Of a stretch of 64,000 nucleotides of DNA, positions 1 through 64,000 are shown one piece after another. A program made the position numbers and the translations under genes. Source of the DNA: Ricordea florida (taxonomy: Eukaryota; Cnidaria; Anthozoa; Corallimorpharia; Ricordeidae); the NCBI GenBank assembly GCA_949710005.1, contig OX453273.1:8556746-8620745 (forward strand), given 5' to 3'. Below the pieces are notes generated by a model. It was not told the origin of the DNA, ran no database searches, and was given only the letters and a program-made list of their open reading frames with translations. The stretch's first letter is position 1, and the number at the start of each line of letters is the position of its first letter.

Positions 1-264
1 GCAAAATTGTGTGGTCGACCGTATCAAAGGCCTTGGACAGGTCTAAGAATACGGCTCTACACAATGTACCCCTTTCCATATTTAATAAAATTTCATCGGC
101 AAAACTAGAAACAGCGTTAAATGTTGAATGTTTAGGCCGAAAACCGAATTGCTTTTCGTTAAGTAAGTTATGTTGGTTCAGATATTGATAAAATTGATGA
201 TGCACAGCCCTCTCTAAGACTTTACTGAGAGTTGGTAAAATAGAAATAGGGCGATAATTAAAGA
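1..264 (-). pseudogene. Non-LTR retrotransposon reverse transcriptase fragment (window edge)
   Basis: Read on the minus strand, this stretch is open and gives typical fingers/palm motifs of a LINE-type reverse transcriptase: NYRPISILP near 259, then QFGFRPKHST, then FLDLSKAFDTVDH near the window start. It runs off the left edge, so the catalytic FADD box is not visible. It belongs to a different subfamily from the neighbouring fragment at 270-790, which has its own LDLSKAFDSVPHEQ motif, so the junction near 265 joins two retrotransposon scraps in the same orientation. No start or promoter is present. I take it as a dead fragment. Confidence 0.75.
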
Positions 265-269
265 TTGAT

Positions 270-790
270 CCAACATGCTATACTGCCGTACTGATGCATC
301 TTTATTATGTGTTATTTTTATCACCTCGCACTTGTCGGTGTTGAACTTCAATTGTCAATTGCTGCTCCAAGCAACCAGTTGGTCTAAGTTGTGCTGGAGG
401 TTTGCCATATCTTCCTCCCTACATTTAAGCGCACGATAGACCTTCATGTCGACCGCAAACAGGTTTTTTGATGATGCTACCATGTTACCAATATCGTTGA
501 TAAATATCAAGAATAATACTGGACCTAATATGGTACTTGAGGTACTCCAGATCTGACTTACATCCAGGGACTTGCGTCCACAACGAACATGTCCCCCTGA
601 TGACATCACGTTCAAGGCGATTGGTAAGGAATGATCTTAACCAAGATAGAACATGGCCAATAATGCTATGACGTTTTCAGTTTTAACGTTAATTGTTCAT
701 GTGGTACAGAATCGAACGCCTTCGATAAATCGAGGATTACAACCCACCGATTAATTTTCGCGCTATCCTAATGGCTATTTTGGGTCACGT
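270..790 (-). pseudogene. CR1/L2-like reverse transcriptase fragment, repeat copy 0
   Basis: The minus strand encodes a broken reverse transcriptase. LDLSKAFDSVPHEQ lies near 700-770, a palm segment TILGPVLFLIFINDI lies near 500-540, and the catalytic FADD box is degraded to FAVD near 455. Reading frames are interrupted several times. The same sequence recurs at 26342-27610, 54990-56015 and 63440-64000, always with the same flanks, so it is part of a segmentally duplicated module and not an independent insertion each time. It is inactive. Confidence 0.75.
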
Positions 791-1700
791 GGTGTCAAAT
801 AGCTGGACAGATATCAGGCGATATACACCGGTCGCTTAGATATCTGCCCTGTGATTTTTCAGTCGCAAGAAAACATAACAAAGTCAGTCTCTTTTACAAC
901 AAAATCGTTTTGTAGAATCCAATGACACTGTAATTAAGTAGCTGGTATCTACTTTTTAGTATATGGCTTGCCTCGACTGAAGGTGAATTTCCACTGTCGC
1001 GTAAATTCAAAGTACGTATTGACGTGAATTTCACTGGGTTTACGTGCGTAAATAAATTAAAGACAATGTATGATGCTTTCACCTAAACGTGGAATGTTGA
1101 ACAGCACTCAACTTATACGTTTACGCGGAAGGTCCGCACGTTGTCTGTAATAATATTTAAGCGCGTTAAGCCCGTTAAATTCACTCCTATTTATATATTC
1201 GTACCTTGAAATTTACGCGACAGTGGAAATCCAGCCTAAACGAAGAAAGCCTATAGTGGACAGATCATGCAGTATACCTGACGCATTGCATTGCATGTTG
1301 AAAAGGTTGTTGACTCACAAAGGGGAACGGATTCGCTACGCGTTGTAAGGTATGGCACGAACAGTTTTTATTTGTTCAGTTTGTAACAGTGTAAATGATG
1401 CTTTTATGTAAGTTTCAAACGTAGATTTTAATGAAACTGAGGTCCGGTTGCGCCAGTTTTATTCACTAAATGATGAATGGCTTGGCAGAGGCAATGAAAC
1501 AATGGTATGTAAATAAGGTCTGTTGAAAACGTGGCACTTCGAATGCACAGGAACCTAATCCTCAGTAAAAGTGCGTCAAGTGCGACGTTTATTACGACTG
1601 AACTATGATTGTTTGAATTAAACGCTGCTTGAGTCGAATATTAGACTGAAATGGACAGTGGTGATGAAAGTCAAATTTCACTCCTGCTACACACGAATCT
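791..1700. repeat. Non-coding part of the duplicated methyltransferase module
   Basis: This interval is homologous to about 27611-28400, and its second half to 30098-30540. Shared landmarks are the 'gtcgcaagaa' stretch, the 'ccgcacgttgtctgtaata' stretch and the 'ggaacggattcgct' stretch. In the other copies this sequence leads into a methyltransferase gene. Here homology stops near 1580 and no methyltransferase follows. From 1701 to 1923 I see only unique AT-rich sequence with short CTGCAGA-type repetitions and no gene. Confidence 0.65.
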
Positions 1701-1923
1701 GATTCATAGATTATGTTTCCGGTTATAATCTGCAGACTGCAGATCGACTAGAAAATGAAGACCAGGAACAAAATGCAGAATGCAGACTGCAAACTGGGTG
1801 CAAAACGCAGACTAGATTGTCTAGATTGATCTTACACGTACTTGCATTTGATCAGTTATAACACCAATTGTCACGCAATTGTCGCCTTTCGGAGCTCATC
1901 GTCCTCGACAAATTTCATTGTTT

Positions 1924-1928
1924 GGAAG
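1924..1928. repeat. Target-site duplication of E1, left (GGAAG)
   Basis: GGAAG directly precedes the left TIR and recurs at 17327-17331 directly after the right TIR. With symmetrical AG...CT ends the duplication is 5 bp. If the last element base is counted as target it becomes 6 bp (TGGAAG), the length reported for classical Polintons. Confidence 0.75.
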
Positions 1929-2303
1929 AGAGAATAGTAAGTGGGGGGTTCTAGAACACTTGATTAATTTTCAGTGAAATTTGAGTAAAAAAATTAAACA
2001 AAGATTAATCAGAAAAATTAATCAGAAAAATTAATCAGAAAAAAAAATTACATCAGAAAATTGCATCAGAGATTAATCAGAAAATTAAACAGAGATTTTT
2101 GTTATGATTATGCAATTATCAAGTATCTACAAATTGCATAAAAAAATTTATGAATTATTAATATTATTTTACTTCTTTTTAAATCTATATTAATTGAAAA
2201 TTTCTTAAATATTAATCAGAAAATTAACCAAGGATTTATAAAGTGTGGAAAAAATAATTGAAATTATGATCTAAAGATTTGAAATAAATTATTAAAAAAT
2301 GGA
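1929..2303 (+). repeat. E1 left terminal inverted repeat
   Basis: Matches 16952-17326 in inverted orientation with equal length. The outer part is G-rich (AGAGAATAGTAAGTGGGG), followed by short tandem copies of ATTAATCAGAAAA near 2005-2060, then AT-rich sequence, the promoter-like box TCTAAAGATTT at 2270-2280, and the first five bases of the polymerase gene (ATGGA). The repeat therefore carries the promoter for the terminal gene at each end. Confidence 0.9.
2270..2280 (+). promoter_or_regulatory. TCTAAAGATTT box before E1 polymerase gene
   Basis: The box lies 19 bases before the ATG at 2299, inside the TIR. The same box precedes the 148-aa gene (16975-16985, minus) and the 174-aa gene (16467-16477, minus), and variants precede most other E1 genes. 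I infer a core promoter or initiator. This is not experimentally shown. Confidence 0.55.
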
Positions 2304-5300
2304 ACGACTACAAAAACTGAATGTTAAACAGCTGTATGAACTTGTTAAAATGTTTAAAATTAAAGGGCTGTCTGGAAAGAGTAAAGCAGAACTTATCAAA
2401 GCGTTGAATAATATTCCAAAACTGGTGGAAATGTTGCGTAATCTTCCTCAAACCATATCAAACTCAGAACTTATGGAGGCGTTGCGTAATTCTACTCAAA
2501 CCACACCAACACAATATGCAAAACTAAATTTTATTGATGATGATCCACAAACACTAGAATCAGAAGATGAAGAATGGGAAAAAATTAAGAATAATGCAAA
2601 ATCTCGTAAGAGGCAAAAAAATTATCATCGTGAAAAAAGTCAAGAAAGAAATATGAAACAACCAAAACTTGAAACTGAACTTCCAGCTCGTAGAAAAAAT
2701 ATTCCAAAAACACAACTAACAAAAAATTTTATGAATGGTGAAAGAAATTATGAAAAGGAGGGTGCAAAACCAAAAACAAAACCCACCCCTAGAAAAAATA
2801 TTCCAAAAAGAAAACTCGCACCTAATTTTATAAAACCACAAAAGCCATCAAACAAAACTTTTAATTGGGGAAATTATTCATTTAAGGTGATGGATAAAGA
2901 TGAATTTTCCAAAAAGCTTGCAGATTTAACCAATGAAAATATAATAAAACTTACTAATAACAAACAACCACAACCCAAACCTAGAAAAGAGGTAAATATA
3001 TCTGATAGTGTGAGAGATGAATTGACTGAAGAAGAATTTAATATAATAGAACGAGAGACAGCATTGAATAGATATTTGAAAGTATATAGGATAAATGGAA
3101 GGAAAGGGTATGATCCTTTAAGATATCTAAATAAAATAAAAGAAAAAGTTGTGGATTTAATTAATCAGAAAAAGAAACCAATAAAGGTAAAATTTATATT
3201 AACAACTAAGTTAATAAAAGAGTCTCCAGATACAAATCGTATTGAAGAAGAGACACGAAAATTCTTTCATTCACTTACAGAAATAATTACTGATTCAGAT
3301 GATATATCTAACTTGTATGATACTATGGCTAATCGCATACTAAAGGAGTATGAAAAATATTTAAATAATGGTTATAAATGGAAATTTAGCAATATAATAT
3401 GTTTTGATATTGGAATAACACCATACAAACCGCTTAAGGGAAGTTCATATATTATAACACCATCAAATTTAGCAGCTAAAAAGGCAATTATTAACCACCA
3501 GAATTTTAATGATAATGAATGTTTTAAGTGGGCAGTAACTGAAGCTGTATTTCCAAGAGATAAAAACCTACAAAGAGTAAATAATGAATTAAGAGAAAAC
3601 TCAAAGAACTTTAACTGGACTGGAATAGAGTTCCCAGTTTCATTAAAAGATATTAATAAGTTTGAAAGGCAAAACCCCTACTATATTAATGTCTTAGGAT
3701 ATGAAAATGATAATGTATTTCCTTTAAGAATAAGTGATAATCAATTAGGAGATAATGTGATCAATTTAATTATGATATCAAATGATGGAAATAATCACTA
3801 CTGTTGGGTAAAGAGTTTAAGTAGACTTTTATCAGCACAAGTTAGTAAACATAAATGTAAAAGACACTTTTGTATCAGATGTTTTAACTCATTTCGTGAA
3901 ATAGATTCATTAGAAAAACATATCGAATACTGCAACAAAAACAAAGCAGTTAGGATTGATATGCCAAAAGATAAAAATGGAAATCCTAAATTTATTAAAT
4001 TCGTTAATTATAAAAGAAAAATGCGTATGCCATTTTTAGTATATGCCGACTTTGAGTGCTATCCAGAGAAAATTGATATAGATATAAGTTGTCTAGATAA
4101 TAGTAAAAGCTTTACTCATAAGTATCAGAAACATAAACCATCTGGATTCTGTTATTATATAAAGTGTTTTGATGAGAATATATTACCACCAAACTTTGAA
4201 AAACTTGTAAGATATACTGCAAAATCTCCAGATGAAGATGTTGCACAAATATTTGTAGAATATTTAGAGAGAGATATTAGAAGAATTTATAATGAAATAA
4301 TAAAACCAAGAAACAAAAAGTTCTATTACTATAAAAGGAGAAATATGACAGAAATAGATAAAAAAGACTATGAAAACGCTAAGAACTGTCATATATGTAA
4401 GTGTAAATTAGGAGAAGATAAGGTATTAGATCACTGCCACCTTACAGGAAAGTATAGAGGAGCAGCTCATGAAGATTGTAACTTGAATTTCAAGATTCCA
4501 AAGTTCATACCTATAGTATTTCATAATCTATCTGGATATGATTCACATTTATTTATTAAGAATCTTGGGAAAACAGCGGGTGAAATAACCCCCATAGCAA
4601 AAAATGAGGAAAAGTATATTTCTTTCTCAAAAAAGATTGTAGTTGATGAATTTATAGATATAAAAGACGGTGAAAAAAAGATAGTTAAGAGAGAAATGAG
4701 ATTCATTGATTCATTCAAATTTATGTCAACCAGTCTTGATGGTTTAGTTGATAATCTCACTAAATGTGGAAAGTGTGATGCATGTAAGCCAGGAGATTGT
4801 ATAAAGAGATACATTGAAGATGGAAAGATCATTAAGTATGAAGGTATTGGTAAATGTGGTCGATGTAAGAATTGTAATTTAGCTGAAAGTAAATGTCTTT
4901 CTCCATCAGATAAATACCTAACTGAAGTTAAAAAGTATTTTGAAGGCGAAGAATTAAATCTAACGTTAAGAAAGGGTGTATATCCATATGATTATATTGA
5001 CAGCTTTGATAAACTAAATGAAACCAAACTTCCACCAAAGGATGCATTTTTCTCAAAACTAAATGATGAAGATATAAATGAAGAAGATTACCAACATGCT
5101 AAAAATGTGTGGAAAACTTTTAATATGAAAACATTTAGGGAGTATCATGATCTATATCTCAAGTTAGATGTATTATTGTTAGCGGATGTATTCGAAAACT
5201 TTAGAAATGTTTGTATTAAAAACTATGGATTGGATCCTGCTTGGTACTACACCTCACCTAGTTTATCTTGGGATGCTATGTTAAAGTTAACTAAAGTGAA

Positions 5301-6678
5301 ATTGGAGTTACTAACTGATATTAACATGTTACTTATGTTTGAACAAGGTGTACGAGGTGGTGTATCTCAGATTTCAACTAGATATGCTAAAGCAAACAAT
5401 CCATATATGAAGGAATATGATCCAAACAAACCTAAAGAGTATATCATATATCTCGATAGAAACAATCTATATGGCGAAGCAATGAGTAAACCACTACCTA
5501 CTCATGGTTTTAAGTGGTTTGAAAAAGAAGATTTTGAAAATTGGAGAGATATACCATGCGTAATCGAGGTTGAAATAGAATATCCTGAAAATCTTCACGA
5601 TTTACATAATGATTATCCTCTAGCACCAGAGAGACTTGTTGTTAATAAGGTAGAGAAATTAATCCCAAACCTAAAAAATAAAACAAAGTATGTAGTTCAT
5701 CGAGAAACCCTAAAACTTTATGAAAGTCTGGGATTAAAAGTTACAAAAATTCACAGAGGTATTAAATTCAATGAGTCTGCATGGCGAAAACCCTACATTG
5801 ATTTGAATACTAAACTAAGATCTCAAGCAAAGAATGATTTTGAAAAAGATTTCTTTAAGTTAATGAACAATTCTGTATTTGGTAAAACCATGGAAAATAT
5901 TAGAAAAAGGGTAGACATTCATCTAGTTACAAATAAAGAAGATGCAGAAAAATTAACAATAAAACCCAACTTTAATCATTTTACTATATTTTGTGAAGAT
6001 CTGGCAGCTATCCATATGAATAAAACAAGATTAACATTTAATAAACCTGTTTACTTAGGTATGTGTATTCTAGATTTAAGTAAAGCAATAATGTATGAAT
6101 TTCATTATAATTATATCAAAAATAAATATGGAGAAAAGGCTAAGCTGTTGTTTACAGATACAGATAGTCTTGTATATGTTATAGAAACAGAAGATTTTTA
6201 CAAGGATATAAGTCCAGATGTTAGAAAAATGTTTGACACAAGTAATTATCCTAAAAAACACCCATCAGGTATAGAGACGGGTATGAATAAGAAATTAATC
6301 GGAATGTTTAAAGATGAAGCTGGTGGAATGATAATTAAGGAGTTTGTGGGATTGAGAGTGAAGTTATACGCTTATCTGACTGAAAATGATGATGAAGTAA
6401 AGAAATGTAAGGGAATGAAGAAAGAAGTTATAAAAAAGAAAATAAAATTTAATAATTATAAGGAATGTCTATCCACAGGGGAAAAACAATATAGAAAGAT
6501 GAATGTAATTGGAAGTCACTTACATGATGTTTATACTGCAACAATTAATAAAATTGCTCTATCTGCTAATGATGATAAGAGAATAATTTGTAAAGATAAA
6601 ATAAGTACTTTAGCCTATGGACATTATAGTCTCAAAACAGAATCAGGTGGAAGTTCAGTATCAAATGGTACAACTTGA
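2299..6678 (+). CDS. Protein-primed family B DNA polymerase (E1 pPolB)
   Basis: This 1459-aa protein would replicate the linear element. Residues 1-40 form a SAP-like DNA-binding helix pair. Residues 60-250 are basic, low-complexity linker. Exonuclease motif I is YADFE near 582, exo II is HNLSGYD near 741-748, and exo III is YHDLYLKLD near 948. Polymerase motif A is YLDRNNLYG near 1051, motif B KLMNNSVFGKT near 1187, motif C FTDTDS near 1285, and KLY near 1354. Between exo I and II sits a Cys/His module (CHIC...DHCHLTG...CNL, about 696-728) resembling endonuclease VII-type zinc folds. A cluster of eight cysteines at about 822-870 is absent from the E2 homologue. The 3' end overlaps the convergent integrase gene by 55 bases. 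The start follows the TCTAAAGATTT box. Confidence 0.92.
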   Translation: MERLQKLNVKQLYELVKMFKIKGLSGKSKAELIKALNNIPKLVEMLRNLPQTISNSELMEALRNSTQTTPTQYAKLNFIDDDPQTLESEDEEWEKIKNNAKSRKRQKNYHREKSQERNMKQPKLETELPARRKNIPKTQLTKNFMNGERNYEKEGAKPKTKPTPRKNIPKRKLAPNFIKPQKPSNKTFNWGNYSFKVMDKDEFSKKLADLTNENIIKLTNNKQPQPKPRKEVNISDSVRDELTEEEFNIIERETALNRYLKVYRINGRKGYDPLRYLNKIKEKVVDLINQKKKPIKVKFILTTKLIKESPDTNRIEEETRKFFHSLTEIITDSDDISNLYDTMANRILKEYEKYLNNGYKWKFSNIICFDIGITPYKPLKGSSYIITPSNLAAKKAIINHQNFNDNECFKWAVTEAVFPRDKNLQRVNNELRENSKNFNWTGIEFPVSLKDINKFERQNPYYINVLGYENDNVFPLRISDNQLGDNVINLIMISNDGNNHYCWVKSLSRLLSAQVSKHKCKRHFCIRCFNSFREIDSLEKHIEYCNKNKAVRIDMPKDKNGNPKFIKFVNYKRKMRMPFLVYADFECYPEKIDIDISCLDNSKSFTHKYQKHKPSGFCYYIKCFDENILPPNFEKLVRYTAKSPDEDVAQIFVEYLERDIRRIYNEIIKPRNKKFYYYKRRNMTEIDKKDYENAKNCHICKCKLGEDKVLDHCHLTGKYRGAAHEDCNLNFKIPKFIPIVFHNLSGYDSHLFIKNLGKTAGEITPIAKNEEKYISFSKKIVVDEFIDIKDGEKKIVKREMRFIDSFKFMSTSLDGLVDNLTKCGKCDACKPGDCIKRYIEDGKIIKYEGIGKCGRCKNCNLAESKCLSPSDKYLTEVKKYFEGEELNLTLRKGVYPYDYIDSFDKLNETKLPPKDAFFSKLNDEDINEEDYQHAKNVWKTFNMKTFREYHDLYLKLDVLLLADVFENFRNVCIKNYGLDPAWYYTSPSLSWDAMLKLTKVKLELLTDINMLLMFEQGVRGGVSQISTRYAKANNPYMKEYDPNKPKEYIIYLDRNNLYGEAMSKPLPTHGFKWFEKEDFENWRDIPCVIEVEIEYPENLHDLHNDYPLAPERLVVNKVEKLIPNLKNKTKYVVHRETLKLYESLGLKVTKIHRGIKFNESAWRKPYIDLNTKLRSQAKNDFEKDFFKLMNNSVFGKTMENIRKRVDIHLVTNKEDAEKLTIKPNFNHFTIFCEDLAAIHMNKTRLTFNKPVYLGMCILDLSKAIMYEFHYNYIKNKYGEKAKLLFTDTDSLVYVIETEDFYKDISPDVRKMFDTSNYPKKHPSGIETGMNKKLIGMFKDEAGGMIIKEFVGLRVKLYAYLTENDDEVKKCKGMKKEVIKKKIKFNNYKECLSTGEKQYRKMNVIGSHLHDVYTATINKIALSANDDKRIICKDKISTLAYGHYSLKTESGGSSVSNGTT

Positions 6679-7703
6679 ATTTCTTCTCTTACAAAACCTC
6701 GTCTTGGTCCATCTATTAAATAATATAAAACCGGTTGATTAGGTGAAATCACACTTCTAGAAATATCAAAAACTTTAATACTCCAAATAGGATCTGTAGC
6801 CCGCCTTTTTTCACCACCCTCAAGTTCCCCAGGAGAAAGTAAGTATCTAACTTTAACACTAGGAGGTAATCTAACCTCATCAAGACCCACCTCCCGTCGG
6901 TATTTTTTAGGTTCAATATCAACTTCTTTCTGTTTTATAGCCTCATCAGGTTCTTTTCCAGTTAATCTCGTTGGTGTATTATTCAAAGTTTTCAAAATAG
7001 CTGGTAATCGTTTTACCCATACTCTTGACCTTTCATCCTGCAGCATTTCTTGTGCATATTGATGACTAAATAATCGTTCGCTTAATGTTCTGTTTGCGTT
7101 TTCTACAAATGCCTGAGCCCTATGATTTCCAGCTTCACTTCTCTGGATTTCAACATTATGGTAATTCATAAGTTTTGTCACATCACCCATAAATTCTCTT
7201 CCAGGATCAACAATTAATGTTTTGGGATATTTCATTTTTCTAGAATATATTTTTGTAAAAGCATTTGAAATTTCCCGACTTTCTTTTGAGGTTAATGGTT
7301 CAGCATCTTTATATCTTGAAGCAACATCAACTACAACCAATGCGTATTTATATGTTTTTCTTCCAACTCTATCATGAGGTAAAAATAATAAATCTGCTTG
7401 GTGAATCTGATTAGGTTTATCTACAGTCCAATGTGGTCTTGGAATATATTTTGGTGCCGGTAGATATATTTGCCATATTGCTTGTTTTTGTAACCATTGT
7501 TTTGCTACATCTTCACTAACTTTTGCTTTCCCTGCTAATTTATTAATCGCAGAATATCCTTTCCAATATCCCTCAGTTGAATAATATATCCGACTTAAAG
7601 TCGGGCCCGGCTCGGGCTTCGCCCGGGAGAGCTTTGGCCCTAGAGGGGCCCCGGCTTCGCCGATCGCTCGATCCGCCGATTTTTCCAATAAGGTAGAACT
7701 CAT
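6624..7703 (-). CDS. Retroviral-type (rve) integrase of E1
   Basis: This 359-aa protein probably catalyses insertion of the element. It has the DDE triad of the RNase H-like fold: D104 (HQAD), D166 (IVDPGREF) and E201 (AFVEN), with D166 and E201 35 residues apart. A C-terminal SH3/chromo-like tail with RRATDPIWS and RGFVREE follows, as in Polinton integrases. No HHCC zinc domain is visible. Residues 8-36 are encoded by a GC-rich insert (about 7598-7683) unlike the AT-rich surroundings; the E2 homologue is 17 residues shorter here. The gene is convergent with and overlaps the polymerase gene, and its start abuts the divergent promoter shared with the capsid gene. Confidence 0.9.
   Translation of the reverse strand: MSSTLLEKSADRAIGEAGAPLGPKLSRAKPEPGPTLSRIYYSTEGYWKGYSAINKLAGKAKVSEDVAKQWLQKQAIWQIYLPAPKYIPRPHWTVDKPNQIHQADLLFLPHDRVGRKTYKYALVVVDVASRYKDAEPLTSKESREISNAFTKIYSRKMKYPKTLIVDPGREFMGDVTKLMNYHNVEIQRSEAGNHRAQAFVENANRTLSERLFSHQYAQEMLQDERSRVWVKRLPAILKTLNNTPTRLTGKEPDEAIKQKEVDIEPKKYRREVGLDEVRLPPSVKVRYLLSPGELEGGEKRRATDPIWSIKVFDISRSVISPNQPVLYYLIDGPRRGFVREEIQVVPFDTELPPDSVLRL
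7598..7683. repeat. GC-rich palindromic insert in the integrase 5' end
   Basis: A GC-rich block within AT-rich sequence contains CGGGCTTCGCCCG and CGGCTTCGCCG palindromes and the string GGGAGAGCTTTG. A related string (GGGGAGAGCTTTGCTCGAT) is inserted in the E1 capsid gene, and its complement lies at the start of the E2 integrase (38654-38672). It keeps the reading frame open. Confidence 0.55.
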
Positions 7704-7737
7704 TTAAAGATTAGCCAAAGTATCTTATAAATCAAAT
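7704..7737. promoter_or_regulatory. Compact divergent promoter between integrase and capsid genes (E1)
   Basis: Only 34 bases separate the two start codons. The region begins with TTTAAAGATTA at 7703 and continues with an AAAGTATCTTATAAATCAA core. The E2 counterpart (38603-38635) is almost identical although the coding sequences have diverged, so the spacer is under constraint. It must serve the capsid gene (+) and possibly the integrase (-). Confidence 0.6.
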
Positions 7738-9012
7738 ATGACGTCTGAAAAAATTAATCCAAATAGAATTCCACGAGAGCCATTTGGTTTGAAAGCAGAA
7801 TCAACAATGAACCGAATTACTCTCAATCCATCATCTGCTAGCCCTGGAGAAACATTATATATAAATATTCCAAAACTTTCTGAGAATTTAGTGATTGTAC
7901 CAGGAAGTGTATCTCTATTATTTGATTTAGATGTAGATGGGCATGCTAATAATACACTTGTAAATAATGTAGGTAGTAATCTTGTATCTAGATTAAGGGT
8001 TCTTTTTGGAGGTGAAACATTACAGGATACTCAAAGATATGATCTTTTTCAAACATATCACGACTTATTCTTAACAGATGAAGAACATGAAGATAGATTA
8101 AAACAAGGTATTTCTTCTGTAAACATGAGGAAGCTCAGGACAAAAGCAGGCGATGGGAAAACACAAGATACAAAAGAAGTTGATCTTTCAAAAGTACATA
8201 ACACCAAGTACCGTATACCACTAAATCACCCTATTCTAAACGATCATGGAGTTTTCTATCCAAAAGCATTAGATAATCATCTAATCTTTGAGATTACACT
8301 TGCTCCAGTTAATGATATTGTTGTTTATTCTGACACTACTAAGACTCCAGCATATTCAATCAAAAACCTTGAGTTAGAATATTCTTCCATTTCAAGCGAA
8401 TACTTGGCTCGTGAGGCACAAGCAGCTTATCAGGTTGGTAAAGGATTCTTTTATGAAAATGTCACTCTACACAAAACTTTTACCTTTTCCATAGGCGGTG
8501 ATGGTGTTATAAATCAGCATATTAATTTACCTAGAAGATCAATGACAGGGATATTATGTTTGTTTACATTACCAACCGCAGCAGGAGCACGTAACTCTGA
8601 ATTTTTTTACAATCCAGGTATAACCTCGATTAATATAGATGTTGATGGTGTACCAAATCGTTTATACTCTAAGGGGATGATACCATCAGATCTATGGGAG
8701 TCAGTAAAGAAACGTTTCGGGGGAGAGGTTGGTTCCTCCCGTTCCGGCTTCGCTGGGGAGAGCTTTGCTCGATGGTCGGTAAAGGAAAAAGATTTTTATG
8801 CTGATAAGTTTGCTCTTTGGGTTGATATGAGAACTCACCCTGATAATGGTATTCATGGAGGTGGTCTAGCATTAAACAATACACAAGATGGTGTAAAACT
8901 AGAAATTAAAAGAAAACAAAGTGGATCTGGTACTATAACCTGTCATATGTTTGTTGTAGCTGATGCAATGATGGAGATTATGAATTCAGGTTTGAGATCA
9001 ATTAAGTACTAA
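7738..9012 (+). CDS. Candidate major capsid protein of E1
   Basis: A 424-aa protein rich in beta-strand-like segments and Asn/Gly turns, with no catalytic motif. Its place next to the packaging ATPase, its size and its conservation in E2 (411 aa, 37367-38602) make it the best candidate for the double jelly-roll major capsid protein expected in a Polinton-like virus. Conserved blocks include ETLYINIPKLSENLVIVPGS near 38-57, LNHPILNDHGVFYPKAL near the middle and a C-terminal MFVVADAMMEIMNS. Compared with E2 it carries 13 extra residues near 328-342, most of them from a 30-bp GC-rich insert. The fold assignment is an inference from context; a structure prediction would decide. Confidence 0.7.
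   Translation: MTSEKINPNRIPREPFGLKAESTMNRITLNPSSASPGETLYINIPKLSENLVIVPGSVSLLFDLDVDGHANNTLVNNVGSNLVSRLRVLFGGETLQDTQRYDLFQTYHDLFLTDEEHEDRLKQGISSVNMRKLRTKAGDGKTQDTKEVDLSKVHNTKYRIPLNHPILNDHGVFYPKALDNHLIFEITLAPVNDIVVYSDTTKTPAYSIKNLELEYSSISSEYLAREAQAAYQVGKGFFYENVTLHKTFTFSIGGDGVINQHINLPRRSMTGILCLFTLPTAAGARNSEFFYNPGITSINIDVDGVPNRLYSKGMIPSDLWESVKKRFGGEVGSSRSGFAGESFARWSVKEKDFYADKFALWVDMRTHPDNGIHGGGLALNNTQDGVKLEIKRKQSGSGTITCHMFVVADAMMEIMNSGLRSIKY
8739..8768. repeat. 30-bp GC-rich in-frame insert in the E1 capsid gene
   Basis: Aligning with E2 (37601-37650, minus) shows TCCTCCCG followed directly by ATGG in E2, whereas E1 has thirty extra bases containing CGGCTTCGCTGGGGAGAGC and CTTTGCTCG between them. 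The insert adds ten codons and keeps frame. The same sequence family occurs in both integrase 5' ends. Confidence 0.65.
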
Positions 9013-9065
9013 AACCCTCTGGGCCCGCGAAGCGAATTTAAAAAAACCTTATGTTATGATACAAG

Positions 9066-9073
9066 TCTAAAGA
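9066..9073 (+). promoter_or_regulatory. TCTAAAGA box before E1 ATPase gene
   Basis: It lies 22 bases before the ATG at 9095 and is followed by the AAAAAATCATG context also seen before the 146, 72 and 330 aa genes. The intergenic segment 9013-9094 also holds a GC-rich patch (GGGCCCGCGAAGCG). In E2 the equivalent gap is only eight bases and lacks the box. Confidence 0.5.
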
Positions 9074-9094
9074 CCAACGTACGTTGAAAAAATC

Positions 9095-9721
9095 ATGGAA
9101 GAATTACGAGAAAAAATACCATTCCATTGTATTATAACCGGACCAACAAATTGTGGAAAGACAAAGTATCTCATTAATCAGTTAAGAGGGCCATTCCTAA
9201 AAATTTTTGATTACATTGTTCTAATATGCCCAACTTATTCTAAAAATAAAACTTATCATAATTTTGCTCGAGGAGATAAACATTTCTATGTATTGTCACC
9301 TGATGCTAGTAACATTGATGAGATTAATGAATTGTTAACTGATTGTCAAACTTTATTTTCTGGAACAAATACATTAATAATTTTAGATGATTGTGCTGTA
9401 TCTAATGATTTGAAGAAGCGATCAAACAAGTTTATAGATTTGGCATTCTCCGGAAGACATCACGGATTATCAGTTTGGGTTCTCACTCAGCAATTAACAT
9501 CTATAGCAAAACCATTCCGTGAAAATGTAGCCTGTGTTGTTACTTTCCATAACCCATCGCAAAAAGGCATGAAGATGTTTTTTGAAGATTATGGGGGTGA
9601 TTTGGATTATGAATCATGTAAAAAATTTGTGCAATTATTAAAAACTGAAAAATATTCTAGATTATGTTTATCTTTACGCCATCCATTTAATTGTTATTTG
9701 GAGATTCCGAACGGGGAATAG
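9095..9721 (+). CDS. A32-like (FtsK/HerA superfamily) genome-packaging ATPase of E1
   Basis: This 208-aa P-loop ATPase would pump DNA into capsids. Walker A is GPTNCGKT (residues 16-23), Walker B is TLIILDDC (93-100), and a downstream WVLTQQ (about 128-133) matches the conserved Thr-Gln sensor of vaccinia A32-type ATPases. Length fits the viral packaging family. It directly follows the capsid candidate, the usual arrangement in Polintons and virophages. In E2 only the first 73 or so residues survive, fused to another protein. Confidence 0.85.
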   Translation: MEELREKIPFHCIITGPTNCGKTKYLINQLRGPFLKIFDYIVLICPTYSKNKTYHNFARGDKHFYVLSPDASNIDEINELLTDCQTLFSGTNTLIILDDCAVSNDLKKRSNKFIDLAFSGRHHGLSVWVLTQQLTSIAKPFRENVACVVTFHNPSQKGMKMFFEDYGGDLDYESCKKFVQLLKTEKYSRLCLSLRHPFNCYLEIPNGE

Positions 9722-9755
9722 CGATTTAAAAATAGTAAATGTATCACCATAAAAG

Positions 9756-10325
9756 ATGACAGAAGTTGAAGATTATATAGAAGAAAAGACTGTAGGAAAG
9801 ACAGAGGTAAAAGATAATGATGATAATGAACTTGAAATAAAACAAGAATCACTAGCTATTCTCGCAGCTCTTGGAACCACAAAGGAATATTTAGGTGTTG
9901 ATATGAGTCTAGGTGATATAAAAAAATTATCAGTGAAAGATGTTGATAAATATTATAATCGATACCAGGCAGTATTGGGTAAGAAAATTAATAGTGGGTT
10001 AGTAGATTCATCTCTTCAATTAATTTCTAAAGTTATTTCTTACATGGTTCCTGTAGATGATATAGAAGCTCTTTGTAATGATTTGAAGAATGATGATTTA
10101 GTTAATCGTGAACTAACAAACATTGTAGGTCTATTAGCATTAAAAGCAGGAAGATTAGCAGCACTTGCTAGCGGACTATTCCAGGTTGCTAAGCATGTTA
10201 AAATAGGTAAAATACAAGAGGTTTCAAATAAAAATACCGACCGATTAAGGCAGGAATTAGATGATTCCAACAAAACTGAGCAGGATACTAAGCAAGCTGC
10301 TGATGGGTATGATACTGTTTACTAA
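9756..10325 (+). CDS. Conserved-looking 189-aa helical protein, function unknown
   Basis: I do not recognise the family. The acidic N-terminus (1-30) is followed by alpha-helical sequence with DVDKYYNRYQAVLG near 68-81 and a hydrophobic helix GLLALKAGRLAALASGLFQVA near 128-148 that could be membrane-associated. The C-terminus is charged. The gene starts 34 bases after the ATPase stop and runs in the same direction, so it is probably part of the virion-gene block. It is absent from E2, inside the deleted interval. Confidence 0.65.
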   Translation: MTEVEDYIEEKTVGKTEVKDNDDNELEIKQESLAILAALGTTKEYLGVDMSLGDIKKLSVKDVDKYYNRYQAVLGKKINSGLVDSSLQLISKVISYMVPVDDIEALCNDLKNDDLVNRELTNIVGLLALKAGRLAALASGLFQVAKHVKIGKIQEVSNKNTDRLRQELDDSNKTEQDTKQAADGYDTVY

Positions 10326-10331
10326 GCATGA

Positions 10332-10343
10332 TTTAAAGATTTC
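10332..10343 (+). promoter_or_regulatory. TTTAAAGATTTC box before the 146-aa gene
   Basis: It lies 20 bases before the ATG at 10364 and is followed by TTAATGATATGT and AAAAAATCATG. It shares this layout closely with 10814-10831 and 11943-11960. Confidence 0.55.
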
Positions 10344-10363
10344 TTAATGATATGTAAAAAATC

Positions 10364-10804
10364 ATGTCTGAAGAAGTTGTTGAACAAATTACTAGAGATC
10401 CACCAAAAGAGACCCTGCGGGCCGCGGAGCAAGAGCAAAAAACTGTAGGTAATTCTTCAAAAAAGAGGTATAAAGATCCTAAAAAGGTTGCTGCTGGTAA
10501 AAAATTAGCTGAATATAATAAAAAAGCAAAAGAAGCGTTAGCTAGGGAAATGAAACGTGAAAGGGAACAAGAGGAGGAAGCTAAAAATGAAGAAAAGATA
10601 AATGAAGAAGAAACCACAAAACCATGGATTCCAGAGCTATCTTTTACTACTGTATTATCCATTGTTGGAATAGGGTTTACTGCATTTGACATGTTTATGA
10701 GATATTATAAAAATAGAGAACCTACCCAACCACCTCAAACATCAAATATTTCTGTACCACAACCCGCCCAACCTCACCCAACTACAAAAATAGGAATGAT
10801 ATGA
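10364..10804 (+). CDS. 146-aa single-pass membrane protein, basic coiled N-terminus
   Basis: Unrecognised. Residues 20-85 are highly charged and helical (KKVAAGKKLAEYNKKAKEAL), likely coiled-coil. One membrane segment, FTTVLSIVGIGFTAFDMFM, lies near 92-110. A Pro-rich tail follows. With three neighbouring small hydrophobic ORFs it forms a membrane-protein cassette, possibly for an internal membrane or vertex of a particle (inference). The gene has its own promoter-like box. Confidence 0.65.
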   Translation: MSEEVVEQITRDPPKETLRAAEQEQKTVGNSSKKRYKDPKKVAAGKKLAEYNKKAKEALAREMKREREQEEEAKNEEKINEEETTKPWIPELSFTTVLSIVGIGFTAFDMFMRYYKNREPTQPPQTSNISVPQPAQPHPTTKIGMI

Positions 10805-10813
10805 GGAAAGTAG

Positions 10814-10831
10814 TTTAAAGATTTCTTACTG
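10814..10831 (+). promoter_or_regulatory. TTTAAAGATTTCTTACTG box before the 72-aa gene
   Basis: The same 18-base string occurs at 11943-11960 before the 330-aa gene. In both cases a GTAAAAAATCATG or AGTAAAAAATCATG context leads into the start codon 16 bases after the box. Confidence 0.6.
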
Positions 10832-10846
10832 ATGTAGTAAAAAATC

Positions 10847-11065
10847 ATGTCAAACGAAAACAAACTTGTGAAAACTGTTACTGATTCTGCCGTTATTATC
10901 GGATTAGCTGCTGGAGTTGGATATATAGCTAAAAAGGCTCTTAAAGAATCATTTATGAACGATCCCTCCTCAAGTATTACAAATTATGCAAAATGGGTAG
11001 TTGTATTAACAGGTAGTATGTATCTAAAAACATATTTAGAGGATCAAAAGATTTTACCAAATTAA
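10847..11065 (+). CDS. 72-aa small membrane protein
   Basis: Unrecognised. Two hydrophobic stretches, AVIIGLAAGVGYIA (15-28) and YAKWVVVLTGSMYL (46-59), give a probable hairpin with a short polar C-terminus ending QKILPN. It is preceded by a strong copy of the promoter-like box and followed after nine bases by the next ORF, so the two may share a transcript. Its retention as an open frame in an AT-rich context supports it being a real gene. Confidence 0.6.
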   Translation: MSNENKLVKTVTDSAVIIGLAAGVGYIAKKALKESFMNDPSSSITNYAKWVVVLTGSMYLKTYLEDQKILPN

Positions 11066-11074
11066 GTAAGAAAC

Positions 11075-11422
11075 ATGGCAACAATAGCAATGCTGGTTGG
11101 AGGAGCTATATTGAATGCGACAACATTTGTTGGCGGATCATATCTTGCAAAATATCTATCAGGAGATAAAACAGACACAGAAAAAATACGACACGATAAA
11201 GCAATGGAAAAATATCAAAAAGATTATGCTGAATATCAGGAAAAGAGACAGAATCTAATTGATTGGAAAGTACAACAAAAGGATGTAAAATATCAGGCAT
11301 CAAAAAATATTTCTAATACCGATGAAGCTTTGAAATTGTATAGTGAGACACATGAACCAAAATTCTCTGAAACTCTGAAAGAGCCCCGCTTTGCGGATTA
11401 TTATAGACCTAGTGTCAATTAA
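11075..11422 (+). CDS. 115-aa protein with N-terminal membrane segment
   Basis: Unrecognised. The hydrophobic N-terminus MATIAMLVGGAILNATTFVG could be a signal anchor. Residues 30-85 are charged and helical (DKAMEKYQKDYAEYQEKRQ), and the end is EPRFADYYRPS. The gene is nine bases after the 72-aa gene and four before a tiny ORF, so the three are probably co-expressed. The codons for the terminal EPRFAD use a GC-rich patch (CCCCGCTTTGCGG). Confidence 0.6.
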   Translation: MATIAMLVGGAILNATTFVGGSYLAKYLSGDKTDTEKIRHDKAMEKYQKDYAEYQEKRQNLIDWKVQQKDVKYQASKNISNTDEALKLYSETHEPKFSETLKEPRFADYYRPSVN

Positions 11423-11425
11423 AAG

Positions 11426-11494
11426 ATGGGAGAGATGGTATATGTAGGTGGTGGTATGTTAGCTTTAGGTTATATGGCTAGTAAATTTTTATAG
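11426..11494 (+). CDS. 22-aa hydrophobic micro-ORF
   Basis: It starts ATGGGAGAG three bases after the preceding stop and ends in TAG at 11492. The peptide has a Gly-rich core (VYVGGGMLALGYMASKFL) long enough for one short membrane helix. Tight spacing and the character of the neighbouring cassette suggest a genuine mini membrane protein, but a 22-codon frame can arise by chance. No homologue is visible in E2, where this interval is deleted. Confidence 0.35.
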   Translation: MGEMVYVGGGMLALGYMASKFL

Positions 11495-11548
11495 GTGATC
11501 TAATAGCATTTATTAGAAATAATTAAAATTATAAAACTTTGGTTTAAC

Positions 11549-11562
11549 GACTCTTGAGAGTC
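11549..11562. terminator. Short hairpin between convergent genes (E1)
   Basis: GACTCT-TG-AGAGTC forms a six-base-pair stem in the 86-base gap between the rightward cassette and the leftward 84-aa gene. A role in 3'-end formation is a guess from position. Confidence 0.3.
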
Positions 11563-11580
11563 CTATCCAACTTTTTATAA

Positions 11581-11835
11581 TTAAAGTATACATATTTTAT
11601 TAATTTCCTCGGCTAACATAATTAATGTTACAATTTTTTCTTTTTCTCCAAATTCATCAATAGTCTTAACTAAATTAAATAAAAATTTTAGTTTTTCTTG
11701 TCTTTCTTTATTATCTTCAGTTTCAACAGCTATATCATATAACAAACCAAATTTTTTTCTTTTTACCCCTTCTTCTTCATCAAAATCCTTAAGTATTGAT
11801 CTCCATAAAAGTCTTTTTGCTATATTTTCTTCCAT
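11581..11835 (-). CDS. 84-aa helical protein, function unknown
   Basis: Unrecognised. The protein is fully helical and charged, with no membrane segment: it starts MEENIAKRLLWRSILKDFDEEEG and ends in EEINKICIL. It is the only minus-strand gene inside the rightward block and is followed upstream (11836-11940) by AT-rich sequence containing a GTTATGTAAC site at 11888-11897 shared with the right end. A regulatory or early role is possible, as for the other minus-strand genes, but this is inference. Confidence 0.5.
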   Translation of the reverse strand: MEENIAKRLLWRSILKDFDEEEGVKRKKFGLLYDIAVETEDNKERQEKLKFLFNLVKTIDEFGEKEKIVTLIMLAEEINKICIL

Positions 11836-11942
11836 TTTAGTTTATTATTTTTTTTGTTTTTTAAATAATAATTTTCATTTTTTTTTTGTTATGTAACACT
11901 TTCTTGCATGCTTTTCACTTTTGCTACACTGCGTTCAGTTAG

Positions 11943-11960
11943 TTTAAAGATTTCTTACTG
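11943..11960 (+). promoter_or_regulatory. TTTAAAGATTTCTTACTG box before the 330-aa gene
   Basis: Identical over 18 bases to the box at 10814-10831 and placed at the same distance from the start codon (ATG at 11975). Confidence 0.6.
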
Positions 11961-11974
11961 TTGAGTAAAAAATC

Positions 11975-12967
11975 ATGGCAGAAGGAGGATATTTACCAGA
12001 AGATTTGGATCCAACCGGACTAAATGAATCAAAAGATGATGGTGATGGTGGTAACAACAATGATACAATTTATTTATCTCAAAAAACATCCACTTCCATT
12101 CCACCTTACCCTGATGATGAGGAGGAAGAAACTTCATTTGGCGGTGTTGAAGAAAAAAAGGGGTTGTTAGATGATTATGAAGATAATTTGAATTATGCTG
12201 AAAAAGAAATAAAAAGATACTATCCTAGAGCAAAATTTAATAGATTTATAACATTTCTCAAAGATATAGGAAAAGGAATAAAAGTTCCAGCTGTTAAATT
12301 GAACAGAGGAAAAGCTGCTGAATATGTTCTTTTGGATGGTGAATTAAAAAATTTTAAAACTAAATCTAAAAAATTTACTTCTACTGTATTAGAAAATGCA
12401 TTAGGTCCAAGAGCAGAAGAAATTTTAGAAGATAATAATCATGAGATCGATAAGATAAAAGAATTACAAAACAAAAAGAAGGAGGAGAAAAAATTCCTTG
12501 AGGATAAGCCGCTTAAGACTCCCGAGGAAAGTAACCGAATAGATACTTTAGAAAGAGAAATTGCTGAGGATGATGAAGAAATAGCAAACCGTGAGATAGA
12601 GTATGAGGGAATACAAAATAGAATGTCATTGCGTGACCGTGTGAAGGCTATCTTCAAAAAGTATGGTTTTACTGTCTTTGCAGTTATTAGTGCTGTTGGT
12701 GTAATCATTGGAGTTATAGTTTCTAATCTTTCTAAAGGTCTATCAACATTAGGCAAAGGTGTTGGAAATGGTTTGAAAGCTCTCGGTAAAAAACTTGGTG
12801 AAATATTACCAGGAATGGTTGGAGCTATCGTGAGCTTTCTTTTCAAAACAGCGGGTGAGGTTATTGGGTTTTTAGGTAAGAACGCTTGGTTATTGATAAT
12901 GGCTGTGGTTCTATATTTTGTGGACCAACTGAAAGGCGGAACACAGTTTAAAAAGAAGAGAAAGTAG
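11975..12967 (+). CDS. 330-aa protein with C-terminal amphipathic and membrane helices
   Basis: Unrecognised. Residues 1-70 are acidic and low-complexity. Residues 70-225 are charged and helical, with a long coiled-coil (about 145-205). Two hydrophobic regions follow: FAVISAVGVIIGVIVSNL (about 234-251) and a stretch from MVGAIVSFLFK to IMAVVLYFVDQL (about 283-321). Between them is the amphipathic repeat GLSTLGKGVGNGLKALGKKL. The tail is basic (KKKRK). The design recalls membrane-perturbing minor virion proteins, but this is an inference from composition only. It lies in the late-like block just before the 133-aa gene and is missing in E2. Confidence 0.6.
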   Translation: MAEGGYLPEDLDPTGLNESKDDGDGGNNNDTIYLSQKTSTSIPPYPDDEEEETSFGGVEEKKGLLDDYEDNLNYAEKEIKRYYPRAKFNRFITFLKDIGKGIKVPAVKLNRGKAAEYVLLDGELKNFKTKSKKFTSTVLENALGPRAEEILEDNNHEIDKIKELQNKKKEEKKFLEDKPLKTPEESNRIDTLEREIAEDDEEIANREIEYEGIQNRMSLRDRVKAIFKKYGFTVFAVISAVGVIIGVIVSNLSKGLSTLGKGVGNGLKALGKKLGEILPGMVGAIVSFLFKTAGEVIGFLGKNAWLLIMAVVLYFVDQLKGGTQFKKKRK

Positions 12968-12982
12968 ATCTAAAACAAAATA

Positions 12983-13384
12983 ATGAATGATCGATGTAAT
13001 GATGAAATAATAACTTTTTTATCCATCACAATGTTAACTACTGAAACAACAATTTATCTAGATCCATCATTATATAATGTAAAAGATATACAAATGCTAG
13101 ATTTTTCTGGTACTAATGCAACTTCTGAAAATCCTTTATACTTAATGTGTGATCTTATTGAACCAAAGTCTTCATATTACAATCGTATACATAGTGTTGA
13201 AAATGTGGAACTCAATCCCTCTCAACTACTAGCTGTTATTCCCTCCAAAAAGTATCCAAGTTTAAGAATTACACAAACCAAAAATCCAGTGAACCACTTT
13301 ACATTATGGATTCTAGATAAAAATGGAACAAAGTTAATTTCTAATACCGTGCGTATTCGTATCAATTTAAAGATATCATGTTGA
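12983..13384 (+). CDS. 133-aa shortened minor-capsid-like protein (E1)
   Basis: Homologous to the 211-aa E2 protein at 35431-36066. Both share an ETxIYLDP start, an LMCxxxxxKSSYxN middle and an NHFxLxILD end. E1 lacks about 75 internal residues: the frame jumps from IQMLDFSGT straight to the LYLMC block. The E2 start Met aligns with a Phe here (FLSITM), so E1 must use the upstream ATG at 12983, adding MNDRCNDEIIT. This copy is therefore probably defective or remodelled. Beta-rich pattern and location suggest a penton or minor capsid role (inference). Confidence 0.55.
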   Translation: MNDRCNDEIITFLSITMLTTETTIYLDPSLYNVKDIQMLDFSGTNATSENPLYLMCDLIEPKSSYYNRIHSVENVELNPSQLLAVIPSKKYPSLRITQTKNPVNHFTLWILDKNGTKLISNTVRIRINLKISC

Positions 13385-13399
13385 GTAGTAAAATATAAT

Positions 13400-14014
13400 A
13401 TGGATGACTACAATAGAATTTATCCTGGATTACCTAATAATTCAGACCCGAGTTCCTCATTTCAGTCGGTTAATTTCAGACTACAAAAATCAAGTGAAGT
13501 ATTACAAAATCTTGAGAAAGAAATTAAACATTATGAAGATGTAAGGAAAAAATACAATAGAGCAAGAGGGATATTTACAAAAATCAGTGTTTGTAGTGGA
13601 GTGTTTTCAGTTATTCTATCTGCAAGCGGGTTGGGAACTTCTCTTACTGGTTTTGGAGCCATTATTGGTGTTCCGTTGGGTGTTGTCGGTGGAATTTGTG
13701 GTGGAGTATCTGTTGGATTTGGTGCAGCATCAAAAAGACTTTCAAATAAAGTTAGTAAACACGAACAGACTGTTTCTATAGCGAAATCAAAATTAAACAC
13801 CATTAACGACTTGGTTTCAAAAGCTTTGAAAGATAATGTTATATCTGATCAAGAATTTTCTATAATTTTAGCAGAGTTGGAAAAGTTTCAAAAACTAAAA
13901 CTAGAAATACGACAAAAATTTAGGAGGGATACAGAAAAAAACTTAAACATGTCGCAGATAAGGAGAGAAGTTCGTGCAGATCTATTAAAAGAGTTAACCA
14001 CTCCCACACATTAA
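13400..14014 (+). CDS. 204-aa coiled-coil protein with central Gly-rich hydrophobic region
   Basis: Unrecognised. Residues 25-55 form a coiled-coil. Residues 60-112 are a long glycine-rich hydrophobic stretch (FGAIIGVPLGVVGGICGGVS) able to span a membrane twice. Residues 115-195 are again helical (KLNTINDLVSKALKDNVISD, then an EEFxxIL-like QEFSIIL segment). It starts 15 bases after the 133-aa gene. Its layout fits a membrane-remodelling or scaffold protein, but no function can be assigned. Confidence 0.6.
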   Translation: MDDYNRIYPGLPNNSDPSSSFQSVNFRLQKSSEVLQNLEKEIKHYEDVRKKYNRARGIFTKISVCSGVFSVILSASGLGTSLTGFGAIIGVPLGVVGGICGGVSVGFGAASKRLSNKVSKHEQTVSIAKSKLNTINDLVSKALKDNVISDQEFSIILAELEKFQKLKLEIRQKFRRDTEKNLNMSQIRREVRADLLKELTTPTH

Positions 14015-14092
14015 AAATTTCATATGAGAAAACTGATGTAGGATGTAATTGTTTTGCTGGTATTAGAAAAGAGGTTATCTAGTCTAAAGACT

Positions 14093-14100
14093 TTTCATCT
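14093..14100 (+). promoter_or_regulatory. TCTAAAGA box before the 530-aa gene
   Basis: It lies 18 bases before the ATG at 14119, in the 104-base gap after the 204-aa gene, with AT-rich sequence on its 3' side. Confidence 0.5.
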
Positions 14101-14118
14101 TATTCTAAAAGTAATAAA

Positions 14119-15711
14119 ATGACACTATGGGCGGATTTCAGAAAAACGTATCCAAAGGTTGACCTTGATAAATTTACATTTGTATCTGATCAGTATGGTG
14201 GTTACATTAAATGGAAAGTGAATGGTATAACGATAATGTCAAATGATGATCCTACTGGAAAAACCTGGACTGATGGTCTATCACCTAATTTGAAAAGATT
14301 GTTATGGAAAGATTTAGGCCTGAGTGAATCGAATAACTTGAGTTCATTCCCAAAGAGTTTAACCATGACTAACCAAAGCTATCCTATACCAGCTATTAAC
14401 TTTGATGACTTTACAACTGATGTAACAAAAATGCTAACCTCTCTAGATATATACGTTTCAAATACGAAGAAATTCACAGCAAAAATGAGAAACATATTTG
14501 TCAATCAAGTTGTTACTTTCAAATTTGGAAAGCAGAGTAGAAAATGGTTGAACGGGCCTGATATGAACTATTGGCCTCAACAACTTAACTTTGCAGTTTG
14601 GTGTGCAACATCTGGTTGTGGGATTAGTCCTTTTGAAAGTCTAAATTACCCTAAAGTAGTGAATAGCTTCATTAAGTTTCATATATATTTCACAATAAGA
14701 CGGATATTATATGAATTAAGCCTTCCCTTACCTGATGAGCAACCCTTTGTAATAAACAATAATCCATATAATAAAGTAGCATATCATCGATTGTGTGCAG
14801 AATTTAGCATATCAAAAAACTCAGACTTTAGATGGAAAGGTGGTAGAAACGGTGGATTGGGAGATATATTTCTTGATTATGGTGCAGGATATCATGGAAA
14901 AGGAGGGGGATATCAAAATGTACATATTATAAGGAATTATGATAAAGAAGCAGATCAATGGCCTGGTGAAGGTGGTAAATTTGCTGATGACGGTGGTAAG
15001 AAAGAAAATGGTAATCTTATCTCATTTATTCGTAATGATGACTTTGCCGATTTCAAATATGCTTGGTTTATTCCTACAAGTGGGCATGGTCTCACTAAAG
15101 CCGGACTTGGTAGATTGAATCGATCTGCTGAAGCTTTTGTTTACTGTATATTAGGAGCACAAGCCAACACTAGAAATTCGATTTATGGTAATGGTGGTGG
15201 AGCTATTGAAACACAACAAGAATTCTTATCTTTATTTGAAAGTAGTGTTTTAGAAGATGATATTTCTAATTCGATTAAAAATTATCAAAAATCTGTACAG
15301 GAAACGAAATTACGGCTTGATTTAGCTGTTGCACCGGGTATATGGTTGATGCCTAGTAATATGATAATCAACACTGAAAGTGTTGTTGGATATAATAACA
15401 AACTTATGAAAGCGACTAATGATATGAAATTTGGGGTAAATAATTCACTAAACACTGAATCAAAACCTGTTGGAATAAGTCATAACTTAGGATCTTCAAA
15501 GTTAAAGTTACCTCATTCAATAGTTGAGACAAATCCAAAACCAAAAATCCTCCCAACGCAAAATGAAAAGTCGACCAAAGGCCGAGACCCACTACGTGGA
15601 AAGTCGGACGCGACCACGCAACATGAAACCAATACACGAAGCGAGCATGAAGTGCGTATATTAACATTTATAATTATCAGCGGAGGGTTAGCGTGGTATC
15701 TATTTCGGTAA
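14119..15711 (+). CDS. 530-aa C-terminally anchored protein, probable virion surface or membrane protein
   Basis: Unrecognised. The N-terminal half has FAVWCATSGCGISPFESLN near 162-180 and FHIYFTIRRILYEL near 192-205. A Gly-rich central region (FRWKGGRNGGLGDIFLDYG, GYHGKGGGY) lies near 238-270. A variable hydrophilic stretch lies at about 455-510, and a single membrane anchor near the end is LTFIIISGGLAWYLF. In E2 the part from about residue 207 onward is retained and fused to the ATPase N-terminus, with a diverged hydrophilic stretch but an almost identical anchor. The tail-anchored architecture suggests a particle-membrane or vertex protein (inference). Confidence 0.6.
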   Translation: MTLWADFRKTYPKVDLDKFTFVSDQYGGYIKWKVNGITIMSNDDPTGKTWTDGLSPNLKRLLWKDLGLSESNNLSSFPKSLTMTNQSYPIPAINFDDFTTDVTKMLTSLDIYVSNTKKFTAKMRNIFVNQVVTFKFGKQSRKWLNGPDMNYWPQQLNFAVWCATSGCGISPFESLNYPKVVNSFIKFHIYFTIRRILYELSLPLPDEQPFVINNNPYNKVAYHRLCAEFSISKNSDFRWKGGRNGGLGDIFLDYGAGYHGKGGGYQNVHIIRNYDKEADQWPGEGGKFADDGGKKENGNLISFIRNDDFADFKYAWFIPTSGHGLTKAGLGRLNRSAEAFVYCILGAQANTRNSIYGNGGGAIETQQEFLSLFESSVLEDDISNSIKNYQKSVQETKLRLDLAVAPGIWLMPSNMIINTESVVGYNNKLMKATNDMKFGVNNSLNTESKPVGISHNLGSSKLKLPHSIVETNPKPKILPTQNEKSTKGRDPLRGKSDATTQHETNTRSEHEVRILTFIIISGGLAWYLFR

Positions 15712-15925
15712 ATTTCACGTGATTATCATTGTTTTTGGATTAGTGTTCACGTGTAGAATAGATTGCATACTTTTACGACATAGCAACAAGCAAAATGTAA
15801 AGTGGATTTGAAATCGAAAAGTAGATTTTATGTTTACTTTAAAAAGGTCGGTTTCTAACGTCGCTCAGGAATGTGATTACGTCAATGCAAATTTTGTTAT
15901 GTAACACTTGATTGCGTTATATAAC
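15712..15925. promoter_or_regulatory. Convergent intergenic region with paired GTTAyrTAAC palindromes (E1)
   Basis: Between the 530-aa (+) and 174-aa (-) genes. GTTATGTAAC (15896-15905) and GTTATATAAC (15916-15925) are separated by exactly ten bases, and the second abuts the 174-aa stop. E2 has the same pair, spacing and position relative to the relic stop codon (35385-35394, 35405-35414). The rest of the region shows nothing recognisable. Confidence 0.45.
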
Positions 15926-16450
15926 TTAATCTTCACCCCATAACTCTTTCAAAAACTTTAACTCCTCGATATCAACGCACCAATCTAAATATCTAGATGG
16001 CTTCCATGCTTCAAACATCAGATCATCATACAAGTCTTTGTAGAATTTCTTTTTATGTTCTAACTTATCACTATCTATGCTTATTCCAACCACTATTGAA
16101 TCAAAAATAATATAATTAAATTCTAACTCATGATCTTCTTCATAAAAATCTTCATTAAAATCTCTTAAACCCCCATAAGATAATATTTCTTTAAAATAAT
16201 TTTCATCAAACTCCAAACCTTTTTTAAGATCTAAAATAATTCTACCTCTATAAATTTTATCATTTTTTATAAAATAAATATTACAACAAAAAGCATATCC
16301 ATTTTCTTTAACAATAAATTCGCGATATTTTGATATCTTTTTTAACAAATCTTCATTTATTGAATCTATAAATTCCCGAATAAAAAAACCTCTTTCATTT
16401 AAAAACTTTAAAGAAAGTACCCTGTATTTTAATAAAAATTTATCTTCCAT
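15926..16450 (-). CDS. 174-aa protein, function unknown (E1)
   Basis: Unrecognised. Charged, mixed alpha/beta, with no membrane segment and no clear catalytic motif. Its C-terminus, AWKPSRYLDWCVDIEEL followed by LWGED, is preserved as a 27-codon relic in E2 (35310-35393), showing the gene was once present there at the same place. It starts after the box at 16467-16477, which matches the boxes of the two TIR-proximal genes, so it is probably controlled like the polymerase. Confidence 0.6.
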   Translation of the reverse strand: MEDKFLLKYRVLSLKFLNERGFFIREFIDSINEDLLKKISKYREFIVKENGYAFCCNIYFIKNDKIYRGRIILDLKKGLEFDENYFKEILSYGGLRDFNEDFYEEDHELEFNYIIFDSIVVGISIDSDKLEHKKKFYKDLYDDLMFEAWKPSRYLDWCVDIEELKFLKELWGED

Positions 16451-16466
16451 TTTAATAATTTATTTC

Positions 16467-16477
16467 AAATCTTTAGA
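16467..16477 (-). promoter_or_regulatory. TCTAAAGATTT box before the 174-aa gene
   Basis: On the minus strand this is TCTAAAGATTTGAAATAAAT, the same extended context found at the TIR-proximal genes, although this copy lies outside the TIR. The short gap 16478-16509 holds only AT-rich sequence. Confidence 0.55.
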
Positions 16478-16509
16478 TTATAATTTAAAATTATTTTTTT
16501 TATATAAAT

Positions 16510-16956
16510 TTATGGTCCACATTCTTTACAATGATTCCTACGTTTATTATGTTTGCACATACACATCCTACAATGCCATATTTGTTTTTCATGAATACAT
16601 ATATCATATCCTCCACACTCTTTACAAAACTTTTTCTCTTTATTGTGTTTGCATAATCTAGATCCACCGCAATCCTTACAGACATATTTATATTTTTTGT
16701 GTTCACATATTTGCGATCCCTCACAATACCTACAGTGATATTTATACCTTCCATGAATACAATTATATTTATTGGTTTTATTATTTTTATTTTCAGGTAA
16801 AAGTTTAGTTAGTGTACCGTCTATATCAAACAACACATCAATTAGTTCTGATTTACGCATTCGATACCATCCTTTAATACCTTGTTCGCGAGCAATTTGT
16901 TTCAGATTTTTCACATTTTGTTTTACATCCATTAGACTTTTAATACCTTGCTCCAT
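16510..16956 (-). CDS. 148-aa SAP-like plus zinc-knuckle repeat protein (E1)
   Basis: Residues 1-50 contain a SAP-like motif (LKQIAREQGIKGWYRMRKSE), analogous to the start of the polymerase. Residues 67-148 hold about five copies of an 18-residue unit of the type CKECGGxxICxHxKxK with spaced Cys/His ligands, likely binding zinc. The E2 counterpart has eleven units. The ATG and the promoter box lie in or at the right TIR, so expression should mirror the polymerase gene. Similar CxxCGGSQICEH repeats are familiar from giant viruses; function unknown, nucleic-acid binding plausible. Confidence 0.7.
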   Translation of the reverse strand: MEQGIKSLMDVKQNVKNLKQIAREQGIKGWYRMRKSELIDVLFDIDGTLTKLLPENKNNKTNKYNCIHGRYKYHCRYCEGSQICEHKKYKYVCKDCGGSRLCKHNKEKKFCKECGGYDICIHEKQIWHCRMCMCKHNKRRNHCKECGP

Positions 16957-17326
16957 TTTTTAATAATTTATTTCAAATCTTTAGATCATAATTTCAATTA
17001 TTTTTTCCACACTTTATAAATCCTTGGTTAATTTTCTGATTAATATTTAAGAAATTTTCAATTAATATAGATTTAAAAAGAAGTAAAATAATATTAATAA
17101 TTCATAAATTTTTTTATGCAATTTGTAGATACTTGATAATTGCATAATCATAACAAAAATCTCTGTTTAATTTTCTGATTAATCTCTGATGCAATTTTCT
17201 GATGTAATTTTTTTTTCTGATTAATTTTTCTGATTAATTTTTCTGATTAATCTTTGTTTAATTTTTTTACTCAAATTTGACTGAAAATTAATCAAGTGTT
17301 CTAGAACCCCCCACTTACTATTCTCT
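16952..17326 (-). repeat. E1 right terminal inverted repeat
   Basis: Inverted copy of 1929-2303, also 375 bp. It ends CTATTCTCT at the host junction and includes the first five bases of the 148-aa gene. Confidence 0.9.
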
Positions 17327-17331
17327 GGAAG
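17327..17331. repeat. Target-site duplication of E1, right (GGAAG)
   Basis: Matches 1924-1928. Confidence 0.75.
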
Positions 17332-19113
17332 TGAGTCGTCCATCCCGAAAATGTAATTTTTTTTTTAAGTGGTAAGGGATAAAATCATTGTTTAATGTCG
17401 TTGGAAGCCATCACTGGTCTTTGAAGTTTTACTTGACACTTGAGCGCGGAATCGAGGTGTAAGCAATTATAATGTGATTTCCAGAAACGAGTGGTAACGA
17501 ATGACGTGCAACGCACAGGGTCGTTTTCTTGGCCACGTAGTGTCGGTTTTTCGACATTACGATATTTTGATAAGGTTGTTGGACGAATAGAAAACCTGCC
17601 ATACTGCGGTACTGACGCATCTTTATGATGTGTTATCCTCATCACCTCGCACTTGTCGCTGTTGGAAGTTGGAGTTCCCTACATGTGCAATGTTGTTTTC
17701 CTTTAATAATGCATTTTTACTCGTGCACGCCTAGGGCGGGCATGAGTCTAGGTTTGTGTTGCCTATCTATCTATGTACGTCGCAAATGTGCGGCCGAGCA
17801 GGGACTGTGAAGAGTCATCAACTCGAGTTGAAACTCAGTTGAAGCAGCGTCGAGAATTCGATTCGAAATAATATTTTCCGACATCCTTTCCTTGTGACGC
17901 ACACACCGTTCGCGTTGGACACCTCACTTTAAGATGTCGAGCGTCAGTTTCGAACCGGGTCGTTTCGTGAACTTAAAACACAAATCAACTGAAATGTAAC
18001 TCGAAAGTTCGTAAGCAGGAACCTACAAATCCAATAAAAGGACAGTGGATGTTGGTCATAAATATTATCAATGACTGTTGAAAAATCTTAGTTCAGAGAA
18101 ATTAATACTGTTGGTAATTTATCCCGTGTTTAAAAATCTTTATCACAGAATCAGTCATTGTAAGTGTTCTCAATCGGTTGAACGGTCAATACCCAAAGGA
18201 GTCGTCACAGAGAGCAATCGATTTTACCGTTTAATTTTACGCTAGAATGAACCACGAGGTGTCACAAAATCTTTTTAACATGTCAAGATGCGCCCACGAT
18301 AACGCAGCGGTAAATTCGCCAAAATCACCGGGGCAACGAGTTAATCATTAAATGGCCAAATTATTACAATTTTTCGATTCTTAACAGTAAGTTCACCTTC
18401 AGCAGAGATGTAGAACAAAATCCTCGGGATCAGTGGTGGTATCTGAACAACTATGCATCTAGCCCTAACATTGCATTATTTGGGTTTAATGCTGGCCGTT
18501 AATGTGTAGCCATGCCACTGTGTGCATTAAAGCTAGAAATACGAGTCCCACAAAACCTCGCGAAGTCATAATGGTTTTAGCTATCAGCCTAATCCCGATT
18601 ATTATATTCGTTATGCTATGTTTGGTACACAATTAGTGACACCTTGTGCAAATTACATGATAGGTATACCGCTCAACACAGTGCTTCAAAATTGGCCTTC
18701 ATTTAGCTCTTTCACTGCCACTGAGAGTGCACCAGAAGGAATAGAAGTAAAATCATTTATTATCCTTAACCGGAATACAGAGTCGATGAAGTATCACAAT
18801 AATATTCACTTAACACAAATTGAAAATGATTGTAAATCTTTGGCAGGTGAAATCTTGAAGAATTAATATGAATTCTTGTGTTTACCCCATAAGTGAAAAC
18901 GAAAGCTTTGGCTCTCATACACTGTATGAGTCAACGGATCGTTTCGTGAATATTAAGATAGTTTATATAGTTCAATGGGAGGGAAACGGTAGGGGTCATC
19001 GTATTCGTATTACGGTCTACTCGTATCTCCACGTTTACGCTAGCCGCTTCGTTTCGTATCTCGTTGTTCGTTTCGTTCTTCCCCATATCGCTACGATTCC
19101 ATTCAGATTTCTT
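17332..19113. other. Intergenic DNA with one small RT scrap
   Basis: I see no supported gene. A 65-base piece at about 17601-17665 (tactgcggtactgac...cacttgtcg) is a fragment of the non-LTR reverse transcriptase module seen at 26342, 54990 and 63440. Several short frames in 18600-19100 have no recognisable content. The last 150 bases, rich in TCGTTTCG-type words, lead into the DIRS-like gag start and are probably its 5' leader. Confidence 0.4.
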
Positions 19114-20091
19114 ATGTCGTCGAAGAAAGCTAGAAAAAGAAATTGTCCGGGCTACCACTTGGAAACGTCGGCCCACACTTTCGGTGTTATGAGTAAATTT
19201 TGTCCTGGGCCTCAAGGGGAAGACTCAGAGGAAAGCCATGGCTGTCTACAGACTACTATATCACCTAAGGTTCAAAAGGAAGTAGAAACAACAAGCTCTG
19301 AGATCCTACTGGCCATCCGTGCACTCTCGGATCAGGTTGGAGCGTTAAGCATAGAGCAACAGGCACTGAAGGCCAGAGTCGACAACAATGGGGGCGGAGC
19401 CCACAAACCTCCAACAACCACGATTGCACAAGGTAATAAATCGTTATGTTGGTAAGTTTATGTCGACCTTACAAGCCTCTTGCCTCGCCGGAGAGCCCTG
19501 CCACGAGACGAGGACGGCAAAGACTGCAAACTTCCAATCCAAACCATCGAGTCCTTCGACCACTGGCTCGAAGCATGGTCTACACACGAGCGCCAGCTAG
19601 TAGAAGCCGATCCTTCGCGTTACACTCAACTCATAGGATACCGTTCCGTAATCCAAAAAGCCAGTCGAAAATTCGTGTGGAAAGCGGTATACGATTTTGA
19701 CGTGCAGTTTCGCATGAGCCTGGCTGACAAACCAAATCCCCAGTTCGACCAAGTGGACTCCACACTGTACACAACGATCCTCGATTCGTCCGCGGTACGC
19801 AAAGAAGGCATCCTGTGTCAACGCTGCAAATCAGAGTTCCATCTGGTACGAGATTGCTCCTTTCGGGCGGAAACGACGATGGAAGAAAATAAGGGCATGA
19901 AGAAAACGCGCCAGGGAGCGTCGGCTGACCAGTGGAAGTTCGCCAAATGGTTCCACAACAATACAGAAGGTTGCAATCTCTTCCAGCGACGAGCCTGCCA
20001 GCAAGGCAAGGAATGCAAACGCGCCCACGTATGCAAGGCTTGTCGGGGGGACCATGCCCTTGCCGATTGCAAGATTTTTACCAAAGCTTGA
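19114..20091 (+). pseudogene. Gag-like protein of the DIRS-type element (frameshifted)
   Basis: The frame opens at ATG 19114 with MSSKKARKRNCPGYHLETSA and a coiled-coil stretch (SDQVGALSIEQQALKARVD), stops at 19455, and resumes in another frame from about 19480. The second part has a nucleocapsid-like end: a CX2CX4HX4C knuckle (CQRCKSEFHLVRDC), a CCCH finger (CX7CX5CX3H around CNLFQRRACQQGKECKRAH) and CKACRGDHALADC. This suits RNA binding. At least one frame break makes it a pseudogene unless frameshifting is programmed. Confidence 0.65.
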
Positions 20092-21659
20092 CTCCCCGTT
20101 CGACTTGGACACCTGGAAACACTCCCTGCATGATTGCTATGACTCAACTATTGTGGACGAATTACTCACCGGTATCGCTTAGGGGGTACGCATTGGTTTC
20201 TGTTGAATTTGACAACCGCGCATTTCAAACAATCACTTCTCCGCTATTTCAAATACTGAACCTATCGCTCGGGAACTTGAACGGGAGATCGATGTTAATC
20301 GTAGGATCGGCCCCTTCCTCGAACCTCCATTCCTCAATTTTGTCGGATCGCCGATGGGTACCTAAAAAGCGCTCGACACCCGTTAAATGGCGAATCATGA
20401 ACGATTTGTCATGGCTCGCCGGTCACTCGATAAACGATGGAATCCCTAAGGATCTCTTCTCTTGTCACTTCGACACTCTGGACCACGCTATTACTCATCT
20501 GAAACGCTTATGCAGAGGCGCCCTAATGAGCAAATTGGACTTATCAGACGCCTTTCGTCACATTTTAGTTCACCCCGACGACTGGGAACTTCTTGGCTCT
20601 ACTTGGCCTGTCGAAATCAATGGTGTGATTACGCCAGCCTATTTTGTCGACGCTTATCTGCCGTTCGGTTTACGTTCATCACCGGCGTTATTCCTACAAT
20701 ACGCGGATTCATTAGTCACCGTGATGCAGCACCGCAACGTATTTCCTGTTTGGCACTATCTTGATGATTTCTGGACCTGTGGCCCACCAGCCCCAGACTC
20801 ACGGTGTTCGGACAACCTCCAGGGGATGCTACAGACTTGCTCAGACTTGGGTTTCACTACAAACACAGCTAAAACGGTTTTCCCATGTACCCAACTGGAA
20901 CTCCTGGATATCGAACTTGATAGTGTCAAACAGGAAGCTCGGATATCAGACACTGGGCTGCAGGAGATAATCGATCTACTCCTGTCATGGCGGTCACACA
21001 CTTCATGTACAAAACGACTATTACAATCCTTGATTGGCAAACTAAACTTCGTCTCCTCCGTTTGCCGCCCAGGAAGAACATTTCTACGGCGCATGATAGA
21101 TGTCCTTTCCTCCGTCAGACACCACTCACCACATTCGCTTGAACAAAGGTTTTTACAAAGATATTCATTGGTGGCTGACTTTCCTCCCTGATTGGAACGG
21201 CCGCAGTCTGTTTTACGACGACCGGTGGCTCACGAACGACTGTTTACGCCTATATACGGACGCGTGTTCTACATCCTTCGGTGGTCTGTTTGGTGAACGC
21301 GTGGTTCTGTGAATCATTTGACGCTGTCGGTATCGCCAAACGGCGCTCCATCACTTTCAAAGAACTGTATGCCATAACAACCGCCATCACAGTGTGGTCC
21401 TTGGACCTTCAATCACGGAACATGATCTTTCACTGTGACAACATGCCCGTAGTGCGCATCATTGCTCCGGTTTAAGCCGATGTCGTCACATAATGACTCA
21501 TAAACTATCTGTTTTACGTTTGCTACGAGGCCTTGACAATTCCCCTTCTGACGCATTGTCTCGTATGCTGGTGGCTCGTTTTCGGAAATTCGTCCCTCAA
21601 GGCCGTGCATCACCAACCCCAGTCACTCAACTGAAGTTAGAGAGCTTCAAGTGAACGTG
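20092..21659 (+). pseudogene. Reverse transcriptase/RNase H of the DIRS-type element (broken)
   Basis: The RT palm is well preserved: KLDLSDAFRHILVHPDDW near 20532-20585, PFGLRSSPALFLQYADS near 20661-20711 and the catalytic YLDDF near 20758-20772. RNase H follows in shifted frames: YTDACSTSFGGLFGE near 21255-21299, then ITFKELYAI near 21350 and FHCDNMPVVRI near 21429-21461. The frame shifts near 21130 and 21300, and an in-frame TAA at 21474 ends it. The terminal DALSRMLVARFRKF segment near 21555-21596 matches the usual pol end before the recombinase. Confidence 0.7.
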
Positions 21660-21844
21660 GAGCAGGGTTGGCGCAGTGGTGAGAGCGCTCGCCTTCCACC
21701 AGTGTGTCCCGGGTTCGATTCCCGGCTCGGCGTCATATGTGGGCTGAGTTTGTTGGTTCTCTACTCTGCTCCGAGAGGTTTTTCTCCGGGTACTCCGGTT
21801 TTCCCCTCTCCACAAAAACCAACATTTGATTTGATTTGATTTGA
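21660..21844 (+). mobile_element. tRNA-derived SINE, copy 1
   Basis: The head carries RNA polymerase III box A-like TGGCGCAGTGGTGAGAGC and box B-like GGTTCGATTCCCGG, followed by a conserved body (GTTGGTTCTCTACTCTGCTC; TTTTTCTCCGGGTACTCCGG) and a TTTGA repeat tail. The same SINE lies at 56025-56195. It separates the broken pol from the recombinase of the DIRS-type element and is followed by an (ATT)n stretch. It is not a functional tRNA gene. Confidence 0.8.
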
Positions 21845-21901
21845 CTGAAATGTTTCGGATGAAGAGCCACTTCATTGTGGAAATGCTGAAACAAAAGTAA
21901 T

Positions 21902-21909
21902 TATTATCA

Positions 21910-21941
<32 letters not shown>

Positions 21942-21942
21942 G
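21902..21942. repeat. (ATT)n microsatellite
   Basis: Simple ATT/ATC repeats after the SINE tail. Confidence 0.85.
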
Positions 21943-22715
21943 ATCGTTATTTCCGCAAAGATTTAGCACAGAATACTCACCGCACGTACTCCTCCGCTCA
22001 ACGGCAGTACCTGGTTTTCTGCGATAAACATCACCTACATGCCATCCCAGGAGATGAGAACAATATCCTTCTCTTCTTTACCGACTTAGCGAAACGGTTG
22101 GCACCACAAAGCATCAAAGTCTATTTGTTTGGAGTTCGCGCCTTACATCTGAGTCACGGATATTATAATCCCTTGACAAACATCATCAAGTTACAGCAAA
22201 CACTGCGGGGTATCGAAAAGGAACATTTTACTCCTGTAAAACAGAAACCACCGATAACCTTCGACCTCCTCTGTAGAATACACAACTTCATTGCACGCGA
22301 CCAGGAAGATGACATCCTGTACTGGGCCGCTATGACCACTTCCCATTTCCTTCTGCTTCGTGCTAACGAATTCGTTATCACGCACTCCTCAAGTCACCTA
22401 CTTCGCATCAGCGCTGTGGAACTGAAAATGTCTTCCAACGGGGAGGAGTACATGGCCCTACATGTGAAACAATCGAAGACAGACAAGGAACGACGTGGCG
22501 TGCTCTTTTACACTGGACATTCCAAACATACGGTCTGCGCGGTGTGTGCCATGAAATCAAATCTACACGTACAGCAAAAACGGGCCTACCATTTAGACGA
22601 TGGCCCATTGTTCGGCTTATTTTCCGGCTGTGCCATGACGCGCAAATATCTGACAGACTTTGTTTCTTCCATCTTAAGACTATTAGGCATGGATCCCAAC
22701 CTCTACAGCGGTAGT
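21943..22715 (+). pseudogene. Tyrosine recombinase of the DIRS-type element, C-terminally truncated
   Basis: The frame is open through an N-terminal SAM-like core-binding region and into the catalytic domain, with the first catalytic region around FLLLRANEF near 22350 and KQSKTDKERRG near 22468. Homology ends near LLGMDPNLYSG at about 22715, exactly where HxxRxxxxT would follow; the sequence then becomes unrelated. HxxR and the nucleophile Tyr are absent, so it cannot recombine. From 22716 to 23400 I see no gene. Confidence 0.65.
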
Positions 22716-23438
22716 TTCGTACCCTACCCTCCCTCCCCTACCGGTTCTATTGTATCCAAATATACAATATTAAATTGCTCAAGAGTGGTCCAAACACACT
22801 TGTACTGAGTCTCTTTTATTAGTGAGTGTACATTAACTGCATTTAGCCCGGGGCACTTGAAGGAATCGATCCAGGTGAATAACATATAAAATGGCATATA
22901 ACCCTTGAAGTTGTGCAAAACCTTTTTTACTTCCAATTTAGTTGAAGACTGTAGTAGCAAATGGGAATTTGGATTGATATTTACATGATGCATGAAATCA
23001 CGCGCTCACGCAACGAAAACATGAAGAAGCTGTCACTGTCAACACACGTGATGTCATGACGCCAGGCCCTCTTCGAAACGAGGCGTACAAAGATGTTGGA
23101 TCGATTCCTGGGCAAGTCTCATAAATATCAGCCGCCTTGTTTTTTAACGGTCGAGTCAATTATCAGTGAATCCTACTCAACGATATCACATCAAATGTGC
23201 CTTTTACAGAGGTTTTCCATTGCGTTTACTGCTACCGGTGGCGCTTAACAAAATTGACCTATCAGATAACGGAAAACAAACCACTGAGTCCCGCAAAAAT
23301 GCCCATAACCCTTTACACAAACGTTTAATTATCTAAGAAAAAATGGCTTTCCTCCAAATATAGTAGGACATCTCGGCTCATCCCACTTGATAATGACCGG
23401 CCCCTTTGATGTTCCTTTTTTATTCTTGCTTCAGTTAT

Positions 23439-24209
23439 ATGAAACAGAATATGGCTGATACTAACGAAGCCGAAAGGTACAGAGAACTAGCCACTTGGCA
23501 GCACTCAGAAGGACTGACGTTGATGGAGAAGGCCTCACTCACCCCTGGTAAGATTGTTCTTGACTTAGGCTGTGGAACAGGGAATATCACTTCTCTTATT
23601 GCTGAGAAAGTCTCACCCCATGGGAGGGTAGTCGCGGTTGATCCTGATGCCCAAAGAATAGAGGTCGCCAAGAGAATGTATGGCGACATCCCCAATCTGT
23701 CATTTGTTGAGGGAAATGACTCAGGGTTTCCCGGATGTGGAACAAAAACATATGACGTCATCTACAGCAATTTCGTTTTCCATTGGATCAAAGACAAGCA
23801 AAAGGCATTTAAGAATATTTATGAGAGTGTAAAGCCCGGAGGAACTGTAGTTTTTTCTGCGCCACTAGAATTACCTCAAATATTACGAATTCTTGTGGAA
23901 ACACTCAATAAAGAAAGGTGTAGTCTTTTACTTCAGAAGATGCATTTTGAACCTTCGTCAGTTTACTTAAAATTGATCAGAGATGCTGGCTTTACAAGTG
24001 TCTGGCATGAGGAAGCTCTTTTGGTTGAGTATTTTAGAAGTGCGGAACATTTGTGTGAATGGTGGAAAGCGAGCACTCATGGAGATTTTGATTTAAAGTT
24101 TGCAAACACAGATAAATTTAAGAAAGTGTCCTTCGAAAGAGATGATACTGGACACACTGTATTCAGGCAGTCGTTTGGCTATTTTGTGTTTGCTAAGCCG
24201 AATCTGTGA
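23439..24209 (+). CDS. Class I SAM-dependent methyltransferase, copy A (intact)
   Basis: A 256-aa soluble enzyme of the Methyltransf_11/25 type. Motif I is VLDLGCGTGNIT (near 40-51), the acidic motif II is VVAVDPD, and motif IV-like DVIYSNFVFHWI and post-motif KPGGTVVFSAP follow. The substrate is unknown; the family includes small-molecule methyltransferases such as trans-aconitate and juvenile-hormone-acid enzymes. I chose the ATG at 23439 because all four copies share it, whereas the upstream ATG at 23409 is absent from the others. A pyrimidine-rich TTCTTGCTTCAG directly before it looks like a splice acceptor, so a 5' exon may lie upstream. Confidence 0.8.
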   Translation: MKQNMADTNEAERYRELATWQHSEGLTLMEKASLTPGKIVLDLGCGTGNITSLIAEKVSPHGRVVAVDPDAQRIEVAKRMYGDIPNLSFVEGNDSGFPGCGTKTYDVIYSNFVFHWIKDKQKAFKNIYESVKPGGTVVFSAPLELPQILRILVETLNKERCSLLLQKMHFEPSSVYLKLIRDAGFTSVWHEEALLVEYFRSAEHLCEWWKASTHGDFDLKFANTDKFKKVSFERDDTGHTVFRQSFGYFVFAKPNL

Positions 24210-24255
24210 CAATATTTTATAGACGCCGTGCCTGGTCGAATCAAGTAAGATTTTC

Positions 24256-24399
24256 GGCTCATCCTCGGTGTAAAAACCTGTTACGCTCACGAATGACGTA
24301 GAACAAAGGAAACAAAGGAGACAAAACAATAGAGACTAGGAAAATAATAGTGAAATAACAAAGAAAAACTTCACAGGTTTTTACACCGAGGATGACCCA
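24256..24399. mobile_element. 144-bp MITE downstream of methyltransferase A
   Basis: Ends form an inverted repeat (TCATCCTCGGTGTAAAAACC near 24260 and its complement near 24374-24395). GATTTTC at 24249-24255 and 24400-24406 is the target duplication. The paralogous loci B, C and D have a single GATTTTC at the equivalent place and no insert, so they preserve the empty site. Confidence 0.8.
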
Positions 24400-24677
24400 G
24401 ATTTTCAGTGTTTCCTAATCCTTTCCTTGTGTCGCATCAAGGTTTCTAGGTGCATATGTATTCAGTGGCGTAACTCGACATATATGACCAATATACTTAC
24501 TCAACGAAACATGCAAGTTGTAGTACGAATATTCTACGATAACCGAGAACCATCTAGATTATGAACTGAACACTATAGAACGATCTAGAACTGTCCATAC
24601 ATATGCTACGTCACGTAGATTATTCTGTAGGAACCTCTTGTAAATGCTATATGGCAAACCACCTTATGTAACTAGCC

Positions 24678-25061
24678 ACTTGTGATACGACTTGTGATAT
24701 GACTTATGACATGACTTGTGATATGACTTATGACATGACTTGTGATATGACTTGTGATACGACTTGTGATACGACTTGTGATACGACTTGTGATTTGACT
24801 TGTGATATGACTTATGACATGACTTGTGATATGACTTGTGATATGACTTGTGATATGACTTGTGATACGACTTGTGATACGAGTTGTGATACGACTTGTG
24901 ATATGACTTGTGATACGACTTGTGATACGACTTGTGATACGACTTGTGATATGACTTGTGATATGACTTGTGATACGACTTGTAATATGACTTGTGATAC
25001 GACTTGTGATATGACTTGTGATATGACTTGTGATACAACTTGTGATATGACTTGTGATATG
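24678..25061. repeat. 12-bp tandem array (TGTGATAyGACT)n, copy A
   Basis: About 32 units, with variation mostly at TAT/TAC. All six frames stay partly open because the unit is a multiple of three, so the apparent proteins are artefacts. Orthologous short arrays follow each methyltransferase copy (29718, 54118, 62618) with only a few units each. The flanks 24407-24677 and 25062-25420 carry no gene. Confidence 0.9.
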
Positions 25062-25420
25062 AATAAATATAGATTTGACTGTGAACATATTACACAAGAA
25101 ACCTTATTTGACTTTTACAGTGCAACTACTCGAACCATGGCCATCCAAATAAATTTTCAAACAATTTTTGAATGTCTGTTTTTGACACTGAACATCAGAT
25201 TTGTGGAGAGTTTCTACCGACTAAGATGATTCTTTTTCAATCTTGATATCTTTTATACAATTACATAGCAAGATGTATGGATTTTAAGAACCAAAATAAA
25301 ACATTTGTAGAGATTCTGTTGTTTAGATACTCTATCGTGATTGGATAATTTGGATGAAAATTTCTGTAGGTAATTTTGGTTTGACTAGTCGCACTATAAT
25401 AATTTTGCTTAATGGCACAG

Positions 25421-26215
25421 TATGGCAGTCAATACTTGCAATAGTCTCATTAATGGCATCTACAGTATGGCAATCAATACTTGCAATAGTCTGATTAATG
25501 GCATCTACAGTATGGCAATCAATACTTGCAATAGTCTGATTAATGACATACAGAATGGCGGTCGATACTTGCAATAGTCTGATTAATGGTATATACAGTA
25601 TGGCAGTCAGTACTTACAATAGTCTGATTATGGTATATACAGTATGGCAGTCAGTACTTGCAATAGTCTGATTAATGGTATATACAGTATGGCAGTCAAT
25701 ACTTGCAATAGTCTGATTAATGGTATATACAGTATGGCAGTCAATACTTGCAATAGTCTGATTATGGTATATACAGTATGACAGTCAATACTTGCAATAG
25801 TCTGATTAATGGTATATACAGTATGGCAGTCAGTACTTACAATAGTCTGATTATGGTATATACAGTATGGCAGTCAGTACTTACAATAGTCTGATTAATG
25901 GTATATACAGTATGGCAGTCAGTACTTGCAATAGTCTGATTATGATATATACAGTATGGCAGTCAGTACTTACAATAGTCTAATTAATGGTATCTACAGT
26001 ATGGCAGTCAATACTTGCAATAGTCTGATTATGGTATATACAGTATGACAGTCAATACTTACAATAGTCTGATTAATGGTATATACAGTATGGCAGTCAA
26101 TACTTGCAGTAGTCTGATCAATTGTATTTTACGTACTATGGCAGTCGATACTTGCAATAGTCTGATTAATGGTATCTACAGTATGGCAGTCAATACTTGC
26201 AATAGTCTGATTATA
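25421..26215. repeat. 45-bp minisatellite, copy A
   Basis: About 18 units of TATGGCAGTCAATACTTGCA plus 25 more bases; some units are 43 bp through loss of TA. Shorter arrays occupy the same place in modules C and D. Open frames on both strands reflect the 45-bp period and are not taken as genes. Confidence 0.9.
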
Positions 26216-26341
26216 GTAATTTATTGTAGCTGACTTAACTCTTAATTTATAACAGTGATTTGAACGTAGTGGACGAAAGTCCCTAGCATATGTAAATATC
26301 ACATAGGCCGTTTAAACCGTGGACTCTCTTACAATATTCAA

Positions 26342-27610
26342 CTAATGATGGGTCAATAATAAATATTCGCGTCTCTTCTCTAGTGAGGGCCATTCCAGAA
26401 TGTCAAAGTCTCTCTTCACAGCACAAAACCTTACCCTTCTCACCAAGAGCACACTTCGAAGCGCGTCTTTGTACCTTTTCCAGTGTAGAGGTGTCCTTCT
26501 TTCTATGTGGGTTCCATACTGGGGCGCAATACTCGAGGATTGGGCGAACCATACACTTAGAGAGTTTGGAGAATATCTTTGAATTTTTGGTACCAAAATG
26601 CAACTAACGTATTAATAAAGCCAACGACAGAACTGGGTTTCCTTACACTCTTTTCGGCCTGCAGTGACCACGAAAGATTGGATGAGGTATGAATTCCTAA
26701 ATCTTTTGCGTGGTGAACAGACCTTAAGGGTTGATCCAACATGCTATACTGTAGTACTGATGCATATTTATTATGTGTTATCCTCATCACCTCGCACTTG
26801 TTCGGTGTTGAACTTCAATTGCCAATTGCTAATCCACGCAACCAGTTGGTCTCAGTTGTGCTGGAGGGTTGCCATATCTTTGTCCCTACATTTAAGCGCA
26901 CGATAGACCTTCATGTCGTCCGCAAACAGGTTTTTTGATGATGTTACCATGTTACCAATATCGTTGATTAATATCAAGAATAATACTGGACCTAATATGG
27001 TACCTTGAGGTACTCCAGATCTGACTTACATCTCAGGACTTTCGTCCACAACAAACATGTCCCCCTGATGACATCACGTTCAAGACGATTGGTAAGGGAT
27101 GGTCTTAACCGGTAATGCCATAACGTTTCAGTTTTAACGTTGGTCATAACTATAACAAAACTCTCAAATCCGATTGGCTATCAACTGTCCTGATTTCAGC
27201 CTTAATAGGACAGTTAAATAGGACAGTACGCGTCATGCCTGAGTAATTGGACATTACGCGCCATCACGCGCGGGCTTAAATGGCTTTTTTTTACTGCTAG
27301 CAAAAAAAGTTTCATGTGTTTTGATTTAAAAAAAGAAGTTTTTATATCGCAAATTTTGTTAAAGTTATCATTAATTGTTAATAAGACCTCGTGTCGTGCA
27401 GTTCGGTCTGCAATCATACTCGTGATTAAACAAATCGGACTCCCGCTACGCGGTCGTCCGATTTTGTTAATCACTCGTATGATTACAGACCGAATTGGAC
27501 TCCACTCAGTCCTATTACCATTACTAATTGCTCATGTGGTACAGAATCGAACGCCTTCGATATATCGAGGATTATAACCCACCGATTAATTTTCGCGCCA
27601 TCTTATTGGC
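26342..27610 (-). pseudogene. CR1/L2-like reverse transcriptase fragment, copy A (with insertion)
   Basis: The minus strand encodes, from 27610 down: LDLSKAFDSVPHEQ, then after an insertion TILGPVLFLIFINDI near 26970-27010, LFADDMKVYRALKC near 26900-26940, KDLGIHTSSNLSWS near 26660-26700, MVRPILEYCAPVWNPHRKKD near 26500-26555 and a C-terminus near 26350. Several frameshifts break it. The catalytic FADD is preserved in this copy. A hairpin insert splits it at about 27147-27525. Confidence 0.75.
27147..27525. mobile_element. Hairpin-rich insertion within RT fragment A
   Basis: Compared with 680-700, this copy carries extra sequence between ACGTT and AATTG. The insert contains a long imperfect hairpin: TTCGGTCTGCAATCATACTC (about 27400) pairs with GAGTGATTAACAAAATCGG-side sequence up to GATTACAGACCGAA (about 27495). 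No coding capacity. It is probably a non-autonomous DNA element. Confidence 0.55.
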
Positions 27611-28586
27611 TATTTTGGGTCACGTGGTGTCAAATAGCCGAACGGGTATCACGCGATATACACCGGCCGCGTATATATTTGCCCTGTGATTTTTCAGTCG
27701 CAAGAATACACAACAAATTCAGTCTCTTTCAAGTTTTTTTTTACAGCAAAATCGTTTTGTAGAATCCAGTGACACTGTAATTAAGTAGCTAGTATCTACT
27801 TTTTACTAAAGGTAAATTTCCACTGTTGCGTAAATTTAAAGTACATATGGGCGTGAATTTAACTGGGTTTACCGGCGTAAATAAATTAAAGCAATGTATG
27901 GTGCTTTCACCTAAACGTTGAAAGGTTGAACAGCACTCAACTTTACGTTTACGCGGAAGCTCCGCACGTTGTCTGTAATAATATTTAAGCGCGTAAAGCC
28001 CGTTAAATTCACTCCTATTTGTATATTCGTACGTGAAATTTACGCGACAGTGGAAATCAACCCTAAACATAGAAAGTCTTTAGTGGACAGATTATGCAGT
28101 GTACCTGACGCATTGCACCACATGTGGAAAAGGTTGTTGACTCACAAAGGGGAACGGATTCGCTACGCGTTGTAAGGTATGACACGAACAGTTTTTATTT
28201 GTTCAGTTTATAACAGTGTAAATGATGCTTTTATGTAAGGTTGAAACGTAGCTTTGTTGAATGAAACTGAGGTCCGGTTGCGCCAGTTTTATTTGCTAAA
28301 TGATGGATGGCTTAGCAGAGACAGAATAAAACAATGGTATGTAAATAAGGCCTCTTTAAAACGTGGCTCTTCACACGCACAGGAACTTTTGTTTGGATTT
28401 ATCCTCAGGCTACTGGGTAGTGGAGATCAACCCAGAGTAACTATACCTTTAACAACGTGTCATTTGTATCTAGTTTGCATAAGCTAGTAAACCCTCTACA
28501 CAACCGATAATTTATCTTAAAAAAATGGCTTTCTTACAAATGTAGTAGGTCTCGCCTCATTCCCGGCTTGATAATGACCGGCCCCT
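27611..28586. repeat. Non-coding 5' part of module B
   Basis: Homologous to 791-1580 and, in part, to 30098-30830 and 61300-61506. It leads into methyltransferase copy B. Near 28395-28440 a shortened remnant of the Ty3/gypsy RT-like stretch found at 30556 and 61250 is visible. No gene of its own. Confidence 0.6.
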
Positions 28587-28619
28587 TTGATATTCCTTTT
28601 TTATTCTTGCTTTAGTTAT

Positions 28620-29388
28620 ATGAAACAGAATATGGCTGATAGTAACGAAGCCGAAAGGTACAGAGAACTAGCCACTTGGCAGCACACAAAAGGACTGACG
28701 TTGATGGAGAAAGCCTCACTCACCCCTGGTAAGATTGTTCTTGACTTAGGCTGTGGAACAGGGAATATTACTTCTGTTATTGCTGAGAAAGTCTCACCCC
28801 ATGGGAGGGTAGTCGGGGTTGATCCTGATGCCCAAAGAATAGAGGTCGCCAAGAGAATGTATGGCGACATCACCAATGTGTCATTTGTTGAGGGAAATGA
28901 CTCAGAGTTTCCCGGATGTGGAACAGAAACATACGACGTCATCTACAGCAATGCCGTGTTGCAGTGGATCAAAGACAAGCAAAAGGCATTTAAGAATATT
29001 TATGAGAGTGTAAAGCCTGGAGGAACTGTAGTTTTTTCTGTGCCACTAGAATTACCTCAAATATTACGAATTCTTGTGGAAACACTCAATAAAGAAAGGT
29101 GTAGTCTTTTACTTCAGAAGATGCATGTTGAATCTTCGTCAGTTTACTTAAAATTGATCAGATGCTGGCTTTACAAGTGTCTGGCATGAGGAAGCTCTTT
29201 TGGTTGAGTATTTTAGAAGTGCGGAACATTTGTGCGAATGGTGGAAAGCGACCACTTATGGAGATTTTGATTTAAAGTTTGTAAACGCAGATGAATTTAA
29301 GAAAGTTTCCTTCGAAAAAGACGATACTGGACACACTGTAATCAGGGAATGGTTTGGCTATTTTGTGTTTGCTAAGCCGAGTCTGTGA
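28620..29388 (+). pseudogene. SAM-dependent methyltransferase, copy B (2-bp frameshift)
   Basis: Nearly identical to copy A, with motif I DLGCGTGNIT intact. At about 29160 copy B reads ATTGATCAGATGC where A reads ATTGATCAGAGATGC, a loss of two bases. Translation then leaves the family frame and stops at 29189; the correct frame resumes to the normal stop at 29388. The last third of the protein is lost. The upstream pyrimidine tract and TAG acceptor-like site are preserved. Confidence 0.8.
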
Positions 29389-29717
29389 CAATACTTTGTA
29401 GACCTGACTGGTCGAATCAAATAAGATTTTCAATGTTTCCTAATCCTTTCCTTGTGTCGCATCAAGGTTTCTAGGTGCATATGTATTCAGTGGCGTGGCT
29501 CGACATATATGACCAATATACTCACTCAACGAAACATGCAAGCTGTAGTGACAATATTCTACTATAACCGAGAACCATCTAGATCATGAACTGAACACTA
29601 TAGAACTATCTAGTACTGTCCCTACTTAATAAACATTGCATAAGCTTACGTAACGTAGATTATTCTGTAGGAACCTCTCGTAAATGCTATATAACAAACT
29701 ACCTCTTGTAACTAGCC

Positions 29718-29805
29718 ACTTGTGATATGACTCGTAATATGACTTGTGATATGACTCGTCATATGACTTGTGGTACGAATTGTGATATGACTTGTGATAT
29801 GAATA
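29718..29805. repeat. 12-bp array, copy B (short, decayed)
   Basis: About seven degenerate units of the TGTGATATGACT repeat. The 45-bp minisatellite and RT fragment that follow in other modules are missing: at about 30095 sequence jumps to the 'ccgcacgttgtctg' part of the next module, indicating a deletion. Confidence 0.75.
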
Positions 29806-30097
29806 AATAGATTTGACTGTGAATATATTACACAAGAAACCTGATTTGACTTTTACGATGAAACTACTCGAACCATGGCCACCCAAATAAATTCTCAAAC
29901 AATTTTTGAATCTCTGTTTTTGACACTGAACAACAGATTTGTGGGGAATTTCTGTCGACTAGGATGATTTTTTTTTTTAATATTGATATTTCAAGAGAAA
30001 AATAAAACCCGTTTTAAGATTCTGTTGCTTAGATACTCGATCGTGATTTGATAATTTGTATGAAAATTTGTGTGGGTTAGTTTTGGTTTGAGAGGTC

Positions 30098-30833
30098 GCT
30101 CCGCACGTTGTCTGTAATAATATTTAAGCGCGTTAAGCCCGTTAAATTCACTCCTATTTGTATATTCGTACGTGAAATTTGCGCGACAGTTGAAATCCAC
30201 CCTTAACGAAGAAAGTCTTTAGTGGACAGATCATGCAGTATACCTGACGCATTGCATTACATGTTGTTGAGGTTGTTGACTTACAAAGGGGAACGGATTC
30301 GCTGCGCGTTGTAAGGTATGACACGAACAGTTTTTATTTGTTCAGTTTATAACAGTGTAAATGATGCTTTTATGTAAGGTTGAAACGTAGCTTTGTTGAA
30401 TGAAACTGAGGTCCGGTTGCGCCAGTTTTATTTGCTAAATGATGGATAGCTTAGCAGAGACAGAATGAAACAATGGTATGTAAATAAGGCCTGTTCAAAA
30501 CGTGGCTCTTCACACGCACAGTAACTTAATCCTCAGTAAAAGTGCGTAAAATGCGGCGATTGCCCATCCTTTGTCCCGGGTGGATGCTGCAATAGATCAG
30601 TTGGGTCCAAGTTTTTCAGTTGTTTGGATTTATCCTCAGGGTACTGGCAAGTGGAGATCAACCCAGAGTATAACTATACCTTTAAAAAACGAGTCATTTT
30701 TATCTAGTTTGCACAAGCTAGTAGACCCTCTGCACAGCCGATAATTTATCTTAAAAAAATGGCTTTCCTACAAATGTAGTAGGTCTCGCCCCATTCCGCT
30801 TGATAATGACCGGCCCCTTTGATATTCCTTTTT
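30098..30833. repeat. 5' part of a further module, interrupted
   Basis: Homologous to 27960-28600. It contains a Ty3/gypsy-like RT scrap at about 30556-30665 (VDAAIDQLG, LDLSSGYW-like in shifted frames). Homology continues into the pyrimidine tract just before a methyltransferase start (gatattccttttt) and stops at 30833. The missing continuation (ttattcttgctttag plus gene) is found at about 53055. Confidence 0.7.
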
Positions 30834-30892
30834 AACTCGTGGATACGCGAAGCGTATTTGCGAGTTTTTGTGGGGACTCCGATATGCAAATT

Positions 30893-30963
30893 GTCACTCA
30901 CTCACTCACTCACTCACTCACTCACTCACTCGCTCACTCACTCACTCACTCACTCACTCACTC
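30893..30963. repeat. (TCAC)n microsatellite
   Basis: About 18 uninterrupted-to-near-perfect units. Confidence 0.95.
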
Positions 30964-31133
30964 CAGTGTAGACATCTTCGTAATTAGTCGGATAGAACTC
31001 GGGGGCACCGCTATGAAGACGACAATTGTCGTGACCGAAGTCACGGAAGTCTGTTGATGAAAGTTCACGCTGAAAGTGTATCGTACCGTTGCCAGAGTTT
31101 GTAATGATTTTGTAGCTTAAGAGGACGATTAGC

Positions 31134-31324
31134 GAGGCCCTGTTAGGGGTAAATTTCGAAAAGCGACATGGCCTTGAAACGGCGACATAAAGGACCTGAA
31201 ATGGCGACGAACGACGAGTCGCTCACGGGAAATTACGACAGCGACCTTCGACCTTCCGAAATTGCGACGTGAAAAGGTTTGAAACTCAGACGCGCGACAT
31301 AAAGAAACTCACTAACAGGGCCTC
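31134..31324. mobile_element. 191-bp MITE with ATTAGC duplication
   Basis: Ends GAGGCCCTGTTAG (31134-31146) and CTAACAGGGCCTC (312-324 of the same kilobase) are perfect 13-bp inverted repeats. ATTAGC lies immediately outside each end (31128-31133, 31325-31330). No coding capacity. The transposase superfamily cannot be named from these ends. Confidence 0.75.
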
Positions 31325-31489
31325 ATTAGCGGTCTTACTAAAATCAAAAGGAGTTTAAATGTTTCCAGTTAGGACAATAACCAACTTGGAGACTGAATTT
31401 CATGAGCCTTTTACTCGGCCAGGCGCTAAACGTGAACAGATGCACAGGACGAAATCACTGATTTAATGAGGCTGAAAGCTAACCTAAAG

Positions 31490-31860
31490 TTTAACAAATG
31501 ATGTGTTTTGTGGATCCTTAAGTTTTACACGAAAATCCTGAAATGTTCCTTTAATTTGACTTTAATGTACTGATTTAAGTCTTCTTATGAAGTATTTTGT
31601 AGCAGCTTTAATTTGTAATTAAAGATGGCCAAAAGGCTTATTTCATAGACTTCAAGTGTGCTGCCCAAATGGCCTTAAAACCGCTTTTAATTCACCTTTA
31701 ATTCAACTAAAATGTTTAATTGTTTATTTAAAGTCTCCTTTAATTGCCATTTAGTGTTACATTAAAGGGTCATAAAATCACATTTAAGTTTTCTTTAAGT
31801 CAACAAAAAATGCCTTAAAGATTTCTTTAGGGTCATGTTTAATTTTCCTTTTTTTTTGGA
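31490..31860. repeat. CTTTAAT/TTAAAG-rich segment, left
   Basis: Repeated CTTTAATT and ATTAAAG words in both orientations. A similar segment at 49080-49440 flanks the other side of E2 and the satellite. They could be subterminal repeats of an old DNA transposon. Confidence 0.4.
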
Positions 31861-34116
31861 CTAAAAGTAACATGACCTGTGGTAAGAAGTTCTAATAAGA
31901 GACCATATGATAAATCTGCTTTACTTCTTTGGTAGAAGCTAGGGTGAACGCTTCTTTTTTCATATTTCTTGTCCACATTTTCCCTCACTTATTTCAAACA
32001 CAACCAAAGTGGACTGATATTCCATTCTGCATCTTGGCTTTCTTTCAGGAGACAAAAAATGTTGTGAAACCAATTGAAAGATTAAAGTTAACATCACTTT
32101 ATTCTACTTTTAAATGCAACAAATGACAAATCAGGTCTATTTACATCCTAGCAGGTACAACAGACCCATTTCAGCAGGGAATATAGAAGCATATTGTTCA
32201 TATATCATGTTTTCACATCTATTTAATTATAACATACTTGTATTTGCACTGCTAGTAAAACGGTCATAACTACTATAGATGAAGCTTCACAAAAACACTA
32301 ATGTCTCTACACTCTTATGTGTTGCTGTTGTGCTGCTTTATTTACCCATGGTTGTTTCAAACTTTGAAGTATTTCCAGAAGAGGTGTAACTCTGTTCTTC
32401 CATGATCTTATTTTGTCTACAGGCAACCAGACATTTATTAATCACTCTAGCAAGTTGTTGAGAAAAATGTATGCAGACAGCATCAAAAGAATCTGAGCAC
32501 TTAATTGTAATAATTTCTTTTGAGATTAAGCAAAAAACCTTGCTGTAAAACAAGTAAAAACTAAACACAGAAATAAACAATTCCTTTGCAGGAACTTTAC
32601 AAAATGCATTACTTTTGTTAACAAGCAATCTCCACAACCTAATGACTAGCACAAAGTAAAACTCCTCTACTTTTAGGTATATTGAGAATTTCAATGACAT
32701 CATTTACAATTTTTCAACTTTTTCTTAACCTTGAAAAAAAAAACAAACAAACAACGTTTTTCCCTGACCATGACAACCCTGTTACTCCTCCGTTAACAGT
32801 ATTTGTAGCCAGAGCAATGACAATTGAAACAAGCCATCCAGTTAACATCATCAAATAACTTCCAGTTGGCTTTTGAGTTGTCTCCATTGTATGCCAAAGT
32901 TCCTCTCACAGTGCCACTGCAGTTATACACAAATTAAATTGAAACTAGCCATCAAATTAAAATAAAAATCATTCCCACTTTGCTTGTGACTTATCAGCAT
33001 TGTGTGTCACTGCAGTTATACAGCCTTCGAATGAAAAATTTGTTGAAGAATATTAGGCAGTGCATGTTTTTTGCAAAGTATTTTAGCAGGTACAAAATAC
33101 AGTTTATAATAGCTAGTACAAGGCAATGTATGAGCTCTTTGTCATGCTCTTGGCAGTATTGAAAAAGAAATTAGACTTCTTTTCATAAAGCCATTTCTAA
33201 GCCTGTATTTTGCACTTACTAAAATGTCACATTAAATTAATTTTGACAGCCCACTCAGGAAGGCCATGAGGGGTCTCCTCTTCAGACAGGTCACTTGATA
33301 TTGTCCTAGGAAGGGTTCTTTACTTAATAGCCAACAACCTTTGGTTGACCATTCCCATCATCCCCATAGTTTCTCTCCTCACTGCTGCAGCCCTTCCTTT
33401 TGCACTGGCATCTTGCTACTGAATCACATCAAGGGCAACTGCATGTCTTGTTTATTTCTGAAAGATAATGGAACCAAGTTGACATCGTTGTGTAACCATG
33501 AAGGGCATTAAATTAACATTTTTGCTGGTAGCCATATGGCTCTTAAAATTTCTCAAAGTGGAAACCAATTCCAAAAAGTTGGTTGCCATTTTTAAAGACA
33601 ATGTGATAAAAGATGAGCCAGCAAAATTTGCATGTGCTACAAAGTGGTCACTATTATGAGTCATATACAACGTTTCAGCAACCTAAATCCATGATGGCGT
33701 CTAGCTATCGATCAAGATGCATGTGCTAGGTTTTGGAAACAAACTTAACAAGGAAGTTTACTGTAGATTTATCTTTGAACATCTACTTAATTCACTATAA
33801 CTTAACCCTATTTTAGCCCAAAATTTGTCATTTTCCAAAACCATATTCAGAACTACTGCAGGCTCACATGTCTTTTTTCCCTAGAAATGAGTTTCTGTTT
33901 GAATATGTTGGTATTCTCTTGCACTCTGCACCAAACTACATTGTAACAGATGGAAGCAACCTGTGTTGAAGTACAGGGACTATTAATTTTTAGTTTGTCA
34001 TGCAGGCAATGCAAAATGAAGCCAGCAGTAAAACTGAAACAGCTTGCCCATTGAGTCTCAAGCTTTTTGTAATAGTAAAACAAAACAAATGAGAAAGCTT
34101 ACAGGGGATTATCAAG
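31861..34116. other. AT-rich DNA without a supported gene
   Basis: Several minus-strand frames (for example 32338-32703 and 33452-33670) have no domain I recognise and no splice or promoter support. The interval directly left of E2 may be decayed transposon or non-coding host DNA. Confidence 0.4.
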
Positions 34117-34121
34117 CCTCA
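34117..34121. repeat. Target-site duplication of E2, left (CCTCA)
   Basis: CCTCA also lies at 44127-44131. Including one shared base gives the 6-bp repeat CCTCAA. Confidence 0.75.
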
Positions 34122-34622
34122 AGTAGGGGAAAAAAGCGGTTTCTGGGACAAAATCAAAAAAAAATAAGAAAAAATCGGTTTCTGGGACAAAATCAAAAAT
34201 AAAAAAAAATAAGAAAAAATCGGTTTCTAGGACAAAATCAAAAAAAAAATAAGAAAAAATTGGTTTCTGGGACAAAATCAAAAAAAAAAAAAAATAAGAA
34301 AAAAGCGATTTCTGGGACAAAATCAAAAAAAAAAAAAGAAAAAAGCGATTTCTAGGACAAAATCAAAAAAAAAAAAAAATAAGAAAACAAATAAGAAAAA
34401 AAATATGATTTAAAAGGATGAATAATAGTATACAATACAAAATGGAACAATTGAAAGATGTTGAATTAAAACAAATTGTGAAAGAATTGCTTATACGGGG
34501 TAGAACTGGTATGCAAAAAGCGGAAAAAATAGAAGCATTACGTGAAATGGGTATCAATACAAATGAAGATTTGGAAAATTACAGGCAAAGACAAAGACAA
34601 AGACAAAGATTTAATGAAGAAC
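34122..34622 (+). repeat. E2 left TIR, reaching into the zinc-protein coding region
   Basis: Inverted copy of 43625-44126. It includes six units of a repeat of about 38-45 bp (GGTTTCTGGGACAAAATC plus an A-rich spacer) at 34137-34375, the promoter region and about 60 codons. In the coding part I see one base difference (CTTATACGG versus CGTATACGG). Confidence 0.88.
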
Positions 34623-35305
34623 CACCCGGCTCTCCTCCAACTTCAATAAAGCTAAAACCCACCCCTAGAAAAAATATTACAAAAAATTATTTTTATTACT
34701 GTATTCATGGAAGGTATAAATATTACTGTAAAAAATGTGGTGGGTCTCAAATATGCGAACACGAACTATATAAGCCGAACTGTAAAAAGTGTGGAGGGTC
34801 TCAAATATGTGAACACAATAAGCAAAGATGTGTTTGCAAAAAATGTGGGGGGTCTCAAATATGCAAACATAATAAACAAAAACAACAATGTAAAGAATGT
34901 CATGGTTCTAAAATATGCAAACACAAAAGATTTAAGGATTATTGTAAAGATTGTGGTGGTAATCAGATATGCAAACATAAAAAAAATAAGGTGTTTTGTA
35001 AAGAGTGTGGAGGGTCTAAAATATGTGAACACGATAAAATTAAGTATGCTTGCAAAGAATGTGGTGGATCACAAATATGTAAACACAATAAAAATAAGTA
35101 TCGGTGTAAAGAATGTGGTGGATCACAAATATGCGAACATAGCAAACAAAAGTATCGGTGTAAAGAATGCGGCGGATCACAAATATGTGAACATGGTAAG
35201 CAAAAACAACAATGTAAAGAATGCGGAGGATCGCAAATATGTGAGCATGGAAAACAAAAAGCTTCTTGTAAGGAATGTAGAATAAAATTAAAATTGAAAT
35301 TATGA
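34442..35305 (+). CDS. SAP-like plus 11-unit zinc-knuckle repeat protein (E2)
   Basis: I start at MEQLKDVE (34442). An in-frame ATG 24 bases upstream (34418) is part of TTTAAAAGGATGAAT, a string that also precedes the 211-aa gene, where it is out of frame, so it is probably promoter. Residues 1-40 are a SAP-like domain identical in kind to the E2 polymerase start because both are in the TIR. A KPTPRKNI linker also resembles one in the E1 polymerase. About eleven 18-residue units CKECGGSQICEHxKQK follow (residues 83-280), against five in E1. Likely nucleic-acid binding; role unknown. The long frame overlapping in another phase is a by-product of the repeats. Confidence 0.7.
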   Translation: MEQLKDVELKQIVKELLIRGRTGMQKAEKIEALREMGINTNEDLENYRQRQRQRQRFNEEPPGSPPTSIKLKPTPRKNITKNYFYYCIHGRYKYYCKKCGGSQICEHELYKPNCKKCGGSQICEHNKQRCVCKKCGGSQICKHNKQKQQCKECHGSKICKHKRFKDYCKDCGGNQICKHKKNKVFCKECGGSKICEHDKIKYACKECGGSQICKHNKNKYRCKECGGSQICEHSKQKYRCKECGGSQICEHGKQKQQCKECGGSQICEHGKQKASCKECRIKLKLKL

Positions 35306-35309
35306 TTTA

Positions 35310-35393
35310 ATGATTATAGCATGGCATCCATCTAGATATTTAGATTGGTGTAATGATGTTGAAGAGTTATGGGGTGAAGATTATGTTATATAA
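35310..35393 (+). pseudogene. Relic of the 174-aa gene (E2)
   Basis: The 27-codon stretch ends WHPSRYLDWCNDVEEL then LWGED, closely matching the C-terminus of the E1 174-aa protein, at the same position next to the zinc protein. Everything upstream of that is gone. Its stop overlaps the GTTATATAAC palindrome (35385-35394), followed after ten bases by GTTACATAAC (35405-35414), as in E1. Confidence 0.75.
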
Positions 35394-35430
35394 CTAAAGT
35401 AATAGTTACATAACAAAATACCGAATGAAT

Positions 35431-36066
35431 TTATCTAAATCTTAAACTAAAAGTTATGGGAGAACCCTTAAGATCAAGTTTTTTCCATTCATTGTCTAAT
35501 ATGGTTAAATCAAAGTGGTTTATTAGGGCATCATATTTTCGAACTGGAATTGTTGGATAATCCTTTGAGGGTATGTTTGCAAGTAGGTGTGATGGTGAGA
35601 GTTTCACAAGCTCTCCATATTTGGTTTTATTAATATATGAAGACTTATTATCAACTATACTACACATAAGTCTCAGCGGTTCCCTAATCTGAATATTTAT
35701 GGGGTATAATTCACCCGGATTTATGACTTCAGGCACCCCTAAACCAATCGACAATCCTCTGGTAAGTCTAATTTTGAAGTTCTTATTTGAATATAGATAA
35801 TCAAAAGTATCAGTCTCAATTATTGTTATCTTTTCCGTGTCAGGATCATTAAGAAAGACTGATTGAATATTACGAAGAGAATATGTACCGGGTTGAATTA
35901 TTATGAAGCCCTGATTCTTATCATTGAATATTATCTGTTTATCCTTGAAATTAATCAATCTTTTAGTTTTTATATTGCAATCCAGAAGCTGTATCTCCCG
36001 AAGATTTTTCAGCGGAGGATCTAAATAAATCCTAGTTTCTGAATCATACATTGTTATGCTTAACAT
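35431..36066 (-). CDS. 211-aa candidate minor capsid/penton-like protein (E2)
   Basis: Full-length form of the protein shortened to 133 aa in E1. Beta-rich pattern: SETRIYLDP at the start, IQPGTYSLRNIQS near 75-88, LRLMCSIVDNKSSYIN near 130-145 and NHFDLTILD plus ITFSLRF at the end. The alternating hydrophobic segments and length fit a single jelly-roll minor capsid protein of Polinton-type viruses, but no sequence motif proves this. In E2 it sits between the 174-aa relic and the fusion gene; in E1 its homologue lies between the 330 and 204 aa genes, so it has moved. Confidence 0.65.
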   Translation of the reverse strand: MLSITMYDSETRIYLDPPLKNLREIQLLDCNIKTKRLINFKDKQIIFNDKNQGFIIIQPGTYSLRNIQSVFLNDPDTEKITIIETDTFDYLYSNKNFKIRLTRGLSIGLGVPEVINPGELYPINIQIREPLRLMCSIVDNKSSYINKTKYGELVKLSPSHLLANIPSKDYPTIPVRKYDALINHFDLTILDNEWKKLDLKGSPITFSLRFR

Positions 36067-36155
36067 TTTGTTTGATTATATTCATCTTTTTAAATTTTCT
36101 ATAATCACAGTCTGTTATAAAAACGACTTACGCGTAAGCTGAAAAATACAGTCAT

Positions 36156-37358
36156 TTACCGAAATAGATACCACGCTAATCCGCCAGATATAATTATAAA
36201 TGCTAATATATTCTTTTCATGTTGCGTTGAGTCAATATAATTTTCAGCGGAGCTGGTACTGCGGATTTCCTGTTTCATCGAGTCTGTTTTAATTAGTGGT
36301 TTTGGTTCCTTCGTTTCAGTTTTACCTTCCAGATGAATATGAGGTAACTTTAACTTTGAAGATCCTAAGTTATGACTTATTCCAACCTGTTTAGATTCAG
36401 TGTTTAGGGAATTATTCACTCCAAAATTCATATCATTACTCGCTTTCATAAGTTTGTTATTAAAACCTGTCACGCTTTCAGTATTGATTATCATATTACT
36501 AGGCATCAACCATACACCAGGAGCAATAGCTAAATCAAGCCGTAATTTCGATTCTTGTACAGCTAATTGATACCTTTGGATAGAACTAGAAATGTCATTC
36601 TCAATCACACTACTTTCAAATAAAGACAAGAATTCTTGTTGAGTCTCTATCGCTCCGCCGCCATTACCATAAATTGAATTTCTTGTGTTTACTTGTGCCC
36701 CCAATATGCAGTATACAAAAGCTTCAGCAGATCGATTCAATCTACCAAGTCCAGCTTTAGTGAGTCCATGTCCGCTTGTTGGGATAAACCAAGCATATTT
36801 GAAATCGGCAAAGTCATCGTTACGGATAAATGAAATGAGATTACCCTTTTCTTTCTTACCTCCTTCATCAGCGAATTTACCGCCTTCACCGGGCCATTGA
36901 TCTGCTTCAACATCATAATTCCTTACAATATGTATATTTTGATAACCACCACCTTTTCCATGGTATCCAGAACCATAATCAAGGAATATATCTCCCAATC
37001 CTCCATTTCTTCCACCTTTCCATCTAAAATCTGAGTTTTTTGATATGTTAAATTCTGCACACAATCGTTGATATGCAACTTTACTATATGGATTATTATT
37101 TATCACAAAAGGTTGCTCATAAGGTAAGGGAAGACTAATATTACTTGCATCTGGTGATAATACAAAGAAACGTTTATCTCCTCTAGCAAAATTATGATAG
37201 GTTTTATTTTTAGCATAAGTTGGGCATATTAAAACAATGAATTCAAACAATTTTCGGAATGACCCTCGGAGTTGATCTATGATGTACTTTGTTTTTCCAC
37301 AATTTGTTGGGCCTGTTATAATACAGTGGAAAGGAATTTTATCTCGTAATTCTTCCAT
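36156..37358 (-). CDS. In-frame fusion: packaging ATPase N-terminus to 530-aa protein C-terminus (E2)
   Basis: Residues 1-73 match the E1 ATPase including Walker A GPTNCGKT, up to VLSPDASNI. From SLPLPYEQPFVINNN onward the 400-aa protein matches residues 207-530 of the E1 large protein, including the Gly-rich region and the membrane anchor IISGGLAWYLFR. Walker B and the Gln sensor are lost, so it is not a working ATPase. The join (about 37133-37138) keeps frame. The start is eight bases after the capsid stop, and the TCTAAAGA box seen in E1 is gone. Confidence 0.85.
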   Translation of the reverse strand: MEELRDKIPFHCIITGPTNCGKTKYIIDQLRGSFRKLFEFIVLICPTYAKNKTYHNFARGDKRFFVLSPDASNISLPLPYEQPFVINNNPYSKVAYQRLCAEFNISKNSDFRWKGGRNGGLGDIFLDYGSGYHGKGGGYQNIHIVRNYDVEADQWPGEGGKFADEGGKKEKGNLISFIRNDDFADFKYAWFIPTSGHGLTKAGLGRLNRSAEAFVYCILGAQVNTRNSIYGNGGGAIETQQEFLSLFESSVIENDISSSIQRYQLAVQESKLRLDLAIAPGVWLMPSNMIINTESVTGFNNKLMKASNDMNFGVNNSLNTESKQVGISHNLGSSKLKLPHIHLEGKTETKEPKPLIKTDSMKQEIRSTSSAENYIDSTQHEKNILAFIIISGGLAWYLFR

Positions 37359-37366
37359 CTTTTTAA

Positions 37367-38602
37367 CTAATACATGATTGATCTTAAGTTTGAATTCATA
37401 ACCTCCATTAACGCATCAGCCACAACAAACATGTAACAAGTCATAATACCAGAACCAATAGCTATTCTTTTAATTTCTATTTTTATACCATCTTGTGCGT
37501 TGTTTAATGCCAGACCTCCTCCATGAATTATATTATCTGGATTTGTTCTCAAATCAATCCACAGAGCAAACTTATTACCATAAAAATCCTTTTCCTTTAC
37601 CGACCATCGGGAGGAATCACTGAAACGTTTCTTTATTGACTCCCAAAGATCTGACGGCACCATTCCTTTTGAGTAGAAACGATTTGGCACGCCATTAACA
37701 TCGATATTTATTGAGGTGATACCTGGATTGAAAAAATTCTCAGAGTCTCTGGCTCCTCCAACGTATGGTATCATAAACAAACATAATATCCCCGTAATTG
37801 ACCTTCTAGGTAGATTAATATGCTGGTTTATAACACTATCAGTAGGTCTGGATATGGTGAAAGTTTTGTGTAGAGTAACATTCTCATAAAAGAATCCTTT
37901 ACCAACCTGATAAGCTGCTTGTGCCTCACGAGCTAAGTATTCGCTTAATATACAAGAATATTCCAACTCAAGGTTTGTGATTTTGTAAGTTGGAGTCTTT
38001 GTTGTATCAGAATAAACAACAATATCATGAACTGGGGCTAGCGTAATCTCAAATATTAGTTGATGATCTAACGCTTTTGGGTAGAAAACCCCATGATCAT
38101 TGAGAATAGGATGATTTAGTGCGATGTGGTACTTGGTGTTATGTACTACTGCAAGTGCTACTTCTTTTGCGTCTGTGTCTACCTTATCACCCGCATTTGA
38201 CCTTAGCTTCCTAATGTTTACAGAAGAAATACCTTGCCTTAATCTATCCTCCCGTTCTTCATCTGATAAGAATAAATCATGGTATGTTTGAAATACATCG
38301 TATCTTTGAGTCTCCTGTAGTGTTTCACCTCCAAAAAGAACCTTGAGTCTGGATACAAGGTTACTACCTACATTATTCACTAGGGTGTTATTTTCATGCC
38401 CCTCAACAGTCAATTTAAATACCAGATATACGCTTCCTGGTACAATCACTAAATTTTCAGAAAGTTTAGGAATATTTATGTATAGAGTTTCTCCAGGATT
38501 GGCTGATGATGGGTTTAGTGTAATTCTATTCAATGTTGATTCCGCTTTCAAACCTAGTGGTACTCTCGGAATCCTGTTTGGGTTAATTTTTTCAGACGTC
38601 AT
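37367..38602 (-). CDS. Candidate major capsid protein (E2)
   Basis: 411 aa, collinear with the E1 protein (7738-9012) over its whole length, sharing the MTSEKINPNRIPR start, the central block LNHPILNDHGVFYPKAL and the MFVVADALMEVMNS end. It lacks the GC-rich inserts, which supports those being additions in E1. Open and full length, so capsid function may persist. Major capsid identity is inferred from position and size. Confidence 0.7.
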   Translation of the reverse strand: MTSEKINPNRIPRVPLGLKAESTLNRITLNPSSANPGETLYINIPKLSENLVIVPGSVYLVFKLTVEGHENNTLVNNVGSNLVSRLKVLFGGETLQETQRYDVFQTYHDLFLSDEEREDRLRQGISSVNIRKLRSNAGDKVDTDAKEVALAVVHNTKYHIALNHPILNDHGVFYPKALDHQLIFEITLAPVHDIVVYSDTTKTPTYKITNLELEYSCILSEYLAREAQAAYQVGKGFFYENVTLHKTFTISRPTDSVINQHINLPRRSITGILCLFMIPYVGGARDSENFFNPGITSINIDVNGVPNRFYSKGMVPSDLWESIKKRFSDSSRWSVKEKDFYGNKFALWIDLRTNPDNIIHGGGLALNNAQDGIKIEIKRIAIGSGIMTCYMFVVADALMEVMNSNLRSIMY

Positions 38603-38635
38603 ATTGATTTATAAGATACTTTAGTTAATCTTTAA
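38603..38635. promoter_or_regulatory. Compact divergent promoter between integrase and capsid genes (E2)
   Basis: 33 bases; on the minus strand it reads TTTAAAGATTAACTAAAG then TATCTTATAAATCA, nearly the same as the E1 spacer at 7704-7737. Confidence 0.6.
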
Positions 38636-39664
38636 ATGAGTTCACACTTATCGAGCAAAGCTCTCCCCACCTTCAGCGGATTGAAAAATTTAAGTCGGAT
38701 ATATTATTCAACTAAAGGATATTGGAAAGGATATTCTGCGATTAATAAATTAGCTGAGAAGTCAAAAGTAAGTGAAAATGTAGCAAAACAATGGTTAGAG
38801 AAACAAGCAATATGGCAAATATATCTACCAGCTCCAAAGTATATTCCTAGACCGCACTGGACTGTGGATAAACCTAATCAGATTCACCAAGCAGATTTAT
38901 TATTTTTACCGCATGATAGAGTTGGAAGAAAAACATATAAATACGCATTAGTTGTGGTTGATGTTGCCTCTAGATACAAAGATTCTGAACCATTAACCTC
39001 AAAAGAAAGTCGAGAGATATCTAAAGCTTTTGAAAAAATATATTCTAGAAAAATGAGATACCCTAAAACATTAATGGTTGATCCAGGAAGAGAATTTATG
39101 GGTGAGGTTTCCAAACTTATGAATTATCATAATGTGAAAATACAAAGAAGTGAAGCTGGAAATCATAGAGCCCAAGCATTTGTTGAAAGAGCAAACAGAA
39201 TATTAGGCGAAAGATTATTTAGTCATCAATATGCGCAAGAAATGATTAGTGATGAAAGGTCGAGAGTATGGGTGAAAAGATTACCAGATATTATAAAAAC
39301 TTTGAATAATACACCAACTAGATTAACAGGAAAAGAACCCAATGAGGTTATAAAACTTAAAGAGGTTGATATTGAACCTAAAAATTACCAACGCAAGGTG
39401 GGGCTTGATGAGATTAGATTGCCTCCTAGTGTTAAAGTTAGATATTTATTATCTCCTGGGGAACTTGAAGGTGGTGAAAAAAGGCGTGCCACAGATCCTA
39501 TTTGGAGTATAAAAATTTATGATCTTTCTAGAAGTGTTGTTTCACCCAATCAGCCGGTTTTGTATTATTTAGTAGATGGCCCTAGTAGGGGATTTGTAAG
39601 GGAAGAATTACAGGTTGTGCCTTATGATACAGAGTTACCACCTAATTCTGTGTTGAAACAATAA
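38636..39664 (+). CDS. Retroviral-type (rve) integrase (E2)
   Basis: 342 aa, open. The DDE triad is retained: HQAD, MVDPGREF and AFVERAN, with the last two acids 35 residues apart, followed by RRATDPIWSIK and RGFVREE in the C-terminal domain. The first 16 residues differ from E1 because this copy has only a short piece of the GC-rich insert (ATCGAGCAAAGCTCTCCCC). The 3' end overlaps the polymerase gene by 43 bases in convergent orientation, as in E1. Confidence 0.9.
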   Translation: MSSHLSSKALPTFSGLKNLSRIYYSTKGYWKGYSAINKLAEKSKVSENVAKQWLEKQAIWQIYLPAPKYIPRPHWTVDKPNQIHQADLLFLPHDRVGRKTYKYALVVVDVASRYKDSEPLTSKESREISKAFEKIYSRKMRYPKTLMVDPGREFMGEVSKLMNYHNVKIQRSEAGNHRAQAFVERANRILGERLFSHQYAQEMISDERSRVWVKRLPDIIKTLNNTPTRLTGKEPNEVIKLKEVDIEPKNYQRKVGLDEIRLPPSVKVRYLLSPGELEGGEKRRATDPIWSIKIYDLSRSVVSPNQPVLYYLVDGPSRGFVREELQVVPYDTELPPNSVLKQ

Positions 39665-42600
39665 TGCCCGTATGCAAAAGTATTTATTCCATCTTCACAA
39701 ATTATTCTCTTGTCATCATCACAAGACAGTGCAACTTTGTTAACAGTTTCGGTGTAAACATCATGCATATTACTTCTGAATACATTCATCTGTCTCATTT
39801 GTGGCTGTTTATTGAATAGACAATCCTTATAATCATCAAAGCTTATGGTCTTTTTTACTACTACCTTCTTCATTCCCTTACATTTCTTTTCTTCTTCACC
39901 TTCATCCATCCTGTATGAATAAAGCTTAGCTCGCAAGCCCACAAATTCAGTTATCTGCTTACCGCCAGCCTCATCTTTAAACATATTGATAACTTTTTTA
40001 TTCACACCAGTCTCAATGCCAGATGGATGGTTTTTGGGATAATTGCTGGTATCAAACATTTCTCTCACATCTGGACTAATATCCTTGTAGAAATCTTCTG
40101 TTTCTATTTCATATGCAAGACTATCCGTATCTGTAAAAAGCAATTTAGCCATTTCACCGTATTTAGGTTTGATATAGTTATAGTGAAAGTTGTACATTGT
40201 TGTTTTACTTAGATCTAGAATGCACATGCCTAAATAAACAGGTTTATTGAATACTAACTTTGTTTTCTTCATGTGGATAGCTACAAGATTTTCACAAAAG
40301 ATAGTGCGATGATTATAATTTGGTTTTGATATTAATTTTTTCGCATCTTTTTGATTTGTAACTAATTTAATGTCAACCCTATTTCTAATGTTTTCCATGG
40401 TTTTACCAAACACAGAGTTGTTCATTAACTTGAAGAAATCTTTTTCAAAATCATTCTTTGCTTCGGCTCTGAGTTTTGTATTCAAGTCAATATATGGTTT
40501 TAACCAAGCAGAATCTTTAAATGTAATACCCCTATGAATCTTTGTTATTTTTAATCCCAAACTTTCATAAAGTTTTAGTGTTTCATGATGAACAACATAA
40601 TTTACCTTATTTTTTAGGTTTGGGATTAATTTCTCCACTTTATTAACTACAATCCTCTCTGGAGCTAGAGGATAATCATTATGTAAATCATGTAGGTGAT
40701 TTGGGTATTCCAAATCAACCTCTAATATACATGGTATATTTTTCCATTCTCTAAGCTCTTTATCAACCATCCATCTAAACCCATGAGTAGGTAGTGGGTT
40801 ACTCATTCCTCCACCATATAAATTATTAGCGTCAAGATATTGTATATACTTTATTGGTAGTTTTAGATCATATTCACCCATGTATGGGTTGTTTGCTTTA
40901 CCATATCTAGTAGAGATCATAGATACGCCTCCTCGAATGCCTTTCTCAAACATAAGTAACATGTCAACGTCGGTTAGCAACTCCAAATTCACTTTCGTTA
41001 ACTTTAATGCTGCATCCCAAGCTAGTCCTGGTGCTGTATAATACCAAGCAGGATCTAAACCATAATTCTTTTGGCAAACATCTCTAAAGTTCTCGAATAC
41101 ATCCGCTAAAAGTAGTACATCCGACTTTAGATATAGATCATGATATTCTCTCATTGTTTTCATATTGAAGGTTTTCCATACATTTTTAGCGTGTTGGTAG
41201 CTATCTTCTGTTATATCTTCATCGTTGAGTTTTGAGTAGAATTCATCCTTTGGTGGAAGTTGGGTTTCATTGAGTTTATCTAATTCATCAAACCAATCAT
41301 ATGGATATACACCCTTTCTCAACAATAACTTTAATTCTTCACCTTTATAGAAATTATTTAAGTTTTTGAAAGATTCTTTTGGTAGATTAGTTACTAATTT
41401 TTCTAGACTTGTTGCCATAAATTTAAATGAATCAATGAATCTAATATCTCGCTTCACCTCAACCCGCTTACCTTCTTTATTTGTAAATGTATCAACCACA
41501 ATCTGTTTTGTGAAAGAAATATACTTTTCCTCATTATTAGGTATACATTTTATTTTACCTTCTGTTGTTCCAAGATTCTTTATAAAAAGATGGGCGTCAT
41601 ATCCAGATAGGTTGTGAAATATTACTGGGAAAAACTTTGGAATCTTATAATTTAAGTTACATTCATTATGAGCCGCTCCTCTATACTTTCCTGTGAGATG
41701 ACAGTGATCTATTACCTTATCTTCTCCCAATTCATCTTCACAAATGTGGCAGTGAGTAGCATTTTCATATTCTTTTTTATCCATTTCTGACATATTCTCC
41801 GCTTTTTTATGGTATTTTGTTTTATTATAAATTTTCTTAATATCTTGCTCTAAATTATCTACAAATATCCGAGGAATATCATCATCTGTGGATTTGGCAG
41901 TATATTTTACAAGCTTGGGTGGAAATAATTTATCATCAAAAGACTTTATGAGATAGCAAAATCCTGATGGTTTATGTTTCTGGTATTGATTAGTATAGCT
42001 TTTACTTTCATTTGGCGAACAGGTATGTATTTTCTCTGTAAAGCTCTCAAAGTCTGCGTATACAACAAATGGTACTCGCATTTTCCTGTTTAAGTTATTA
42101 AATTTAATATACTTTGGATTTCCATCTTCATCTTTAGGCATATCAATCTTAACTTCTTCATTTGTGGCGCAATATTCAAGATGTTTTTCCAATGATTTTT
42201 CAGCCTGGAATGCGTTTAAACATCTATGGCAAAAATGCATCTTTGATTTATGTTTACTAACTTTTGAGGCTAATAATCTACTAATATTCTTTATCCAGCA
42301 GTAGTGATTATTTTCACCTTCTGATATTAGAAGTAGGTTGATTAGATAACCTTTTTGTTTTTTACTTATTCTTAGGGGGTATACATCACCTTCTTCATAT
42401 CCATAGACATTAATAGTGTAGTATGGGTTTTGTTTTTCAAACTTGTTAATTTGTTTTAGTGAGGTAGGAAACTCCATTCCCGACCAGTCAAATTTATTTG
42501 AATTTTCTATCATTTGTTTGTTTAATCTTTCTGGGTGAATTTTTTGTATGTAAACAGCAGAGGTTACGGCCCACTTAAAACACTCATGATCATTTTCATT

Positions 42601-43806
42601 CTTAACATTTATAATAGCCTTCTTTTTTGCTAATATTGGTGGTAATTCAATATAGGAACTTCCAACAAAAGGTTCGAAAGGGTCAATGTTGATATCAAAG
42701 TATTCAACTTGATCGAATTGCCAATTAGAACCTTGATTTTGAAACTGTTGGATTGATTCAAGTTGGTGATTTGTCATCATATTGAATAATTCAGATAAAT
42801 CAGTTGATAAAGTAATCGTTTCTACTTTTGAATGAAAGTACCCAAAGCTTTGATCAATCTTTCTTGTAGCGGGATTCTCTTTTTTAAACTTACACGTAAA
42901 TATAAATTTCACCTTGATCGGTTTCTTTTTCTTGTTAATTAGATCAAGAACTTTTGGTTTGATATTATTTAAAAACGCTTTAGGCCCATAACCTTTCTTT
43001 CCATCTATCCTATAAGTTTTCAAATAACCTCTTAATGCTGTTTGTTGTTCATTAAATGTGAAATCTTCCTCATTTTCTTTTTCATCCTTATTATTCTCTT
43101 TATTTTTTGAATTAGATTTAGTTATTTGTGTTGGTTTTGGTTCTTTAGGTCTTGCTCCCTCCTTTTCATAATCCCTGGCTTTAATTGAATCTTCATCTCT
43201 TTTATCTTTTTTTGATTTAGTTGGTGGTTTTGGTTCTTTAGGTCTTGCTCCCTCCTTTTCATAATCCCTAGCTGTAATTAAATCTTTATCTCTTTTAACT
43301 TTTTTTGATTTAGTTTGCGGTTTTGACTCTTTAGGTTGATTTGCTTTTTTATATCTTTCTATAAATTTTTTTGCTAGTTCTTCTGTTTTATTTTTTACTT
43401 TTTCAGGAATGTATGGTTTTACAAAATTCCAAAACTTGTTTAATACATTTCCTAAAAAAGGAGTTTGTTTTATTGGTGGTGGGGTCCTTGTTGGTTTGGG
43501 TGGTGAGGGTCTTTTTGGCTTAGGTTTATTAATATTTATTTTGGGTTGATTTGGAGGAGAGTCGGGTGGTGTACCAGGCATTGGTCTTGGTGGAGGAGAG
43601 CCGGGTGGTGTGCCAGGCATTGGTTGTTCTTCATTAAATCTTTGTCTTTGTCTTTGTCTTTGCCTGTAATTTTCCAAATCTTCATTTGTATTGATACCCA
43701 TTTCACGTAATGCTTCTATTTTTTCCGCTTTTTGCATACCAGTTCTACCCCGTATACGCAATTCTTTCACAATTTGTTTTAATTCAACATCTTTCAATTG
43801 TTCCAT
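39622..43806 (-). CDS. Protein-primed family B DNA polymerase (E2 pPolB)
   Basis: 1394 aa from the MEQLKDVE start (a start at 43830 would add eight residues; see the zinc-protein entry for why I prefer the inner ATG). SAP-like N-terminus encoded in the TIR, then QRQRQRQR and Pro-rich linkers and two near-identical KARDYEKEGARPKE repeats. Exo I YADFE, endonuclease VII-like CHIC...DHCHLTG...CNL, exo II HNLSGYD, exo III YHDLYLKSD, motif A YLDANNLYG, motif B KLMNNSVFGKT, motif C FTDTDSL and KLY are all present. The eight-cysteine insert of E1 is absent. It looks catalytically complete. Confidence 0.92.
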   Translation of the reverse strand: MEQLKDVELKQIVKELRIRGRTGMQKAEKIEALREMGINTNEDLENYRQRQRQRQRFNEEQPMPGTPPGSPPPRPMPGTPPDSPPNQPKININKPKPKRPSPPKPTRTPPPIKQTPFLGNVLNKFWNFVKPYIPEKVKNKTEELAKKFIERYKKANQPKESKPQTKSKKVKRDKDLITARDYEKEGARPKEPKPPTKSKKDKRDEDSIKARDYEKEGARPKEPKPTQITKSNSKNKENNKDEKENEEDFTFNEQQTALRGYLKTYRIDGKKGYGPKAFLNNIKPKVLDLINKKKKPIKVKFIFTCKFKKENPATRKIDQSFGYFHSKVETITLSTDLSELFNMMTNHQLESIQQFQNQGSNWQFDQVEYFDINIDPFEPFVGSSYIELPPILAKKKAIINVKNENDHECFKWAVTSAVYIQKIHPERLNKQMIENSNKFDWSGMEFPTSLKQINKFEKQNPYYTINVYGYEEGDVYPLRISKKQKGYLINLLLISEGENNHYCWIKNISRLLASKVSKHKSKMHFCHRCLNAFQAEKSLEKHLEYCATNEEVKIDMPKDEDGNPKYIKFNNLNRKMRVPFVVYADFESFTEKIHTCSPNESKSYTNQYQKHKPSGFCYLIKSFDDKLFPPKLVKYTAKSTDDDIPRIFVDNLEQDIKKIYNKTKYHKKAENMSEMDKKEYENATHCHICEDELGEDKVIDHCHLTGKYRGAAHNECNLNYKIPKFFPVIFHNLSGYDAHLFIKNLGTTEGKIKCIPNNEEKYISFTKQIVVDTFTNKEGKRVEVKRDIRFIDSFKFMATSLEKLVTNLPKESFKNLNNFYKGEELKLLLRKGVYPYDWFDELDKLNETQLPPKDEFYSKLNDEDITEDSYQHAKNVWKTFNMKTMREYHDLYLKSDVLLLADVFENFRDVCQKNYGLDPAWYYTAPGLAWDAALKLTKVNLELLTDVDMLLMFEKGIRGGVSMISTRYGKANNPYMGEYDLKLPIKYIQYLDANNLYGGGMSNPLPTHGFRWMVDKELREWKNIPCILEVDLEYPNHLHDLHNDYPLAPERIVVNKVEKLIPNLKNKVNYVVHHETLKLYESLGLKITKIHRGITFKDSAWLKPYIDLNTKLRAEAKNDFEKDFFKLMNNSVFGKTMENIRNRVDIKLVTNQKDAKKLISKPNYNHRTIFCENLVAIHMKKTKLVFNKPVYLGMCILDLSKTTMYNFHYNYIKPKYGEMAKLLFTDTDSLAYEIETEDFYKDISPDVREMFDTSNYPKNHPSGIETGVNKKVINMFKDEAGGKQITEFVGLRAKLYSYRMDEGEEEKKCKGMKKVVVKKTISFDDYKDCLFNKQPQMRQMNVFRSNMHDVYTETVNKVALSCDDDKRIICEDGINTFAYGHYCFNTELGGNSVS

Positions 43807-44126
43807 TTTGTATTGTATACTATTATTCATCCTTTTAAATCATATTTTTTTTCTTATTTTTTTTTTCTTATTTTTTTTTTTTTGATTTTGTCCTAGAAAT
43901 CGCTTTTTTCTTATTTTTTTTTTGATTTTGTCCCAGAAATCGCTTTTTTCTTATTTTTTTTTTTTTTTTGATTTTGTCCCAGAAACCGATTTTTTCTTAT
44001 TTTTTTTTGATTTTGTCCTAGAAACCGATTTTTTCTTATTTTTTTTGATTTTTGATTTTGTCCCAGAAACCGATTTTTTCTTATTTTTTTTTGATTTTGT
44101 CCCAGAAACCGCTTTTTTCCCCTACT
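43625..44126 (-). repeat. E2 right TIR, reaching into the polymerase coding region
   Basis: Inverted copy of 34122-34622 with six repeat units in the same order of GGG/AGG variants. Followed by CCTCA at 44127-44131. Confidence 0.88.
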
Positions 44127-44131
44127 CCTCA

Positions 44132-44963
44132 AATGAAACTTTCAACAAGCAATTACAATGGCACTTAAATTACACCACCTCTATACCTATCCCTAGGCTT
44201 AAGAACTAAAGACACAAACAATACATGTATATTTCTACAGACATAAAGGTTACAATATATACCGTGTGCAAAAGTGAAAAGACTATTACCAGTACTTGTA
44301 TCTGGGTACCAAAAAACATGTATGGTGCAGTGACATCTACAGCGTTCCTCCATATATGTACAATGCAGTATAAATTACATGTATATTCTGATGAGCATTA
44401 ATCAAAGACTCCGGTTTTGGAAGGATATTGCTATATGCATAATAAATTATAGTTCCTCTTTTGAAAAATTGCAGAGACTTACTTTTTATCAAGGTGAAAT
44501 CCATTGAAATCCTCCCTTTTGATCAGGACTCTGTATACCTTCCTGAGAGATCTCTATTAAGCAAACACATGAAAAAAAAAATAATGTCTGATGTTACAAT
44601 AGGCTAAACTTCCTTTGTCAAAGGACTGTTCGCATTGTGCCCCTCCTAACTGGCTCAACCGAAAAAAGGTGCATTTCAGTCAAATTAATTAATTTAAGAT
44701 AATTATTTAAATGAAAATAATTTATGCACAATTTGGGCGCCAAAACGTATTTCATAAACAAAGCCATCGAGAACGAATTTTACAGGTCAATGCATCATGT
44801 TCTAATAAGCAGAAATTAGTATACAATTATTGTCATGTATATGCCGTATTTATGTGATTAAAACGTGCAGTTCTTCTACTTACTCTACAACCGGCGGGAA
44901 CGGCAATGAGTCTCTGGCTCGTTATCATCTTCGGAGATTTTCTCCCAGAGGAATGCCTGGAGT
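44132..44963. other. AT-rich DNA without a supported gene
   Basis: Right flank of E2; short frames only. Confidence 0.4.
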
Positions 44964-45110
44964 TTACCCCTCATTTAACCTTTGCTCAATCCGTTTGAGC
45001 ACTTCTGCTTGATGCTTGCTTGTCCTTTCGTGCTCTTGCCGCAGCTTTTCGTTCTCTCCGGCAAGATCACGGTTGCTTTGGATGAGTTTCCCCAACAGCA
45101 CGACGCAATC
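44964..45110 (-). CDS. Possible terminal exon encoding a coiled-coil (partial)
   Basis: On the minus strand, after an AG acceptor-like TTATTAAG, an open stretch encodes [19 protein letters not shown] and onward to [10 protein letters not shown] and a stop at 44964. The heptad-like charge pattern and C-terminal stop suggest a last exon of a host or transposon gene. Upstream exons are not identified; the zinc-finger-like ORF at 48722-48919 on the same strand is a candidate partner. Confidence 0.3.
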
Positions 45111-45254
45111 TTAATAAGACATTACAGAACGAATTCACCCGAACTGATCTTCCAATCTGCAATTAACCTGAGTGTACAAGAAATTGCACAATAATACGAT
45201 ATTTATAATCTCAGTGGGCTAAAGAGCAACAAAATCAGAGCTAGGCCGGCTCGA

Positions 45255-45440
45255 GTGTCTCTCAACGAACAACAGTTTGCGCGCTCCGTTGTACAAATCC
45301 GGCCCCTGATGTCTCGCCTCGCTCTGGTTCAAAATTCGCTGACCCGTAACACAAAAGGCTCAAAAGGTGATACTCCTGACGTGGCCGCACAGCTTCGAAA
45401 TCGGCGGGAACAGAGCGGGAACACACGCAAAAGTTTGGGA
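45255..45440 (+). CDS. Possible internal/first exon ending at a GTAAGT donor (partial)
   Basis: An open plus-strand stretch of about 62 codons (with ATG at 45309, MSRLALVQNSLTRN) runs into GGGAGGTAAGTTCG near 45441, a strong donor consensus. Composition is GC-richer than surroundings. No domain recognised; gene membership unknown. Confidence 0.3.
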
Positions 45441-46539
45441 GGTAAGTTCGACGAATTTTTTGTACTTTCTTTGCATGTCAGGCGGTGTGCGTAGTCTTTT
45501 TCCTAGATAAAACTAGATGATAATGCGAATTTGCATCTCATCGTACTCAAGTAATAGGCAGTAGTGACCCGGCAATGATCATAGATGTAATTAAGTTTGG
45601 ATGTATTCTTAAAGGTTACAATTATGTATATATCGGCCTGTTTAAGTTTCACTGCAAGCGCCATCGATTACATTTAGCTTATAATTTCATGGCTTGCAAG
45701 GCAAATTTGTTAAGAATTACATTGTACACGGGCTGTGACGTTCTGTGATTATGTAAGCTTACATTATCCGAATCCTAAGCTTGTAACTTATTAGCAGGAC
45801 ATCATGATAATTTTTCAACAGGGGGTAGGGGTTGCAGCACAGTTTTTTTCCACAAAAAATTCGTTTGTTTTAGTGCATTCATGAGTGGTTACCAAAACTA
45901 GATAGTGAGAAAATTTATGTAAAAGGCAAATACATCATGAGTCTTTCTGAATTTAAGCTGACTCTCTCTTTGAAAACCCTATAACATGGCTTCTGATATG
46001 TTACAAATTTGAAGAGCATAGCCAATATTTGAAATTCTAAATTCTTAGCTGTCCCTTTGTTCACGTATACTATGTAATGCTTGCTTAACCCTGTGTAGTA
46101 ATCCCCATGTATTCATTACTGGTTCAAACTTGTTTTCTCTCCAACTGATTCTTTTACTGTAGATGGAAAAGCATAACAAAGATAAAAGAAGGGAGTAATT
46201 GAAGAAATGTAAGAGGAGATTGAAAGGTTACAGAACTGAGGTGCAGTACATGGAACAAAGTGATTCCACTGAACAAGATCAGAGTACATGTAGTTTGGTC
46301 CCAGAGAAGAACAACTATAACATTGATGACGACAATGGTAGTGGCAGTGGTGATTGCTGTTGTTGCTTGGATCTCACTGATCCCAATTTGATTAAAATGT
46401 TTGCCCAACCAAAACTAAGTGAGGATCTCCTTTATGTTTCATTTTACCGCTACCAAAGAAACAAGAGGAACCTGTTGAAACTGCTGAGTAATTTTCTTCA
46501 GTATGCATGACTGCCTTTTACAATTTACGAGTCTACAAC

Positions 46540-48415
46540 ATCTTGCAGCAATAGGGGTTTCTTTCCCTTTTTGAGCAACCATGTTGAAGTTACAGATTTT
46601 CCATTGGTATACTTTGCCTTTGCATTCTTAACAGAAAATGGACTTTGGGATTTTTTGCCTTTATTGATGTGAGATCTCAATGTTTGGTACAGTTTGCGAG
46701 TGAGGGCATTCTGCCAGATCTTAAAGTTCCTGTGCCATTTTGAGTGACCACATTTAAACTATTGATTCCTTGACAAATTTAGCTTTTCATACAAATTGTT
46801 CATGATTGATGATCAGTGAACTTAGCTTGTCTGGCTTTTGTCAAATTGCATGAGGTAGTATAGACTGTCTTTAACAGTTAGTGAGTTAGAGCATTTTGCC
46901 ATAGCTAGGGGTTTCTTTCCCTGTTGGAGCAACCATGTTAAAATTACAAATCTTAACAAATCTTTATTTTTCTGAACAAATTTTAATTTTGTGAGATCTT
47001 AATATTTGGTGCAGTTTGCGAGTGAGGGCATTTTGCCAGATCTTAAAGTGTCTGTGCCATTTTGAGTGACCACATTGCAACTACTGTGTTGACTCCTTGA
47101 CAAATTTGGCTTTTCATACAAATAATTCATGATTGATGATCAGTGAACTTAGCTTGTCTGGCTTTTGTCAAATTGCATGAGGTATTATAGACTGTCTTTA
47201 ACAGTTTGTGAGTTAGAGCATTTTGCCATAGCTAGGGGTTTCTTTCCCTTTTGGAGCAACTATGTTAAAGTTACAAATCTTAACAAATCTTAATTTTTCT
47301 TACCTGATCTTAATTTTGTGAGATCTTAATATTTGGTACAGTTTACGAGTGAGGGCATTTTGCCAGATCTTAAAGTGTCTGTGCCATTTTGAGTGACCAC
47401 ATTACAACTAATTTATTGACTCCTTGATAAATTTGGCTTTTCATACAAATAGTTCATGATTGATGATCAGTGAACTTAGCTTGTCTGGCTTTTGTCAAAT
47501 TGCATGAGGTATTATAGACTGTCTTTAACAGTTTGTGAGTTAGAGCATTTTGCCATAGCTAGGGGTTTCTTTCCCTATTTGGAGCAGCCCTGTTCAAGTT
47601 ACAAATGTTAACAAATCTTAATTTTTCTTGATTGATCTTAATTTTGTGGGATCTTAATATTTGGTACAGTTTACGAGTGAGGGCATTTTGCCAGATCTTA
47701 AAGTGTCTGTGCCATTTTGAGTGACCACATTACAACTAATTTATTGACTCCTTGATAAATTTGGCTTTTCATACAAATAGTTCATGATTGATGATCAGTG
47801 AACTTAGCATGTCTGGCTTTTGTCAAATTGCATGAGGTATTATAGACTGTCTTTAACAGTTTGTGAGTTAGAGCATTTTGCCATAGCTAGGGGTTTCTTT
47901 CCCTATTTGGAGCAGCCCTGTTCAAGTTACAAATGTTAACAAATCTTAATTTTTCTTGACTGATCTTAATTTTGTGGGATTTTAATATTTGGTACAGTTT
48001 ACTAGTGAGGGCATTTTGCCAGATCTTAAAGTGTCTGTGCCATTTTGAGTGACCACATTACAACTAATTTATTGACTCCTTGATAAATTTGGCTTTTCAT
48101 ACAAATAGTTCATGATTGATGATCAGTGAACTTAGCTTGCCTGGCTTTTGTCAAATTGCATGAGGTAGTATAGACTGTCTTTAACAGTTAGTGAGTTAGA
48201 GCATTTTACCGTGGCTAGGGGTTTCTTTCCCTATTTGGAGCAGCCCTGTTCAAGTTACAAATGTTAACAAATCTTAATTTTTCTTGACTGATCTTAATTT
48301 TGTGGGATTTTAATATTTGGTACAGTTTACTAGTGAGGGCATTTTGCCAGATCTTAAAGTGTCTGTGCCATTTTGAGTGACCACATTACAACCATGAAGT
48401 CCTTAACAAATTTGG
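46540..48415. repeat. 327-bp tandem satellite, about 5.7 units
   Basis: The landmark GCATTTTGCCATAGCTAGGG recurs at 46891, 47218, 47545, 47873 and (diverged) 48201, a spacing of 327-328 bp. Outer units are more diverged than inner ones. No coding content. A short ORF just upstream (46199-46510) has no recognisable domain. Confidence 0.9.
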
Positions 48416-48721
48416 TGGGAGAGTATAAAGGGGACTGTGGACAGGGTTTAGGGAAAGGCAAGCTAACATTTTTAAATATATTAATTGTTCCTTTGTGGAA
48501 GATTTCCGTGAATGAAAGATGACAGTAATTGTATTATGGGTTAGTGTTATGTATAATGACTGGATTAAGAACATAAAAGTAACCTTAAACCTCAATCCAT
48601 CAAGCCTGGCCTGATGGTATGTCAATCTGCAAATTTATGTGATGTTAATCTGCAAACCAATATAAAAAAACTGAAAAACCGTTGATACCCAAAAAGTCAA
48701 TTTTTATTGTTATGCAGAATA

Positions 48722-48919
48722 TTATGAACATGCAATTTTAACAACTTTGGGTGTACTCGATGTTTCTGAACCTGACCCGCACAGAGTTTCTTTTGATTGT
48801 CTTATCTCACTGCATGAGGTTGCCGAATATCTTTTCCTTTCGTGTCTTTGAAAGGTTGATCGTGATACCACATCGCAACGGGCGCAATAGACATATCCTT
48901 TAGCTCCATTGTTTTCCAT
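48722..48919 (-). CDS. 65-aa zinc-finger-like ORF (possible first exon)
   Basis: Starts in a good Kozak context (ACCATGG) and encodes GYVYCARCDVVSRSTFQRHE, one C2H2-like finger with an incomplete second His. Such short N-terminal fingers occur in transposon-derived animal proteins. It may splice onward rather than end at its stop. Flanks 48416-48721 and 48920-49079 show no gene. Confidence 0.3.
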   Translation of the reverse strand: MENNGAKGYVYCARCDVVSRSTFQRHERKRYSATSCSEIRQSKETLCGSGSETSSTPKVVKIACS

Positions 48920-49079
48920 GGTTTCTATTGCTTTGAATTAATGTTGTAAAGGGAAACCTAAAGGAAAGCAGCTTCAAATTGCATTTTCTCTGTCTTCTAC
49001 TAAATCCAAGGGCCAGGAAAATGCTGAATAAGAAATACGTACGGCTGCGCCACGTGGTTCTTTTCATCCGATCAAATTA

Positions 49080-49440
49080 ACTCGGCTCGGCGTGAAAAGG
49101 TAACTTAATTTTGATTAAAGATCACCTAAAGATCAAGTTACCTTGACGAACTTTAATTTCCAATTAAAGATATCGAAATATCTCATGACACTTTAAGTTT
49201 GATTTATTTCAAAATTAAAGATGTTAAAACCTTATAGGACGTTTTGGGAGAAAGAAAAGACCCCCAAAATTAGACCTAAAGTTTGGCAATATTAAAGTCC
49301 AACAAAAGGTACATTAAAGACTCATTAAAGATCGATTTCACCTTTTGGATATTTCATGTTGCCATTAAAGACAATTAAAGATAAGATAAGGCTTTAGTTA
49401 AACTTTAATTTTAAACTAAAGACACCAAAATATGTGTTTT
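49080..49440. repeat. CTTTAAT/TTAAAG-rich segment, right
   Basis: Inverted-looking counterpart of 31490-31860 by word content. From 49441 to 50253 no gene is visible. Confidence 0.4.
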
Positions 49441-50257
49441 CGCCCTGTGATGATAACTATTCGCTTTTCCGACATCGACCGCCCCCAAGATTACAAGCAG
49501 TATATGAATTTCAGTTGGCTCGAAAGTGATCTGAAGATGAGAAAAACTCTTTCTTATGTAGTAAGCTTTGATGAGAACTCATAGAGCGAAATTAGCACTT
49601 GAATGAGAACTTATATGAGCGAAATGAGTATTCGTTATTGAACGAAACTACTACTGAAAACAGAATAAATTGACGAATCCATGATGTGAAACCGAAGAAC
49701 TTCTGTGGCCAACCTGGATAAGAAACATCGCATGGAGGACGTTTCTACTGATTTAAGTGTTAGTACGAACAGGAATGGAGTTGGAGAAGTATTGGGACGG
49801 TCAAGAAGTATGTCAACGCTTACCATTAAATATGGAGGCGCATGCCATGGCGGAGAACCATGAAGATTACAATTAGTCATTAAAGGGTTCGAAAAGAGTA
49901 AGTCATGTAGAAAATGTATTAAGCGTTATATTATATACAATACACCACAAGCCGTTACAATGAAAAGTTTTCTGTCTATTGATTTCCGAATTTACCTTGA
50001 AGTGAACTAGATTGTGTTGAAGTAGACATGTTGGAAAAATAGGCTTACCTGTTTTGCTTACTGTTGTGTGACTCATCATATTTACATTGTAAAAACAAGA
50101 AGTTATAAGGATAAAAACAAAGATGTATTGCTGTATTAATGATGGCAAGTGTGATTTTTTTTAAGTGCAACCCTGAATATATATACCACTGATAACCTAA
50201 AATGAGATGGTAATGTAAATAAACTAATTCAGCTTGATAAAGGATTGAGAGTCTTAA

Positions 50258-52447
50258 CCCTTTGCGGACCACTGTCCGATATATCGGACACCTTATATGA
50301 CTGCAATTTTTGAGTCAGCAGCGATCCCAAATAGAAGCTACCAGGCCCCCACGGTCATTTCTGTGTTTACGGCGCCTGTAGCTTTCATTTTCGATAGTTT
50401 TCCTGTTTCTAGCAGAGTTTTCGCAATATTTTCAACCTTTTGATCATTGGTACTTGTTGTACAGTATGACAGACAGAAGAATATTGTACAGTGCTCAAAA
50501 TGTTATCGACTATTTCGAGGGAACCTTCGATATTCCTTGCGATGGTGCCGAGTCCGATATTGAAGGCTTTGAAGATGATAGTTCCGACTGTTCAGATGTG
50601 GATGAGCATGTATTTCCAGAGGTAGAGGATGACGAAATTATACTCCCAAGGTATCCTGATGAAGAAAGTGAGGATGAAAACAGCGATGCAGGCGAGGAAG
50701 AGAGGAATCGTGGCCGTCCTACACGTTTTTCATTCGAGGATCGTGAATGGAGTGACCAGAGAAGTGACATGGAGATACCTGAATTTCAAGAACCGGTAGG
50801 CCCTGTAAATATCCTTCCTGCAGAATCTTCAGCAAAAGACTTCTTTTCTTTGTTAGTGGATGACAGGATGCTAAATAACATTATTCGTGAAACAAACAAA
50901 TATGCCAAACAGAATCTGGAAGATTCTGGGAAAGACTCATCACTTTGGGTCCCTGTAAATTTAATTGAACTCAAAGCTTTCTTGGGTCTTTTTATTGCAA
51001 TGGGTTTCCATGCACTGCCTTCAGTGAAAGACTACTGGAGTGAGGACTGGATTCTTGGTATGCCAGCATTTGCCAAGGTCATGACAAGAAAGAGATTTCT
51101 TGACCTCCTTTATAATATTCATGTCAATGATAACTCCAAAATGCCAGCTGCTGGGTCAGATCAATTTGATAAGCTTTACAAAATCCGTCCTTTCCTTGAG
51201 GACTTGAAAACTAACTTCAAACTGCAATACAACCCTCACCGTGAACAGGCAGGTGATGAGGCAATGGTCAAGTACAAAGGGAGGACATCATTGAAACAAT
51301 GTATGCCGATGAAACCAATCAAAAGGGGTATCAAACTGTGGTGTCGGGCAGACAGCACCAATGGTTACTTGTGTGACTTTGATGTCTACACTGGTAAACA
51401 GCCCGGAGGAGTTCAACATGGTTTAGGGTACACTGTTGTTTCAAACCTTTGCCAGCACATAAGAGGTAAATGGTACTCTGTATTTTTTGACAATTTTTTT
51501 ACTTCCTGTAAACTAATTGAAGATCTTTACAGTGACAAGATTATTTGTTGTGGAACTGTCAGACAAGGTCGAAAGGAATTCCCTCCTGCCCTGTTTGACA
51601 AGGATGCCATAAAAAATTTACCTCGTGGTAATATAATGTGGAGAATGAAAGGCCCCATTCTCCATGTCCTGTGGATGGACAAGAAACCTGTTTGGGTTGC
51701 TGGAACTGTAACATCTGCTCCTCCAGCTAATCTCCCTGAGGTCCAAAGAAGGGCCAGGGATGGAACATTACAAGCAGTTACCTGCCCCCCCATTGTCTCA
51801 ACCTACAACAAGTACATGGGCGGAGTCGACAAGAATGACCAGATGAAATCCTATTATCAAATTTCTATTTCTGGGAAAAAGTGGTGGAAAAGGTTGTTGT
51901 TTGACCTCATAGACAGGGCTATCTACAACAGCCTTGTTCTTTACAATGAATCACCAAACCATGGCAGGCAAAGCTACTGAACAGATATAACAAAATCTGT
52001 ATAGCAAGACTAGGATACTACCCTTGGTATCTCTATTTTTATATTTTTTCATTTCATAAATGACCACCCTGGTCAGAAAAAGAGACTTGTTCATTATTCA
52101 ATACATGTGTATGCTAGCTATATTAGGTATCAAATTGATCCTAAGATACTATAGAAAACAACTAAAAACATTAGGGATTTTTTGGGCTTCTCACTTTTAT
52201 TTTTTCTGGATTGATAATCAAGGCAGCAGATAAAGGTTTTGTAATTGGTTAATTATTAACTATTGCTATGACGTCAGTATGACGTATCTTGCTGTCGCCT
52301 CAAACTTATAAGAAGGGAAAATTCCTACCAAGTCTGCCTGTGAAAAGATTATCAAAATATGTTAAATGGTTCAAGAGATATTGTACTTTCAACAGCGCTC
52401 AGTAAAAATATTCAAAAATCGTGAAAATAAATTTGGTCCTCAAAGGG
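50258..52447 (+). mobile_element. piggyBac transposon with TTAA target sites
   Basis: TTAA at 50254-50257 and 52448-52451 flanks 14-bp inverted ends CCCTTTGCGGACCA and (complement of the right end) CCCTTTGAGGACCA, one mismatch. Just inside the left end is the perfect palindrome TGTCCGATATATCGGACA (50273-50290). With an intact transposase frame the copy may be recent or active. Confidence 0.92.
50466..51980 (+). CDS. piggyBac transposase
   Basis: A 504-aa DDE transposase (DDE_Tnp_1_7 type) that cuts and pastes at TTAA. The acidic N-terminus (1-110) is followed by the catalytic core with D264 (GDEAMVKYKGR), D342 (VFFDNFFTS) and D455 (MGGVDKNDQ), matching the spacing of the known DDD triad. The ATG at 50466 is the first in frame. 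The protein ends soon after the core (NESPNHGRQSY) and lacks the Cys-rich C-terminal domain of moth piggyBac, so it is either a family without it or a truncated form. Confidence 0.9.
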   Translation: MTDRRILYSAQNVIDYFEGTFDIPCDGAESDIEGFEDDSSDCSDVDEHVFPEVEDDEIILPRYPDEESEDENSDAGEEERNRGRPTRFSFEDREWSDQRSDMEIPEFQEPVGPVNILPAESSAKDFFSLLVDDRMLNNIIRETNKYAKQNLEDSGKDSSLWVPVNLIELKAFLGLFIAMGFHALPSVKDYWSEDWILGMPAFAKVMTRKRFLDLLYNIHVNDNSKMPAAGSDQFDKLYKIRPFLEDLKTNFKLQYNPHREQAGDEAMVKYKGRTSLKQCMPMKPIKRGIKLWCRADSTNGYLCDFDVYTGKQPGGVQHGLGYTVVSNLCQHIRGKWYSVFFDNFFTSCKLIEDLYSDKIICCGTVRQGRKEFPPALFDKDAIKNLPRGNIMWRMKGPILHVLWMDKKPVWVAGTVTSAPPANLPEVQRRARDGTLQAVTCPPIVSTYNKYMGGVDKNDQMKSYYQISISGKKWWKRLLFDLIDRAIYNSLVLYNESPNHGRQSY

Positions 52448-52478
52448 TTAAGGATTTTAAGATCATCACTAACATACT

Positions 52479-52694
52479 TTGCAAAAATGCAAGAAAGACT
52501 TGTTTGGTATGATTCGTCAGCTGGGCTATCCTACATGGTTTTGTTCATTATCAGCTGCAGAATCAAGGTGGATATTTCTGTTGAATACATTGAATAGACT
52601 TGTAGACAACAAAAACTATAATGATGATAAAATTGACAATGTCATGGCAACAAAATTCAGACCTTATTCAGAAGGACCCTGTTATATGTGTTAG
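52479..52694 (+). pseudogene. Helitron-like helicase/replicase fragment
   Basis: Encodes [20 protein letters not shown] then SAAESRW, matching the conserved 'FAMIRQLGxPTxFxTLSAAExxW' region of the Helitron-like N-terminal domain (Helitron_like_N). The frame ends after 71 codons. The piggyBac inserted just before it. From 52695 to 53020 there is no gene. Confidence 0.65.
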
Positions 52695-53073
52695 AAACTT
52701 TGAACTCACAGACAGTCAGCAGCATGATACCAGAACTACATTTGGTTTCGGTGCCATTTAATCCTGTACGCTTATGTTAAGTTATCAAATTTGTTAACAA
52801 CTGTATGCTTGCCACCTGCCTTATAACTGATGCCTAGTGTAGTCAAATGATTGGCGTCATGTACTCACTGTATGTTTATTTCAGAAAGCTACTCAGCTCC
52901 CTGGTCACTTTTATGTTGTGATTATAGATTATTAAAATTATCTTCAAGTTTATTCAATCACAACTCTGAAAAAACACCTCGTTAATTTTTAAATTATTTC
53001 TTTTTTCTCTGTTTTGTAAACATATCCACGAGTTCACCATAGTCCTACTTTGATTTATTCTTGCTTTAGTTAT

Positions 53074-53815
53074 ATGAAACAGAATATGGCTGATAGTAAC
53101 GGAGCCGAAAGGTACAGAGAACTAGCCACTTGGCAGCACACAAAAGGACTGACGTTGATGGAGAAAGCCTCACTCACCCCTGGTAAGATTGTTCTTGACT
53201 TAGGCTGTGGAACAGAGAATATTACTTCTGTGATTGCTGAGAAAGTCTCACCCCATGGGAGGGTAGTCGGGGTTGATCCTGATGCCCAAAGAATAGAGGT
53301 CGCCAAGAGAATGTATGGGAAATGACTCAGAGTTTCGCGGATGTGGAACAGAAACATATGATGTCATCTACAGCAATGCCGTGTTCCAGTGGATCAAAGA
53401 CAAGCAAAAGGCATTTAAGAATATTTATGAGAGTGTAAAGCCTGGAGGAACTGTAGTTTTTTCTGTGCCACTAGAATTACCTCAAATATTACGAATTCTT
53501 GCGGAAACACTCAATAAAGAAAGGTGTAGTCTTTTACTTCAGAAGATGCATGTTGTATCTTCGTCAGTTTACTTAAAATTGATCAAAGATGCTGGCTTTA
53601 CAAGTGTCTGGCATGAGGAAGCTCTTTTGGTTGAGTATTTTAGAAGTGCGGAACATTTGTGTGAATGGTGGAAAGCGAGCACTCATGGAGATTTTGATTT
53701 AAAGTTTGTAAACGCAGATGAATTTAAGAAAGTGTCCTTCGAAAAAGACGATACTGGACACACTGTAATCAGGGAATGGTTTGGATATTTTGTCTTTGCT
53801 AAGCCGAATCTGTGA
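53074..53815 (+). pseudogene. SAM-dependent methyltransferase, copy C (29-bp deletion)
   Basis: Starts at the conserved ATG (MKQNMADSNGAE). Motif I reads DLGCGTEN instead of DLGCGTGN. At about 53317 twenty-nine bases present in copies A, B and D are missing, shifting frame; the first part stops at 53325 and the family frame resumes from about 53320 to the usual stop at 53815. Non-functional as a single protein. The acceptor-like TTCTTGCTTTAG precedes it, but the sequence further upstream is the 22-kb block. Confidence 0.8.
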
Positions 53816-54117
53816 CAATATTTTATAGACCTAACTGGAAGAATCAAGTAAGATTTTCAATGTTTCCTAATCCTTTCCTTGTGTCGCATCAGTGGCGTGG
53901 CTCGACATATATGACAAATATACTTACTCAACGAAACGTGCAAGCTGTAGTAAGAATATTCTACGACAACCGAGAACCATCTAGGTTGTGAACTGAACAC
54001 TGTAGAACAATCTAGTACTGTCCATACTTAATAAACATTGCATAAGCTTACGTAACGTAGATTATTCTGTAGGAACCTCTTGTAAATGCTATATAGCAAA
54101 CTACCTCTTGTAACTAG

Positions 54118-54168
54118 CCACTTGTGATATGACTTGTGATATGACTTGTGATATGACTTGTGATATGA
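54118..54168. repeat. 12-bp array, copy C (about 4 units)
   Basis: TGTGATATGACT units, same place as in modules A, B and D. The flanks 53816-54117 and 54169-54513 match the other modules and have no gene. Confidence 0.85.
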
Positions 54169-54513
54169 ATAAATATAGAGTTGACTGTGAACATATTACA
54201 CAAGAAACCTTATTTGACTTTTACAGTGAAACTACTCGAACCCAGGCCACCCAAATAAATTTTCAAACAATTTTTGAATGTCTGTTTTTGACACTGAACA
54301 ACAGATTTGTGGAGAGTTTCTGTCGACTAAGATGATTCATTTTCAATCTTGATATGTTTTGCACAATTACATAGCAAGATATATGGATTTTAAGAACAAA
54401 AATAAAACATTTGTAGAGATTCTGTTGTTAAACTGATACGCCATCGAGATTGGATAATTTATATGAAAATTTCTGTGGGCAATTTTGGTTTGATTAGTCG
54501 CACTATAATGGTT

Positions 54514-54832
54514 TTAATTAATGGTATAAAAAGTATGGTAGTCAATGCTTGCAAAAGTCTGATTAATGGTATATACAATATGACAGTCAATACTTGCAAC
54601 AGTCTGATTAATGGTATATACAGTATGGCAGTCAATACTTACAATAGTCTGATTAATGGTATATACAGTATGGCAGTCAATACTTACAATAGTCTGATTA
54701 ATGGTATATACAGTATGGCAGTCAGTACTTACAATAGTCTGATTAATGGTATATACAGTATGGCAGTCAATACTTGCAATAGTCTGATTAATGGTATATA
54801 CAGTATGACTGTCGATACTTGCAATAGTCTGA
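54514..54832. repeat. 45-bp minisatellite, copy C (about 7 units)
   Basis: Same unit as 25421-26215. Confidence 0.9.
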
Positions 54833-54989
54833 TCCTAGTAATTTATTGTAGCTGACTTAACTTTTGAACGTAGTGGACGAAAGTCCCTAGCATATGTAAA
54901 TATCACATAGGCCGTTTAAACCGTGGACTGTCTTACAATATTCATCTAATGATGGGTCAATAATAAATATTCGCGTCTCTTCTCTAGTG

Positions 54990-56015
54990 AGTGCCATTCC
55001 AGAATGTCAAGTCTCTCTTTACAGCACAAATCGTTCCCGTTCTCACCAAGAGCACACTTCGAAGCGCGTCTTTGTACCTTTTCCAGTGCAAAGGTGTCCT
55101 TTTTCTATGCGGGTTCCATACTGAGGCGTAGTACTCGAGGATTGGGCGAACCATACACTAAGAGAGTTTGGAGAATATCTTTGAATTTTTGGTACCAACT
55201 AACCTATTAATAAAGCCAGGGACAGAACTGGGTTTCCTTACACTCTTTTCGACTGGCAGTGACCACGCGGAAAGATTGGATGAGATATGAATTCCTAAAT
55301 CTTTTGCGTGGTGAACAGACCTAAAGGGTTGATCCAACATGCTATACTGCGGTACTGATGCATATTTATTATGTGTTATCCTCATCACCTCGAACTTGTC
55401 GGTGTTGAACTTCAATTGTTAATTGCTGCTCCACGCAACCAGTTGGTCTCAGTTGTGCTGGAGGGTTGCCATATCCTCTTCCCTTCATTTAAGCGCACGA
55501 TAGACCTTCATGTCGTCCGCAAACAGGGTTTTTGATGATGTTACCATCTTACCAACATCGTGGAAAATTATCAAGAATAATACTGGACCTAATAATATAC
55601 ATGAAAACAATTACTCGATTATGATTGGCTGATAGCAATGCAGTTCAAGTGTAACACCAGTTCAAAAAGTGTAACGCCAGTGCAAAAAGTGTAACACCAG
55701 TGCAAATTACACATCGATATTCTGGATTATGATATTCTTTATTTTTAAGCGGACCGCTTTCAGTTCGTAGCGTTATCAGCTGATCTTCATCAGCCAATAA
55801 GTAAATAAAGTGTGAAATCCGCGTCAAATGCTCACTTCCTGTCCGCAATGAGATCTTCCGGCACTTCCTCCAGGCGAATTTTTTCATGTTTATATTATTA
55901 ATAAGTAATCACACGGTTTTTCTCGTTCATGTGGTACAGAATCGAACGCCTTCGATAAATCGAGGATTACAACCCATCGATTAATTTTCGCGCTATCTTA
56001 TTGGCTATTTTGGGT
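54990..56015 (-). pseudogene. CR1/L2-like reverse transcriptase fragment, copy C
   Basis: C-terminal RT motifs (KDLGIHISSNLS, FINRLVGTKNSKIFSKLS) on the minus strand between 55000 and 55420, FADD-region remnants near 55490-55540, and the LDLSKAFDS part near 55940-55990. An unrelated AT-rich stretch at 55591-55923, with repeated 'aagtgtaacaccagt' words, replaces the middle. Multiple frameshifts. Confidence 0.65.
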
Positions 56016-56024
56016 CACTATAGG

Positions 56025-56195
56025 GGAGCAGGGTTGGCGCAGTGGTGAGAGCGTTCGCCTTCCACCAATGTGGCCCGGGTTCGATTCCCGGCCCCGGCGT
56101 CATATGTTGGCCGAGTTTGTTGGTTCTCTACTCTGCTCCGAGAGGTTTTTCTCCGGGTACTCCGGTTTTTCGCTCTTCACAAAAAAACCAACATT
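56025..56195 (+). mobile_element. tRNA-derived SINE, copy 2
   Basis: Same SINE as 21660-21844 with box A-like GGCGCAGTGGTGAGAGCG and box B-like GGTTCGATTCCCGG. Its A-rich tail abuts the left inverted repeat of the next element. Confidence 0.8.
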
Positions 56196-56456
56196 CCACC
56201 TCGTTCCCAGTGCCTTCGGGCTTACATGAGATAGCAAGCGCATGCGTCAACTCAGTGCAACGCAACCTCAGTGCACGAGGTCCACGTCTTTGGAACTCGT
56301 GGGATTTTTGTGATAGAAAACTTGGTTTTTTCACCGCAGTCACACAAATCTGACAACGGCTTGTCTAAGGACGTGGTATAAGTACCACTTGTTGTCTGAA
56401 ACCCTGCTTGTCTGGGTTCATCTTGTTTTAAATTAGTGGAATTGGCGTTCGCCGCC

Positions 56457-57725
56457 ATGACGCCTCACTCTCCGAACGTTCTGTCAACTTGTGAAAAGCA
56501 GCTCCTGGCCCCTGCAACCAGCGGAAGGCCAAAGGAACCTCAAAAGAAGGCTCCTAGAGCTGACAAAGGCAGAGAAAAGGCCCCTTCAACCTCTAAGGAG
56601 GAAAATAAGGGGGAAAGCGGGCGAAAGGCCTTTGACAAGAAAGAAGGCGCCGCCCCAACGGGCGTCACAAATGGCGGGAAACGCTCCGAGCTTTCGGGCA
56701 AGCCCACCGAGACTGAACGAGAAGTGTCTTCTAACGTCGGCTTTGACCCGTCAGTTATAACCACAATCCTAACCGAGACACTTCAAAATTCTTTCAGCGG
56801 ATTACGCCAAGCGATGGAATCGGGTTTTAATGATCTTGGCAATATGTTAAGTGCAAACTTTCGGGAAGACGACGCGTCGGTGGATGAGGATAACTCGCGA
56901 CTGAAAGTGATGAAGAACCTCCAACTAAAAAGAAAAAGTCTAACAAATCCGACGACGAAATTCCTCACAAAGCTGAGGCGAATGCACCGCAGAGTGTAAT
57001 AATTGACAGGCTGGCCAAAAATCTCCAGCTCACGGAAAATGCTGGACCAGCAATTAACACACAGCTTGCTAACCTAGTCAACAAGCTTATGAGAGACAAA
57101 CTCAATGAGTGAGCTGAAAAAGCTTTATGAAACCCCAGAAAACTGTCCCACCCTTGCTGAGACAAAGGTGAATCAGGGAGTTTGGAATAACTTGGATGAA
57201 ACAGCCAGATCAATGGACCTCAAACTTCAAAAGGTGCAAAAGAGCCTTATAAAAGGAATGACAGTGATTATATCTGTTGTGAACAAACTGATACCAGTGT
57301 CAGAAGCAGATGATACATCTAATGATCAGGAAGAGACCATAAACAAACTGATGGATGGTATCCTCTTGTTTGCTAATGCAAATCAAGAACTAAACTTCAG
57401 GAGAAGGGAGCTCCTTAGGCCACAGCTAAATGCCAGTTATAGGTACCTGTGTGCCCCATCCAACCCTGTCACAGCAGAACTGTTTGGAGATGATTTGCCT
57501 AAGGCTGTAAAAGATATTGCAGACACAAACAGGTTAACATCCAAACTGACCACAGACAATCGCCCCCCACGTTCCGGTTATCGCCCAGGGAGACGAGACC
57601 GGGGTCGCCATGCTTATAGGAAACGTCCATACCTATCTAATAACTACGCTTCCACCAAGCCAAAAAACTACCAACGCCCCCTTCCACCCAGGAAGTGGGA
57701 GGGGAAGAAGACAAAGACAGACTGA
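56457..57725 (+). pseudogene. Gag-like protein of the DIRS-like element (two frame breaks)
   Basis: The first part, from ATG 56457, is rich in Lys, Pro and Ser and includes TILTETLQNSFSGLRQAMES. The family frame leaves at about 56915, continues in another phase (VIIDRLAKNLQLTENAGPAI), and returns near 57112 (KKLYETPENCPTLAETKVNQ) to a basic C-terminus (RPGRRDRGRHAYRKRP) ending at 57725. No zinc knuckle is visible. The end overlaps the RT frame. Confidence 0.65.
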
Positions 57726-59729
57726 ATACATTGCAGGTTAGTTTGCCTGAACATAAATTTGCAGGCAGGATACAATATTTTGTACCAGCATGGCGTAAGA
57801 TCACAACAGACCCTAACATTCTGGATATTATGCAGCACTGCCACTTGGAAATCAATACAGACCCAGGTCAAACCTGTCTTAGACCTGAAATCAAATTTAA
57901 TTCAACAGAACAGGCAATTATCACTGCAGAAATTTGTAGCCTTTTACAGTTAGGAGTTGTTGAATATGCCACTCACTCGCCAGGGGAATTCATCTCAACT
58001 ATTTTTGTGAGGAAGAAGAAGAGTGGGAAATATAGAATGATTCTTAATTTAAAAGGCCTTAACAAACACATTGAATACCATCATTTTAAAATGGACACTC
58101 TGTGGTCTACTGTGAGGCTTATGACTCAAGAATGTTATATGGCTTCTATTGACCTTAAGGATGCTTATTATAGTGTCCCAATTGCCCTCGAGCACCGGAA
58201 ATTTTTAAGGTTTTATTGGCACGGAACATTGTTTCAGTATACTTGTATGCCAAATGGGCTGTCATCAGCCCCCAGATATTTCACAAAACTGCTAAAGCCA
58301 GTGTACTCTGCCCTGAGGCAACAAGGCCATTTAAATGTGGGCTACATAGATGATTCTTATCTCCAGGGTAGGGACTAGGAGGAGTGTGCACTGAATGTCT
58401 CTGATACAGTAGGCCTCTTTACTGATCTTGGATTTGAAATCAATCATGAAAAATCAGTCATGCAACCTGTCCAGTGCATCACATTTTTAGGCTTTGTGCT
58501 TGATTCAGTAAACATGGTCATAACCCTGACACCTGCGAAAAAGGCCAAGGTCAAGTCAATCTGTACACAAATCGTAAATACACGTGAGGTGAAGGTTGTG
58601 GACTTAGCACAGGCTATTGGAGTACTAGTCTCGAGCCTGCCTGGGGTACAGTTTGGCAGCCTTCACTACCGACAGCTTGAAATTGAAAAGAATCTTGCTC
58701 TAAAATCTAGCAATGGAAATTTTGATGCTGTTCTTTCCCTCTCACCTCACGCACTTTCAGAACTTTCATGGTGGATCAATAATGTAGATCAAGCTTTTAA
58801 CCCAATATCTCACGGTAACCCAGAGGTTGAAATTGAAACTGATGCATCTAAAACTGGTTGGGGAGTGCATCTTGCTAACAACACATCCCAGGGTTTATGG
58901 TCCTCTGCTGAGACTCAACTACACATAAATGAACTGGAGTTAAAAGCTGTACAGTTTGCAATTAAGGCATTTGATGACCTTTATGCATTATATTAATGCC
59001 ATGAAAGGAACAAAGTCTCCCAGCTGTAATGACATTGCTAATGCAATTTGGTTCTTATGCAAACCAAAGGACATTTGGATCACTGCAGCTCATATAGCTG
59101 GGGTGGAGAACTGTGAAGTCGACAGGGAGTCAAGAATATTTAATGACAGAACTGAATGGACTCTAAAGAAGTCTGTTTTTTACCAAATTGCCAGTAAATG
59201 GGGCTCACCTGAAATTGACTTGTTTGCTTCTAGACTTAACACCCAGTTACCTTGATTTGTTTCATGGAAACCAGACCCCGAGTCCTGCTTTGTTGATGCT
59301 TTTACCATTGATTGGGGGAGATTAAATTTTTACGCATTTCCTCCATTTTGCCAAATCCACAGATGCCTCCAGAAGATTATGCAAGACCAAGCTTTGCAGG
59401 GAAGCCTCATTGTACCTCTATGGCCGACTCAGGTGTGGTGGCCACAGTTACTCAGAATGTTAATTGCAACCCCCTTAGTACTACCAAATGTTCAGGATCT
59501 GCTAACACTACCTCACTCAAAAAAGCTTCATCCTCTGAGGAGACGATTGACTATGGTGGCATATCAGCTGTCTGGAATTCCCTCAAAAGCACAGGCATTT
59601 CAGAGGAATCTTGCAAACTCATCATGTCCTCCTGGAGGCCTGGAACCAGGAAGCAGTATGGTACCTATATCCTGCAGTGGACTGAGTTTTGTAACAAGCA
59701 AAAATGTGATTCACTTTGTCCACCTGTAG
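57695..59729 (+). pseudogene. RT-RNase H polyprotein of the DIRS-like element (broken)
   Basis: RT motifs: SGKYRMILNLKGLNKHI, SIDLKDAYYSVPI, MPNGLSSAPRYFTK and catalytic YIDDS near 58346-58360. A TAG stop follows at 58376. RNase H: EIETDASKTGWGVHL near 58836-58880 and INELELKAV. Frame shifts near 58990; the later frame carries AHIAGVENCEVDRESR and PEIDLFASRLN, with a TGA at 59253, and ends at 59729. At least three lesions make pol inactive. Confidence 0.75.
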
Positions 59730-60550
59730 GAACAGTTTTAGACTTTCTCACCAAGTTGTACAAAAAGGGTTTGTCATACACTGCAGTTAACACGGCTAGG
59801 AGTGCCCTTTCCTCCTTGCTCTCATTACCTGATGGCACTACATTTGGCAAGCACCCTCTGGTCTCCAAACTGATGAAAGGGATCTTTCAGAAGAGACCAC
59901 CACAACCAAGGTACTCTACAGTTTGGGATGTGAACACTGTTTTAACACACTTCCAGCAAATGCCTTCAACCAGGGAACTCTCTTTAAAGGAACTTACTTT
60001 GAAATTGGTTATGCTACTGTTATTAGTTACTGGCCAAAGAGGCCAAACCATTCACCTCTTAGACTTGCACAATATGAGTGAATGCAATGATTCCTATTCG
60101 TTTACCATTACAGAGCATCTTAAGCAAAGCCGACCAGGGAACCCAAACCCTGTCATTACTCTTAAAGCCTACCACAAGGATAAACGTTTGTGTGTATTTA
60201 CACACCTTAAGGAGTATTTAAGTAGGACTCAGATCATTAGAGGCACAGAGTCATACCTTCTTGTAAGTTTTGTCAAACCTCACAAGAGAGTGAGTAGAGA
60301 CACCATTAGCAGATGGGTTAAGATTTCATTAGATAGCGCAGGCATTGATACTACACAATTCAAGCCTCATAGCACAAGACAAGCATCTACGTCTGCTGCT
60401 AAGAGAAATGCTGTAAGTCTGCATGAAATCCTAAATACAGCCGGCTGGGCATCTGCTGTAACGTTTGCTCGGTTCTATGATAAGCCTATTTTACAGGAGG
60501 CAGAATTTGCAAACGGGGTACTTTGTCATAAGCCTATTCACTCTGCCTAG
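59618..60550 (+). CDS. Tyrosine recombinase of the DIRS-like element (intact catalytic residues)
   Basis: The open frame extends from 59312 and overlaps pol in another phase, as is usual for DIRS; the recognisable recombinase part begins about 59618 (MSSWRPGTRKQYGTYILQW). Catalytic Arg is in TGQRGQT, then KPHSTRQASTSAA supplies HxxR, AGWASAVTFARFYDKP supplies Trp and the nucleophile Tyr. It would integrate circular cDNA. In contrast to gag and pol this gene is undamaged. Confidence 0.8.
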   Translation, partial: LIMSSWRPGTRKQYGTYILQWTEFCNKQKCDSLCPPVGTVLDFLTKLYKKGLSYTAVNTARSALSSLLSLPDGTTFGKHPLVSKLMKGIFQKRPPQPRYSTVWDVNTVLTHFQQMPSTRELSLKELTLKLVMLLLLVTGQRGQTIHLLDLHNMSECNDSYSFTITEHLKQSRPGNPNPVITLKAYHKDKRLCVFTHLKEYLSRTQIIRGTESYLLVSFVKPHKRVSRDTISRWVKISLDSAGIDTTQFKPHSTRQASTSAAKRNAVSLHEILNTAGWASAVTFARFYDKPILQEAEFANGVLCHKPIHSA

Positions 60551-60765
60551 AATCTGTGAAATTTTCCAAGAGGTGTAGTCTTTGCCTCAGGTGCATTTTG
60601 TAATGAACCTGTGTATGTTCTGTAACTGATGATTTTATGGGAGGCAAAGTTTTGCTAAAGGTGGCACTTGGTAATAAACTTGTTTTGTTCTGTAGCACTT
60701 GACTTCATGTGCCTGTTGCTGCGAAATCTCATGTAAGCCCGAAGGCACTGGTAACGAGGTGGAAT

Positions 60766-61037
60766 CGAAAAATTAAACGAGACTTACCTGTAAGGTGAAG
60801 TTTGATTGAGATTCTACCGAGTTACAACAGTGCCAAGGGATTACATGCCCTCCCTCCCAGCCCTACTGGACTTACGGGGGTATCTCTTCTGTAATGTCTA
60901 ACAGCCACATTCAGTCCTTCAAAACCTGAGATGACGTAGTTTCCGGTGTTGTGGTCTATCTCTCATCTGATGGTTAAATGCTCGGAGATATTAGCTGCAT
61001 AAGGTACTCTAAAATCCGAGAGTAAATAAAGTAATGT
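60766..61037. other. Flank of DIRS-like element with opposite-strand repeat copy
   Basis: At 60811-60850 a sequence similar to the terminal repeat but in the opposite orientation (ATTCTACCGAGTTAC...GGGATTACATG) could pair with 60726-60765 as a hairpin. No gene. Confidence 0.45.
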
Positions 61038-61232
61038 AGGCAGGCAGGCAGGCAGGCAGGCAGGCGGGTAGGTAGACAGGTAGGTAGGTAGTCCGGCAGG
61101 CGGTTAGGTAGGTAGGTAGGTAGGTAGGTAGGTAGGTAGGCAGATAGGTATGTATGTATGTATGTATGTATGTATGTATGTATGTATATATGTATGTATG
61201 TATGTATGTGGTATGTATGTCTGTATGTATGT
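61038..61232. repeat. Tetranucleotide repeats (GGCA)n, (GGTA)n, (TATG)n
   Basis: Three adjoining simple arrays that grade into one another. Open frames such as MYVCMYVCM are artefacts. Confidence 0.95.
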
Positions 61233-61249
61233 ATATATGTAACTTTTAC

Positions 61250-61365
61250 GGATGCCCATCCTTTGTCCCGGGTGGATGCTGCAATAGATCAGTTGGGTCC
61301 AAGTTTTTCAGTTGTTTGGATTTATCCTCAGGGTACTGGAAAGTGGAAATCAACCCAGAGTAACT
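61250..61365 (+). pseudogene. Ty3/gypsy-like RT scrap upstream of methyltransferase D
   Basis: Across two frames it reads AHPLSRVDAAIDQLG and FSCLDLSSGYWKVEINPE, the conserved palm entry of Ty3/gypsy reverse transcriptases. One base insertion separates the frames. The same scrap lies at 30556-30665. Confidence 0.7.
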
Positions 61366-61539
61366 ATACCTTTAACACCGTGTCATTTGTATCTAGTTTG
61401 CATAAGCTAGTAAACCATCTACACAACCAATAATTTATCTCAAAAAATGGCTTTCCTCCAAATATAGTAGGTCTTGCCTGATCCCACTTGATAATGACCG
61501 GCCCCTTTGATATTCCTTTTTTATTCTTGTTTCAATTTT

Positions 61540-62310
61540 ATGAAACAGAATATGACTGATAGTAACGAAGCCGAAAGGTACAGAGAAGTAGCCACTTGGC
61601 AGCACTCAGAAGGACTGACGTTGATGGAGAAGGCCTCACTCACCCCTGGTAAGATTGTTCTTGACTTAGGCTGTGGAACAGGGAATATCACTTCTCTTAT
61701 TGCTGAGAAAGTCTCACCCCATGGGAGGGTGGTCGGGGTTGATCCTGATGCCCAAAGAATAGAGGTCGCCAAGAGAATGTATGGCGACATCACCAATGTG
61801 TCATTTGTTGAGGGAAATGACTCAGAGTTTCCCGGATGTGGAACAGAAACATACGACGTCATCTACAGCAATTTCGTTTTCCACTGGATCAAAGACAAGC
61901 AAAAGGCGTTTAAGAATATTTATGAGAGTGTAAAGCCCGGAGGAACTGTAGTTTTTTCTGTGCCACTAGAATTGGCTCAAATATTACGAATTCTTGCGGA
62001 AACACTCAATAAAGAAAGGTGTAGTCTTTTACTTCAGAAGATGCATGTTGAACCTTCGTCAGTTTACTTAAAATTGATCAGAGAAGCTGGCTTTACAAGT
62101 GTCTGGCATGAGGAAGCTCTTTTGGTTGAGTATTTTAAAAGTGCGGAACATTTGTGTGAATGGTGGAAAGCGAGCACTCATGGAGATTTTGATTTAAAGT
62201 TTGTAAACGCAGATGAATTTAAGAAAGTGTCCTTCGAAAAAGACGATACTGGACACACTGTAATCAGGGCATGGTGTGGCAATTTTGTGTTTGCTAAGCC
62301 GAATCTGTGA
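61540..62310 (+). CDS. SAM-dependent methyltransferase, copy D (intact)
   Basis: 256 aa, same length as copy A, with motif I VLDLGCGTGNIT, VVGVDPD, DVIYSNFVFHWI and KPGGTVVFSVP. Differences include MTD for MAD at the start and a C-terminal AWCGNFVFAKPNL. Unlike copies A-C the base before the start is TTTCAATTTTATG, so the AG of the acceptor-like site is lost and a different 5' structure would be needed. Soluble, substrate unknown. Confidence 0.8.
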   Translation: MKQNMTDSNEAERYREVATWQHSEGLTLMEKASLTPGKIVLDLGCGTGNITSLIAEKVSPHGRVVGVDPDAQRIEVAKRMYGDITNVSFVEGNDSEFPGCGTETYDVIYSNFVFHWIKDKQKAFKNIYESVKPGGTVVFSVPLELAQILRILAETLNKERCSLLLQKMHVEPSSVYLKLIREAGFTSVWHEEALLVEYFKSAEHLCEWWKASTHGDFDLKFVNADEFKKVSFEKDDTGHTVIRAWCGNFVFAKPNL

Positions 62311-62617
62311 CAATACTTTATAGACGTGACTGGTCGAATCAAGTAAGATTTTCAATGTTTCTTAATCTTTCCTTGTGTCGCATCAAGGTTTCCAGGTGCA
62401 TATGTATTCAGTGGCGTGGCTCGACATATATGACCAATGTCATACTCACTCAACGAAACATGCACGCTGTAGTGAGAATATTCTACCATAACCGAGAACC
62501 ATCTAGATTATGAACTGAACACCATAGAACGATTGCATATGCTTACGCAACGTAAATTATTCTGTATTAGGATCCTCTTGTAAATGCTATATAGCAAACT
62601 ATCTCTTGTAACTAGCC

Positions 62618-62665
62618 ACTTGTGATATGACTTCTGATACGACTTGTGGTATGACTTGTGATATG
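62618..62665. repeat. 12-bp array, copy D (about 4 units)
   Basis: Short, degenerate units of the TGTGATATGACT repeat. The flanks 62311-62617 and 62666-63019 match the other modules and have no gene. Confidence 0.8.
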
Positions 62666-63019
62666 AATAAATATAGAGTTGACTGTGAACATATTACACA
62701 AGAAACCTTATTTGACTTTTACGATGAAACTACTCGAACCCAGGCCACCCAAATAAATTTTCAAACAATTTTTGAATGTCTGTTTTTGGCGCTGAACAAC
62801 AGATTTGTGGGGAGTTTCTACCGACTAAGATGATTGTTTTTCAATCTTGATATGTTTTGATGTTTTGTACAATTACATAGCAAGATATATGGATTTTAAG
62901 AACAAAAATAAAACATTTGTAGAGATTCTGTTGCAGATACTCGATCGTGATTGGATAATTTGCATGAAAATTTCTGTGGGTAATTTTGGTTTGACGAGTC
63001 GCACTATAACAGTTTTGAT

Positions 63020-63290
63020 GAATGGTATATACAGTATGGCAGTCAATACTTGCCATAGTCTGATTATGGTATATACAGTATGGCAGTCAATACTTCCAAT
63101 ATTCTGATTAATGGTATTTACAGTATGGCAGTCAGTACTTACAATAGTCTGATTAATGGTATATACAGTATGGCAGTCAGTACTTACAATAGTCTGATTA
63201 ATGGTATTTACAGTATGGCAGTCAGTACTTACAATAGTTTGATTAATGGTATATACAGTATGACAGTCGATACTTGCAATGGTCTGATTA
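63020..63290. repeat. 45-bp minisatellite, copy D (about 6 units)
   Basis: Same unit as 25421-26215. Confidence 0.9.
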
Positions 63291-63439
63291 TAGTAATTTA
63301 TTATAGCTGACTTAACTCTTAATTTATAACAGTGATTTGAACGTAGTGGAGAAAAGTCCCTAGCATATGTAAATAACACATAGGCCGTTTAAACTGTGGA
63401 CTGTCTTACAACATTTAACTAATGATGGGTCAATGATAA

Positions 63440-64000
63440 ATATTCGCGTCTCTTCTCTAGTGAGGACCATTCCAGAATGTCAAGTCTCTCTTCACAGCAC
63501 AAGTCTTTCCCTTTTTTACCAAGAGCACACTTCGAATCGCGTCTTTGTACCTTTTCCAATGTAGGTGTCCTTCTTTCTATGCGGGTTCAATACTGGGGCG
63601 CAGTGCTCGAGGATTGGGCGAACCTTACACTTATAGAGTTTGGAGAATATCTTTGAATTTTTGGTACCAACTAACCTATTAATAAAGCCAGGGACAGAAC
63701 GGGCTTTCCTTACACTCTTTTCGACTTGCAGTGACCACGAAAGATTGGATGAGATATGAATTCCCAAGTCTTTTGCGTGGTAAACAGACCTTAAGGGTTG
63801 ATCCAACATGCTATACTGCGGTACTGATGTATCTTTATTATGTGTTTAATTATCCTCATCACCTCGCAGTTGTCGGTGTTGAACTTCAATTGCCAATTGC
63901 TGCTCTAAGCAACCAGTTGTTCTAAGTTGTGCTGGAGGGTTGCCATATCATTCCTCCGTACATTTAAGCGCACGATAGACCTTCATGTCGTCCGCAAACA
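63440..64000 (-). pseudogene. CR1/L2-like reverse transcriptase fragment, copy D (window edge)
   Basis: Minus-strand motifs LDQPLRSVYHAKDLGIHISS and FINRLVGTKNSKIFSKLY, then VRPILEHCAPVLNPHRKKD, broken near 63560. It continues past the window's right edge. Confidence 0.7.

Follow-up and report, generated by a model that had tools for sequence, protein, structure and literature searches.

A virus-like Polinton lineage of Ricordea florida, probably without an adenain-type maturation protease

Element E1, which spans positions 1929-17326 of the window (the whole 64,000-nt stretch of Ricordea florida DNA that was analysed, to which all coordinates refer), belongs to a virus-like Polinton group with several hundred copies in the host genome: at least 347 merged loci of E1/E2 type are present among the matches listed. 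We consider it probable that E1 is a copy, integrated into the host genome, of a highly successful Polinton (Maverick) lineage of endogenous double-jelly-roll DNA viruses, and that this lineage has no maturation protease of the adenain type. The TIRs, target duplication and open genes from which a sequence-only reading had recognised a real element were all borne out; the 15 open frames comprise a divergent PolB, an rve integrase, a predicted major capsid protein (MCP), an A32-like ATPase, a putative penton and ten others.

1924..1928, no strand: left TSD GGAAG, bases repeated to the right of E1
1929..2303, + strand: left TIR, 375 nt, 100% complementary to 16952-17326
2299..6678, + strand: PolB, 1459 aa, family-B motifs A and C
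6624..7703, - strand: rve integrase, 359 aa (PF00665, E 2.4e-9)
7738..9012, + strand: predicted major capsid protein (Capsid_N, double jelly roll), 424 aa (PF16903, E 2.8e-5)
9095..9721, + strand: A32-like packaging ATPase, 208 aa (PF04665, E 3.1e-12)
9756..10325, + strand: g189, no assigned function, fast-evolving
10364..10804, + strand: g146, no assigned function, hydrophobic segment, without Cys
10847..11065, + strand: g72, small hydrophobic protein, without Cys
11075..11422, + strand: g115, no assigned function, without Cys
11581..11835, - strand: g84r, no assigned function, 97.6% identical counterpart in one sibling copy (L054)
11975..12967, + strand: g330, without Cys, N-terminal half acidic, C-terminal part hydrophobic
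12983..13384, + strand: g133, putative penton (minor capsid protein), short form, aligned to the 211-aa form
13400..14014, + strand: g204, hydrophobic/coiled-coil, strongly conserved (dN/dS 0.11)
14119..15711, + strand: g530, conserved lineage protein, 963 relatives
15926..16450, - strand: g174r, accessory, differs among copies
16510..16956, - strand: g148r, Rho_N-like N-terminus and Cys/His zinc-type repeats (PF07498, E 1.4e-6)
16952..17326, - strand: right TIR, complementary to left TIR
17327..17331, no strand: right TSD GGAAG, repeats the left flank

Long TIRs with a target duplication, a feature of Polintons/Mavericks in the broad sense, are present both in E1 and in a second element of the window, E2; the two duplications are 5 bp, since the flanking bases repeat exactly. 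Comparison of the two sequences upheld the earlier view that E1 and E2 form one lineage. That E2 is also complete was not borne out, because a single frame runs from ATPase residues 1-74 directly into residues 190-530 of g530 (530 aa), an internal deletion.

34117-34121 and 44127-44131: E2 TSD CCTCA
34122..44126, - strand: E2, related element, 505-nt TIRs (95%)
34418-35305, + strand: zinc-repeat gene
35431-36066: putative long penton
37367-38602: MCP
38636-39664, + strand: integrase
39622-43830: PolB

The pattern of dS between copies is mosaic, and the copies exchange segments in that fashion.

The integrase, capsid candidate and A32-like ATPase read from the letters were each supported by profile matches, that of the integrase lying over the Pfam cut-off. 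No chromodomain was found in the integrase by Pfam, which returned rve and a weak DUF alone for E1 (E<=1) and rve alone for E2 (E<=0.5). The 424-aa capsid candidate scores 24.2 bits against PF16903, just above that family's cut-off of 24 bits; the profile matches 20 of 33 members of the MCP family, and a PDB sequence match for the E1 protein was sought and none found. From its sequence, the E1 MCP is predicted to be a double-jelly-roll Capsid_N protein. The top three Foldseek matches of the 211-aa protein of E2 are to the mavirus penton (E 5.7e-7 to 5.5e-6, TM 0.37-0.39), and by alignment the 133-aa g133 of E1 is its homologue without about 90 central residues; the model of the 211-aa form and this alignment point to both as single-jelly-roll pentons, and the two forms, short (E1 type) and long, each occur in at least 150 copies. 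The structural genes had been thought largely unfamiliar, perhaps a virion gene set of the lineage's own. That description gives way to a Capsid_N MCP with 1015 database relatives and a 211-aa protein whose best PDB match is a penton; together with the packaging ATPase these make up the set usual for Polintons.

The claim of an intact pPolB stood in part: the frame is open and carries family-B motifs A (LDRNNLYG, 1052-1059) and C (TDTDS, 1286), while PF03175 gave no match at E 1 in the Pfam scan. Residues 692-729 are EndoVII-like (E 6.1e-4, under the cut-off) and the N-terminus is weakly Rho_N-like (E 0.047). Cys408 (in ECFKWAV) and His500 (in NHYCW) are kept in the polymerases of E1, E2 and a further stretch, L050, in the order that applies to vOTU. 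A vOTU cysteine-protease domain has been described in Polinton polymerases, and PolB appears to keep its Cys/His pattern; to call the element 'without a protease' therefore needs qualifying.

The absence of adenain from E1 was upheld by Pfam, by an adenain profile derived from the host genome and by the catalytic motif; a very divergent enzyme could escape all three. No Pfam protease family was matched at E<=1 in 16 of the 17 E1 ORFs of at least 90 aa (the one left out being an antisense 103-aa ORF in PolB; the small g72 and g84r lay outside the scan), and no recognisable adenain was found in E2 or in the right-hand parts, downstream of MCP, of four sibling copies. A separate Polinton family of the Ricordea florida genome does carry adenain. 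The profile, built from four adenains of that genome, scored all 10 adenain stretches at 330-435 bits (three contain adenains used to build it), six-frame translations at best at E 1 (E2) and E 4.8 (E1), and ORFs of the four sibling stretches at no more than 1.6 bits; the control is imperfect, because the host's adenain family is distant from E1. The catalytic H-D-Q-C pattern, drawn up after the host's adenains had been seen, occurs in eight of nine adenain stretches and in none of six stretches of the E1 lineage, L047, where an E1-type end and an adenain occur together, being left out of the comparison.

Across the genome PF00770 matches 66 places, 59 of them over the cut-off. With the five weakest dropped, which leaves 61 adenains, a single locus out of the 347 listed of E1/E2 type has an adenain within 15 kb, against a chance mean of 1.25, and at that locus the adenain frame begins 1.2 kb outside the element's TIR end. 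Among the loci listed, then, E1/E2-type elements and adenain do not co-occur beyond chance. In L050 an adenain region continues into an E1-like PolB; the junction (L050:7728) falls inside an adenain-family gene and is taken to mark the insertion of one element into another, and an E1/E2-type TIR was looked for there and none found.

A maturation protease could nonetheless be present in divergent or unrelated form and have gone unrecognised, a reading to which we assign a rather low probability. The sensitivity of profiles is limited, because two insect Mavericks whose catalytic triad is intact scored only E 6.1 and 0.58 against an adenovirus endoprotease profile (PMC5803895); genuine Maverick proteases may score poorly. 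The best candidate would be g530, in view of the Cys, His and acidic residues that never vary in its family (C162, C167, H188, D236 and C343 are invariant across 62 aligned members). Cysteine is absent from g72, g115, g146 and g330 of E1, and g189 and g204 each keep one Cys and one His in 4-5 copies; wide family conservation of these residues was examined for g530 alone. A fold search of g530, suggested earlier as a way to reveal a protease, returned neither a known fold nor, in Foldseek or VIA, a match to a protease; the model is of moderate confidence (pLDDT 65.5). It places C162 close to the C-terminus of a helix and H188 within a helix, an arrangement that differs from what we take to be the geometry of papain-type sites, and four Cys and the His are equally compatible with a metal or structural site. 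The protein probably bears a C-terminal membrane helix. As for g330, whose acidic N-terminal half varies among copies and whose hydrophobic C-terminal part (189-330) is conserved, a weak PHROGs match to 'head maturation protease' (E 0.04), an enzyme that need not use Cys, ranks under 'endolysin' and tape-measure matches to the same charged region.

Alternatively, the adenain-bearing Polintons of the host might provide the protease in trans, the E1 lineage being a partial satellite. The genome is rich in adenain open frames of about 190-200 aa, and sites fitting the adenovirus protease consensus are somewhat above chance in MCP (3 versus 0.91 in shuffles), g204 (2 versus 0.38) and g146 (1 versus 0.03), whereas other E1 proteins have no sites or fewer than shuffles (PolB 0 versus 0.77, g330 1 versus 1.05). 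Yet polymerase, integrase, ATPase and capsid proteins are all encoded by E1 itself; no similarity to adenain-family proteins was found for its MCP, penton or g530, and weak similarity of integrase (26.6%) and ATPase (28.9%) appeared in one adenain stretch only, L044. Such dependence strikes us as very unlikely.

The capsid genes are under purifying selection. For MCP, dN/dS is 0.083 over 378 pairs (28 copies, from a sample of 30 of which two truncated by stops were dropped; at least 99 copies are listed); for the ATPase it is 0.09, and for g133 three of the four E1 pairs give 0.05-0.08 and the remaining one 0.31, with a pooled value of 0.19. Among the matches listed, 94 of 99 MCP frames are free of stops, as are 147 of the 150 short and all 150 of the long penton frames. 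That the lineage is an intracellular transposon with relic capsid genes, in which protease loss would be harmless and without consequence for a virion, would accommodate at least 347 loci in one genome, but selection on MCP, ATPase and penton together with these open frames makes it just as improbable as supply in trans. The absence of the protease therefore looks like a trait of the lineage rather than decay.

In the protease-lacking Polinton lineage that we favour, the rve integrase would insert a linear genome, giving the 5-bp duplication; PolB would copy that genome from its TIR ends via protein priming, and its vOTU-like domain may release the priming part. A capsid built of MCP trimers and penton pentamers would be filled by the A32-like ATPase. 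No adenovirus-type protease was found in the E1 group, and the question therefore arises of how particles would mature; such a protease is regarded as belonging to the ancestral four-gene virion module of double-jelly-roll eukaryotic viruses (PMC10328495). Capsids may need no proteolytic maturation, or may use another protease: the vOTU domain of PolB, an enzyme of the host, or some activity that went undetected, for example that of g530. Only tentatively do we suggest the fuller picture, of a large, currently or recently active lineage of animal double-jelly-roll DNA viruses that dispensed with the adenain/Ulp1 protease under selection on its capsid genes and ATPase, with no cleavage or an OTU-like protease of the polymerase, and with a vertex protein that has or lacks an inserted domain.

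Polintons without an identifiable protease have already been published, so the novelty first attached to E1 was overstated. In Krupovic et al. 2014 (PMC4028283), PRO was identified in 74% of 72 Polintons, for which reason a missing adenain is not treated as excluding membership; about a quarter are like the E1 lineage in this respect. Those Polintons/Mavericks share with E1 the TIRs, rve integrase, A32/FtsK-like ATPase, double-jelly-roll MCP (PY), single-jelly-roll penton (PX) and long PolB, as predicted here; E1 differs in its 5-bp TSD, its short penton form and an absence that spans 347 loci examined, in a genome that also houses a lineage with the protease. The insect Mavericks of Spodoptera cells (PMC5803895) share a POLB with an endonuclease VII-like segment, the rve integrase and the A32-like ATPase, but have PRO and a parvovirus-like CAP rather than a jelly-roll PY; in E1 the MCP is of Capsid_N type and no PRO can be recognised. 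Adintoviruses (PMC11071296) have an OTU-like N-terminal domain in PolB, to which E1 is similar by Cys/His pattern only; the rve integrase and pentons with or without an inserted domain are common to both, whereas the C-terminal chromodomain of their integrases and adenain were not found in E1. Vertebrate Mavericks (PMC8097293) are likewise integrated viruses with core genes under purifying selection; they have a protease, a 6-bp TSD, AGT-repeat ends and two opposed gene modules, in contrast to the 5-bp TSD, AGAGAATAG ends and different gene order of E1.

What is new lies in the details: the vOTU-type Cys/His pair within PolB, the two penton forms and the mosaic exchange among copies. For the exchange of vertex proteins and gene blocks among endogenous viruses, the two forms of penton and the dS mosaic provide a natural comparison. 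Capsid genes that are open and selected at hundreds of loci without a protease, beside a lineage that bears one, make the need for proteolytic maturation testable.

The extent assigned to E1 in the sequence-only reading, 1929-17326 of the window, is borne out exactly by its terminal inverted repeats (375 nt, zero mismatches) and by the host bases GGAAG repeated at both flanks. E2, at 34122-44126 in the opposite orientation, ends in 505-nt repeats (95%) and is flanked by repeated CCTCA; target duplications are therefore 5 bp in both elements, as against 6 bp in intact vertebrate Mavericks (PMC8097293, excerpt). E1 carries fifteen genes, several named here by length in amino acids (g530, g330 and so on). 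In a single frame of E2, ATPase residues 1-74 run directly into residues 190-530 of g530 – the intervening genes are therefore gone – and E2 is incomplete and unusable as a second complete example. Other features of the window are as follows.

34418-35305: at the E2 end, a Cys/His repeat gene, longer by 54-bp steps than E1's 148-aa gene
46661-48518: a 327-328-bp unit in five to six tandem copies
50454-51980: a 508-aa frame for a piggyBac-type transposase (DDE_Tnp_1_7, E 1e-86)
59312-60550: a 412-aa frame with tyrosine recombinase domains (PF00589, E 1.1e-7), adjoining repeats common to four places in the window
24570-26207, 54431-54955 and 62976-63410: 12-bp and 45-bp arrays

The claim that E1 has no recognisable maturation protease stands with respect to adenain, the adenovirus-type cysteine protease (PF00770), on three grounds. 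No Pfam protease family was reached at E 1 in the 16 E1 frames scanned; as a control, PF00770 matched the host genome (538 Mb, 48 contigs) at 66 places, 59 of them above cut-off. On each of 10 adenain stretches, a profile built from four adenains of that genome scored 330-435 bits, though three of these stretches contain its own building blocks; on six-frame translations its best values were E 1 (E2) and E 4.8 (E1), and on the frames of four sibling stretches it gave 1.6 bits at most. Finally, a strict catalytic pattern, drafted after inspection of the host genome's adenains, occurred in 8 of 9 adenain stretches versus 0 of 6 from the E1 lineage.

Nor do adenains lie near elements of this type more often than chance would place them. 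Merging the 99 listed copies of the E1-type major capsid protein (MCP) with the listed short and long pentons gave at least 347 loci, and just one of the 347 listed had one of 61 adenains within 15 kb (1.25 expected under random placement). At that locus, L047, the match to the E1-type TIR ends at L047:3590 and the adenain frame begins at L047:4838, outside the element. The interval L047 3590-5362 places an adenain frame 1.2 kb past an E1-type end: two Polinton groups can be neighbours. A Pao-type retroelement adjoins one adenain, as would be expected in an animal genome.

Another adenain stretch, L050, continues into a family-B polymerase (PolB) 52% identical to that of E1. The resemblance of L050 to seven other adenain stretches stops at L050:7726-7728, inside a gene. 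Here an E1-like element or fragment may well have inserted into this adenain-family gene; no TIR was found at L050. The PolB (L050 7702-10002, about 52%) starts where the gene is cut, and probably belongs to yet another subfamily, a more distant one, that has inserted into an adenain element. Among the PF03175 matches listed, one lies within 15 kb of at least 37 of 61 adenains versus at least 1 of 99 listed E1-type MCPs, a contrast affected by the poor match of E1-type PolBs to PF03175; it is suggestive only of adenains often accompanying a different polymerase. The host genome also has polymerases of about E1 size with a PF03175 match, in open frames of 1455-1461 aa (C7:11545845, C6:24574836 and C14:12789998 of G000). 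We conclude that two or more Polinton groups coexist in this genome, one with adenain and one without.

Could E1 encode some other maturation protease? The weak PHROGs match of g330 to a head maturation protease (E 0.04) falls below those to an endolysin (E 0.0028) and a tape-measure protein (E 0.023), and was set aside with them as a composition effect. A divergent enzyme is harder to dismiss: against the adenovirus profile, proteases of insect Mavericks gave only E 6.1 and 0.58 despite an intact triad (PMC5803895, excerpt), and such an enzyme could therefore evade profiles. Cysteine is absent from g72, g115, g146 and g330 of E1, which leaves fewer candidates for a cysteine protease. Cys and His are kept among 4-5 copies of g189, g204 and g530; in g530, C162, C167, H188, D236 and C343 are kept in 62 of 62 aligned relatives, g189 and g204 having been compared less widely. 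A fold search with the g530 model, itself of moderate confidence, found no match.

The E1 penton homologue (133 aa) is without some 90 middle residues, equivalent to E2 residues 30-123, which the penton model shows as two helices and a confident core between the outer strands; the short form would accordingly appear to be a jelly roll that lacks the inserted domain. Nor is it a degraded copy, because at least 150 short and at least 150 long forms occupy separate places in the genome, 147 of 150 and 150 of 150 listed, respectively, being free of stops. A listed short penton lies within 8 kb of 51 of the 99 listed E1-type MCPs, a listed long one within 9 kb of 1 of 99. Adintovirus pentons without the DE-loop insert have already been described (PMC11071296, excerpt).

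By simple Nei-Gojobori counts on copies from one genome, dN/dS is 0.083 for the MCP (378 pairs, 28 of 30 copies fetched) and, pooled, 0.09 for the ATPase, 0.11 for g204, 0.19 for g133 (0.05-0.08 in three E1 pairs, 0.31 in one), 0.21 for g530, 0.26 for g115, 0.41 for g189 and 0.45 for g146; a single g330 pair gives 0.39. The low values of the capsid genes indicate that they are maintained while copies multiply. Between E1 (2299-17326) and its sibling L054, dS ranges from 0.02 in g330 and 0.06 in g204 to 0.71-0.73 in g189 and g146: blocks within one element differ in history, as recombination predicts, and the mosaic points to probable recombination between elements. The C-terminal part of g330 (11975-12967) is conserved; its N-terminal half differs in L051 and L053, two of the three siblings in which the frame was found, suggesting that an exposed domain may be swapped between copies.

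Most features make E1 a Polinton, broadly defined, and it works like one. No chromodomain was found in the integrase of E1 or E2, a difference from adintoviruses on account of which E1 is, provisionally, not filed among them. Absence of a protease is not new in itself, since excerpts of two papers report a Polinton protease identifiable in 74% of 72 Polintons (PMC4028283) and a polinton-like virus from Oxyrrhis in which MCP and ATPase are present and neither minor capsid protein nor protease is recognisable (PMC12721341). The suggestion of a virion gene set of its own is not supported, the MCP, penton and packaging ATPase being those customary in Polintons; for a high-copy lineage without protease beside a protease-bearing one, we found no printed case among the open-access papers searched.

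Polinton polymerases are described as holding, between priming domain and exonuclease, a vOTU-like domain whose catalytic Cys sits in the first helix and whose His belongs to a late strand; its proposed role is to release the priming protein (PMC11071308, excerpt). The motifs ECFKWAV and NHYCW are kept in the PolBs of E1, E2 and L050, with Cys-to-His spacings of 92, 92 and 90 residues, and we read them as marking a putative vOTU-like domain of this kind. If this reading is true, one cysteine-protease domain would remain in E1, with an assumed role in replication.
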